Positions 1 through 64,000 of a DNA stretch of 64,000 nucleotides are shown piece by piece. This DNA is from Sipunculus nudus (lineage: Eukaryota > Annelida > Sipuncula > Golfingiida > Sipunculidae). The stretch is taken from contig CM049306.1 of the NCBI GenBank assembly GCA_026874595.1, forward strand, positions 80,812,142-80,876,141. Direction: 5' to 3'. The first letter of the stretch is position 1. Each line of letters begins with the position of its first letter. Under the pieces are notes generated by a model that was not told the origin of the DNA, did not search any database, and was given only the letters and a program-made list of their open reading frames with translations. The translations under genes were made by a program, and so were the position numbers.

Positions 1-366
1 TAACATAGTGCACTTTGAAATACAAAGAAACCTGTTTGATAAGACCACTTATGAGCCTGGCAAGAAATGGCCTTAATTTACATAAAACTGTTGATCTGAT
101 CAGACAGGTCAACTTATAATATACAGGTTATCTTTCAGACAAGTTCCACTCTGGCTATTAAAAATAAATGTATACATTTACCTGGTAATTTGCTTTAACA
201 TTTACCTTTGTACGAATTATTGTACGCAATATGTTATTAACAGCAAATTTCACATCCACGGTTACTCCACAAAAGAAATAAGCTGAATGAATTTGCGGTA
301 ACAAGAGTATGTGTTTGAGATATTTAGTGTGTCCTAAGAAAATGTGCGCCTCCCACTGTCTTACAG
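1..366. other. Intron of the giant gene (left edge)
   Basis: No exon was found here. The first exon in the window starts at 367 after a TTACAG acceptor and needs one nucleotide from an exon to the left, so this stretch is intronic. Positions about 30-145 resemble the small transposon ends seen at 32.84-33.0 kb (CCTGTTTGATAAGACCAC and GACAGGTCAACTTATAA). Confidence 0.6.
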
Positions 367-729
367 ATTTTGGTGCGGGAGGTCATTATGGAGCTTCATT
401 TTCCTGTGAACTCTGCATTATGAGCATGAAGGCAGTGGTAAGTGGTTGGAAAGACTATTAGTAGCTGCGTCTAATGTTTATACTATGTAACAATATCGAA
501 AATATCCCTAGAATCATAGTTTGTAATTTATGTAATAGTGCTTATACTTGTCGTCGATATATATTAAAGATTTTACGTCATTTAGTAAATATTTGAAAAA
601 TGTATCATTTACTAGGACACGTGTCACAAAACCGAACAAAATAATATCAATTTACTGTACTTGTGAATCTACCTTTAAATGACTCCTTTGGTGGTCTTAT
701 TTTTTATCGTAATAACGGAAGTTTATTTG

Positions 730-791
<62 letters not shown>

Positions 792-1563
792 GGGATCACA
801 ATGTATGTGACGATTTACCAAAACAGTTGGCGGGATTTAAGGCGTTTGTTTTGTGTTTTAATGGTTAACGCTAACTATGATCACATTTCACGTCACATGT
901 TCATGACAGGGTCGTATCACTCCGGCAGTGGGTGCTCGGGTTTGGGGTGCTGTTGGCGTCAGAATCTGGTTACTCACGGCTGAGCTGCGGCTGACGGGAT
1001 ATCTCCTCAGTACCTACTTCCCTACTAAGGTCGAGGTCCAGTTCCAGAAATTCCCCCTGGATGTTAAGTAAGTTCCATAACAGCTGGGGGCATTCACTCC
1101 CTAAGACATCTGAGTAAGGCTGAAATAGTCATGGTTAAAAATCATGCTACTTCTGTCAATATTAATTCTCCTGCTTTTGTTAATATCAGTTAATTTCAAA
1201 GAGTATAATGCTTTCGTGTGGTTTTTATCTATCTCTATGGGCATTTTACAAAAACCTATCCGGTAGACAAGATAACATTGTAATGACAAAATGTGTCATA
1301 AACAATAGATGTATTGTACTCTTCATATCCATTTTAGAGCAAGAATGGATCTGCATCTTCAGCCGCTACGCCTAACGCTCCACGCTCGACTTGTATTTGA
1401 ACTCAAGATTAAGATAGGATGGGTTAAGATACATATCCGCAAGGTGCTTATCAACGTCCTCCTATGGTCTTACGCAACCCCCATGATAAAGAAGAACATA
1501 TTTAACTTGAATGATGCTGAACCTGACAAAACTGTGCCGGACTTCCTGTGGTACGGCAAGTCT
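367..1563 (+). CDS. Giant gene exons 1-3: beta-rich N-proximal module
   Basis: Exons 367-437, 910-1067 and 1338-1563; phases 0, 2 and 0 at their ends. About 150 residues. Exon 1 has a CELC motif. Exons 2-3 encode a run of alternating hydrophobic and polar residues with very few gaps (for example GARVWGAVGVRIWLL and RLVFELKIKIGWVKI), as expected for long amphipathic beta-strands, with the recurrent words 'KFPLDV' and 'ATPMIK'. I see no known motif. The exon 2 acceptor at 910 was chosen because it continues the frame of exon 1 and keeps the strand pattern; a later AG at 1009-1010 would cut the pattern. Confidence 0.8.
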
Positions 1564-1710
1564 GTGAGTATACATTTAAATGTGAAATGGAGTATATTTA
1601 CGAGAGAACTGTCATTATGTTACTTATGTATTTCAAAGCATCCTTTAATAACACGTATTGCTGCTGGCGCTGTGAGTGCGATCGCTTTGCCTGTTATATT
1701 GCCTCTGTCA

Positions 1711-1787
<77 letters not shown>

Positions 1788-4524
1788 TATCAACTTATAT
1801 AAAACCTTCCAGAAATGTGTGAACTGCGAAGACGGAGAAGTTCCTTTCATAGACCAGGAGCCTGACAACACAGAGTTTGTTAAATGTTACAACTGCAGTG
1901 GTAACAACCAGTGGCAGGATGTTCGTCGAAAGCGTGATCTTAGGTCTTACATCGACAGTCACCGAAATCTGAGGACGCGAGCAGCAGGGAGACCGCAGTG
2001 CATCGTGAAACAGGTGGAAGGTCGGGACTACACTGACCCCGCGTTCAACTTGGAATTTGGCGTTGAGGATGACCGAAGTGACGTACAGTTAGATTACTCT
2101 GTGGGCACAGTACCCTCAGCAGATGACGTGGTCAGTAAGGCGGATCTTGGTGGCGTCTCCACTGTTGTTAGGAAGGTATGACAACTTGCATGGTCCACAG
2201 AAGTGTATTTTATCCAAAGGTCAAAGGTCAACTGAAAGAACTAATGAAGTTCTACTGGCTGTGGAATCAGTTCAAACTATGTTTCTTCATTCGTTAAATC
2301 AGAGGAGTTTGGAAATCTTAAATTGAGCGTAAACACCACGATCGATTCTATGCCAGAAGAACTTTATAATATTTGATATCAATCGCTAACAAACACTTAA
2401 AATCAGTTTCATTTTAGTCACACGATGCAATATGGAGACCGTTTTGTTTACACGCTCAATAATGCCCGACATACACTGTTGGCATAATGTTTTTGGTAAA
2501 CTTTTTTTATAGGTAATGGTTTCCGGTCGTCCACTATATTTTACTGTCTGTGCCAAAAACTCTGGTGGGCTGAGATCGTGCACATACTGTAACCTCCCGA
2601 CCTATGACCTTACTATCCCAGGAGGGCGAGTGACCCCTGACTTCACTACAACCAGTCACCCAGAAATCTTGAAAGGCTCTGCCCTCGTCATAGAAGACTC
2701 GCTTTTGACCTCAAAACAGGTATAAACTAGATTAATGATATTACATTTCCCAGGATATTTAGCATATAAAATGACAATATTTTCATAAAAAAAAATCAAC
2801 ATAGACTAAACCAACATGTACAGGTATAAAGATAGCAACCGTAATATAAATTTATTTGATCCGATGGTTTCGCGTTCCTTTATTTCCTCTATTTACTACA
2901 TTTGCAGCTTGTATCTAAATAATAATGCATTTTATTTTATTAACAGATGGCAGTAGGGTACGGGCGCGGCATTTGGGGAGATCAGATTGTACACTGGACC
3001 AAGCTCGCGATTGTACAGGACAACACCAATGTCGACATTGGTCATGATCCGCTGGGACTAAAATTGTTGAAAAAGTTCTCTGGTATGTTTTTTCCGTGTC
3101 ATTTTATATATTTTGTGTGTGTGTCCTCTATATTCCTCTGAAAATACATATGTGTATATGTGTGCAGCTTTGTTTTGAATTCAGTAGTAAATTTGTGTAT
3201 GTTCTTAAATAAAATATCACAAAGTTTGAGAGTGAAGTTCAGTAAAGTATATATGCATTTTAGGCATTATTATGGAACTATTTACTTTTTCTCTAATGTA
3301 CTGTCTATTAGTGATATGAAATAACATAAGTTTGTTACATTACAATGTAACTTATCTTATTACCAAAGCTCCAAGGCATGGTCGACTACAATCGAAGCCA
3401 GTCAGCACGGCTAATTTCCAGGTACCAGAGGCCTGTGCCAGAGTTTGTGTCGCTTTGCCCACCACAAAGTGCCTTGGGTTTAACTACGACTTCGGTCCGA
3501 GTGGTCATTGTGAAATACTGGAAGAAGTTGAAGGACATGGCGTTGAGCGACATACGGTAATAACATTTGCAAAATTTTGTCAACAGGGAACAATTCATTG
3601 TTAACTTGTTTGATATTTTTTTATAATTATGTTAACCCTTTTTGAAGAATGTGACTTATATCCATGACCTCGAGCTACGTGTGTTTTGGCATCACGCTAT
3701 AGGTCACGACGACGAAGGCGTGGTCAGTCAAGCGGGTTATCACTGGTTATTCCACTTTCTACCCTGCGGCTATAGATCTATTCACCGTAGATAGATTTGC
3801 ACTGTCGGAAGGTTCAAGGAGTATATTCGTGTCGCATTCCATTTCCCTTGTAAAATTATATTTTGATTCCTCAGAGCGTGATTCAAAAGCGTCAATGAGC
3901 AACACGTGTTTTGCACAAACTTAAGCGTTGATGTCCGATATCGGAAGTCAAAATGCTTGTTATAATTAATGTTGAGACGTTGAGCGCGAATAATTCAATA
4001 TATGAACAGGTAATCGGTTATAATCTGACCATTAATCTTAACAGTAATGTCTGTTTTGCTCTCATGGAAATGCAGCTTAAAATAAAAAAGAATTTATCCC
4101 TACCTCTCTACTTATATTGCAAAGCATCAATATGAGTAATAAATAAAAACCATTTGAGGTTTGTCTTATTTGATCCTTAACCTTATTTACTTTTATATGG
4201 GTACGTTACAGGTGGGAAGTTACCACTATTATGAGCGCATCGGAATAGGCCACAAAACAAGCTTTGAGTTCACAGATCTAAATCTGTTGCACAACAATAT
4301 GTACTACTACAACTTCTATCTGCAGAACACTTTACGTGAGTATCTGAGTTGTCATTAAGAACTTGTACAAAATGAATCAAATTATTTAGGATAAGAAGAG
4401 TCCTAATTGGTATTTAAATTACCAATTAAATAATAAAAATGAGTTTCGAGAGAGCGCTTTGAGTGCGCTATGAGTGTTATGAAATATTCTAGGTTAATTT
4501 TAATTTATATATATATAATATTTA

Positions 4525-4582
<58 letters not shown>

Positions 4583-7500
4583 TTCCTATGGTGTATTGAA
4601 CTAATTTGCAAATAAATACCAGCTCTAAGGTGAAAGCAGAGCAGTGTGTATATAACTTTAAGGGACTCAAATCAATTTTTCAATCAGCATTGTACTGACT
4701 AATTAGTTTCTGACCTCTATTTGTTTCTAATGTCGTCAGGTTACAAAAACGTTTTATCGTCAATGGGTGTCTTGACTGACTTCACCTCACCGGAACCAGG
4801 ACACATAGAAAACGCTGTGAGGTATACACAGACTCACGAACCTTGTGAATCATTTGTACCCGACCGGTATAAAATGCGCTGTATCCAGGTTACACCTTTG
4901 AATAACTACAGGTAAGAATATACGAGTTATTTCAATTAATATAGTATTTTTTTAGAAGGGTTTATTATAATAGTGATCCATAAGATAATGGACCCATACG
5001 ATCAATAGGCATGTCTAGATGCTTTCAACTGCAGTTAGCTTTTCGTCAGAATATTTTAAACAGTAAAACGCATTTTATCATGACATTGTAAAACAGAAGT
5101 AAAATAAGTTACTCTTCGGGAACAGTGCAAAGATCAGACAATTTTTCCTCTATTCAGGCTCAAATGATAGTCAATTTCATTATCTCAAAACCTTATGATA
5201 AACCTCTTTATTTATGTATTTTCCAGTTGCTGTGTTCTTTCAAATTTGTACACAATGTTATCCTTAAAAAATTATTTCCTCACTGAACAACATTGAATCA
5301 ATCGATTTTATGTCAGGGTCGATTTGAGAATCAGCTAACTAAATCAGCATTCTGATCAGACTGTTGTTCACAATCCGACTCTATATAGTAAGATGGGGAT
5401 CTTTGAAAAAAAGTATTCATTAAAAAGTGAATAATAAACACTATTCTCTAGTAAAGAGAGAATAATAATATAAGTTTTATCACTTTTTCAAGGTACATAG
5501 TCGATGGCCCTGGGTCGCGCACGATATTTAATGGCCATATCCCGCTTGTCGACGAAAGGTACACCCGCAGCGGGAAAATGATGGCAGGTCAGTGAATGTT
5601 TTGCTTATGTTGATATCACAATCATATATCAAGTAATGTTTTGTTTCCACTGTGAATAGAATTCATCTGCAGTATTAAGGTATTTGAATGAATAACATAG
5701 ATTGTGGAGATTGGCGGTATTATTAGATTTGAAGCGATTACAATATTATTGAAATAGGTTACCGGGAATTATTCTTATCATTTAATATCTTAGTTTTAGG
5801 TCTAAGAGACTCTGAGAGAGACAAATATAATAAATATATTCTCTTTAGTTACCACTTCTCCAGTAAGCACTGAGGTACTAAGATCATAATTGTGCTCATC
5901 TGGCCTAAGCACGGAAGGTACTCGGATGTGGTAAATCCGTGGATTTTAGTATGGCAACACAAATACACTCCTAATGTCGGATATTCTTTTTTCCATTTCT
6001 GTTTTTTGCTTCCCAGATCACAGGATGATCATGTTTTAGTAAATGAAATAAGTATCCTAGACTTTTCTGCATCGTTGATATTTTCGAACAGAAAAGGTTC
6101 ACTTATGAAAAATGATAATCAATCTTTTGGGACTTACAGCCAACTGGGATGGTATCCATGACAATGAGACAGGAATCTTGATGTATACCTGGGGTATAGG
6201 GAGCCAGCCTTGTCAGACAGACGTCCACCCTCACAGGGACCCCCACGACCACCTCTCGGACGCTTCTGAATGGACTCATACTGGCATCGCTTACCCTCTG
6301 AACCTGAAAGGTAGTCCTAGCATTCCTGTTCTACTTCTACAGAATTTCCAGAAACAATGTTTGTTTGAAAGTTAGATTATGCTGTACTTTCTGTAAGCGC
6401 TGATTGAAAATGAGATTTTGTTTAAAATTATGAAGACTAGGATTGAAATATATTATTGGAATAAGGATATATTTGTGGCGTTGTAAAAACGGGGTTCTCC
6501 CAACGTGTGACATCATAGGCAAACCTTGAAAATGGCATCCTAACAAGCACTACCTCGGCTAGTTTAAAGAACATTCCTGAAATGACTACATCTTTAACTA
6601 CAACAACAGAAAATTCATATTAAAAAAAACACTACATAGAGCCTAAATGACTCTCTCTAGGGGGATTTCTCAACATGGTACGTAAGTTGTAATTTGGAAA
6701 TAAAAAAATCGCGCCTCTTATGATGTGAAATATGTCCGGTGAACTGACGGTTCTTTGTTGTTATCGCAGATGGCAATTACCACATGACAGTACAGGCTAT
6801 TAACAAAGTAGAATACGGCGGACCACTGGCACTGGCCGTATGTCACAGCACACCTTATACCGTGGACACTACCCCTCCAGTCTTTTATGGCATCACTGAC
6901 TTGGCCTATGATGAAGACCTTCATATCATAACCTTCAAGTACAATGCAACGTGAGTACCTTTGGCAATGCAAAGTAGGAGCAGCTGTTTTTCGTCTGTTT
7001 TACCAATTTGCAATTTCTTCTATCTCCATTTGATGACTATAAAAGAGTTGATGTCAACAAAGATTACCCCGGAACATTAATCCTGGATCACCAGCCAAGG
7101 GCGCGTAGTACATGCGCATGCCTGTGTGATTAAATTTAATGTCCTCTCAAATTCATTTAAGAAATGCTACATTTGGTGTACATACAAACTGATGCGCAAA
7201 CGTTTGATCTGGTGATTCTATATCCACAGCTTCATCTGGAACAGCTGCAGACCTTCAGAACATTATGTGATGCCAATAGAGAGACAGGCAATTGTTAAAA
7301 TTGCTTCCATATATTTTTTATTATTTTTCACATGTTATTTATTGTTTATTCTACAGGGACCCTCTCTCGGGTATCAAGAGGACGGAGTTTGGACTTGGAC
7401 GCAGTAAGAGGGACACCTACTTATTGGCCTGGAGCGACGCCACCCAGGGGTCACCTATGTCTTATACATACCAGATCCCAGACGGCGTGCCCGCTTGGGT

Positions 7501-10500
7501 TAAACTTCGAATGACAAACCATGGTTAGATATTTTATAAGAACTATCTCAGTGATTTTAGATGTCCTCTTTTATACGAAATCCAGATGTTTCCACAACAA
7601 CTATGTATTTATAATTGGAAGCTTTAAACCCGGCGTAATCTGAAGAGTTTGTCGGGAAATGTTCACGATTAAAACTAATTCTTTGTAGGATTCGTAGAGT
7701 CAGTAATATTTGTATGAGAGATGTATGACTTTTAATTGCAATCACCGGTAATCTATGATAAATATGAAATTCACGTTTACAATGGCCTTGCAAGTGTTGA
7801 TTTAACAATCGATTACCTCATGGATTTTTATTTTATGAGAACAACTTAATATTTGATTTTGTATTCTTCAAAATGCCACAGCAACTATCGCCAATATAAA
7901 CACGAGTAAATCCACTCATATTTTTAATTTACTAACAGTCGTGATCAAAACGGATCATAACGGATAACATTCATGTGTATTTGACAGTTGAGCTGCGGAC
8001 GGTCGGCCACGCTGATCGTGCTTTGCTTGTCGACACCTCTCCCCCTTTCGCTGGTTCTGTTTATGACGGCGAAGATATTCACCATGGAGACCTCGAGTTT
8101 CAGAAAACAGATACAAAAATATGTGGCAGCTGGAAAGACTTCTATGATCCAGAGAGTGGCATCTGTAAGGAAAAATAATTATAATTATAAAAACGTACAT
8201 CACAAGTATGTAACGTAATTATATTCGCGCAACCATGTATTGTTATTTTCTTTCTTGTGTCTCGATTTGTATTTTTTCTTTGTACAAAGAAGTACACAAA
8301 GTTGCAATTGTGTTAGTTAAAACTTGTGGAAATGTTGGCCGTGAAACACGATGTTGTTAAGTTATAACAGCTGAAGTACTGTCTGTCAGAGTAATCAGAT
8401 TTCAGTTTTATATTCCTTAGCCAAGAAAATCTGGATTGTCGTTTTCAGTTAAGGTTTGACTGTATGTAGGGGCAGTTAAAAAACATAGCAGAATTTAATA
8501 GAGGTCGCTGAGTAAGAACCTGCCACATGACTTGAGTAATGGAAATAAATGTTACTTTGTTATGTTTTAGTGAAATATCGCGTTGGAGTGGGGAGCAGAC
8601 CGTACGTAGATGACACTGTGGAATTCGAGTTTGTTGGTCATTCCGTCTTACACAAGTGTTGGATGGCCAGCTTGTCACATAAGCAGACTTACTACGTAAC
8701 GGTGACAGCCTACAACAACGGCCACGATGAACTAAACGTCACCGCTACGTCTAATGGAGGTAAATGAGACTTTAAAGCCGTCATCATAATTCATTAGTTT
8801 TCATTTGTAATTTGTTCATTATTAGATAGAACACTGTACAAAAAAATGTTTCAACACATACTGAAGTTTTAGAGTAAACCTATATGCGAATTATAGAACG
8901 CTCCTCTTGCATCCATTCCTCCACATTATTCTGTATGATGTAAAAAATCAAATAAAATGGAATAAAATCATTTTTACCAGCTTTCTATCAGGTGTCCTTT
9001 CTTTTTTTAATTTTGTGAATATTTATTGGAAAGATAAAAGATAATTAATTTGTAATATCCCGAGAAACAGATAATGAACAACCACCAACATTCTCAATTT
9101 ATTTTTGGAAGATGGGGAAACTTACTGTTTAAAATGAAATATTGTACCTTTTACAGTTCTCATTGACACAACACCACCTGTAGGCGGGAATGTTACGGAT
9201 AGTGCAAACGGTGGCGCTGACATTGAGTACTCGTCAGAAACAGCCGTGGCGTCTTCTTCCTGGGACTCGTTTAACGACCCAGAATCCGGCGTAAAGGACT
9301 ACATGCTACGATTCTTAAGAACACATAAAGGTATTTTAATCTCACATGAAGTTCATCCCTTAAATGTATGTTACCACCAACGCTTTATTTGTATACCAGT
9401 TCATGAGTCCACATGCTATATTTTCAAAGACTAAACAGTCTACATAACGAATGTACATATGATTTTCCATAAATACTTATTTCGATGTGATTTAGAATGT
9501 CTCAATGTCCCAGACACCTGTCTAAAAATAAAACTATATGCTGAGAACAAGTTTCATGGGCGTCTTCATGAAGTAAAAAAAAAAACATGTTTGTCCCCAT
9601 GGCTAATTATAATCAGAGTTGTGAAAAACACTGTAAATGTATATTTTCCAGGTGCGAGCTCCACTGAGGCATCTGTGCACCAAGAGACCCTTGAGAATGA
9701 CGTCACGACCTTGACAGCCCACCACCTCCACCTTCACCATGGAGACAGGGTGCGATCATCCGTTGAGGCTACAAACAACGCTGGTGGTTCAGCTGTCCTG
9801 TACTCAAATGGTTTTACCGTGGACCTTACCGAGCCTGTAATGCATGAACTATCTGATGGACCAATACCAGGCACAGATGCAAAATACACTGTATGTAGAT
9901 TCGTTTATCGTCCTAAACAACCGCCCCTTTTTAACATCATCCCATACTTTATATGTGAAACACACTTCTACAAACGTCATGTGCGTCCAGTGTTAATTGT
10001 CTCAAGTTATCACGGTCACACCAAATCCACTTTTATCTACAGCCGTTTTCACATTGCCCCCATGTGGAAGACTGTTACCCAAATACCGAGTTTAACATAC
10101 TCTTCATACTGTGTTAGAAAAGAAGCGTATTCGGTTGCATATTCGATAATGTATTATATCTCTTTATGCGATTTGTTTGCAGTTTTAAGCGCACGTTCGT
10201 AAATATTCTTCCCATCGTGTATGCACTGCGGAAACGGTATTCAACAGCATACGCTATGCCCATATGTAAAAGTGCGTTGATGCGAATAACGTGTTAGTGA
10301 AACTACTCACCTATCGAAACTGCTCTCCTAACCTATGGGAATTAGAACGCGAATGAATACGGGTAGAGGTTGAACAGAACTGTATCATGTTTTGTGACCC
10401 AAGCATATGTTAAAAGGTTTTAAGACTTTTTGCTCTTCGTGACTTTGTTATTAGATAAAAATGCATCATATTTATCAATTTATCACTGGGGACATAAGAT

Positions 10501-13500
10501 CCAGTCAGCTACTGACTAAAGGTGTTCTTGCACGTTTTGATAATAAAGACTGCAGTTTAGTAAAAGTATTATGATTACAGTCATCAACAACTGAGCTCAG
10601 TGCCACATGGAACTACACCGATCCTGAGTCGGGTGTCGATCAGTACAAGGTGTCAGTTTACAAGATGGAAGGTGGAAACAAAGTCAAGATCTACCCAACA
10701 AGGTAAAGTAAATGTTCATACATTTGTATTTATATACGTTACTAGGTTCTTTGTTATTGTTTTACTTTGTGTACAATGCATAACAGATGCATCCTATGAT
10801 TGTGTTCTTCGATTTAACTCACTGCATTACAGCCCAGAGTTCAAGAGGGTACTTCCAACAGCAGCAGGTCTGACAACTGATGAGACTCTGAGCCTTGAGT
10901 TGGGTCTCCACTACAGTTTCAGAGTTGCCGCCGTCAATAGGGCCAAACTAACAGCCGTCCACCAGACTGATGGTGTTACCCTTGACAACACTCCACCACA
11001 GGTTAACTTTTATATACTTTCATATATGTCCTCTGACCGAATTTGTGTTTTCATTGTTGATTCTGTATCCCTCAAAAAATTAAGACAACATACTTTCAAA
11101 AGGGTATTCTTTATTAGAAGGCGCTAGTAGAAGCAAGAGGAAAAAGGTCATGAGTTTATTAATGCAAGGTGTTATTCTGACCGATTATAGGTATATATGT
11201 TGGTTGCTTAGCAATTTAAGCTAAGGAATAACAGTGTAATAAGATAAGTAGGGTGTACAGTACATTGGTGTTTGTAACATAAGCCATCTATAAAATTTAT
11301 ACTGTGTGTCTACGGAAGATGATGCATATGGGCTGCAACGAACCTTTTTTAACAGTTCCACAGATGCCGATACTTCATTACGTTTCATTCTACGAAATGG
11401 TTGTTATATACTGCTATTGCGTTTTGATGTTTAAAAATCAAATGGTATTTGCCAATGAAACTGATGACATATATGCTTGGACCTTAACACGGACTTTAGA
11501 GGCCATATACAAATACTACCACGAAATATTTGCTTTATACATATACACTGTATATAGGTGTGTTATTGACAATGCGTTTCAACAAGCAAAGTTTACATAA
11601 ATATAATATATGTCAGTACTTCATGTGTGTTATATGGATGCTGTTTTATGCTTGCATGTTAAGTTCAGATTCTGTTATATCCTAGAATGGCATATTCCTG
11701 TTCTGTTGTGTCATATTTGGAAGTAAAGTGTAGGTTATGTTACGTTTAGATGTTGTATGTGCACGCTGGATCAATCAACGGTGAGACTGAGGAGTTGGAG
11801 AACGGCTACGTGTTACATAATGAACGTGACGGCATCTGGGCGAGTTGGCAAGGCCTGGACCCAGAGAGCGGAATAAATATGTACCTTGTAGCAATTGGAA
11901 CCACCCCAGGTAATGCTACGGCCATACAAAAAAAAATTCCTCTACGGATTTGCCGCCGCTCTAATTATGCGTGGATCTTTTTTTTTTTTTTTTTTTTTTT
12001 TGCAAATGAAGACCAGATCCTTGGTAATAAGGCACAAATGCCGTAAATGATTCTTAATTGTATGGAAAATGAACTTAATTTTGTATAAAGTAATAAACAC
12101 GATAAAAAGAATTGAAGCATTTTTTGTTTATTTTTAGGTAAATTCCACGTATTTAATACCGACCGGGAAAAAAAAAGAAAATATTTTTGTTCCATATTCA
12201 GTAGAACGATATTTCTTTTGCATGGTCTAATCGTTGAGGAGTTTGTGTATATTTGACGCACAAGCCTTTCCAAGTTGACTGATATCCTAACTACTTTATT
12301 GTATGAATATATATATATATACGTTTTATTTAATAATGCATGTCAGTTCATATTCTTACATTCGTTATTCGCGAGATTACTGTTGAAGTAAGGTACACAG
12401 GGAACATGCTTTTCCTACAGGTGGTACTGATGTCTTGGAATTCGTGGACGTGGGAAAGATCACTAGAAAGTATTTGACCGGCTTCACTCTTTCGCTGACC
12501 AAAGATGATACAAACACGCCTTTGTATTATATCACCGTCAAATGTAAAAACGGCGCAGACGAAGAAAGCTCAGTAGCTACTTCAAGGTACCTTAAACTTA
12601 AATTACTTGAAACAGTAAAAGATATTTATGACTTGTTCATATTCAAAATTGTCAAACCACGTAAATAGAGTGTGTTTAGTATTGTATCAAGTACATGAAA
12701 TATAATGATAATAATATTGGAATAATTATTTGTTTTTTTATTATATGCTTTAAATAGTTTTCTTAACTGTAAATGAAACTATTATTGTCAAATATAGTAA
12801 AACTTTAATTGTGTTTGTGCCTGGATATTCGAGTATAAAGAGCTCGGCTGTCCCCGCTAGTGACCCCGGTTAAATTCCCAGCGTTGCATAGAGAATGTCA
12901 GTTATAGTCGCCAGTACAATCGGTGGTTTTCTCCGGGTCCTCTGGTATCCTCCACAATTACCATATGCCACCTTCAGAGCAATGGAGAGTGCCTATTTAC
13001 AATAAATAAAGTTTAAAGTTGTTGTATTACTTTTTTTAATCATAATAGCCCTGTAAAGATCGTGGAAGGTGACAAGACTGGTTTAGTAGAAGACGGTGCC
13101 CTGATCGGGCAAGATATAGACTTCCAGGAGGACGTCACCACCATCACTATGTCCTTTCATGGCTTCCAGAGCGCTCGGGACGGTATCGCTCACTACTTGT
13201 GGGCAATCGGAACAGCACCCCTCATGGATGACGTCATGCCTTTCGTCATGGACCATATTTCTGTTGAAGATGAGAGCGTTGAGGATGGTAAGCACTTGCA
13301 TTTATTTTTTCACTTGTGGGGGACCTGTGGCATATTCATGAAAAAAGATAGGTAAATAACATCATCATGAAATGGATACTATTAACAATACAAACAGAGG
13401 GTATATCAGGAGAAAATTTCTAAGTGTAGTGGGCTCATGTTCGACTGTGCGTCAGAGGGGAAATTTGTTTTAGGATAGTTTTATGTCGAAGATGAGCAGG

Positions 13501-16500
13501 TTATGTCTTACATTATGCACATATGTTTGGGCATTGCATATTTGTTTAAGTGCCAAAGTTAAGTGTTTACTGCAACTTCATTGCTGATTTAAGTTTATAT
13601 AAAATATTTAGTGTTTCGAAATTACTTAGTATTCTTTACAGGGAGTATTTTAACGCGCGGGTCACCCCTATTTGTGCAGTTGTTAATCGGAAATCTGTAT
13701 CTGTGCAGTTTTGTCTCAGTTACACATTACTTTTTATGGCAGTATACCAGTATGTCATTGAATTTGGTTTTTACAAGGATATAGGCCATGAAATTTGCTC
13801 TAATATTATTTGCAAATGTTCTGTTATTTTTCTGTAATGATCATACAGAAAATATGTTATTTTCAGTCAACATTAATTGATGGTATTTTTTAAATATTAA
13901 ATTATTATTAATAAAAAATTACAGAGTATCAGATTTCGTTTTGCCTTTGTAATAAAATGAAGTATAGTCTTATTTATATGTCAGTGATAACATATGGGTA
14001 AATTTTCTTGTTTTCTGCAAACCAGGGAACGCTTAATTACATGTTTGTTCAGTTTTTAAGTTTCTGATGATATAACATGATTTTTTTATAAACATCAGAA
14101 GCAACCCGAAGATACCATGCTCAGAACATGGTACCACTTAAACAAGGATTAACATATCACGTGACCGTCAGAGCCATCACCGGAGCAGGGCGCGTTTTGG
14201 AGACCTGCTCTGACGGAGTGACCGTGGATACAACACCGCCACAAGCCCGCTTCACCGAGCTCGGACCAGAGGGTTCAGACCGACACAGTGACGTCATCTA
14301 CCAGAGGGAGACTGACTCCATTACTGCCATGTGGAATGTCTCTGACTCACTCGCTCCTGTGGAAACCGTCATGGCCAATTTCGGATTATACCCGGGTGAG
14401 TGTTCCTGTGCTTGCTAAGCACCATGCAGGTTCCATGCAGCGGCATTTTGCCCCTCTAACACCAGCGTGTCTATCTAGATGTCAGAGTGACATGGCTTGG
14501 TTTTGAAACAAAAAACAATATTTTCACCATCCTTGACAACATCAGATGCACTAGAAAAACAAACCAGACCAACTATATGATTGTGTACTTTCTAACAACT
14601 GATGGGATTCAGCATGTGTTTAAATCCTGTTGAATGTTAGTTAAATTACTGCTCGCGTACAATTATGTCTACCCCTGATTATGTGGACACCAGCCAAGTC
14701 GTGCGAGGGTCATGACATAACAGAGGTTACCATGAAGATGGGATGTCAGGATTTATTAGGGGCCCGAATTAGATCGGGAAATCAGTCGTAAATGTCCATG
14801 AGAGTAATATTACTAATATCAGTTTATGGTCCTAAGTTACACCCAAGTGCTGGTATTTATCAGAGTATGATCCGCCAGATGTAAAAAGTTGATGTCCGTG
14901 ACACATTTAATCTTTTTATTATGATCAAGCGGGGGATCCGATAACTGGCACTGAAAAACAGACAAAAATGATCTAGTTTTTGAAACCAAAACCTAAATAG
15001 AAATAAATATCACCAAGGCTTTGGGCAGTTAAGGTTATACAAATATATCATGCGTAGTTAATTATATTTTTAGCTTTCCATTGATTAATTTTTAAATTTT
15101 TATTTGCGAAGCAGAATAACGATGTATTGTGCGTATTTTACATCAAACGAAAGTTTAAGTCATCCCACATTACTATTCAGATATATTAATTTTTCTGTTT
15201 AATGCATTTGATATAATAAAGGTTTCAGATGAAGAAGATACGGTTATTTACATGTATTTGAGATAATTAACGTGACTGAAATATCCTTTTTTTTAACACT
15301 TTGGAATGTGGTATCGCCGATATGCTTGTCACAAAAAGAAAATTAAAAAAAACCCTTTGGGCTTTTCAGTATTATTAAATTATATAAAAAGGAAATCCAT
15401 ATGCAGTAATACAATATGATGGTTTGAACATTTCAGGGGATACCTCCATAATACATAACCAATCCTTCCCAGCTGTTGGCGGCTTACCAAATGCACTCGC
15501 AAGACCAGCTGACAGTGGCCGCTCCAACTACCTGTCTCTTAAGGCCTGGAACGGTGTAAGTACGACATATAATGTAATATAATATAATATAATAAAGTAT
15601 GAATATGGTTAAATTTCGAGAGATAAAACGCTGCCTGGTGGTTATGACCTCGGAATAATGCGCATTCTTTCCCATTCCTTAGGACCTTTCAAAGAGAAAT
15701 TCAGTTGTATACTATGTGATCATCTTTATTCTCCAGATAAACTTCCGCACAAAATTCATTTCCCAATCCAAATGTCATACCTTTTCCCCTTTCATTATAG
15801 TGTTAACTGTATAGTATTCATTTCTTGTGTATATTTTATTCTCAGCTTGGCTTGGAGACTTTGTTGATGTCACCGGCATTTGTCGTGGATCAGTCACCGC
15901 CAGAGGATGGGAACGTTCAGTGTCCAAGTTTCATTGCTGGTAAGTGCATGGCTTCAATGTGATTCCACCAAATGTCTGTGACATTTCCATATACATTAAA
16001 CACGTCATTTCACACACACACACACTTTATCCGATGAATATATTTCATCAATTTATGGATTTGTCCGTGCCATGTGCGATTCATGCGATTGGCCTCAGTG
16101 GGAATTTTATAATACGTTACGCTAACGCTTGATTCCGAAAGCTTGGACTAGACACAGTTTGTTATCAAATATCTGAATTTTATGAGATAATTGGTGATTA
16201 TTGATCATAATTAAATAAGTAGTAAGAATGTACAACAAAAATATTATAAATTTCAGGAGAGCTGTACATGACGTGTACATGGAACGGTTTCTCTGACCTT
16301 GAGAGCGGCATCGATCACTTCAAGGTCGGCTTTGGAAGCTTCCCCGGTGACGACTCCCTTGTAGCTTTTAAGGAGATGCCGCTCGATAAACAACATCACA
16401 CTTTTACAGGTAATCATATTAACTATTAGTGTAAACCTTTTAAAGAAAACTGAATATGTGCTAACATCCGCCATTGCAATTTTTTTAAACCCTTTCAGTG

Positions 16501-16512
16501 GAACCCATGGCT

Positions 16513-16572
<60 letters not shown>

Positions 16573-19500
16573 TATATATATACTGAATATGAATGTTTTT
16601 TGTAGAACAAATCTCATCCAAGGTATGATAGTCCTACAGGATCGGTATATTAATTATGATCCTCATCAATAAATATATTGTAGAATTCGGTTCAGGAGTA
16701 TCACTTACTGTCTAACTGACAAACTTACGAAAACAAACAGACACGAGTTAAAACATAACCTCCTTGGCTATAATTATAAATGTTTTTGATGGAAAGAATT
16801 TACTATTTATTTAGGTATGGATCAGCTTTCATTAATACACCAGAAGAAATACTTTGTGACCGTGATTGCTGTGAACCGTGTCGGACAGCAATCGGATGGA
16901 GGAACGGCTTCTGTCGTGGTGGACGACACACCGCCCGAAGTATGCCTGGTATTTCTTACAGCATATAAAAAGGAATATATGGTATTCATAATTACAATTA
17001 CTCTGCATACTCGGTTATGCACGTGACAAAATATACACTACAGTTTTACGTCGTATTTTGATTAACTTTTCCTTCTAGTATCTTAATAATGTTTCATTTA
17101 TCATAAACGTTTAATAAATCTTGTGCATATGCACACCAATATATATGGGTCAATGGGCAGCCCCGCCCAAGATTGTTGTGGGGTAGTAATATAATGTATA
17201 ACGAATTTTACATTTAACTAATTGACACTGAATGATGACACAAAAAACCGACATGTAACTTCAACATAAAACGACATTTCAGGAAGGAATGGTGGTTGAG
17301 CTGTCCAGTACTGCTTCATCCGGTACAAACGCCGTGGATAAGTCGAATGTCTGTGGAAATGGGAAAGGTAGGTGTCCATTTATAATGATCATTGTTCCTG
17401 AATGTAAACTATCCCTTGTATTAATTATCAAGTCCACAGCGTGGTTTAAATATCAGAAAATGCTTTAAAAGTCATAACACTGGCCTTCGATATTAATCCG
17501 GTATAAATATATTGATTTGCAGGAGAATAGCTGAACTTTTATCTCCTTGGATAATTACCAGTCTTAAATTGAACATGCACAAAAACGTTATGTTCTTTAC
17601 TGTTTCGCCGCGTTGTTATTGCATCCAGTCGTCTTTTTCTCTCCTTAGTCTGTCCTGAAATGGATGCTATATGTCAGAGATCAACCTCCACCATCTCCGT
17701 CGCATTCGAGCCTTTCGAGGATTCAGAATCCGGCGTCACAAGGTAATAATAAATAAAAAAATTGTAAGATACCAGACATAATGCTTAAAATTAAGATACA
17801 ATATACACATGTAACGAATCTTTAACATATTTTTACACATTGATTTAATAGGAAATATCCTGTCAACCCGACCATTATGCTTGCTGGAAATCTATACCAT
17901 GTCACAGCAATACCATCTATGTAAATGAGGCAGTGGTGAACTGCCATAACAAATGGATATATAATATCTACGTCCGTTCCTTTTTTTTTCAGATATCAGA
18001 TAAGTGTTGGCAGTTCATATGGAGGAAACCAGATACAGGATTTCATAGATGTCGCTGAAGGTCACTTTCAGGTCACGCTGCGGGACCTTGACTTAACTCG
18101 GGTCCGTCGAGCGTTTGTTACCGTGAAGGCTTATAACGGGGCAGGTCTGTACAGCGTAGCCACCTCTAACGGGGTCTACATCAGCAGGATAAGCGCAGGG
18201 CTTCCTCCACTCAGACAACCTGTAATATATGACGGGCATATACCAGGAAAAGACCTGTAAGTGGCACATTTGTAGATATTGTAAATACCATAAATTGATG
18301 GGTTTTTACATATATTTGGGCATAAAATATTTTTCCAAGAAAAACTATATTGCAGCATCTTATTTTGAAATACTCGTATGAACACACACACATACTTGAA
18401 TATATATGTGTGTGTGTGTGTTTGTGTAACATTTTCAAAATTACGAGAACTTAATCACTTAATAATTAGCAAAAAGAATAATATGTAACGTATATAATGA
18501 TATGTTGCATATTTATCTACAGCGATTATCAGGACCATAATGACGGCATTTCCGCTTCCTGGGACTTCTCAGGAGATCCTTGCCCGATAACCAAATATGA
18601 GTGGTCTATCCACAGAATGGATGGCAAAGTCATGCTTCCCTTTGCTACTCTGTCTAAGGGTAAATTTTCTTACGTTTACAGTTTCAAAGAACGAATTTCA
18701 ATTTCATTGATCTGAATCAGTTTGCAAGTGATATTAATTGATTATATTATAAAAGTTATCTTAATAAAAGGAATTCTTTGAATAAATAATGTTTTTGCTG
18801 GACATTAACTTTAAAAAGTTTACTAAATTTTATGTACGGAGTAATTCCTATTTTATAACGTAAGATGGTGCTTTTTTTTGACAAGATGTTGTACTTCGTG
18901 TTACAAATATGGACTCCATATAACAGCTGTAAGCAAATCCCAAAGCCATTAGTTTATTGAATAGTAAAAACTAGAAATCCCAAATAAAATCTGTATATGG
19001 AGTAGTTTATGAATTTAATATACACTTAATATATAATATAATTATCAATCATATTTGCAAAACACAGCCTCATACAACAGTCTGAGTCATATCAAAAAGT
19101 ACTGTAACCTACGGCAACAAAAAATATAATTTTCATTTTAACTTTTTTATATTAGACCAGACCAAGGGCGAAGCTGACGAGTTGGAAATGCGTGATGGAG
19201 AGACTTACTTCACACTTGTCCGGGCCACCAATCAGCTTGGTCACGTGTTCACACGGCGGTCTGACGGAATACAAATACAAATAGAACCCCTGCTGCCGGG
19301 CAGCGTGAGAGATGGTGATATATTTGGCTTTGACCTTGCCTTCCAGCCCTCTCTGACAGAACTGTCTGCCAACTGGGATGGCTTTGGCAAAGAATCTGAG
19401 GAGTTCCAGTCAAGGGCACTTCCAGGTAGGAATAGTGTTGAAGTAATAAGTTATAATAATGGTGTAAATTATTTACAGTTACTTTTTATGATAAACAATC

Positions 19501-22500
19501 TTAGACTAATTATATGTTGCAGATATATTATTTCAGAGTTATTTATATGTTTTATTCATTCATAAATAGATTAAAATCAAATTACATATTTTTCATATGA
19601 ATTTAAGCAAAAACAAAACTGTTTGTGTTGATAATTGTTTAAGTCGTTTCTACACCCACACCCACACATACATGCATACATAAATACATACATACACACA
19701 TATATGCATACATACACACACACACATATATATATATAATCTAAAGTGTGCCTTTTTCAGGACCAGCTATTAAAAGATTCCATGCGGCATGTTTTACAAA
19801 ATCATTCTTTCCGATTTATTGAGGGTCTGATTTTAGTCGACCGAGCACATATGTATTTCTTAAGTTGTCCAATGTACGGTTTGTTTAATAGTGAGCTCGG
19901 TTTGTTTTTTCTTGGCAGTCCTTGCAGATTTGGAGACAGAGATTGGCCGGCATCAGGTCATTGATTATTATGAGGTGGCGGCCGGCACGGATCGTCGTTA
20001 TCCGGTCACCAGGGAGAATATCCAACCCTTCATAAATGTGGGCAAAAACAAAACGTGGACGTTTGAGCATCTCCAACTTACACCGAAAACCGCCGTCTAC
20101 TACATAACAGTCCGAGCCCACAGTGTCTCCACGGCAACCGTAGAGGTCGTTAGTAATGGAATCAAGGTCGGAATGGGAGGTCATATCGTGAGCGTTGGGG
20201 AAGTAACTGTTAAGAGGTAATAAAAACCTAATCGACTTTATCTTAAATGTCGTCTTAATCGACACACTATGTTCATCTGATTAAGTAAAACTCTATCTGT
20301 AATAAAAATTACCTCCACGATAATACAGTTATTGATGCCACAGGTAGATTGGATGATTTAAAGTACAAAAGTGAAAGAAAAGCTGTGTTAAATGTTAACA
20401 TACATTGGAGACTGAGGCTTATAGGGACGGAACTAAATCTACTATGGAAAGGGGTTATGTATACATTCATGCTTGTCAGTCGCTCTGAATAGAAGAAGCT
20501 ACAAAATATCAGATTGATTAATTTCAAGTGATACTTTGTTTGATAATTATTATAATTAAAGGGTGTAAATTGGGGTTCATGTACATCTTTTTCGCTGTAC
20601 GTGTATTCAAGTTCAAGCTGAGATTTGGGGTTGTTCCTGCAACTTTGTAACCTATTTACCATTCATAGATACTGTGGCATTGGTTAATTTAGCGTGTATG
20701 AATTTTCGCGCGTTTTTTCATTTTTCAACATTTGCGCCGTCCGAATTTTCGCGGAAATCAGTATGTTTAGGTAATTCTTTTTAGTCAAATTATTACAATA
20801 TTTAAACTATTACATAAATGATAGGTTTGTAGCGCAACCTACCTCGAAAATAATAAGCTTTGGTTGACCCCGTTTATGGTACAGGCGACTGAGTACCGTG
20901 ACCGCAAGGTATAATAAATACGGAATTAACCGGAATTAACCTTATGATAGATTGCTCCTCTTCCTCTGTGTAGATACATACCTTCCACAACGGAGCTTGA
21001 TATCAGCTGGAAAGGTTTCCGTTTTGCTTACCCAACTCTTCTGTACCAATGGGGCCTTGGAAAATACACGGCGCAACTGAAAGACACAGACTGCATGGAT
21101 CTTGTAAGTATAATATTGTAATGTTACCCGACCTATTATGATGTTACATTTACAAAATCTGCCAAAAACTTCATGACAGTTGAGCGTCAGATATATAAAA
21201 TCTCTAATAATATTGATATTTATGATATTAACAATTAATTGATAATAATAAGAATAATTATTATTATTTTTAATATTATAATGTTCACATAAAAAATAAA
21301 TAAAACAAGCTTCTACTATATTAAACTGAAACGTTGAATTTGCACTGAGAAATATGGCCTCATTCAATAAAAGTATTTATCAGAACGTATTTGAAACTTA
21401 TTTCATATGTACCATCTGCTTGGTTTTAATATATGCATATTATCATGTTTAATCTGTCAATTACAGGAGCACCATAAAGAGACGAACAAAAGAGTGGCTG
21501 GAAAACTTGCCCATTTGTTTGATGTTAACGAGTTAACCACGTCAGTCAGTGACACGTTTGTGAAAGCATCAGGTCTGGACTTGAAACATAACCACAGCTA
21601 CCTTGCGGCGGTTATTGCTGTAGACCAAACAGGTGGGTGTATGATGTCCACAGCTGACTTCACAGTGGACACCACACCCCCAGTGGAAGGAACATTGAAC
21701 GTCGGGCATGACTTTGGAAAGGTTGGTTTCCTACACTATCGGTGTTTATTGGTGTATCCATACTTTTAGGACTACCCGTATTTGTGATATTATCACTTAT
21801 TCAATTACATCATCGTATTATCCGTTAAATGTATGTATATCAACTCAATAAGCATCTCTAAAATAGAAACTAGTCAGTCCTTTGAGATTTTTTGTGATGT
21901 CTTTCAGGCTGTGGTCTTTGTGCACGACGCCAGTGTAATGGAGATAAGATGGTCAGGTTTCAGTGATCCTGAGAGTGACGTCACACAATATGAAGTAGCA
22001 ATCGTTGAAGGCGCTAGGTGCACGCCACCAGAAGCAAGCACCGTGGAAGGACGATATACAAGATTATCCGGTCAAATGACCTCATATACAGCTGTAGACT
22101 TGGAATTGCAGGTAGTTGTTTCATTTAAGAAAAATCGTTCTCGATTATTTAAATGCACAGTTTTCATGAGCAATGCAAGCGTCACATGGATGTCTGTGAT
22201 GTTTACTTGTTAATGATTTTATTCATCTAGTTTTCCCGTATAAAGTCATCGGATATATATTTAAAACACCATTATCACCATGGCGACAATTTAAACCAAT
22301 ATCGTACATTCCCTTTCAGACGAATACTCCTTACTATGTGTTCCTGAGAACCACCAACGGTGCTGGACTGTCCATCGTGACTGTGAGTAAAACCATCATG
22401 CTGGATCCGATGGAGCCCGGTGCAGGAACTGTAATCGACGGAGATAACATCATGGCGGACAAGAAGTTCCAGAGCTCCCTCTCAGAGGTCAAAGGCAAGT

Positions 22501-25500
22501 TGGACGAAACAATTATATATTGAAAAGTAATACGACATGGCCGTTCGACGTTTAATATTTACGTGATTAAGTTCATTATTATGGGTTGAGCTGAATATGT
22601 CCTCCGTCTCTAACTTTAATGTTAATTGCTTTATTTCAGGATCATTCCTGTACCTTCCGACTGCCACGAACAACGCTTGTCCACATGTCACGTATAGTCT
22701 GGACATTGCAAACGGTGACTGGCAGAGCATCCAAACCAAAGGCATGAATGGCAGAAAGGACCAGAATGTCATATTTAAGCACAAAATGGTAAGCAGTTTT
22801 GGTGCAAAATTTCATGGCAATAATTATCACACCAGGTACATCAGTATATATTGTGTAATAATAACACATTAATATTGTGTAGCATAGTGTCATACACAAA
22901 ATGAAACCCGTATCTACTCGAGGGGGAATCCAGAAAGGTCGGGGTCCACAAAAATAAATCAGTGAGCCAAAAAAAGCATCTACACTTGCAATAAATTATG
23001 ATAGAAATGTTTGTCGAAAAGAGTATGCATCAACGAACTGTTCGTTGTATGGATTAAATCATTGTTACTGCAATGAGTGGAGACGAGATTATTTTAAACT
23101 GAATATTATTATATTATTAATTATATAATTTCGAAGAAAAAGTCCTTAAAAAATACCAGGTACAGCACATGAAACTCTTTTTATTGGTAATGATATTTAT
23201 TTTTGAAAAGGTTAAACACGTTAAGGATATTGGTACAGAGCTTACCCTGAAACGTGACGTCACGGCTGAGCGGCTGCAGAGCTCTTCAATTCATACCAAG
23301 GCACATCTGGCCAAAGGAGGAAAGTACAAGGTAATTATTGTCAGATTACGAAGGTCTACCTAATCATTATTTGCTGAAAGACGTGTACGTGATTGGTAAG
23401 AGAACAAAAAAAAGAAAAGTAAGCGATTATTCCAGTTGTGATTTATTATTGTAGTGATTATTGTAAATAGATAAAGCTATGCGGGGTCGTTAAAAATATG
23501 ATCCGATTGTGTTTTACATTTACTCATTATAGTTTTTAATAATTAATTGTTTAGTAATTGAAGTTATGATGAATAAATTAAAATATTGATATATTAAACT
23601 ATTAATACATTCATTTGTTCAGAGCGGGTTATATCTACTATGCTGCTTGCATTTTACGTAACAGTTCAGCCTGAAGGCAGCTAGTGGGGAGCTCCGTGCC
23701 GTGACCTCTGTGTGTATTCGAGATGGTCCTGTGGGTGAAGTCTGGGACTACCCTGGAAACAACAGTCTTCCGCAAGACGACCAGAATGATCTTACTGGAG
23801 TTGTCATACCAGACGGTTTATTAGAGGATACAGGCGCCGATTACCCGTACACCTGGAACCAGTTTAGAGGATTTGGGATGCAAATACGACCTGGTCAGTT
23901 TATTGTTAAGAACACAAAATAAGTAAAAATATCTTTTTTGTATATCAATAAATAGCTTATAACAAGTTCAAAAAGTATTTGTAAAATTGGATCCATTCCG
24001 AATGAAGATTTTTTATACCTTTCGCCCAGCACTCACACTCGTTATAATAATTATTAATAAAATATTTTTGTATTAATCTTTTTACCCGTTTGTTTCTGTA
24101 GCTGATTCAAATGAGAGCGTGTCAGCCCTGCTGGTCTGGGTAAAAGCTAGAAACCAGACATGGTCCGACAGTGTGGAGCTTACCTTTGACCCATCAGATG
24201 ATTGGCATGACTACAAAATAACTGTCAATGAAAATGAGCCGAGTGCTTTAAAGGTATGAACCTATATTTAATTTCCAACCTATATGTTATAACAGCTTCA
24301 TCATTTTTTTTTATTCATATTTTCCTGAAAAAAAAAATATATTTTGCGAGAAATTTCAAGGATGGTTTCATACAACATTTAATCTAATTGGAAATTTTAG
24401 TTATGCCCGTTTCATTAATACATTTGATATAAATATATATATATCTATTTTTTTGTCCATTTTTATCACCTGTTTTAATCTTACAGGACGATGGAACTCT
24501 TGCTGTCTACGTGGACGGTAAGATGAAGGTGATGATGTCTGGTGTTCCCAGTCTGTCTGACGACGCGGTGTTCCAGGTCCAGCTGTGGAACGATGAAGAT
24601 TATCTCCCTCAAATTACAGACAAATTCAATCCTCCCAAGACAAAGGCGCTCATCAAAAACATGCAGTAAGTGCAATTTCCCTGACACCGGGATTAACAGT
24701 GAATATAACTGATTTCTAATGTGAATTGGCTAACGTATATTACTGTGTATCGATATATCAGCGTATTAATTTTTTTTTTAAATTGGTTATAGGTTCAATG
24801 TTTACATAAAAAATCAATTAACATAGATGATGAATTAGAATATGCACTTGCAGCACCTTGTATAACGCGAAATATTATACATGAATGGGTGATTAACGAA
24901 TTATAAAGGTATACTTAACTTTAATATGTGTCATAACAAATATATTGCATGTATGGTTGATTAAGGAACAAGCTTTACTACATGTTCGTGTGTTTCCCTT
25001 TAAAGAATGCCTCCGCCGGTGGACGAGCCGTGTCGGTTTGTCACTGTGTTCCGTGGAGGAGCCAGCCCTGTAGAATCCTTTTACGCTGCTGTCGGATCAG
25101 CGCCTCTGATGGACGACGTAGCACCTTACCGGCAGGTAAGTCTCCAGGTGTTAGAACAACTTTATGACAGTATATGATTCGGATATTGTATGGTCTTAAG
25201 TGATGCAGTATCTGAAACTTGAGTGACAGTAGGCAGGAGGTTATGCGTTCACCCCCATTCGTGTGTTCGTGTGATTTTTCACAACATAACTCGCACAATC
25301 GTGAACGGATGTCATGAAATTTCAGGGCATTTCACGAATGAGCCACTAAGGAATCGATTATAGTTTGGTGTAGAACCTGCACATTATCCGGATTCAGGAA
25401 CGCCATAAAGGAATATTCACTAATGTATTGTCACTTATGCATGAATGAACCTTGGCATATAGGCCGAATAAGTGAACGCAAACAAAGTTTCCTGAGCATC

Positions 25501-26046
25501 CCGAAAAAGGGACCTTACACATGGCGGAGGCTTGTTATCTTAGTATGCAGATTTCTAGTCATCTGTTTCAAATTAGACCCTTACAAAAGTAAAGTCTCTC
25601 TAACAATTCAAACATATACTTTTGACATTATGCTTTAGAAATCGGTTCTTGTTTTCTTCCAGGTGTCGCGTCCATGTTTGCCATGTGTTAATCAATGCCT
25701 TCAGTGTGATCCCAACTGCAAGGACACTGCTGTCCAGTCCATTAGGTTTGCCCTTGATGGTCTGACATTGCCCTTCGTTCCAGACTCTGCAAACTCAACA
25801 AATGTCACGATTGTGTTTCTGTCTGTGAAAGCAGTATCAGGTAATCATTTTTTGTAACTTCATTCTGTGATAAGGGTTTCATTTACATGACAGACTAGTG
25901 CTACGCAATGGTCGTTTCAAACAATAATGTTTTGGGTAAAATGTTCTAAGCTGCTAAACAACGATTGATTAATGGTGAGTCTGCATAAATGTATATCCAC
26001 AAATGCATCTGATGAATAATTCATCGTTAGTGCGTCATGCAGTTTC

Positions 26047-26092
<46 letters not shown>

Positions 26093-28421
26093 CCATAACC
26101 ACACTTAGAAGCTATGTTAATTGGCCTGTGCATAACTCGCTGAAACATGCCTTTAGTATGTTTTACATATAATGTCCGATATACTGCATGGACGCTCTAT
26201 GGCATACCTATGCTGACAGGGTCTGGCCGCGAGGTGGTGGCCTCCTCTGATGGGGTTTACATTGACGTCACGCCCCCAGAGATCACATACCTAGTACACG
26301 TGGATACAAGCTGGTCCAGTCAGGAACCCAGCAGGTATCAGGGCAGCAACAGCTCCATAGCAGTCATCTGGGAGGCCACAGATCCACAGAGTGAGGTCAG
26401 TGTAAACACTTTTTATATTGAAAAGTTCGCATTGTAATATATACCTTTATACTTATATATAAGTATAGGAATAAGATATTTGTTTAATTTTGGATATACA
26501 TGTACTTAATTTATTAATTTATAAGTTTTCAAAGCTATAACCATATTGATAAAGGGAAATGCAGAAATTCGTATATGTTTTGTTTATTATATGTAATAGT
26601 TGATAAATGGAGCTATGTACCATGTGGTGTTTTTTTTTAATAATGTCATCGTGATCATGTTACCAGTATAGAAAAGGAACTTTTTTATAGTTGCTCTAAA
26701 ATGTATGGTTTCTCTTATGTGGTCAGATAGTAGAATACAGATGGGCTATTGGAACCTCTCCCGGAAGCGAGGATATTCAGAAATTCACGATCGTCAGCAA
26801 GCAGGCCTTTGCCTTAAACGATAAACTAGAAGGTAGCCTTCAGGACAATATGACGTACTATGCAACACTAAAGGTTAAGAATCAAGCTGGACTAGTTACC
26901 ACTAAGACATCAGAAGGTAAATTAACTTTATTCAGCATTTAATGAAAAAAATAAACCTGTATAATGGTTGTGAATGGTTGAGTTTTCTATATATTATAAA
27001 TGTCAAATGCACATGATTAGGAAAGCCCCACGCAAGGCAGTATTTCGAATGTCAGAGGTTGTATCGGCATTTTACATTTTGGCTTTGTAACAAAATACTT
27101 TCGACAATGCTTTTTTGTCTGTATATATATATAATACTAATTGTGATTTTATATGAGACCTTAATATAGCTAAAATACGAAAATTGAAATTGATTACCAA
27201 ACTTATCAATACTCGTATTTTTACTTGTTCTATACCTTTGGCTCTCAAGTCCTTGCTTGATTCAAATTAGCCTCCGCTATATTCCCGGGTTTATTCGTGT
27301 AACTGTAACTGTACATTTTTGTGAATATTTTTGTAATGTTCCTGAATCTGGATCATCCGCCTGATCCACACCAAAATCTACTCGACGCTTCATAAGATTC
27401 CGTTCATGATTGCTTTGGTTATGGTGTACACAAACGCACACAATAATGAATGAATGAACGCATACCCTCTTGGCTGAGGCAAAAATTGTAATAGAGTCGA
27501 ACCTCTCTTGGTGGACACCTCCATAAAGAGGGCACACCTACAAAGTGAGCACTTTCGGGCAGTCCCATTTTTCTTATCTTTATTATGTTTAGCTAAAGTG
27601 GGCACTTTTTCCGAGCTAATGTGGACACTTCATCGATTTTCATAGTTGCAGTATCTTCCCAATTAAACTTTCGAAGCTTTATTTATTGTGAATTTGTAAT
27701 TATTAGCGATCAGAATAATAGCTTATTATTAAATATTTATATTTCAACTGTTTATGATAATGATCAAACAGATAAATAAAAAGCCAGAGGTCCTTATTTA
27801 ATAATAATAATAATAGCTTTCTTGACTCAAGGTTAGGTATGGATAAATGCATACAAATTAGACTTCTTTCATGTGTCTGCACATGCTATGGTCAGCTAGA
27901 CTGGCTGTCTGGGGATGGTTTATAGCAAGCAGTGAACGCACCACTCGGTAGCTACTAATACTCTTCTTATAGGCATTCTTCGATCTGACAGTCACTAGGC
28001 TTTCTTTTGTAATCGAAGCAAAGAAACTGCTATAGTAAATACCATAAGTAGATGGCCTGCTCATTCACCCATGCAGTTACTTGGTACTCTGAGATAAAGT
28101 AACAGGATAAGGTCCCCCTGGCCCAGGGCAGTTTTATTTAGCAACTGCAGATCAACACCAAACACTGATCATTCGCATGTATGCTGTGTCGTATTCAATG
28201 TTACTGTCCCGTTATAACGTGTCAACCAGAACTAAAATATAAAGGTTTGACATTGCCCAAAGTGTACCTGTACAAAGATTCTGAGAATGGCTGATCTTAG
28301 AGAAAGTTTGAAGAACATTATGGCATAAATTAAGGATGCATTAGGTAACTTAACAAAATATTAGAAATATTTAAATAACAGGATAAATGCTTGTAGGGTT
28401 TGTCCATAGATCTTTGTTATA

Positions 28422-28469
<48 letters not shown>

Positions 28470-30661
28470 AATTATAAATATTTACTTATTTTTAAAAACA
28501 GGAAAAAAGTACATGCATTTAGATAATGAAGTATTCTTAAAACAGGAAAAAATATAGTAATATTTCAAAGTAGGTGGCAGCACTGAAAGGGGCAGCGATT
28601 AGTACCATATAGTGGGTACCTCTATGAAGTTTGCAGTTTGGCCCAGTCCCATTAGTGCTCACACTATAGAGGTTTATCTGTATCTAATTCCTTTTTAAAC
28701 GAGTGCTTAATACAATTTCAGGAGTGACAGTGATGCTGACAGAACCAGATGAGAGCGACACTCAAACCTCAGTCGCTGATTCAGACCCGATCGACCCATC
28801 TGCTGGAAGCAAAAACGCCGTGAAGACGAAAAAACAGAACGAACTAAATGTCACTTGGGACGAACCCAAATCAGAAGCGGTGGATACCGTGTGTAAGTCG
28901 ATATGAAAATATAGTAAAGAGGTATTATATGACATCGCTGCCCTGCAAGTGTTAATAAATATGAAAATATATTAATTTAAATATGTATTATAAATATATA
29001 TTTTAGTGATCGGTACTTGGCTTTCTTACCAATCATACAAGCAGACAAAAAACTTTTTTTTGTTTAAATTTGTTACATATTTAAGTCTCATGAAACCTAA
29101 AGGATATATAGTAAGAATGCATAATATCGTCAAATTTATATTGAAAACTATTAACGATTCTGCCTTCTTAGTCTGTCAGATATAAACATTTCTTCCAAAT
29201 CGTGTTTCATTTGATATTCTTTTCCAAATCACAACATGCAATGTTTACAGGTTCCTCCCTTTCAGAATATTTTCCCTCACTTCTTTTATATTGTGCGAAT
29301 ATTGGAATTTTTATTTTAACAGATATCAGCATGAGCTCGGCTTCCGATGGCAAAGGAGACATATTTCCACAGCGAAGGGTGGGGTACAACAACTCTGGAT
29401 TCGTCGACGTGAACAGTAACGGACTGTCAGTATCAGGAGAAGAGGCAAAGGTCTCTGACGTCCGCGATAAAACACTTCGAAGCCGAAGATCTGTAGAATA
29501 CGAACTTGTGCGAACGAAAAGAGACGCGGACCCTCAGTTTTACATGGAACCGGGAAGGTGGGCACAGACGTAATTTTGCAATAAAAGTATATATTTTACT
29601 GAACACGCAAAGAAAAGCAGAGAAGGTTACATTTATTATGTATCGATGAAACCTTTTTAAAGATATTATGTATATATAACTCTAGGCTGGCTGTTCATAT
29701 TAAATGAATGACCATCATGAACATTATTGAAGTTTCCGCAGATTGTGCGACCAGTAAATGTAATTTTATGTATAACCCCCCCCCCCCCCCCCCCCGTAAG
29801 ACAGGGACGAGAAGTTTGTTTCTTTATAAATATTTGGGTAACCACTTTTTGTTGGTAGACCTACTTAGATCCTCAAAGTGCAACACTATCAATTTGAAAA
29901 AAAAGTTTCTTTTTCTTTTCTCCTCCTTCTGCCAACTTCTGTTTTCGCCATATCTCCTTTATGGTTTATTTTTAAAAGATGACATTTGGGTACATTTTTG
30001 TACCTGATGGTTTTCCAGTGATTACAAACATCTATATATTATTATTATTACACTCATATTTATTTATATTTTCAGGACCATTTACACTGCCGTTAAGGTG
30101 TGCACCAAGGCACACAAATGTGGGTTCATGAACAACAAAGAAATTGTCATCATAAGTAAGTGGTATCTTAAAACTGCTCATTTCCATTATCATTTGAACG
30201 TAGTTACCTTAGGGTAAAAGCTAATACGGATGCATATACTAACACTTTTCTACCACCTTTGGCCAATACTTTTTATCATCTGGTAGACAGAAGATGTAGT
30301 GATATCCGAGACCCAGATATATAAGCAGCGGAAAAGACCTTAAACTGAGCCCAGTTTATGCTTTTTCGGACATTCTTGTAAGAAAAAAAGTTTCTTGTAA
30401 GAAAAAAACTTTCATTTGTATTATCTGTAATGATCTTTGAAGAAATTCACATGTATCTGGTAACGTTTTACTCTACCATTGAACATGATCATATTATGTT
30501 TTTTCAGGAGACAAGGACAAGATGGGGACAGCTCATGCAGGACAAACCTTGACTATCGAGTTGCCTTTGGACGGACCGAATAAAAGAGTTGTCAGGTTCT
30601 CCTTACAGGGTAAGTAAATTCTCTTTCTTTTGTCTGTTAGATTTACATAAGTATGTGTTAG

Positions 30662-30694
<33 letters not shown>

Positions 30695-32998
30695 ACCAAA
30701 CCTAATAACAACAGATCACGTAATCGTGATCAGCCCAAATTTTGTGACAGAGATAACAAAAATCAGATTCTGTAATACCAGGCAGCGTAAAATGTCTAGG
30801 GGAATGAATAAAGAAGTCAGTGTTTTTTGTTAACAAATAATTATAATTTATTCTTAGAACAATCCTTACATTACAATACACTAAATCAATACAATTACAC
30901 AGCAAAACAATAAAAATGTACAGTACAAGAGTGTCCGGATCCTAGGCCTTGATTTCGGGATACCACCACTGTTACCGCTCCACAAGAGTCCTTTAACACC
31001 AATAATCCACGTAAATAGTAGTAATCTAAAGGCAAACTGGAGACAGTCCGTATTAAATCTGTATAAAATCCGTTAAATATCTAGACCACTGCAATTGACG
31101 GTAAGATCCCAAAATTGACGAGAAAGTAACACTCTAAGTGCTCGCTGGTATTTTCCTTTCTGCCAGTTCTAAACACAGCTCCTAATTTATAGCTTCTTAC
31201 CCAAAAATTCTAGAAATGGAAATTTCCCAAAGAACAATACACACGCACATGAACAGACCCAAAACATCTAGAACAAAAGAACGCCGTTTCTATACGCTTC
31301 AGACCCCACACGCGAGCCAGCACCCAACAAGCGAGGTTCCCATAGCAACGAACTATGCCTGCACTACATGAATCAGAATGTCAACATACACATGTAACAC
31401 TCCTGCGTACTACAAAATAGACACATGCAACAATATATATATGTCAAAACCTGTCTGTGTAATAAGACTACCCGTCTATATAGACAACCTGTGAGTTTAC
31501 CAAAATCAGTCACAATCTTTATAACTGAAGTAATAATTATAATTTATTCTTAGAACAATCCTTACATTACAATACACTAAATCAATACAATTACACAGCA
31601 AAACAATAAAAATGTACAGTACAAGAGTGTCCGGATCCTAGGCCTTGATTTCGGGATACCACCACTGTTACCGCTCCACAAGAGTCCTTTAACACCAATA
31701 ATCCACGTAAATAGTAGTAATCCAAAGGCAAACTGGAGACAGTCCGTATTAAATCTGTATAAAATCCGTTAAATATCTAGACCACTGCAATTGACGGTAA
31801 GATCCCAAAATTGACGAGAAAGTAACACTCTAAGTGCTCGCTGGTATTTTCCTTTCTGCCAGTTCTAAACACAGCTCCTAATTTATAGCTTCTCACCCGA
31901 AAATTCTAGAAATGGAAATTTCCCAAAGAACAATACACACGCACATGAACAGACCCAAAACATCTAGAACAAAAGAACGCCGTTTCTATACGCTTCAGAC
32001 CCCACACGCGAGCCAGCACCCAACAAGCGAGGTTCCCATAGCAACGAACTATGCCTGCACTACATGAATCAGAATGTCAACATACACATGTAACACTCCT
32101 GCGCACTACAAAATAGACACATGCAACAATATATATATGTCAAAACCTGTCTGTGTAATAAGACTACCCGTCTATATAGACAACCTGTGAGTTTACCAAA
32201 ATCAGTCACAATCTTTATAACTGAAGTAATAATTATAATTTATTCTTAGAACAATCCTTACATTACAATACACTAAATCAATACAATTACACAGCAAAAC
32301 AATAAAAATGTACAGTACAAGAGTGTCCGGATCCTAGGCCTTGATTTCGGGATACCACCACTGTTACCGCTCCACAAGAGTCCTTTAACACCAATAATCC
32401 ACGTAAATAGTAGTAATCCAAAGGCAAACTGGAGATAGTCCGTATTAAATCTGTATAAAATCCGTTAAATATCTAGACCACTGCAATTGACGGTAAGATC
32501 CCAAAATTGACGAGAAAGTAACACTCTAAGTGCTCGCTGGTATTTTCCTTTCTGCCAGTTCTAAACACAGCTCCTAATTTATAGCTTCTCACCCGAAAAT
32601 TCTAGAAATGGAAATTTCCCAAAGAACAATACACACGCACATGAACAGACCCGAAACATCTAGAACAAAAGAACGCCGTTTCTATACGCTTCAGACCCCA
32701 CACGCGAGCCAGCACCCAACAAGCGAGGTTCCCATAGCAACGAACTATGCCTGCACTACATGAATCAGAATGTCAACATACACATGTAACACTCCTGCGC
32801 ACTACAAAATAGACACATGCAACAATATATATATATGTCAAAACCTGTCTGTGTAATAAGACTACCCATCTATATAGACAACCTGTGAGTTTACCAAAAT
32901 CAGTCACAATCTTTATAACTGACCAATCTAAAAAGACCACCTTTGCATTAAGATCATTTTGGTCAGTCTCCCAGGGGGTCTTAATTTTACAGGTTTGA

Positions 32999-33055
<57 letters not shown>

Positions 33056-36000
33056 AATACCTGGTGATAGCTCAAGAGAAGAATACCTCAGTGGTGTTCG
33101 GAGAGTTGACGACTACGGATCTCCAACAGAAGTATACCTCCCAGGCCTCCAACACATTCAAGTCTTTCATCAGTGACCCTTCTTCAACAGATGATCAAAC
33201 AGACAGGGGTCTCCATGGCAGGTAACTAGAACAAGCCCTTCTTTCCGCATAATCAAATAAGTGATTAAATGAAACATTGGAGGAAGGGAACATTTTGAGA
33301 TACTGGACAGGTTATTAGAGCCCAGCCGGATTAGCGTTACTCGTCCACATTTTCGTTTCCGGATGATAACTCAAATTTGGATTGGTTGATTGTTTTCAAA
33401 CTGTCACCTGGTCACAGGACCCACTTCTTTACAAATATTGTGGATACATTTTGAGCCAAACGTTTCATCCAAAACCTTCCAAACTTTCATCGTCCACTTA
33501 TGGCTAACCTGCAAAGAGGGAAAGAAAACTTTCCTCTTTTTTTTGGTTCAAAGGTAAAGGTCACTGGTTCCACTACTTATATGGCTCACTTTTCAATAGG
33601 GAGAAGAAGTTTTAATTTTAGGGTCAATGGGTAGTCAAGGACATATGACCCACTAATTTAAAAACATTGTAGATGCATTTAAAGCTAAACGTTTAATCCC
33701 AAACTTTCCATCTTCCAAATATGGCTCATCTGATGAAGGGTAAGTCTTTTGATTTTGGGTTCACAAGGTCAAAGATCAAGATCACACGGACCTCTTCTTT
33801 AAATAAGATTGTGGTTGGCACTTTAAGCCAGACCTTTCATCTTTTACATATGGCCTGAGTGCCAATAGGGTCATTCCATGCCAACTCAACCAGGGCTCCC
33901 CGCATCACCATCTCAGATTTCTTTCATTTTTTTTATTTTAATACTGTGATATGTATGATGAACTTCTGTAATGTCTGTTTTGTAATTTTGTGAAAACTCT
34001 AATGTTTTTGGTCCCTAAAGGGAAGAGGGTTATAACGGCCGAGCGTCATATGTTTTTTTCCCCTGATTTGAGGAGCTCATAACTTCATTAATAATGATGC
34101 TAGAACTCTGTATTTTGACAGAAACACAGTCTAGTAGTTGTAGATTAGATATAATAAGTTAAAAATCCTGGCAGAAATGGAGGATTAAGATTTAATGACC
34201 CTGTTAAAACGCAAAAAAAATCAAAACGCAACATGTTTTCTAATATTCAAAGGCCTGTACAGCCAAATGTTTTCATGGTATGATCTTCAAACTTGCTCAA
34301 TGCAGTATATGGGATATATACATATTAAAAGTGAAATGAATTGACAGATTCACTGAATACTTCTTTCACAGGAAAGGCCAAGATGTCAAAGAAAATTTTA
34401 ATGGACCAATGTTTGGAGCCATGAAATCAAATGTGGGACACCTTGTACAGACTTGAAAATTTAATGTCTTTTAGAACTTCCCCTAAACTGCAAGTGTACA
34501 AAATTTCAGCAATGCAAAATGTGTCTTTTAAGAGTTATCATTTTTTGAAAAAGTACTGTTTTTCACTGTCACGGATGGACAAATAATAACTTCTTGGCAG
34601 TTATTCAAGGTGTTCACACATTCCAGTATTTCTCTTTTGTACTTGTGAACACAGTAAAAACATGTATCAAAGTAGATATGAATCCAATTCAGTCAGTCAT
34701 TAAATCCAAACAAATATCAGGGTACAAAAAATATAAATTTTTGCAAGGACGTTTCGAGGACAATCTAGTTTCTCTCTCATTTTATCAAGTACCTTGGGAA
34801 GTGAATGCTCATTTATAATTCCAGAATGATAATCCAATTCCAGTTCTGCTGGCTGAATGTTACAATTGACAAGACAGCTGTGCAGCTGAGCTGCCATATA
34901 TACCACACAGTTATTTGCATGCAATAAGCAACAGACTTTAAGCTTTAACAATCTGAGACAGGCATCTAACCAGATTCTGCCTTGTTGAGTATGGTCAGTT
35001 ATGGGATAAGCTTTATAATGTACTGTGTACAGTCTAAACACTTGCTTATTAATGATAACTCTTAAAAGACACATTTTGCATTGCTGAAATTTTGTACACT
35101 TGCAGATTAGGGGAAGTTCTAAAATACACAAAATTTTCAAGTCTGTACAAGGTGTCCCACATTGGACTTCATGGCTCCAAACATTGGTCCGTTGAAATTT
35201 TCTTCATAATCTTTGCTTTTCCTGTGAAAGAAGTGTTCAGTGAATCTTTCAATTCATTTCACTTTTATCATGTATATATCCCATATACTGTATTGAGCAA
35301 GTTTGAAGATCATACCATAAAAAACATTTGGCTGTACAGGCCTTTAAATATTAGAAAACATGTTGCGTTTTGATTTTTTTTTTTTTTGCATTTTAACAGG
35401 GCCATTTAATCTGAATCCTGCCAGGTTTTAACTTATTATATCTAATCTACAACTACTAGACTGTGTTTCTGTCAAATTACAGGGTTCTAGCATCATTATT
35501 AATGAAGTTATTAGCTCCTCAAAGCAGGAGAAAATAACATATGATGCCCGGCCGTTATAACCCTCTTCCCTTTTAGGGACCAAAAACATGAGAGTTTTCA
35601 CAAAATTACAAAACAAACATTACAGAGGTTCATCATACATATCACAGTATAAAAATAAAAAAAATGAAGGAAATCTGAGATGGTGATGCGGGGGACCCTC
35701 AAGAAATTGGTTGATTTGGCATGGAATTACCACATAACGAAGCCGAAGAACCCTAAACATTACAAAATCACAAGGACAAGGTCACAAGAACATACTAATG
35801 GTTTACATGCTGACTAGGCTTACCGTTTAATACATCCGTGTTAATTATGCCCCTTTTGCTAGGGATGCTCTGCTTTTCAGTGCCTTAATATTCATACATT
35901 TCTGTCAGTGATTCAAATGTTAAAATCTATTACTTAAATATTTTCAACAGTCAGTTTCGTGTGCCTCTTGTAACCAGATACTTTTTTTTAGTTTTCAAAG

Positions 36001-39000
36001 CATCACTTTGCCCGCGCTCGAAAGCTATTGGTCTTTTGCGGGACCCTTCTTGACCTGTCAGTGTTTTTGCTATTTAAAAACAGTGCTTACAGTTGTGCGT
36101 GTTTTTTCCCAACTGTTATCCAGACAAAGAAATATTTTTGATGTGTAATATTGCTTATAAAATCAATGGAAGATAAACATATTTCTTTTTTTTTGTTGGT
36201 GTGTCGTCAGTATATCTTCAATACAGATGAAAGAAACCTGCAAGAGGCAGTAATCTGAGAGTGCGTGTGTTATTTACAAATCTAATAATTCTTAAAATCG
36301 TTCCTGCCTTTATATGAAGGTAGCTGCTGATCGGATGTTTCATAAAATGCTTACATTCTAAGTAAGATTTTCAACTTTACAGGATTTTCACCTTTGAGGA
36401 CGTGAATATATTCATAACCACGCTACCCTACCAGAGCCTGACCGGGCCTTTAACTGTCATGTACCCGTACAACGCAGGTGTTTACCATGAAAAACGTTTG
36501 AAAGAAATGGAGCCGAGACTACTGGTCTGGGACACAGGTGAGCACATGTAATGCTTCTGGCACTGTCATTGAAATTACTTATAGCTTACTTTATATTTAT
36601 ATCATGTCAAATATTAGAGTTTGTATCAGTTTTATGGCACTTGATCTACTTCTCATACACCACAGAACATACGAGATGGGTGGACGCCGGAAGTACATGC
36701 CCTCCCAGTCAGAGGAGACAAGAATACGATGCATCCACTCAGATGGGCACGGTCAATGTAAGTCACGTTATACCGTTTTTTATGGTTGCTTGTCATTGCT
36801 TCAACCTTTGGTCAAGATTCTTCCGATTAGATTCACGGCTATAGTGCTCAGTATGTACTGCTGCTTGTATAAAAAGATAATATCAGAATCAATGAATGTG
36901 ATTTTAAATAAAGCACGTGCACGTATTTGATGTTTTAAGTAATTTAAACTTCGTGTACACAGTAACAAACAAATATAATATGAAAGAATCATTTATACAA
37001 TAAGTCCATTTATATTTCCCGTTTGTACATTTTATAAAGGTATGTGGAAGGAAGGCCTATGAAGCCCCAACCCGAACAAAAAGGGGGACGACGGGACAGA
37101 CATTATCAGGGCCTCAACAGCTGTCATTAGCCGGGGTAAACACGAGTTTCACAAACACTCCACCAAGGTTGGCGCCGGGACCAACAAAGTTCAACATGTT
37201 TGAGGACACAGGACTCTTTGTGATAAAGTTCACAGCCGAGGACGATGAAAATGATGACGTGTTCTTCACCCTCGTCTCACAGCGACCTTTAACTGTGGGA
37301 GGTAATGTATCTGTAAGTGCAGACGGCAGACTAACGTACAGGCCTTGTGTTCACTGCTACGGTGTCGAAAATATATTCATAAGACTCGTGGAAAAACGGA
37401 CTGATGGGGAGACGGCCCTCAGCACTGTTGTTCAAATAGATATTGAGGTATATCCGGTCAACGATGTTCCTACCATATTCATCTTCTCAGACAAAGGTCG
37501 TGTCAACATTAGTGAAAACATTGTAGAAGTAGCCATTGAGCAGAACGGTATAGCTGACGAGACGTCTGAAGGTCTGACATTTGTTGTGGGTGCGACTGAT
37601 GTTGATGGAAATGACAGAGTGGCACTGGCTCTGGAGTCTCAAGCTAACGAAACCCTGTACATGTCCAGCGAATCCTACCTGCTGGCGTACAATCGGAGCC
37701 ACTGCTTGAAGTCTCCAACCGAGGCAATGAGGAAATACATCACGGAGACCATGGTTGATCTAACGCCAGCATTTCCGGTGCCCTGTGATTTGCTGGACGA
37801 AGTAACGTCAACGCAGTTAAGCTTGTCAACCCGAGTAATTAAATACACACCAGAGCCAGGTTACAGTGGATTAGATGAAATTAAGGTAAGTCTCAAGTTA
37901 CTAATACTCTCGTTTACGATATACTATCTGCTCTGAATGAAAAATAAAGAAATGTATAGTTTTGTAATCACGGAACAAGACCTCAGGTCTTCTCGAAAAC
38001 CGTTTATATTCAAAAATATATATACAGGAAATATCACGGTTAAGGATGTACTTATGATCGATAAGCGTTTTTGCAAGTCACTATATTTAAGGAATGTAAC
38101 TCCGTCCTTATCATATGATAATATTTTATATAATTTTGTATGATGAAATTGACCTTGTTTGAATATTTTTTTTATGTAATTTTCCAGCTTATAGCTGAGG
38201 ACAATAACGGTGGCCGTTCTGAGGTTACTGCCATTAAGGTGTACGTCCTTGCTGGAAAATGTCTAAATAACGGGACCTGTCGGGGACCAACCAGCGACCC
38301 GGACTGCTCAGGCACTGACAGGATTAACGGTAAGCTTGACTCCAACAGATACGCCAACCCTCGGTGGCATTTCAAATTATTATGTATACAGAGAAAGAAA
38401 TTCATCAACCCCAACCGGCGGGGTGTACTATATCTTCAGTTGTTCAGAAATGGAAACAATATTTTAAATATTGAAATAGTAAGTGTCACTCGAAGCTTGA
38501 AACCATCACTAAGCTGCTCTGTCATAAAGAGTTACATTAATCAAACTAATTCGAATTGCTCAAAATAACATATGACTCCTGTCTTTGTTCAAAGTCCATA
38601 ACATATACGCCGGTGTGTCTGGATTTCGAGGCCGTTATAGAATATCTTTATCCGATACATTAGCTAAACTATAATATGCACTACCATTCAATTTACAGGC
38701 TTTTCGGGGTACCAGTGTATGTGTGCCGCAGGATTTACGGGGACGTACTGCCAGGTTGACTTCGACGAGTGTTCATCCTCACCCTGCCCTGACAACTACA
38801 CCTGTATCGACCAGGTGGGCTCCTACATCTGTCACTGTGAGCTGGGCTGGCCCTGCAGCTACAAACCTCCAGTATCATCCCAGAAACTGTGGGAGATAAT
38901 CGGTGTGGCAGTGCCGTCCGGCGTCATACTCATCGGTCTCATAGTCGTTATATTCATCAGATATCGCCGCCCTGCCAAGTCTGCTTCGTAAGTCCAGAAC

Positions 39001-40651
39001 AATGTCCCAGAAAAAAAATAAATTGACGTTTACAGAAGTCTTGACCTCATACTGGTAGCTACGCACCATATTAAATAAAAATGATATTCAAAAATTAATC
39101 CCCACGTCCTTTCCAGTCTAAAATATATTTAAAATAAACAGAATTCAAAACAAACGCCAGCATCTAGATCAAGAACTTATTTTAGAATTTCTTGGAAACC
39201 TATTCTCCTCTCGTATGCATGTTGGTCATACTCACAAGACAGCTCGAGTGTATCAGTTTCTGTTCCCTACATGCCAGTGGAGTTTATAAAAAGGCGAATT
39301 CTTTGAAATTCTGTAATTTACATTAATTTTTTTCCAGTCATTTGAATCATGACTAACATTGTATGTTTAAGGATTATTATTATATTGTGCACGATGATTA
39401 ATTATACCTATGATCCTTCTATATCAAGCGTAAAATTACACATTTGACACACCGCTTAGTCTTGTTCATGAGAAAATATTGTTTCAGGTAAACTGCCCTT
39501 TTTCATACCAGACATATATTTATGATCATGTGTTGTTAAAATATCATATTGATCAATATTTTTTTTCTGTTCATTTTTATGTTACCTTACTTGGGACCTT
39601 ATATTTAAAAACAGGCTTCCAGTTATATCTAGTACACTGGAATAGGGTTGTACAGGCTGACACTGTTCACTGAAACAATACAAAATCTTTAACATGCATT
39701 TTCCAGGTCTTCCGAAAAACCTCTGAGGACCGACTCTTACTCCAGCGCGGACACGGACACGGACACGTTCAGTCGAGGGCCAGCTTTGTTCCGCAATGAC
39801 TGGATGGGACATGATGTTCAGTTCCAAAACCCGCTATATAATGGAGGGCCTGTCTACCACTTCCCAAGACATTGGTTCAGGGACAGCAAAATGCCACCAG
39901 CTGAAAACATACGGGTGAGCATAATTCTATTCTATTCAACGATTTTTAGGCATCTTAGGAATAAGATTATTACACCAAACGAACAAAAGATTATGACTTC
40001 AATGTATTACCCTACCATGTGTCTATCAGAATGTTTTAAGGTAAACAAATAAACATCTTACATGAATGAAATATAGATGTGTGAGAACCTTTTACCAACT
40101 AGTTCTTTCCAAGAACTTTGAGAGATATTTAAGGATCTTTACATATGGTTTGTGTGGTCTGCTGCCCTAGACCTAAATAGCATGGGGGGCCTCAACCATG
40201 TACATAAAATAAATTGTCTTACGTGTATTTCATTTGTCAAATGAAATCAAGAATACGCTAATGGAAGTGCCGTACGTACTTTCCTTGATTTACATAACTG
40301 AATAATTACATCTATTTAATAATGGCCGCCCTAAGGGCTGAAGTTGCATCACAAGAACACATGGCGGCCTGATTTATCTATCCATGTTATCAAAATTAAA
40401 AAAGAATGTATGTATGCAGATACACAAGTGCCGTATATATGGAGGGTTTATAAACAGTACTTATTTTTACCTAGGAGAAAGGCGACGTACCGCAACCAGA
40501 CTATGACATCAGAACCAAGCTTCCCCGGATAGAACTGAAAACGTCCTCATCTGGTTCCGGTCAGTCTCCGAAGAAACGACAGCAGAGTCACAATGGGAAC
40601 AAGAAATCCAAAGGCCTCCCAAGAACACCATGGGGCGAAATGCCATTTTAA
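367..40651 (+). CDS. Giant modular type I transmembrane protein, 58 exons seen, 5' end outside window
   Basis: Fifty-eight exons were placed by hand from GT-AG (one GC-AG) sites. Their lengths sum to 10,745 nt; after the first 2 nt, which finish a codon from an upstream exon, this leaves exactly 3,581 codons including the TAA at 40649-40651, and every intron phase matches across its junction. Exon coordinates are in the block entries below. Domain order: beta-rich module, Cys-rich linker, Apple/PAN-like domain, about 17 fibronectin-III-like modules with one LamG-like domain inside the array, furin-type sites, two cadherin-like repeats, two EGF domains, one transmembrane helix (about residue 3425-3443 of the visible frame), and a cytoplasmic tail of about 135 residues with NPLY. 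The protein is therefore expected at the cell surface with a huge ectodomain. An adhesion or scavenger receptor role is inference; I do not recognise a named family. No start codon or promoter is in the window. Confidence 0.93.
733..785. repeat. (TA)n microsatellite
   Basis: About 26 uninterrupted TA units in intron 1-2 of the giant gene. Confidence 0.95.
1713..1790. repeat. (CT)n(TA)n compound microsatellite
   Basis: About 17 CT units run directly into about 17 TA units, in the short intron just before exon 4. It is open in all frames and falsely joins exons 3 and 4 into one long open frame. Confidence 0.95.
1813..2719 (+). CDS. Giant gene exons 4-5: Cys-rich linker with furin-type site, first FN3-like module
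   Basis: Exons 1813-2175 and 2513-2719, both phase 0 at both ends. Exon 4 opens with two CxxC pairs (KCVNC and KCYNC, 18-19 residues apart), followed by a basic RRKR site at about residue 189-192 of the visible frame. Then comes the first FN3-like half-module, with the 'DYSVGTVPSADDV' strand. Exon 5 supplies the matching 'LYFTVCAKNSGG' strand and a 'GGRVTPDF' linker. The CxxC pairs probably form disulfides because this is an extracellular region; zinc binding cannot be excluded. Confidence 0.85.
2947..5587 (+). CDS. Giant gene exons 6-10: Apple/PAN-like domain and flanks
   Basis: Exons 2947-3082, 3369-3556, 4212-4335, 4740-4911 and 5493-5587. Exon 7 has the Apple/PAN pattern: an N-terminal 'FQVPEACARVC' helix, then 'KCLGFNYDF' and 'GHCEIL', that is C-x3-C-x9-C-x-G-F-x-Y with a fourth Cys before a hydrophobic strand. 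Apple/PAN domains bind protein or carbohydrate ligands in plasma kallikrein, plasminogen and many invertebrate receptors. Exons 6 and 8-10 encode about 175 residues of aromatic-rich sequence (VGYGRGIWGDQ; NNMYYYNFYLQN) that I cannot classify. The short exons keep frame through alternating phases. Confidence 0.78.
4529..4580. repeat. (TA)n microsatellite
   Basis: About 26 TA units in the intron before exon 9. Confidence 0.95.
6140..9890 (+). CDS. Giant gene exons 11-17: FN3-like modules
   Basis: Exons 6140-6310, 6770-6950, 7357-7523, 7988-8164, 8571-8759, 9157-9330 and 9652-9890, about 430 residues from residue 580. Four to five divergent FN3-like modules can be followed by a repeating signature: a 'W..F.DPESG' loop (FYDPESGI, FNDPESGV), a 'Y.VTV.A.N' strand (YYVTVTAYNN), and a '(D/N)G..VDTTPP' linker (YTVDTTPP, LVDTSPP, LIDTTPP). 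Modules are mostly split by phase-1 introns in the middle of the domain. Exon 13 contains RSKR, a possible furin site, but inside a folded module. Confidence 0.88.
10581..14395 (+). CDS. Giant gene exons 18-23: FN3-like modules
   Basis: Exons 10581-10702, 10833-11001, 11750-11909, 12421-12586, 13049-13287 and 14099-14395, about 385 residues from residue 1013. Modules carry YTDPESGVDQY, LDPESGINMY, 'YLVAIGTTPG', 'YLWAIGTAPLMDDV', TDGVTLDNTPPQ and SDGVTVDTTPPQ. Exon 20 starts at 11750 after CGTTTAG; its ATG is an internal Met, not a start. The 'AIGT.P' strand right after the DPESG loop is the most constant part of the array and can be used to find homologues. Confidence 0.9.
12815..13018 (+). 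mobile_element. SINE-like unit in intron 21-22
   Basis: A degenerate tRNA-like head with a B-box-like word (GGTTAAATTCCCAG) is followed by a pyrimidine-rich core (GTGGTTTTCTCCGGGTCCTC, then TGGTATCCTCCAC) and an A/T-rich tail with AATAAATAAAG. This order is usual for tRNA-derived SINEs of marine invertebrates. The ends were not determined exactly and no target duplication was seen. Confidence 0.5.
15437..18256 (+). CDS. Giant gene exons 24-30: FN3-like modules
   Basis: Exons 15437-15555, 15846-15939, 16257-16409, 16815-16939, 17283-17367, 17649-17742 and 17993-18256, about 310 residues from residue 1397. Signatures: FSDLESGIDHFKVGFGSFPG, KKYFVTVIAVNRVGQQ, VVDDTPPE, FEDSESGVTRY and VTVKAYNGAGLYS. 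Exon 24 is ended at 15555 (GGT|GTAAGT), because using the GT two bases earlier breaks the frame. One module has an inserted Cys loop (VCGNGK ... VCPEMDAICQ), probably one or two extra disulfides. Confidence 0.88.
16516..16581. repeat. (TA)n microsatellite
   Basis: About 30 TA units with one interruption, in the intron before exon 27. Confidence 0.95.
18523..22111 (+). CDS. Giant gene exons 31-36: FN3-like modules
   Basis: Exons 18523-18659, 19156-19425, 19919-20216, 20974-21103, 21467-21721 and 21908-22111, about 430 residues from residue 1708. Modules are more diverged here: the DPESG loop is replaced by SGDPCP in exon 31 and GKESEE in exon 32, but returns as FSDPESDVTQYEVAI in exon 36. The 'YFTLVRATNQLG', 'YYITVRAHS' and 'YLAAVIAVDQTG' strands and the FTVDTTPPVEG linker keep the register. 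No intron-exon conflict was seen. Confidence 0.87.
22320..23330 (+). CDS. Giant gene exons 37-39, with a GC-AG intron
   Basis: Exons 22320-22494, 22640-22788 and 23211-23330. Exon 37 (YYVFLRTTNGAGLS strand, then 'VIDGD' linker) ends in CAAAG|GCAAGT, a GC donor with an otherwise ideal donor consensus. The next exon (acceptor at 22639) needs one incoming base, which this donor supplies (G|GA, glycine). The only nearby GT (GAG|GTC at about 22486) gives phase 0 and runs into a stop within exon 38. Exons 38-39 continue a module with a Cys (NNACPHVTYSLDI) and a basic, strand-like end (AHLAKGGKYK). Confidence 0.85.
23665..24665 (+). CDS. Giant gene exons 40-42: LamG-like jelly-roll domain
   Basis: Exons 23665-23893, 24102-24253 and 24487-24665, about 186 residues from residue 2288. 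After a short FN3-like strand (FSLKAASGELRAV), the sequence follows a concanavalin/LamG-like order: 'GMQIRP' strand, 'SALLVWVKARNQTW', 'SVELTFDPSDDWHDYKITV', 'GTLAVYVDGK', then 'FQVQLWND'. The WH-Y-I-V strand followed by 'YVDGK' is typical of LamG and pentraxin-like jelly rolls, which bind glycans or proteins, often with calcium. This is a motif-level call; the fold was not computed. A bacterial-type sugar-binding jelly roll is the main alternative. Confidence 0.7.
25006..26916 (+). CDS. Giant gene exons 43-46: last FN3-like modules and Cys-rich insert
   Basis: Exons 25006-25135, 25663-25840, 26220-26395 and 26727-26916, about 225 residues from residue 2474. Contains 'YAAVGSAPLMDDVAPY', a compact Cys insert with six Cys in 17 residues (CLPCVNQCLQCDPNC), then 'SSDGVYIDVTPPE', 'WEATDPQSEIVEYRWAIGT' and 'YYATLKVKNQAGL'. 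For exon 45 I chose the acceptor at 26218-26219, which joins 'FLSVKAVSG' directly to 'SGREVVASSDGV' as in the other modules. An upstream AG at about 26156 is also in frame and would add about 21 residues. Confidence 0.83.
25200..25410 (-). repeat. Dispersed repeat copy (family with GATTCCGTTC...TGATTGC core)
   Basis: Read on the minus strand this matches the copies at 27.32-27.48, 54.42-54.49 and 55.32-55.52 kb. Shared words are AACGGAT/ATCCGTTC, CAACATAACTCGCACAATCG (here on +), GGAATCGATTA and GGATTCAGGAACG. It lies in the intron between exons 43 and 44. Confidence 0.6.
26050..26090. repeat. (TA)n microsatellite
   Basis: About 20 TA units in the intron before exon 45. Confidence 0.95.
27320..27480 (+). 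repeat. Dispersed repeat copy (GATTCCGTTC...TGATTGC family)
   Basis: Contains TTCCTGAATCTGGAT, AGATTCCGTTCATGATTGC and a CA-rich stretch, in the same order as the copy at 55.32-55.52 kb. It lies immediately left of the TA-flanked element that starts at 27494. Confidence 0.55.
27494..28680. mobile_element. Non-autonomous Tc1/pogo-like DNA transposon, 1.19 kb, TA target duplication
   Basis: The left end GAGTCGAACCTCTCTTGG and the reverse complement of the right end (CAGATAAACCTCTATAGTG) form imperfect terminal inverted repeats. They are followed on both sides by related subterminal words (AGTGAGCACTTTCGG / GTGAGCACTAATGGG, then GCAGTCCCAT / ACTGGGCC). TA flanks both ends (27492-27493 and 28681-28682). 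No transposase frame is present; a (TA)n tract sits at about 28430-28466. The CCTCTNTNGTG end type and TA duplication fit the IS630/Tc1/pogo group. It sits in the 1.8-kb intron between exons 46 and 47. Confidence 0.65.
28722..30609 (+). CDS. Giant gene exons 47-50: linker with furin-type sites
   Basis: Exons 28722-28892, 29323-29557, 30076-30155 and 30508-30609, about 196 residues from residue 2699. Exon 47 is hydrophilic, rich in Asp/Ser/Lys. Exon 48 has two furin-type sites close together, RSRR (about residue 2808-2811) and RTKR (2819-2822), each followed by a flexible acidic stretch. Exons 49-50 have a small Cys pair (KVCTKAHKC) and two strand-like runs (TIYTAVKV, LTIELPL). Cleavage would separate the FN3-like array from the membrane-proximal part; whether the halves stay together cannot be told from sequence. 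Confidence 0.85.
29776..29795. repeat. Poly(C) run
   Basis: Twenty uninterrupted C in the intron between exons 48 and 49; the length is likely unstable or assembly-sensitive. Confidence 0.9.
30836..32922. repeat. Tandem array, three copies of a 696-bp unit
   Basis: Copies start at 30836, 31532 and 32228, each with AATAATTATAATTTATTC, so the period is exactly 696 bp twice. By eye the copies differ at only a handful of positions (for example CTTACCCAAA versus CTCACCCGAA, and one TA unit), which points to recent duplication or gene conversion. Each unit ends with a segment starting GTCAAAACCTGTCTGTG that is also the left end of the MITE-like element at 32.84-33.0 kb. It is inside the intron between exons 50 and 51 and has no convincing open frame. 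Confidence 0.95.
32836..32999. mobile_element. MITE-like element at the end of the 696-bp array
   Basis: Left end GTCAAAACCTGTCTGTGTAA faces the reverse complement of the right end, AGTCAAACCTGTAAAATTAA, as terminal inverted repeats. Internal 'GACCACC ... GGGGGTCTTA' words mirror each other. The left half is repeated in every unit of the array, so the array probably grew from an element of this kind. A related sequence lies at about 30-145. Confidence 0.5.
33001..33047. repeat. (TA)n microsatellite
   Basis: About 23 TA units, ending 24 bp before exon 51. Confidence 0.95.
33071..36757 (+). CDS. Giant gene exons 51-53: membrane-proximal beta-rich segment
   Basis: Exons 33071-33221, 36383-36537 and 36666-36757, about 133 residues from residue 2895, around a 3.2-kb intron that carries a large inverted repeat. 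Readable runs are 'TSVVFGELTTTDLQ', 'RIFTFEDVNIFITTLPYQS', 'LTVMYPYNAGVY', 'MEPRLLVWDTGEHTRWVDAG' and a Cys (STCPPS). I do not recognise a domain. The phases (1 into exon 51, then 2, 1, 0) match on both sides, so these exons belong to the same transcript despite the long intron. Confidence 0.83.
33417..33865. repeat. Degenerate tandem repeat, about three units
   Basis: Three diverged units share the order '(ACCCACTT)CTTTA.A.A.(A)TTGT.GATGCAT', 'AGC(C/T)AAACGTTT(C)ATC', 'TATGGCT(C/A)A(C/T)' and 'GGTTCA.AGGTCAAAG'. Starts are at about 33417, 33638 and 33787. The AAAGGTCA-type words are common in molluscan repeats. In the intron between exons 51 and 52. Confidence 0.5.
33872..35729. mobile_element. 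Long inverted-repeat (foldback) element
   Basis: The left arm 33872-34541 and right arm 35052-35729 are reverse complements along about 670 bp, with roughly one difference in ten by eye. Outer ends: CATTCCATGCCAACTCAACC against the complement of GGTTGATTTGGCATGGAATT. Inner ends: AAGAGTTATCAT against ATGATAACTCTT. The spacer is about 510 bp. Its minus strand is open for 146 codons (34700-35140) together with part of the right arm, with no recognised motif. No target-site duplication was seen. It lies inside the 3.2-kb intron between exons 51 and 52. A long-TIR DNA transposon is most likely; an inverted duplication is the alternative. Confidence 0.85.
37040..38329 (+). CDS. Giant gene exons 54-55: two cadherin-like repeats, start of first EGF
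   Basis: Exons 37040-37885 (846 nt, the largest) and 38188-38329. Exon 54 starts with a further RTKR furin-type site (about residue 3040). Two cadherin-like (VCBS/Ig-like tandem type) repeats follow: repeat 1 begins 'FNMFEDTGLFVIKFTAEDDE' and ends at 'VYPVNDVPTI'; repeat 2 has 'VGATDVDGNDRVAL', 'IKYTPEPGYSGLDEIKL' and 'AEDNNGG'. Acidic DxD- and 'VND.P'-type motifs suggest calcium at the linkers, as in the family. Exon 55 ends in the first half of an EGF domain (GKCLNNGTC). Confidence 0.88.
38699..40651 (+). CDS. Giant gene exons 56-58: EGF domains, transmembrane helix, NPLY tail
   Basis: Exons 38699-38987, 39707-39914 and 40475-40651. Exon 56 completes EGF 1 ('CMCAAGFTGTYC') and encodes a calcium-binding-type EGF 2 (DFDECSSSPCP ... 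GSYICHCELGWPC), then a helix 'IGVAVPSGVILIGLIVVIFI' and a basic stop-transfer RYRR. The tail has an acidic-threonine DTDTDT repeat, Ser/Thr-rich stretches, 'FQNPLYNGG' with an NPxY-type sorting and PTB-binding motif, and a very basic KKR/NKKSK segment before TPWGEMPF. The frame ends at TAA 40649-40651. Confidence 0.92.
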
Positions 40652-40859
40652 ATGCAAAAGGGAGTTCGGCGACCTGTGCCCTTCTATGCAATATATGTTC
40701 TGTAAGTGCAGATATATATAGTTATCGCTTTGATCTATTTTACCCAATGTACCTTGCACGGTCAGGCCTAGACGTTATTTATATGTAACCCAGTTAATCT
40801 CGAGGGTAATTCTAACAGCGGCATTGAACAAGACAATAGTTCATACCCTAAACCCATAA

Positions 40860-40865
40860 AATAAA
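40860..40865 (+). terminator. Candidate poly(A) signal of the giant gene
   Basis: AATAAA lies about 209 nt after the stop codon; a second one is at 40941-40946. Which is used cannot be told without transcripts. Confidence 0.45.
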
Positions 40866-43490
40866 GCATCTTTGGAAGCGAATTTTCATGCCAAAGATAC
40901 TTTATGGTCATTTGAAAAATTATAAAACTTATAAAAAACAAATAAACTGTGTTTCATAATGTCTCACCCAAGAAAATGAGGTTTACCATGTTAAAGATAT
41001 TTAGTTAATTATATGAGTTTATTATAGGCTGATTTTATGTGTTTTATTCAAGTATTGTAATCCTGAGACTTTTTATGGAATGTTGCAGCAATATCCTTCA
41101 AAATGTGATGATGTACTAGGCGTTCATGAAATTTAGGTGCCATGATAAGATTCTTATGTAATATACATTTAAAGTGAAAGGGTCAATGAGTTTGTTAATA
41201 TAAACATCAAGGGATGCATTAAATAAATATGTGCAACTCTTAATTGTATGATCCATCAGGCGGTAGGCATGCGCAGCAAATAGGAAGTACGTCATTTCCG
41301 CTTAAAACCATGTTTTGTCCCTTATATTCTGCGCAGGTTTTAACACAGTTGGACTTATTGCATCCCATGATTATGAAACTAGTGATAAAGTTTATTTGTT
41401 TAAAAATTTGATGAAAGTGAAGATTTGCTTTCAGTCCTACGAAGTAGCAAAATCATCCACTAACCTATTCTATTCCGTTCTCTATAAATATATGTGTATC
41501 ATTTTGTATATGCGTTAAATAGCCATTAGGCCTGCACTGGATCTAAAATAAAACATCAGTAAGATTCATCTACTGTCGTTCGTGTTCAGTCTTTTCCTTC
41601 TTGTACATGAAGTAATATCTTTCGAACTTGCAGTGAGCATGATAATGTAATTGGTTTGGAGCGCCGTGCAGTCTCGCATTACATTCGGGTGGGGGAGTTG
41701 CTCCCGTTGCCAATGAGCATATATATGTATCATGGTTACCAAGCATAATAGTGACAATAGCAGTACAAATACCAATTGCTTGCCGTACCGACCTCTCCCA
41801 TTCAGTGTCAAAGGGAACAAGGCCGTAACTGGTGCCTATAGAGGTAAAATCATGTCAACTATAATGGTCTATAGAACGACATGACAGCTGCTTTGTATAT
41901 TTCTTATAAAAGCCCGTACTATTGATGGAGGGAAGCATGTACATTCACGTATGCTTCGCGTTGCTCCTGTATATTATTCACCCTAACTGAAAATTGAAAA
42001 TTATGGCGTTCGATCTCACCTATTCAGTAACTTTCGTGCACTGATATACCCCCGAGTTATTTCAGTCAGATAAGAAACAGAAAAATACACCGATTGAAAG
42101 CATAAAAAAATCTTGATTTGATACGTTTGGAAGTTGGGTGCGCGCTGTGTATATGCTTTGTGCCACTGATCCCGAGCGGCCAAGGCTTATTCCCACTGTT
42201 TAGAACGAAAACGCCGATATCGTTCTGCTGGGAAAATGAGCTGATGACGTGAGATAATACACGTATTTATGCAAATATATATATATATATATCCCTTTAC
42301 GCGTATAGACACTGAAATAGTATACATAGCTTTCTGGGTATTATAAGGCTTAACAATTAACCCTGGGCGTACTTTTGAATGAAAGCGACGTTGATTTCGA
42401 TGCTTTTTTTTCCAGTCTTGTACATCACCATCACATTCCCTTCTTATGAATCCCCCGTTTCTGGATCAGGGATTTTTTTTTTTTAATTTCCTATTTATCT
42501 TCCTGGGCTGGACCCTTCCCATACCAAAATTCTTTATCCGCCCCTAAGACTTTTATGTGGTGGGAATAAGCTTGCGGGGATCATATACCGGTTAAGTAAA
42601 TGTTTCACGCATGTCTGACTCGGGTAAATATCTGACATTTATAAGGAACAGGACAAGCGGGCTCAGCTTCTTAAGAAAAGCGCATTCATAATATCCGGAA
42701 ATCGTGTCACCCTAGAGGGACCCTGTAGTTTATGGGAATTCCAACTATTCATGCCTTTTACGCGGCGCAGTCAAGACTTGTATTTATGGGGCGTCTTGTT
42801 ATGTATAGCAATTTCGGAAAGGCGTCTTCCTGAATATGGCCTGTCTTTATAGTCGAATATATTGGGTTTTTTTTATAGAATTACATTTTTGTATAAAGGG
42901 TGTGGCCCTGTTATGACATGAAATATTATTTATGGATACCTATCTCAATAGTATTCTAATTTATCCTTCAAAGAGGCTACAAAGAACCAAAGGGAATGTC
43001 TAGAGAAAAGGAAAATTATGTTGTGCAGCATATGAGGTTGTCGGGCTCCCGTCTCTATCATACTGAATGAAAACTACGTGACACACTTCAGACCCTAAGC
43101 AATAAAGGTTAAAGTATTTATTTCGGTTGGGCAAACAGTGTATTTCGGATCGAAGAGAAAACCTATAATTGTTTAGATTACAATTCTTTAAAACATCTTC
43201 CTTCCTTCGCCTCTACGTTCCCATGTCCTTGTAAAATAATCTTATCCATGAGAAACATTTCCTTTTGAAATAATCTTATACATGAGAAACATTTCAAGTA
43301 TAAATGAAACAGATGGATGCCACACAATTGGTAATCATCTAGTAAAAGAGAAGTAGAAAGTAATTTAGAGGTAATGGCTTAAAGTCCCAAATAGATCCAA
43401 GTCATCAATTCAAAGGCAAAATGGAAATAAATCGATGGAACCTGGCTAATTCACTGAAATGTGAAACTTGAATGTCATTATCGTTACGGG
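40866..43490. other. Intergenic region without a supported gene
   Basis: Apart from the candidate signal-anchor exon at 41681-41820, I see nothing coding. There is a short (TA)n at about 42276-42292 and poly(T) at about 42472-42484. The open frames are short and AT-driven. Confidence 0.5.
41681..41820 (-). CDS. Possible first coding exon of a type II membrane protein
   Basis: On the minus strand an ATG at 41820 opens a basic N-terminus (MFPLTLNGRGRYGKQ) followed by an uncharged helix 'LVFVLLLSLLCLVTMIHIYA' and a hydrophilic stem, then CCGAAT|GTAATG, a usable donor at about 41680-41681. This is the layout of a Golgi glycosyltransferase or sulfotransferase first exon. No downstream exon was recognised on this strand, and continuing would run antisense to the giant gene. 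It may be a chance frame or a pseudo-exon. Confidence 0.25.
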
Positions 43491-43497
43491 GTGACAT

Positions 43498-43740
43498 AAA
43501 AGCGGACCGAACTGTCTCGCTAGTAAAGCTTGCTTTCTAGCAAAGCGGTTGGTACGCATATGAGTTCGAATCCCGGACTAGCCCCCTTTTTATGTTACGG
43601 AACCTAATAATGACAGATCACGTAATCCCGGACCCAACTGTTTCGTTAGTGAAGCTTACTTTCCTAGCGAAGCGGTTGGTACGCCGGACTTGTGCGCAAC
43701 CAACATTGGTTCGAATCCCGGATCGGCCCAGTATTTTCCC
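43498..43740 (+). mobile_element. Two direct copies of a tRNA-like, SINE-type sequence
   Basis: Two copies start GCGGACCGAACTGT and CCGGACCCAACTGT and share A-box-like (CTAGC(G/A)AAGCGGTTGGTACG) and B-box-like (GTTCGAATCCCGGA) words. The first lacks about 20 bp between the boxes. The 3' acceptor and T-stem pairing do not close into a good cloverleaf, so functional tRNA is unlikely. Between them lies ACCTAATAATGACAGATCAC, also present near 30697 in the giant gene. Confidence 0.5.
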
Positions 43741-44279
43741 CTGAGTATTTGTCTTCGTAGCATTATCCTGCGTTATTCCAGTACCAGTGCAAATAAAACA
43801 TAAAAACCAGGAAGTTTAGAGATATAATGTTTATATATGATTTTCTGAAACCTAGTGCAAAAGATTGGCAACTTACAAGTAACATACCACATTTAAACTG
43901 GCAATATTCGCAAATTCTTCCTTGTATTTTGGTCAGCCCTTTACTCGGGTACCCATAATTAAGCAATTAAGCAAAATAAGACCGCCAATGTCTGTCTTTC
44001 ATTTCATTCTTCTTCATTCAGCCCTGCACTACAATCAAACGTTATCTTCTCTTCTGGAAGCAGACTGATTCCTGAGTTCATATTAAGTTACTCTGATGTA
44101 AAATTATAACAGGGTGGACTTCAAATTAAGAGTGGAGATACTAGAATAGCCCTCTGACAATGATTTATGCGTACTTGTATTTATAAATCTGGCTTGTATT
44201 TATATAGACAAAAAGGGTTGCTTTTACGTAGCCCAGCCTATACCAGAAGGGATAAGTTATCTCTTGCGCGGTAACTTAG

Positions 44280-44464
44280 TCTGGTGATTAAATGAAACAA
44301 AAAGGTATAATTGTGTATGATAATGAATTTGTGTATCCCGGGTTGGAATAAATGGCATATCGGCTGGAAAGAATTTCGATGAAGGGGGATTAAATGGCCC
44401 ATAAAAGAACGATTGTGCGTGATGATAAATTTAATTATTCCGGTTGGGTATAAATGGATCATTG
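44280..44464. repeat. 102-bp minisatellite, left part
   Basis: Nearly two units with words CGGCTGGAAAGAATTTCGAT, GAAGGGGGATTAAATGGC, TTGTGCGTGATGAT and TCCCGG(A/G)TTGG. It is continued at 46243-46610; the LINE at 44465-46242 splits the array. Confidence 0.85.
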
Positions 44465-45852
44465 TCAGTCATGTGTTATTACAAATGAGGGGCTTTCAGA
44501 TTATTTTTCATGTAATATTGGAGTAAGACAGGGTTGTATGATAAGCCGACTTTTATTTACCTTCTTCATGAATGAATTGTATTATATAATGCAGGATTTA
44601 AATCAAGGTATATTTGTAGACCAGGAAACACAACCTTTGACAATGCTAATGTTCGCTGATGATATTGTTTGTTTTGGAGACACAGTTGGAAGATTACAGA
44701 ATCAAATTGGTAAACTTGAATATTTTTGTAACCGTTATGGAATGAAGTTGAATGTGGACAAAACTAAAGTTGTTGTTTTTAGAAATCGGGGGGAAGTTAA
44801 AGAAATATGAAAAATGGTATTATAAAGGAAGAAAGCTTGAAGTAGTCAATAGTTATAGGTATTTGGGAGGGGTATTTACTTCTTGTCTGAAATGGGTAGA
44901 AATGGAAAAACATCTTGTGTGTCAAGCAAATAAAACTGTTTTAATGATAAGAAAATTCATTTCTGATAATAAATATATTACTGTAAAAGAATCATTTTCT
45001 TTATTTGATAAGATGGTTGTACCTGTACTTTCATATGGCAGTGAATTGTGGGGTTACAAAAAACAAGATAAAATAGAACAGGTCCACAATAAATTTTGTA
45101 AATACGTACTTGGGATTAACTCTTCTTCACCAAATGCTGCAGCACTTGGTGAGTGTGGAATGTTTTCTCTGAAAATCAGATTTATGTTAAAATGTATTTC
45201 TTATTGGGTTAAATTACTAAGAATGGAAAATTATAGGTACCCTAAGCGTTTATATTCTAAATTACATAGGCTAGATGAATTAGGAAAGTATACGTGGGCA
45301 ACAAGGGTAAAAAATATATTATTTTCAATTGGATTTGGATATACATGGATATTTCAAGATGTAGGTAATATTAATATATTTCTGTCAGGTTTCAAACAAA
45401 GGTTGCATGATAATGAAAGACAAGAATGGACAGCTAACATAGAAAATAATGGAAGATTAAAAACATATGCTATCTTTAAAAGCTTATTAAACACTGAATT
45501 ATATTTATCAGCTGTTCCAAATAAAAGATATAGAATTAGTTTAGCAAGACTTAGAACATCATCACATAGCTTAGAAGTAGAAGTTGGTCGCCACAAGAAA
45601 ATAGCCTGGGAAGAGAGATGTTGTAAATTTTGTCTTAAACATGGAGAATCATATATTGAAGATGAGTTCCATTTTGTCATTAAATGTCCTTTATATATTT
45701 CATTAAGAGAAAAATATCTGTCTGAATTTAAAGATATGTCTTTCGTTTCATTATTGTCCACAACAAATTATGTCACAATTAATAAGCTTTCAGCATTTGT
45801 ATATTTTGCATTTGTTAAAAGAGAGTCAATTCTAAATGATTCTTTGAACTAG
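44465..45852 (+). pseudogene. Reverse transcriptase C-terminal fragment, frameshifted
   Basis: The first frame (to 44810) shows the RT motif B-like 'GVRQGCMISRLLF' and the catalytic 'MFADDIVCF' box, then 'MKLNVDKTKVVVFRN'. The frame then shifts at a run of six G (about 44789-44794) into a second frame to the TAG at 45850-45852, which continues without a gap as 'YYKGRKLEVVNSYRYLGG', a thumb region ('VPVLSYGSELWGYK') and a C-terminal Cys/His motif 'CCKFCLKHGESYIEDEFHF' followed by 'CPLY'. Motif A and everything before it is missing. One homopolymer frameshift explains both frames; sequencing error at the G run is possible. Confidence 0.88.
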
Positions 45853-46207
45853 TAAGTGAACAATTTTCAATGTATCATATTTTATGTTGTTATGAAATTT
45901 ATTCTTTGTAATTACCATCAACTTTAATCATTTTGTGAAACACAAATAGTTACCTTATAAAATTACATTGTGTATTTATTCAGTTGATAAAAAATGTTAT
46001 TTCTGTTAATATTTTATTAATGATAACTGTGTATTGTTGAAAACTGTTTAAAACATTTAATTGTTTATTTATTAATTATTTATTCTTATCATTTATTATT
46101 GTTTTTTTTTTTTTGTTTTTTTTTCACGTGACCATGTATTATGTATTATGTATTTTGTATGTATATATGTTGGATATATGGGCCTGAGGCCTTCATTTCC
46201 AGAATAA

Positions 46208-46242
<35 letters not shown>
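44465..46242 (+). mobile_element. 5'-truncated non-LTR retrotransposon (LINE) with target-site duplication
   Basis: A 1.78-kb insert flanked by TATAAATGGATCATTG at 44449-44464 and again at 46243-46258 (14 bp certain; the first two bases could belong to the (TA)n tail). It holds the C-terminal part of a reverse transcriptase and the LINE C-terminus. The 3' end has a GGCCTGAGGCC hairpin at about 46180, an AATAAAG and a (TA)n tail. Truncation has removed everything upstream of RT motif B, including the first catalytic Asp motif, so the copy is dead on arrival. Insertion is inside the 102-bp minisatellite. The clade was not determined. Confidence 0.9.
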
Positions 46243-46249
<7 letters not shown>

Positions 46250-46610
46250 GGATCATTGCCTGGAAAGAATTTCGATCAAGGGTGATTAAATGGTTCATAA
46301 AGGAACATTTGTGCGTGATGATGAATTCGTGTTTCCGGGATGGGCAAATATGGCTCATTGGCTGGAAAGAATTTCGATGAAGGGGGATTAAATGGCCGGT
46401 AAAGGTTCATTTGTGCGTGATGATGAACTTGTGAATCCCGGATGGGTATAAATAGCTTATCGGCTGGAAAGAATTTCGATGAAGGGGGATTAAATGGCCG
46501 ATAAAGGTACAATTGTGCGTGATGATGAATTTGTGTATCCCGGATGGGTACAAACGGGTCATTGGCTGGAAAGAATTTCGATGAAGGGGGCCTAAATGGC
46601 CATAATAGCA
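46243..46610. repeat. 102-bp minisatellite, right part
   Basis: About three and a half units starting ATGGATCATTG, ATGGCTCATTGG, ATAGCTTATCGG and ACGGGTCATTGG, each followed by CTGGAAAGAATTTCGAT. The minus-strand open frames here are just translations of the repeat. Confidence 0.9.
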
Positions 46611-46862
46611 TTTGTTTCTAGATGTTGAATCTATACGTGGAATTTCGCGACGGCAGATCAGTCTACCTGGAATTGGTGTCCAGGCCTGAGTAAAAGACAT
46701 GCGTTTCCCAGATCATAACACGTCGATCTCAGGTGTTCAGTTTGATCTCAGGTGCTCAGTGAAAACCATATGGGCGAGACAAACTACAGGTAGGTGTCAC
46801 GTACCTTTATGGTTACTTAACAGGGAGATGTGTTAAAGACTAGAGAGAGTATTGTTGTACAT

Positions 46863-46866
<4 letters not shown>

Positions 46867-46935
<69 letters not shown>
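46867..46935. repeat. (TA)n microsatellite
   Basis: About 34 TA units. It is the left border of a pair of inverted tRNA-like sequences. Confidence 0.95.
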
Positions 46936-46938
<3 letters not shown>

Positions 46939-46974
46939 GAGAGATACAAGAAAAGCAAAACCAGTTAATTGTAT

Positions 46975-47100
46975 AGCAAAACGGAACATGAATACACAAA
47001 ACAATCGGTCCCCTGCCGATGGGAAAGATATCCATGACCTTCCGATTGCCAGTGGTCTGCTCTAACCACTGAGCAACAACAGATCCCCGTTCCCTCTATG
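46975..47100 (-). mobile_element. tRNA-like SINE-type unit, minus strand
   Basis: The minus strand reads an A-box-like word (GCTCAGTGGTTAGAGCAGAC), then CAATCGGAAGGTCATGG, and later TTGTGTATTCATGTTCCG. These are shared in the same order with the plus-strand unit at 47155-47256, so the two form an inverted pair. The B box is poor here. It is not a functional tRNA gene. Confidence 0.55.
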
Positions 47101-47154
47101 TATTTGCACACTTAAATTTTACAGAATCCTGCGATGTGACGTCACAGTAGTGAA

Positions 47155-47253
47155 GTCAGAGTGCTAGAGAGGTTAGAGCAGTCGACCGTCAATCGGAGGG
47201 TCATGGGTTCGGTTCCCGTCAGCAGTGGAATGACTTTTCTGTGTATTCATGTT

Positions 47254-47256
<3 letters not shown>
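47155..47256 (+). mobile_element. tRNA-like SINE-type unit, plus strand
   Basis: Reads GAGAGGTTAGAGCAGTCGAC (A-box-like), CAATCGGAGGGTCATGG and GGTTCGGTTCCCGTC (B-box-like), followed by CTGTGTATTCATGTTCAC and then (TA)n. It is the better preserved member of the inverted pair. Confidence 0.6.

Positions 47257-47317
<61 letters not shown>
47256..47317. repeat. (TA)n microsatellite
   Basis: About 30 TA units. It is the right border of the inverted tRNA-like pair and may be the 3' tail of the plus-strand unit. Confidence 0.95.
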
Positions 47318-47319
<2 letters not shown>

Positions 47320-48100
47320 CTTAAGTATATTGAACAGAAAATTATGAAACCACGTATATCCAACACAATAAAATGCGTTATATATAGGGCCATGTTACAT
47401 AAGAAAAAGCACCAAACGTTTTGTTGTACTCTTTCGTCCAAGGACAAACCCTAAAAGACTTGTAACGACTCGTCACATGCATCTACCAGAGAGAGAGAGA
47501 AAATGTAACAATGACAGGGAACAAAGCATATCAGTTCCAGCTGGCAAATGTCCGCCAGTAACGGCGTTTGTCACGCAGGTGATCGTTGGTGTTTTTGTTC
47601 ACGGAACTGCTCCGTTGCTCCGCTTGTCAAGAAATATTCATGGTTATATCTGTAACGTATTCCGTGTAACTACGTCGCTCGTACATGATAGCATTGTATA
47701 GGAACAGCTGCATGCCCTGTAACGAGAAATACAGTACATGCCATACACATGTAGATAACTCCATGATGTAACAGTCTAAGCTGGGAGGCACATGTGCGTG
47801 TGTAATAAGAACATACGAGATAAATATATGTCATGGCCACTACGTTTATAGAAGAATGGTATAAAGATAATGTTATATCGTTTTAGAATGACAAAACGAA
47901 CAAAATATTTTTTATATTGGCTTTTTAAACATATCCTGATTTTGCAAATTTTATAAACATGAAAGTTATTTTACTGCAATGAAAATGACCATGTTTGCAA
48001 TACAAAACAACAAAAAACAACTATTTTGAATGGTCCTTAAATATTTTATCTTTAAGATTTATGTATGAACAAGAGTCATACAGGATCGATCTCTACTCAT
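47318..48100. other. Intergenic region, nothing recognised
   Basis: Contains a short (GA)n at about 47489-47499. No gene, RNA or element could be supported. Confidence 0.5.
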
Positions 48101-48164
48101 ATTGATACCATGTGTCTGGAGGTCTTTTTCAATAGCTTGGGGCACACATTACCTGGATCATGAA

Positions 48165-48294
48165 CCCAGGTGTAGATCAGAGCCCCGTCGGTCGGGTGGG
48201 CGAGGACCGTACGTGTTGTTGAAAACGTATGTGGTGATCATTGTCAACAAAGTCCCTTCCTTGGGGTCAGACACTCGCCATAACTGCATGTTAT
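48165..48294 (-). pseudogene. Exon-like segment, copy 1 (unknown protein)
   Basis: After an AACATGCAG acceptor at about 48286 the minus strand reads LWRVSDPKEGTLLTMI, TTYVFNNTYGPRP and GSDLHLGS to a TGA. The composition is protein-like and the segment is repeated, degenerate and frameshifted, at 49182-49285. I do not recognise the family. It may be a terminal exon fragment carried by a repeat or a fossil gene duplicate. Confidence 0.3.
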
Positions 48295-48597
48295 TTACAT
48301 AGGCTACACTTTAATAGCAATATCATAAGTGTACATATCCTGTTTACGTCCCACCATAGCCCATCCTTTTTATTTGCATACATGACACATATACATGTAT
48401 ATGTATTACATAGACAAGATGCAACATAAATATACATATATCATTGTGTTGACTTGACAGTAAAAGACAAACACATAAGTGAAATTATATTTTCACATAT
48501 GAGTAATTGCATGCATATCTCCACCGAATCCAATTCTAAAGGTTTCAACTAGCAAATATGTTTAAAACTGAAATTAAATTTATAATTGCAAGACACT

Positions 48598-48957
48598 TTT
48601 CCATGTATTTATGAATCTTTTCTCTTAAAGACAGATTTTGCTCGCAAAGAACTTTTCAGTTTCATATATAATTTTATATAATTTAAAATATCTGCCCTAT
48701 AAACATTTTCTTCTGCGAACCGTAATTTATATATTGAATATTTTATTATTCCATATGTTCATGGATCATTTCTTAAAGACAGAGATTCTGCTCGCTAAGA
48801 ACTTTTCAGTTTCCTATATATTTTTTATATCATTTAAATTATCTGCCCAATAAACGTTTTGTTTTCGAGACGTCATTTATATATTGAAATTTTATCATTT
48901 CCATGTGTTTACGAATCTTTTCTAAAGACAGAGATTTTGCTGGCTAAGAAAATGATT
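48598..48957. repeat. Minisatellite, about 150-bp period, 2.4 copies
   Basis: Copies begin near 48598, 48751 and 48897 with 'TTCCATGT(A/G)TTTA(T/C)GAATC', then 'TTTTCT...AAAGACAGA' and 'TTTTGCTCGC(T/A)AAGAACTTTTCAGTTT'. AT-rich; no function seen. Confidence 0.75.
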
Positions 48958-49181
48958 AGATTTAAATTTTCATAATGGGCCTTTATTTGGCATTATTTTG
49001 ATACTAAAGAGAGACGTTTTAAACAATAAGATTGCTAAGCGAAAAGGTTAAGATTTATTTTGATGTCATGATTGATACAATTTGTTACTTTTGAAAATAT
49101 GCTTGGGTTTTCTGAAGAAATAGCATTCGGCGCAGAACATCTCGATCTGAAACAGGACATTAAGAGTATTAGGATCCCCGT

Positions 49182-49285
49182 CGAGTATTCAATGATCGGA
49201 ACGTGTTGTTGCATACATATTTGATGATAATTGTGTACCTGCCTGGCTCCAGTGGGGTCAGGCACTCGCCCTACATGCCTGTTAT
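49182..49285 (-). pseudogene. Exon-like segment, copy 2, degenerate
   Basis: Shares GGGCGAGTGCCTGACCCCA and CAACAACACGT with copy 1 at 48165-48294 in the same order and orientation, but the reading frame is broken by several small indels. Confidence 0.35.
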
Positions 49286-49289
49286 TTAC

Positions 49290-50420
49290 TTACACTATAC
49301 ATTACACTTACCTGTGCCCGCCAGACACATGACATCAACTAACCCATTATTCCGCAAACATCCGGGTAAAGTAAGATCTGGTTTCACTGGAAAATACTTC
49401 ATACATGTCATTGAATACGTATACCCTATTGACCTTTTCGTGATAACAATATCATAAGTGTTATCTAAAACTACTTAACATTCTTAGGTTTATAGAGAGT
49501 GTCTCTTTATTTAAACAACAACATCGTTTATGATGGCCAAGAGCATTCCTTCATGCGAAGTGTAAACACCTCAAGCTGCTATACTAAGTGTATACCTGAC
49601 GTTTTCATGTTTATATAGTTAATGTAATCCTTAACATTCTTAGTATCGTCAAACAACTTTTCTTCAATTCTAGGTAAATGATTCTTTTTTTGATACATTA
49701 ATACATTGCCCCGGTGAAGGGTAGGAAAAAGCGATTCTCTTGCTTTGACATGGATCTAATATAAGGATTTATTATCGTGTACAATTATTGTACAAAGGAC
49801 GCATTCAACCTTGCAGTTAAACTCGGGAACAACAGACTTGTCTAATTCTCTTAAATCTGAGCTGAGTGGTGACAATCATTCAGCTAGCAGTGACAAGTAC
49901 AATACGCGTCCTGTTTTTCATTATACTCCATATATACCAGCAGTAAACAGTCATAGCTTATTTTTCTGATCGAAGGCATGGTAATTTTATAGATATAAAT
50001 ATAAATTTGCAATCGCGAAAAGATTGCAAGAACCCCCCCCCCCCCCCCTCCCGTTTTTCCCGCAACTGAACGATAAACACTATTTGCCTCTGTTGTATTT
50101 AATTGCGATGCAGATCTCAAAACAGCAGATAATCTGTAGTTGCTCTAAATCTGCTCTCCAAACTTAAGAAAATATTATAAGTCGCTATGGGCACTATCTA
50201 AAAGCAGCAGTGTGTGAGCATCTGCTGAAAATCTGCTCTCTGGTACATACTGGTGCATCTTTAAGCAGCTGACAAACAACATAAGTTTAATTAGGTGGCG
50301 GTAACCGCCTCAAATTCTTTAAATGCTGACTTATTAGAAAATACAATTCTTAGTCTAAGTATTTGCATCTGCAGTATTCCATTTCCGTTTTGAACTAGGT
50401 GACAGGGCGGTAGCGCTCGC
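49290..50420. other. Intergenic region, nothing recognised
   Basis: Only a poly(C) run at about 50033-50048 stands out. No gene could be supported. Confidence 0.5.
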
Positions 50421-50424
50421 TTTT

Positions 50425-52550
50425 TTAGCTCAGCTGACTATAAGTCATCTGAGCTATAGTCGTGGTCCATTGTCCGTCATCCGTCCGTCTGTCCGTCCGT
50501 CCGTCCGTCCGTCCGTAGATGTGGCACGTTTTGAAACCGTAAGACCTAGGAATCCAAAATTCGGCATAGTGTTAGATGTCCCCAAGATCTCCTACCAAGC
50601 CGAAAACTGGGTCTTTGCGACTTTGTTCCTTTGAGAAATTAAGGAAAACCCTCAATTGTTTATTAAAAACCTATTTTCACGCTTCAGGGCTGCCTAATAT
50701 CAAAACCACTCATCTGTTTTCCTCATAGTTACCATAAATATTCCTCTATATAGTTCCTATGTACATGCCTGAAATTATGTCTGTATTATATAATTTAAAA
50801 AAGTTATGGGCCAGAACATAATGCATTTTGAAAAAAAATCAGGAAACATATTTGATCACTTAACACAAAACACGTTAAAGATATGGACTTTCTTTCAAGT
50901 AATATAACTTTAATTAATCAAAATTAAATTGTATACCCAAAATTAGATCAAAATCTTTTAAATTTTTAAAAATATTAACAAAAATAAAAAATTGGTACCT
51001 TAAATTTTGCCTAACTTTGACCATGGCACGTTTTTTTCCTGTAAGTGCTGTGGATTTAATTTTTTTTTTGTCAGGGATGTAACATTATTTAATCAAGATT
51101 CAACTGAATACCCAAAATTAGTTCTGAATTTTTTAAAATTTTATAAGTTATTCGTATAAATATAAAATTAGTACCTTAAATTTTGCCTAATTTTGACCAT
51201 TTCTTGTGAGCTCTGTTTATATAATTTTCATATCATGCACACATAAGGATTTCAGCTTTTTAGTTTAGAAAGCTGAAAGAAATTGACAAAAAATTGTAGC
51301 TTTTATTAATGTTTTTATGAGACCATATCAGACCTTGGCTCTCTCCAGCCACGCTTGAGTCACCTGTATGTTGACCTTGTTGAACTTTCAGCAAATTATG
51401 CACGCTTGATTCGAGGCATATACTGGGGCAGCCAGGCAGCTTATGGCCAGCCACAGTTGATCCAGGTGTCCAACCCAACTCATCTAGTAGTTTTAACCAA
51501 CAACATAACAATAAACAATAAATTAATCAATTTTTACTGGTTTTTAATAACAAATTAAAGAAAAATAGAAAAGGAATTTGTTAGTTTATAATGATAGGGA
51601 ATAAACTTGCAGTTACTGATGATATAAGAATCTTGTATCGATGGATAGAATGTCACGTATTCCAAATAACACCATGCAGTCACCTATGGCATTTTTCAGT
51701 TCAATTTTAATAATAAAAAAGTAAATCATATTATTCATTACTAATCATTAGGGATCATATGAAGGAAATTAATGATAGACAAAGATGCAATTGATATTAT
51801 TAATCTAGATTCCTACTATGTCTAGTGTGTACATTGATGTGAAATTAGTCCAAAATGAATATATTACATTTATTTTTTTAAATATAAATAAAAGCCATAA
51901 AACCAGGTACTTATGATCATTATTTAAATGTGTGAATTTTGTACATTCTGGATTCTCAACACCATTGTTTGGTGAAAACTGAATAAATACCAGACATGGT
52001 GGGAATACTTTGCAATTGTATTTAAATACGAATATGAATATGTACTCCATTATAAAATTTCTTGCATATAAAATGGGAATTCAGGTAAAAATGAAAGTAT
52101 ATGAATACCAGTGCAAATACTTTCCAAATGTATTCATGAATGCATTCATGAATATATTCTTTAATATTATTTTAATAATCATTTCAGTTATATTTCATTT
52201 TAAAAATCATACGATTCTCTTATTATTTTTAATAAAAATTATATCTGGGACAATATTTGTAATTTTTTTAATAAATAGTTAAACTTTTATATTATATGTT
52301 CTGCTTATAAGTTATATGGCCAAGTCAAAATCTGTGTGACAATAGTACTCCATTAGTTAATAAAATAAATGAAATCAATCCTCTTCCCTGTCTCCAAAGG
52401 TACTATCAAAATCATACATAAGTTAAACAACAACAACTCATAATACAGCTTATACTTATTACCACACAAAACAGCATGTGCCTCATTTCTAAATCATATT
52501 TTTTTATCATATATAACAGCTGAGCGCCGTGACCCATAGGTCCCTTGTTA
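50425..52550. mobile_element. Repeat element with a (TCCG)n head, about 2.1 kb
   Basis: Begins TTTTAGCTCAGCTGACTATA, then a (TCCG)n tract at 50481-50516. Ends near CAGCTGAGCGCCGTGACCCATAGGTCCC... at about 52517-52550; the CAGCTGAG/CTCAGCTG words at the two ends are inverted to each other. Inside, an AT-rich segment of about 135 bp is duplicated (AAAATT(A)GGTACCTTAAATTT at about 50985 and AAATTAGTACCTTAAATTTT at about 51165). No transposase was found. This type of (TCCG)-headed repeat is frequent in molluscs; borders are approximate. Confidence 0.45.
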
Positions 52551-52559
52551 TTTTTTTAT

Positions 52560-52835
52560 CCTGGTGTCAACCAGGCCCGGTGTCTACCGCACCTGCAGGT
52601 CCTAGGTCTGTAAACATCCCCGTTGCTAGGTCATAACACCGAGGAACCTCCGAAAGACGCCTTCGTTTGTGAGTGATACACGGCTGTGGGGTACAGCCTT
52701 CCCATTAAGCCTGCAGAGCGCTCACCCTGGGTTGGGCCCGACCGTGAAAATCTCACATTCCTCGGCTGAGATTTGAACTCACGACCTCCCGGCTTTTAGT
52801 CCTGCGCTCTACTCCTCAGCCACAGAAGACGGTGA
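52560..52835 (-). mobile_element. tRNA-derived SINE
   Basis: The minus strand starts with a tRNA-like head: A box TGGCTGAGGAGTAGAGCGCA, anticodon-like arm, then B box GAGTTCAAATCTCAGC, spaced as in a tRNA. About 200 bp of GC-richer body follow, and the element ends at a T/A-rich tail next to 52550. It sits directly beside the end of the (TCCG)n-headed element, so it may have inserted into or next to it. Confidence 0.7.
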
Positions 52836-54420
52836 GCAGAAGTTGGTAAATCTGCCTTGACGGTTATTTAAGGAAAGCAGATGCTGTAGCAATATGCTGA
52901 AAAAGTGCTTATTAATATTCTCATGGCAGAGATAGAGCAGAATTGACCAGCAGATAGTAACATCTGCTGATTTGCTGCTCCCGTTGTCGGAATGGTATAA
53001 GTATGATCACAGCAGAAACACAGATGCTGCTCCAAAAGCATCATATGCTGAACTTTGGTATGGGTTGTCCCGGCAATTGTCCCGGGGGGTCGGGTTAGGG
53101 AGGGACCGGGGGGGGGGGGGGCGGTGATTTGTCACCAGAAAAATGTAAAGCCACTTTCATTTGGATAAAATGCTCATATTTCAGGCAAAAGTGTCTACAC
53201 GGCGAATTTGGGTTCATATGGTAGATCTAAAATCTGATCATAAACGACATCTCATTTTGATAGTCACGGTAAACTTTACAGCCCATATATTGTGCGTTGT
53301 TGTCATTCAAGCCACTTTTCTCGTCCTCAAATGAAAAGACCCTATAATTATGGGAGGAAATTGCGTTCAAAATGACCTTGGGTGACATAGTTTGTTTTCT
53401 ATTATGATAAAAAAGCTAAATCATTCATGCCAGGCTGAATTCATGAACGAATTTTATTCATGCACGATTCACTAATAAGGTAACCTGAACAACAACATAT
53501 GTTTTGGTTTAGAATGTCGTTTTTGGTGCCAAGCCTTGAGAGGCTTGTACCGTGTATGCCATATGTTTCGTGTGTATTATGTTTCATTTAGTATTTTTAT
53601 ACAATGAGCGCAAGCTGGGTGTGGAGTTCGCAGAACTGGAAGCCGTACAGTTAAACGGTCGGTGAACCGCGTACCTAAGGACCCTGACAGAGAACGTTTT
53701 ATATACTTTGGAATTTCTCAGTAAGGGCAAAAGGAATAATGATGGGAGTGTTTACTGCGAACTTCCAAATACAAGCAGTTCACATGAAGTCATAAATATG
53801 CATAAGCATATTATTCCTTGGGTATAAGTTTCACTCTTGCAAATTACTAACGATAAAAAAATGAAAGCATTACATATATATGATATATATATATATGATA
53901 AATATTCAATCCGCAGTGAACTCTTGTTAGCGGACATCCGACATAAAACACCAGCCTATGTTGTGGGCATAAACTCCCGAGAGAAAGTCTATACATGCGT
54001 TACACACTTAACATGTAGGCCTGGAGGTTTGTGTGATGCGTCTTTGTGGTCAAACTAAAGACACTTATAAATGGTAAAAATGTACAGAAATAACGGGAAT
54101 CACCCCAGATGATTTAACGTGAATTTGAGAAGTATGACAGAGGTTCAGTGTCAAGGTAGCAAAACTGGCAAAAAAAACCTATATCTAACATCAATCCATT
54201 TGTTTTAAATTCGTATTAGTACCATAAAGTGTACATAATTTTAAATCTGAAACAGTGTTCTTTCTGATGGTATACACGTTAAAGACATTTTCATTCATTT
54301 ACATTTGATAATTTCACAATTAATTTATATTTTTAATAGTACGCTATTTTGAGCACCCAGTAATAAGACACATTTTAGCGGCCTAATATATTTATCTACT
54401 CGACAATATCTCAAAAGAGA
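52836..54420. other. Intergenic region, nothing recognised
   Basis: Contains a G run at about 53108-53121 and short AT-rich tracts. No gene could be supported. Confidence 0.5.
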
Positions 54421-54490
54421 TGAGATTCCGTTCTTGATTGCATGAGTTGTGTTGTTAACAAACACAAACACACACAAACACCCACACTAC
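54420..54490 (+). repeat. Dispersed repeat fragment (GATTCCGTTC...TGATTGC family)
   Basis: Reads GATTCCGTTCTTGATTGCAT then GAGTTGTGTTGTTAACAAAC and CA-rich DNA, nearly identical to part of the copy at 55.32-55.52 kb. Confidence 0.7.
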
Positions 54491-55320
54491 TCGACAATAT
54501 CTCAAAAGAGTTTTTGTTTTCTTTTTCTTCTATCATGCATCTCTATCAACCTTAAAACTGAAATTTTAAATTTTGATGCAATACAAAATTTCAAATTTCA
54601 TTTTTCAACAAGAATACACAGAGTAGAATACACACACACTATTTCAAAATCATGTTAAGATTAATGAAACGTTCAAAAACATGCGTATTATTAGAAAGAA
54701 CACTGTACCAGGTTAAAAATGACATGTACTTTATAGGGTCTATAATAAATTTAAAAAAAAGTTTTGATTGATTTTTAGATATAGGGAGTTCTAACGGTTT
54801 TTGAACGGTACTTGTATAGCAGTAAATGGAAACAGTCAATATACCCTTTTTCAACCTGATAGAATTCTTTTGCTCTTTTCGCAATTCCTTTAACAATCAC
54901 TGAACAAAACTCGCTTTATCCTAAATATATAGACCACACGTAACAGTTTGATGTGAGCCTTTATTCAATATGACACCAGTACATACTAATAGGCGTGATT
55001 TTTATGACAGGCATGACCTACCTACATTATTCAAGGTTACTGAAATTTATTAGAGTATTGATTTTAATTAATATTTTACATATTTGATCATGAACAGCTA
55101 TTTAAATAATTGGTGATACAGATAATATTAGCTTTGACAGAAGAACGCGCTGTAATATATCGGCAATTGAAAAATATTTGATATGATCCCGGGATTAAAA
55201 AACAAACTGCAATTTAAGGAATGCAAGCCTCCGCCATATGGGTATTCCCTATTGTGGGATGATACCAAAACAATATTTGCATTCACGTGTTAACATAAGT
55301 GACATTATATTTGTAAATAT
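54491..55320. other. Intergenic region, nothing recognised
   Basis: AT-rich sequence with no supported feature. Confidence 0.5.
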
Positions 55321-55324
55321 TTTA

Positions 55325-55520
55325 ATATCATTTGATGACATTCCTGAATCCGATTCCTTCACCAATTTCAAACCAAAACGTAATCGATTCGTCAATGGCC
55401 CATAAAAAAACCCTCAAAATTGCATGAATTTCCGTTCTTGATTGCATGAGTTGTGTTGTTAACAAACACACACAAACACCCACACACACGAACGGGGATG
55501 AACTCATACTCTGCCGGCGG
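55325..55520 (+). repeat. Dispersed repeat copy, fullest in the window
   Basis: Order: TGACATTCCTGAATCCGATT, ACGTAATCGATTCGTCAATG, TTCCGTTCTTGATTGCATGA, GTTGTGTTGTTAACAAACAC, a CA-rich part, then CGAACGGGGATGAACTCATA. The reverse complement matches 25200-25410 along most of its length. Confidence 0.65.
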
Positions 55521-55845
55521 AGGCAGTTATAGATAGATTGTGGATCAGTATTGCCCTGAGACATGGGAGCAGTGATAACATATTGGAGATGTTCATTAGA
55601 TTGCTGTAGATTGGGGTTGTAATGCATATGATACTTCTAAACAAGCTTCGGGTATTTAATTTGCTGTTATATGGGGGGTTATTACCGTATATCCGATGAT
55701 TTTGTCAAACATTGACACGAGTATAACAAAAAGTAAGCACAAAGAAAACGTCACTTTAATGAAATATAGACAGATTATGTCTACTCTACTAAATAAGTTA
55801 CGTGTAAACAGCCTAACATAATAACGTGAAGATGTTGATTTGAGA

Positions 55846-55849
<4 letters not shown>

Positions 55850-55893
<44 letters not shown>
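55850..55893. repeat. (TA)n microsatellite
   Basis: About 22 TA units. Confidence 0.95.
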
Positions 55894-55898
<5 letters not shown>

Positions 55899-58200
55899 AA
55901 GTATAAAAAGAACGTTTCCTTGGGAAAAAAGTGTATTCCTTAAAAAAAATACATAGTGGCAGAACAGAGATAAGACTTCAGGCAAATTTTTGAAGATGAA
56001 CTCTATAAATCTGGCTTTAGCAAAGGTATGCGCTCTAAGAGGACCAAGTTGTTTTAAGTGTATTGATTGAGGTCTCGCGTGATTTTCATGGAGGTGGTTT
56101 TTTATTACTGTGGAACGAGGAAGTTACTTACAGGCGAGCGTGTGATCAGCCACGCCTGTACTTATACATACATTTGCTGATTACTTTGATTTATATCCAC
56201 CCGTATTCTCAAGAATACTTGTTAGAGCTTATACCACCCTGAGACACCGAGGGATCTAGGTATTTTTACCAGGTGACCCGATTCCGTTCTTTATGCACTT
56301 TTAGATCCGACATGTAAAGTAGCCAGTATTTTTTTTTTCTTGTACGCACTCTGAACCTTAAATTGCGCAGTATGAGGCTCTGATAATACCCCAATACGTT
56401 AAGTCTATATAGCTTTCTACATATCTCTTTGACAGCCGTGAATTTTTTTCTCTATGATATCCCTGAACATTTCTGTTTACATTTCATTTTGACCGCCATG
56501 GTATTCAATTTAGACAGGCGTGTACATTTCTCTTTGACAGCCATGTATATTTCTCTATGGTATCCTTGTATATTTCTCTTTACAAGTCAGTTTGACCGCC
56601 ATGACATTCCATTTTAGAAAGGCGTAAATTCCATTTTGACGGCCGTAATATCTGCACTTGTGTATAATTCCCTTGAACCCAAAGAGTAGTTTTCTTTAAA
56701 AAAAACGTTATTTCTGTCTGTGAAAGAAGTGTTATTGGCAAAGGTTATCCAATTATTTTGTTAAAAATTTTTCACAAGAATTGATATTCCATCAACAAAT
56801 TAGCAATTTAATAGGAGCATAAATCAGTCTGAATTAAAAATATAATATGCCAGTAAAATGCAATGGCTCACATGCATGAGACAAATCTGTTATAAATCTG
56901 CTTGATACGAAGTGACCTTTTGGCCGTTTGTTAACTGTTTAAGGAACCAGAGATGCATATATTCTTATTTAGAATTAATATTGTATTTATGAAATCAATT
57001 ATACTACCGATCTGCATTGAATTGCCATGTTGCCAGATCAAATTGTTATATTCCCACACAAAAGAGACAATGCTGCAGTGATTAGTTTAACAAAATATCC
57101 AGGTGAATTTAACCAAGTAAACCGACATGGAATTTTGTTCCTACATGTATGACAGTTCATACTCTCGCACGTAAATAATAACAAATCATAAACTATGATT
57201 AAAACAGTAGATATAATGTGATACGTAGGAGCTCCCTTTCCAATAGCTCTGTGATAAAAAATCTAATAGAACGAAAAACAATCTAACATGAATTATATTT
57301 GAAAGCATATTTCTAATGTTTCACTAGGATAACAAGATTTATTTAATGTTCGAAACATTTCGAGATCACCCTAGGTATTAATCAGACCACTTTCTCCAGT
57401 ACGGAAAAGCCGTGACGCATAAGTAAATCTCGACTCTTAATAACTCTTAACAAGGAGCGTCATTAAATGTGAATGACACTCCAGTTCCAGAGAAAAGTGT
57501 ACGTGTTCGGGGAGTATAATAATTGTGGTTTCAGAGATCGCTTTTATCTGGTCGTAAACATTTATTTAGGGCGTTGTTGATAAGCCCATTAAGTACACAG
57601 TAGTAAAAGCGTTAATACTCAGGTTGTAATTTGGTGCATCCTCATTCCCGGCCGGTTTATACACCCACGCATGAGGATCCGTTAATCAATGCGCGGTCTC
57701 CATTGACACGACTACTGATACGGACGGCTGTATGACTAGAGGCATAGTTCACACACACACACACACCGAACACACATATATATGTATACTTAATAATTAG
57801 CTGTGATAACAGTTTGTCTCCAGACTGATTGTCCATATGTTCGCTGCATCGTTTGCTTTTTATATAATAATAAAATATTTTGTCAATTATTCATATCTGA
57901 GTGCTAGGTTCTCTGGTATATGACCGTTGTTTCATCCAGGGAATGTCGTAACGGCGAAGTGGAGGGTAGGAACCCTGCAGGAAGAGTTCTTATAATTGTT
58001 CAGTTCTGTGTCTGTGTTCGTAACTGTATCCTTGAACAGGTGGTTTCGCAACTTATAAGTTTTCACTTAGATATACCTTCAGTGGAGGTCAGTGTTAGAG
58101 GTATCACTCACTAGTAATGCTGAATACGAATAATGGCTTTTCATGGTTGCTAGCTATATAACTTCTTCATGACTGTGATTGACCTATACGCTAGAGTTAA
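55894..58200. other. Intergenic region, one minisatellite
   Basis: Only the two-copy repeat at 56426-56640 and a (CA)n tract at about 57748-57768 were noticed. No gene could be supported. Confidence 0.5.
56426..56640. repeat. Two-copy tandem repeat, 105-bp period
   Basis: Units start at 56426 and 56531 with TCTTTGACAGCC(G/A)TG, then TTTCTCTATG(A/G)TATCC, TTTGACCGCCATG and AGGCGT. Diverged at roughly one base in six. Confidence 0.75.
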
Positions 58201-59110
58201 ATCTGTCATCCCTAGAGTGGGGTTTTTCACGGGGCACACGAACGATTTGCGAAGGACGTGAATGTCGAAAAAAGTCTAACATTCGCATTTTACGCTCCAA
58301 AAGTTTGCTAAACATGCGTCGTTAATTGTTTGCGGGAGTCCCATTTTGTTCGGCGGGAATCTAAAAACAAATTTGAAACTTCTTGCGAACGTTTTCTGCA
58401 TTCTGGGTCATTATTTGTTCGTGATTTGCTCTCGAAAGTGTCTGAAAACCTTCGTCATATGCGCATGACATTCCGACGACGTGCGTGATAATCGCAAAAT
58501 CTTCATGAATTCGTAAACAGGTTCCGACAGTTCGGAGAATGTCTTGTGCATGTCTTGCGAAAGCAAAGAAGTTTATCCGATCATTTAACGACCTGTTCGC
58601 GCACTTCCTGAGTACAGCTGTCTTCGCGAGAGAAGCAAACGCGAGAATTTCTCGTCGGTTGCAAGATAACCGCGCGAAATATGTATGAATGTCGCATGAA
58701 TGTCGCACGGCGTTCGGCCAGTCAGGACATGTCTGAGAGTTTGCTGGTCCATATTCTGGTCAAGACTGGCCTCTGGAGAAGGACTGCTGCTGGCAATGCA
58801 CTTCAATGTATTCGATGCCATCTATATACTGCCCTAGCGTCGGTCGGATCGCCAGTCACAAGATAATTGCGCGACATTTGTATGAATGTCGCACGAATGT
58901 CGTAAGACGTTCGTTATTCGCGAAATATGTGGAAAGTTTGCTTGTGTCACGAAATGTTCGCACGAATGTTGCCCGAAATTTGTGCGACATTCGTGTTGTT
59001 CGCATTTAAGTCTCATGTCCTTTGTGTTTGTGGACGGACAACGCTACACACGACATTCGTGTATACCATGAGAGAATTTCTCACAAACTTCGCAAGAATG
59101 GTTTAAGGCT
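58200..59110. repeat. CpG-rich repeat built on ACGAATGTCG-like words
   Basis: Unlike its AT-rich surroundings, this block is rich in CG and in variants of (C/T)GAATGTCGCACGAATGTCG. A stretch of about 90 bp at 58665-58735 is repeated at 58855-58945 (AAGATAA..GCGCGA, ATGTATGAATGTCGCA, GACGTTCG/GGCGTTCG). Open frames on both strands here reflect the repeat. The element class is unknown. Confidence 0.6.
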
Positions 59111-59579
59111 TGATTTCCCCGAAACATTTGGAGAAAATCTTCTCCGAAATGTTGGACTTTGCCATTTTGCCGACATTTGCATCATTCGCTTATCAAAGAT
59201 TGGCCGACTGAACTCGTCACTGATATTCAACATTGCAATATTCAACACTGCAAAATTATAAATACATCTTAACTCTAAACTTCACATACATACCTACGCA
59301 CACACATACCAGTTCTATTCTCAGGAGTATATATCCAAGCACAACAACACATTTTTTTATCAAATGTATTTAATACATATTGCCTGTAATAGTCTTTGTA
59401 CAAGTATTCTCTACATACCAGTTAGTTAATAGCATAGGTCACACAGCAAACAATCGGGACGTTTACTTTTTATTAAAATATTACGCCGAAGCTCGACATC
59501 ACTAAGCATGTGCGTCTTACGTGTCACTTCCGGATTTTGCTGGGGAAAAAAACACTCAGCTACATACACCTATATAAAA
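59111..59579. other. Intergenic region downstream of the LECT2-like gene
   Basis: No supported gene. A minus-strand AATAAA (plus 59469-59474) could be an alternative poly(A) signal of the LECT2-like gene. Confidence 0.5.
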
Positions 59580-59580
59580 T

Positions 59581-59765
59581 TAATTTGTCTGCAGTGGAGC
59601 TTCAGATGTAAAAAAAATAATTATTTATTATACATGTGTACATCATTTTTTCCAGTAATATTAACAGTTTGGTTATAAAAGATATACAATTGATTTGCCT
59701 GCAGTGGAGCTTCAAATGCAAAAAATTTTATGTATTATATATCATTTTTTCCAGTTATATACAGT
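59581..59765. repeat. Direct repeat in the 3' UTR of the LECT2-like gene
   Basis: CTGCAGTGGAGCTTCAGATG at about 59590 and CTGCAGTGGAGCTTCAAATG at about 59701, each followed by A-rich DNA and 'ATCATTTTTTCCAGT', give a period of about 112 bp. The second copy runs up to the stop codon of the gene. Confidence 0.7.
59624..59629 (-). terminator. Candidate poly(A) signal of the LECT2-like gene
   Basis: AATAAA on the minus strand, about 140 nt after the stop codon. Confidence 0.4.
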
Positions 59766-61293
59766 TTAGCGCGGGTCTGTGCCGCCTAGTTCCGATGTGG
59801 GATCTGCTTTCTTGTGTTTCTTCCACAGTGTCACGTGCACGTGATCTGTCATTGATGACGAGTACGCACAGTGTAGTCCGATGTGTGTCCCCACCACGTC
59901 ACCGACATTCACAACGGTGTTTATCATGCTCGAATTAGCATTGACATACCACAGCGACACGGCAGTTCCTGAAAAATAAGGACATATAGCGTATATGTAA
60001 TAATATGTATACCACAAAGAAATAGCAGTTCCTTAAAAAAAGTATATATAGCGTAAATGTAGTAATATGCATACAACAGAGACATGGTAGTCCCTGAAAA
60101 AAGTATATATATAGCGTATAGGTAGCGTATATGTAGTAATATTCATACCATAGAGATACGGCAGTATACGAATACAGTATAGGTATTTACAGGTAGTTAT
60201 ATATTTTGCCAAAGAGAAACGGCAGATCCTTGAAAAGTATACTTTAATTTACATGTACCCTCAGTAAATAATTTTATTTTATATAGATAATTTATCCAAG
60301 GACAAATGGGTCTTTCTATACAAAGAGTCAAATTTATTATATGCATCGCCTCGTCATATACACTATTGGATGATCATGCTATTAGGACTATTGATAATTC
60401 GAATGAGACAAATTTAAGACAATACATTTTAACCAATTAGAACCATTCAAATGATTGAAACTTAGCATGTAATAAAAATAGAGAACAGAAGAACACACAC
60501 ATCTAACAGACAGAACTTGTGCCAAATGTGTGATGAGGACTTGTTTGTATAAAAGGTTATCCCTGGTTTCATCGTATCAATAGAGTTTATATGGGATCTC
60601 CCTCTCCGGGTAACTGGATGCGCCTTTTGTTATGAATCAGAACCCAGATGAGACCTTCATAGAGGACTGATCACTTGCTAACCTCAGGGGAAAAAAATTG
60701 TTTGAACTTAGGGTATGTACTTATGACTCAGGGTCAGTATGCATGTATTACTGAGAGAGAGAGAGAGACAGAGAGAAAGAGATTAATATAACACAAGTGA
60801 TCTGAGTGTGGTGTAGTGTGAACATACCCGATCTGTCGCCTATTTGCACGCCGTGGTTAACGCATTTCTGTTTTTCCGATGGACTCCTGTACGGACTGTT
60901 TCTGATCAGCTTACCACTTATTGGTGCGTACACCTTAGACCCAGCGGCACACACTATGTCAATCCCCTCGTGTAACCGGCCACTAAAAGGTAGAATATTA
61001 AATCAAGATATTCGGTTAATGATATCGTTTATAACTGTTGTTCTTTATCTAAATTACCACCGTATGAGATCACTAAATGTTCCCTTTTTCAGTGCAAGTG
61101 TCAACACATTGTATGTACATGTAGATGTACACGTGTACCAATGATATAAAGTTATAAAATCATCGTATGGTCTCATCTAGCGACAATGTATAAACGATTT
61201 ACCCTCTGCTAGCGTGCCACCATCCCGCTCCTTGCGGATCTTTATTTCTGATTAGGTTGTTATTATTTCCTTCACAAATTTGCTGATGCGAGC
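59766..61293 (-). CDS. LECT2: LECT2-like secreted protein (M23 fold), three 3' exons
   Basis: Minus-strand exons 61203-61293, 60828-60982 and 59766-59968 join in frame (phases 2 and 1; splice sites TTTCAG|GC, GG|GTAAAT, TTTTAG|TG, TCGG|GTATGT, TTTCAG|GA) to 148 residues and a TAA at 59768-59766. The sequence follows vertebrate LECT2: 'QQICEGN', 'GAGWWHASRG', then 'GRLHEGIDIVCAAGSKVYAP' with the HxxxD zinc ligands, 'KCVNHGVQIG', 'SLWYVN' and 'DHVHVTLW' with the HxH motif. LECT2 is a secreted chemotactic and immune protein with a zinc-bound M23 metallopeptidase fold, thought to be non-catalytic. The first exon with the signal peptide must lie further right; I found none before the transposon at 61617, so the gene is partial here. 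Confidence 0.85.
59945..60242. repeat. Tandem copies of the last intron-exon junction of the LECT2-like gene
   Basis: The exon start and its acceptor (plus CATACCACAGCGACACGGCA then GTTCCTGAAAAATAAGG and TATAGCGTATATGTA) recur as diverged units at about 60008, 60070, 60144 and 60206, with a period of 62-74 bp. All lie inside the intron upstream of the used acceptor. Some units keep a CAG-like acceptor and part of the coding sequence in degenerate form. Confidence 0.75.
60243..60827. other. Intron of the LECT2-like gene
   Basis: Rest of the intron between the exons at 60828-60982 and 59766-59968. A short (GA)n lies at 60752-60768. Nothing else recognised. Confidence 0.6.
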
Positions 61294-61616
61294 CTGAAAG
61301 CAAATTTTTTATAATGTTTATGTATAATTCATAGGCCGACCAGATATTAGTTGCAACATATGTGTCAATAAAATCGTATGGAAGGAGTAAATCAATTCAA
61401 ACAATTTCAAACATTTTTATTCAATCGAGGGGAACATTTTATATTATCTGCTTCAATCTCCTGATTACAGAAAAGGGAACGTCAGCACCTCCGTCATTAC
61501 GTCATTCGCCCTCAAGCGGGTGCGCCTTTCAGAGATTCCTCGGTGGTATGACCCATGAATATGGATGATTACACACACAGGGCTCGTAACTGCAGTAATC
61601 ACTGGACCAGGTTATA
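61294..61616. other. Upstream intron of the LECT2-like gene
   Basis: No signal-peptide exon was found on the minus strand here. The sequence up to the transposon border looks intronic. Confidence 0.45.
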
Positions 61617-63886
61617 CAGTCTAACCTCTTTCATTCGCCAACCTTGGGACCGGGGAATTTTCTGGCAGTAAGCGAGGGTGGCGGTTGATCGAGGGGGGTT
61701 CCACATGGGATGGGCAGGGTAGTTTATATCTGGCATTTATTAGGCTCGTCTTTAGCTAGTCATATTAAAAACAACATTTTAAAACTGTGTACAAATGTTA
61801 TTACTTTATTCACATAGAAAGAACAAATTACAAATAACTAGAGAAAAATACAGTGTGTACACATTATTCACAAAGATACTCATATATAACATATACGGTA
61901 AAATTATAAAATTGTACATGGTTCTCCTTGTGCCGTTTATCTTTCATCCAAGTCTGCTCCCAAAGAATTCCGTAATGGAGCATTGTTAACAAGCTTGTGA
62001 CTGAAGAGCTGGTTTTCTTTGGTTCATCCTGTAAAATGCGTCAATATCGGACTATTCGCTGTAGTTCCAGCTCTCGAAATATCACTAGACGGTTTTCATG
62101 GCCTGGCTACGTGATTACCTGCTTATATACCTTACCGAAAATATTTATAGGAAGTGACTAAACAGCCGGCAGGAAAATTGACATTGCAGGCTAAACTACC
62201 AGCTAATGAATGCATGCTCATTTTCAGTGTGATACTCTGCTTTACATTATAAATTTGACAATATAGTGCTGACTTACAAAATTATATATTTTGCTAGTCT
62301 ATATAAAATAAGTATGTTTAGTGGATTTAAAACTGCACATTTTGTGATATTTACAGGGTGGTTTTATATAGATTTAAAGGAATAAAACTGAAGTTGAATG
62401 ACACATCAGTTGCTTATATATGCTTAAGAGCATAAATTGGGTAATGTGTGAAAGCACAAACAATTCATGAAATGTCATAAACAGCCGGCAAGAAAATTGA
62501 CCTTGCAGGCTAAACTGCCAGCAAATGAATGCATGCTCATTTTCAGTGTGATACTCTTCTTTCCATTATTAGTTTGATAATATAGTGCTGACTTACAAAA
62601 TTATATATTTTGCTGGTCTATATAGAATAAGTATGATTAGAAGGTATTAAGACTGCATATTTTGTAATATTTACAGGGTGGTTTCAAATAAATTTAAAGG
62701 AATTGAACTGAAGTCGACTGACACATCAGTTGCTTATATATGCTTAAGAGCAGACATTGAGTAATATGTGAAAGCACGAACAATTCATGAAATGTCATAT
62801 AAAAGGTTATACAGATAATTTGATTTCAATGTTAATCAAATGTGAAGCATACAGACTGCCACTGTTTATCATTAATGTTGTTATGGGCAAACAAATAATA
62901 AGTGTTTGAAACAACTAAGAAAATATGTCAAATAAATGGTCCAAGGATCAGCTGATTACTTGGTCAAAGGCAATCAAACAATCTTACACCAAACCTAATT
63001 AAAGCTGTTAAGTCTATTATGTTGTGAGATGATGCAACAAATATCAACACCAAATGGTAACTCTTACATAAAAACCAACAAAATATCTTATTTGGTAAGT
63101 CAGCACTATATTGTCAAAAAAATAATGGAAAATATTTGATATCACACTGAAACTGAAATAGAGCATGCATTCATATGCGGGCAGTTTAGCCTGTGGGCTA
63201 GACTGCCAGCAAGGTCAATTTTTCCCTGCCGGCTGTTTCGCCTGTGGACTAAACTGCCGGCACCCTGCTTGCTCTTTAGCCACTTCCATATTTATACAGG
63301 CAGGAGATAAGAACAAACAAGTTCACAAAAACCTTTAATTGAAAACTTAAAATAATCCCCGTTATTGTTGCAAACTGTAAACAAAGATTGAATTAACAGT
63401 CTTTGAACCCCCGTGTTACCGCTAATTGCTTCAAACTACTCATGTGGTTTACCTCATTAAATGACATTTACCCTAACAACTCTAGGTGTGAAATCAACAC
63501 CGGTCCCTCTGCTGATGACTGCTGTCCCCAAACAACTCAAGGGTGTAAAGTCATTAATTAATTAGTGGCACTGGATACTTGCTCCATAAGCAGTGAGGCG
63601 TGACATGTTGGAAACAAAGACGCGGCCAGGTCAGCTAAGCCCGGCCGAGCGATAACACACCGGCTTCATGAAATATTTCCGACTTATCTCAAGTTAGCAT
63701 CAGAAAGTTGGTGCATGATCAAGGGAATGTGGCACATAGGGGTAAAAAAACGCCTGGCGGATGGCGGATAGCGAGGCTGGCAAATGAACGAGGTAAATTA
63801 GTAGTAAGGAAATCGGGACTTAGTCATCTGTAGGCGATAGGGGAGGTTGGCGAATAAACAAGGGGTGAATGGAAGAGGTTAGAGTG
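61617..63886. mobile_element. Non-autonomous pogo/Tigger-like DNA transposon, 2.27 kb
   Basis: Left end CAGTCTAACCTCTTTCATTC; the reverse complement of the right end is CACTCTAACCTCTTCCATTC. Further in, both ends carry CGCCAACC words, and the left shows GGGACCGGGGAATTTTCTGG followed by AGCGAGGGTGG, a layout typical of pogo/Tigger elements. TA flanks both sides (61615-61616, 63887-63888). No transposase was found. The interior has a 319-bp direct duplication and an inverted partial copy. Confidence 0.75.
62161..62800. repeat. 319-bp direct duplication inside the pogo-like element
   Basis: Units start at 62161 and 62480 with AACAGCCGGCA(G/A)GAAAATTG, continue with ATGAATGCATGCTCATTTTC and TAGTGCTGACTTACAAAATT, and are about 90% identical by eye. 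An inverted partial copy (GTCAGCACTATATTGTC ... GAGCATGCATTCAT ... CCTGCCGGCTGTTT) lies at about 63100-63250. Confidence 0.85.
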
Positions 63887-64000
63887 TATATAATACCAGG
63901 ATATAAAATGAGAGACACGAAGTCCAAAACTAGAACTGAATTCTGCAGATGTACATATACTTAGATTTAAGCTAGCCATGAAAAAAAAGAAGGCGGTTAC

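Follow-up and report, generated by a model that had tools for sequence, protein, structure and literature searches.

A 58-exon chain in the window

The window analysed here is a 64,000-nucleotide stretch of the Sipunculus nudus genome (C1:80812142-80876141; the genome searched comprises 1.43 billion bases in 153 contigs). It contains the last two thirds of one very large gene, present as a plus-strand chain of 58 exons that encodes 3,553 residues, in which all phases close and the single stop lies at 40651. The features of this chain are as follows (copies at other loci are named by their contigs):

367-437, 910-1067 and 1338-1563, plus strand: exons 1-3, beta-rich module of unknown fold (gene finder and a hand-placed exon)
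1813..2719, plus strand: exons 4-5, linker with Cys followed by the first FN3-like module (matched in the C11, C6, C13 and C3 copies)
3369..4335, plus strand: exons 7-8 (hand-placed), PAN/Apple-like domain and the following part (PAN_1 below cut-off)
2056..28753, plus strand: exons 4-47, 19 FN3-like matches (Pfam fn3 and an iterated self-HMM)
23665..24665, plus strand: exons 40-42, LamG/concanavalin-like stretch, a putative fold (no Pfam match)
29323..29557, plus strand: exon 48, furin-type motifs RSRR and RTKR (sequence motifs)
30076..36757, plus strand: exons 49-53, unnamed domain with introns 30610-33070 and 33222-36382 (exon chain)
37040..38329, plus strand: exons 54-55, furin-type RTKR, cadherin-like (Big_9) repeats and start of the EGF-like region (Pfam Big_9)
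38732..38987, plus strand: exon 56, EGF_CA-like domain and predicted transmembrane helix (Pfam, PDB sequence search, hydropathy)
39707..39914, plus strand: exon 57, putative cytoplasmic tail with NPLY (the copy at C1:80.69 Mb has NPLY, that on C2 NPVF)
40475..40651, plus strand: exon 58, end of the tail and stop codon (both arms of the C2 copy match it)

We rebuilt the exon list from the sequence, knowing the coordinates but not the exon list of a preliminary description of this DNA, by using a self-trained Viterbi gene finder in which genes were allowed to end and restart anywhere. Strict exon penalties gave 32 exons in the first run and loosened penalties 57 in the second, 55 of which make up a single open plus-strand chain that spans 910-40559; the remaining two (48170-48208, 39 nt, and 52820-52831, 12 nt) were discarded as spurious. 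The finder alone recovered 55 of the 58 exons of the final chain. Exons 367-437, 3369-3556 and 4212-4335 were added by hand from reading frames, and the last exon was extended by hand past 40559 to the stop. Paralogues later provided matches to the hand-placed exons, two for exon 1 (the C11 and C6 copies), four for exon 7 and one for exon 8.

When internal exons were left out of training one at a time and chosen again without the phase of their neighbours, 52 of 56 were picked exactly, 54 of 56 were in the same frame, and phases agreed in 49 of 55 neighbouring independent choices (binomial p ~1e-17), a test that is favourable because its search windows were taken from the model. The same model scored 51 on the reverse strand versus 1,095 on the plus strand. 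The 58 exons in one frame of the preliminary description are thereby borne out, with one stop and 3,553 instead of about 3,580 residues, and the chain is part of a real gene.

The full gene and its paralogues

Exon 1 of the window starts at an acceptor in phase 1, that is, mid-codon, and the 5′ end is therefore open in the window, where the gene is incomplete. In the 40 kb of genomic DNA before the window the gene runs on for 27 kb to an ATG at -27018, at which our own hydropathy scan detects a signal peptide. This upstream DNA adds 32 modelled exons encoding 1,485 residues, so that the preliminary description of the gene as intact, with about 3,580 residues, is not supported. In full, the model spans about 67.7 kb and comprises 90 exons that encode 5,038 residues; exons 33-90 are those of the window (numbered 1-58 here). 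The predicted protein begins with a signal peptide, Vitellogenin_N, a helical region, M23, the beta-rich module and the Apple-like domain, and continues with FN3-like matches, the LamG-like stretch, furin-type sites, cadherin-like and EGF-like regions, a membrane helix and the NPLY tail. The upstream parts as predicted (signal peptide, Vitellogenin_N and M23) change the identity of the protein.

The 5′ end had first been placed at -27306, and was replaced by the ATG with signal peptide at -27018. We discarded an upstream exon at -19522 to -19410, an open stretch that mimicked an exon: the greater part of it is repeat-derived and matches at least 24 other places in the genome. A 71-nt exon at -20261, which has the same length and phase in the C11 copy, takes over from it. 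The 54-nt upstream exon at -9533 found no match in the C11 copy and may be false.

We searched the genome with six blocks of the gene (Vg_N, M23, beta/Apple, LamG-like, C-terminal and EGF/TM). All six occur in the same order and on a single strand at seven loci:

The window gene
C11:16.27-16.35 Mb
C13:5.64-5.71 Mb (C13a)
C6:2.75-2.80 Mb (C6a)
C6:7.56-7.61 Mb (C6b)
C13:16.94-16.87 Mb, minus strand
C6:13.50-13.45 Mb, minus strand (C6c)

At C13a, C6b and C6c the EGF/TM query matched EGF only, and C13a has a membrane-like stretch in another alignment. Seven further places carry only some of the blocks (C1:80.69 Mb; C2:92.89-92.90 Mb; C3:80.73-80.76 and 80.92-80.96 Mb; C6:2.26, 2.52 and 13.56 Mb). 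In the C11 copy, exons 42, 43, 45, 46, 52 and 53 have the lengths and phases of the window, exon 54 differs by 3 nt, and the length differences of exons 44, 47, 48 and 55 are multiples of three; no match to exon 50 was found there, and the gene finder skipped exons 49-51.

The seven collinear loci settle the question of whether this is one gene. Three long introns (26.9-28.7, 30.6-33.1 and 33.2-36.4 kb) would suit a misreading of two or more neighbouring genes as one, but with all six blocks collinear at seven loci, and with the counterparts of these introns measuring about 454 nt (C11 copy), about 120 nt (C2 copy) and about 640 nt (C11 copy), respectively, and repeats present in the last two in the window, such a misreading is scarcely credible. 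The breaks suggested earlier at the first two of them are ordinary introns, and the claim of one receptor-like gene with an unnamed order of modules finds support in the paralogous loci too. Judged from the sequence, the gene and its architecture are very probably as modelled.

Three near-identical 696-nt direct tandem repeats (30836-32922; 99-100% over the stretches compared) take up most of the intron at 30.6-33.1 kb, and that at 33.2-36.4 kb contains a fold-back element (33892-35699) with inverted arms that are 92-98% complementary. On C2 (92890914-92904310) there is an inverted duplication of the C-terminal part, where both strands carry exons 52-53 and 55-58 and the start of exon 54; it may reflect either a palindromic duplication or an artefact of assembly. 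Two divergent copies on C3 (80734793-80763908 and 80924704-80957939) lie in opposite orientation; their LamG-like blocks contain open frames 1,204 and 1,183 residues long and are therefore apparently intron-poor. Vg_N and M23 were absent from the C3 copies among the matches listed.

Domains of the predicted protein

The Vitellogenin_N profile of Pfam matches the first ~560 residues of the full model with 42.5 bits (E 4.4e-11, cut-off 24, profile positions 27-553 of 590); the score was 31.1 bits before the start, one exon and the exon-junction codons were corrected. By profile score, then, the predicted protein has the Vitellogenin_N (LPD_N) module of the large lipid transfer protein (LLTP) superfamily. 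The match was absent from the spliced lipid-module pieces of the C11 copy, which are incomplete, and a PDB sequence search with the lipid part did not find an LLTP chain. The passages of PMC10799875 on this point give a signal peptide, LPD_N, DUF1943 and VWD as the make-up by which a vitellogenin is recognized. Pfam searches of pieces of the gene gave no match to DUF1943, DUF1081 or VWD, and by the usual criterion, as those passages word it, the protein is therefore not a vitellogenin (PMC10799875). Single-exon Vitellogenin_N matches elsewhere in the genome (seven listed, all above the cut-off) lie on C4 and C2 and none belongs to the family of the window gene, which thus stands beside ordinary lipid transfer genes and distant from them.

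Peptidase_M23 scores 32.7 bits in the window gene and 40.6 bits in the C11 copy (Pfam cut-off 28.7). According to the text excerpted from PMC9662197, the metal motifs of M23 are Hx3D and HxH, a further His precedes HxH by about 30 residues, and LECT2, the one mammalian M23 protein described, is without a catalytic His. Both Hx3D and HxH are present in the M23 domain of the window gene. Where the M23 exons could be read in the loci retrieved, five of six copies retain Hx3D, the exception being the minus-strand copy on C13 with Gly in place of Asp, and all six retain HxH. The further His, which active enzymes carry, is replaced by Asn in 7 of 7 readable copies, at a position taken from a PDB sequence search in which the alignment to an M23 peptidase chain is weak (E 0.04); the direct sequence match to LECT2 is likewise weak (E 0.3). 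The M23 domain is probably non-catalytic. In the C6b copy an in-frame stop falls within the match to the third M23 exon (C6:7577589-7577768), and this copy is possibly a pseudogene, or the exon end is placed differently.

The modules of the stalk and membrane part that had been named beforehand fared unevenly in profile searches. FN3 stands, with Pfam fn3 reaching 48.7 bits in one of four pieces (cut-off 25); two other pieces score 24.2 and 16.1 bits, below the cut-off, and the fourth has no match. An HMM iterated on the protein itself gives 19 FN3-like matches, some partial and interrupted by the Apple-like and LamG-like stretches, with E-values that are inflated because it was iterated on one protein alone. 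The cadherin-like repeats stand as Big_9 (32.5 bits against a cut-off of 23.6, in two stretches), and a piece of the C11 copy scores 26.5 bits with Big_9 and 25.7 bits with Cadherin_4 (cut-off 25.1). Apple and EGF_CA fall just short: PAN_1 scores 18.0 bits against a cut-off of 21.4, in a stretch that is matched in paralogues, and EGF_CA 26.1 bits against 27, in one stretch, which leaves the first of the two EGF domains claimed weak. LamG had no Pfam match at E up to 5 across the pieces of the window gene; the LamG-like block (exons 38-43) is collinear in six paralogous loci. Chains of Notch EGF match the EGF-like region from E 1.8e-14 in a PDB sequence search, and 59 of the best 60 of the 74 chains matched by the C-terminal piece cover that region; the remaining one, a spermidine synthase, was taken as chance.

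Other matches were set aside. Ig_J_second, of an Ig-like family, scores 32.2 bits and exceeds its cut-off of 27, but covers an FN3-like stretch. PDB matches to ribosomal S9, a disulfide protein, designed repeats and alphaRep were taken as chance, as were Pfam matches to BpsA_C, Baculo_PEP_C and Gasdermin, all below cut-off. LDLR, LNR and ankyrin families were not among the Pfam matches listed, and a viral-contig scan of two pieces, which reaches close relatives only, confirmed none. AlphaFold predictions of single exons gave a pLDDT of 38.2 for exon 4 and 32.6 for exon 54.

All four copies whose alignment extends to the RxKR that precedes the cadherin-like repeats (C1, C2, C11 and C13a) retain it; the C6 alignments begin beyond it and are outside that count. 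Of the exon-48 motifs, RSRR and RTKR, neither is kept in position in the C11 copy, whose exon 47 has RVRRS instead, and one is kept in the C2 copy. A single membrane helix is predicted in exon 56 (hydropathy 2.83), and its exon is matched in the C2, C11 and C13a copies. The tail motif reads NPLY and NPVF in the two partial copies compared (C1:80.69 Mb and C2, respectively).

A candidate lipid receptor

The above anatomy suggests a type I membrane protein with an LLTP front end, a LECT2-like M23 domain, an FN3-rich stalk and an NPLY tail, which would act as a receptor for lipid or lipid patterns; we put the probability of this reading at about 0.55. The mechanism that we propose for it is more tentative, since lipid binding, cleavage, endocytosis and a role in immunity are all read from the order of domains. 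The lipid module would bind a lipid or a lipid-bearing, perhaps microbial, ligand, and the M23 fold might provide a second binding site, both being held away from the cell by the FN3-rich stalk. Furin would cut the chain, resulting in a two-chain receptor or in shedding from one, and the NPLY tail could recruit endocytic adaptors.

The main rival is a secreted or shed lipoprotein-like carrier, in which furin would free the lipid module, together with the stalk, to enter the body fluid, and the membrane part would be no more than a biosynthetic anchor. Known LLTPs are mostly secreted carriers, and both the furin-type motifs between stalk and membrane part and the conservation of RxKR in every copy reached would fit such a product. 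However, the matches of the helix exon in three copies and the NPLY or NPVF of two copies suggest that the anchor has a role of its own, and we consider a shed carrier unlikely. Less probable again is an epithelial protein with a structural task in adhesion or matrix, whose lipid and M23 folds would serve as binding surfaces only. Adhesion proteins often carry FN3, cadherin-like and EGF modules, and the great length of the protein would also suit this role, but LLTP and M23 folds are atypical of adhesion modules and the endocytic-type NPLY tail would be left unexplained. An active surface M23 peptidase that cuts bacterial wall peptides, to which the kept Hx3D and HxH motifs might point, is highly improbable given the Asn at the further His in every readable copy and, in the excerpts of PMC9662197, a mammalian LECT2 that likewise has no catalytic His.

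A receptor for lipid or lipid patterns would share parts with several known systems. Proteins of the LLTP superfamily carry yolk and blood lipids or aid their assembly. The window gene resembles the known LLTP classes in its N-terminal signal peptide and Vitellogenin_N (LPD_N), and differs from them in its M23, FN3 and EGF domains, membrane anchor and cytoplasmic tail. LRP1 and Notch are furin-processed endocytic or signalling receptors, and the window gene is like them in its EGF modules, furin-type motifs, single helix and NPxY tail; unlike them, it had no LDLR, LNR or ankyrin match among the Pfam matches listed, its stalk is FN3-like, and it carries a lipid module of its own. With LECT2 and other degenerate M23 proteins it has in common the M23 fold, the metal motifs and an incomplete catalytic set, whereas its M23 is one domain within a membrane protein of 5,038 residues. 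The known LLTP classes also differ from it in their make-up, as far as the passages of PMC10799875 describe it, in that the window gene has no match to DUF1943, DUF1081 or VWD. No description of this architecture was found among the top matches listed from the open-access PMC literature.

If the receptor reading is true, a membrane-anchored LLTP with an endocytic-type tail and a disabled M23 domain would link lipid carriage to surface recognition, and would offer a testable entry into the roles of large unnamed multi-domain proteins of invertebrates. One could go further and, with some hesitation, see in this family a separate branch of the LLTP superfamily, expanded in this animal to at least seven large loci. 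The ancient lipid module, which in other proteins belongs to secreted carriers or chaperones, would here serve a membrane receptor as its ligand-binding head, next to a LECT2-like degenerate M23 domain, and the receptors would perhaps sense or scavenge microbial lipids and wall fragments. The M23 fold would matter here too, mammalian LECT2 being similarly degenerate in the text excerpted from PMC9662197.

Two other elements lie in the window. An open frame of 366 residues (44752-45852) gave no Pfam match at E up to 0.01. Its product, we presume, resembles the end of a LINE-type reverse transcriptase protein. A tandem repeat at 46246-46605 consists of about 3.5 copies of a 102-nt unit.
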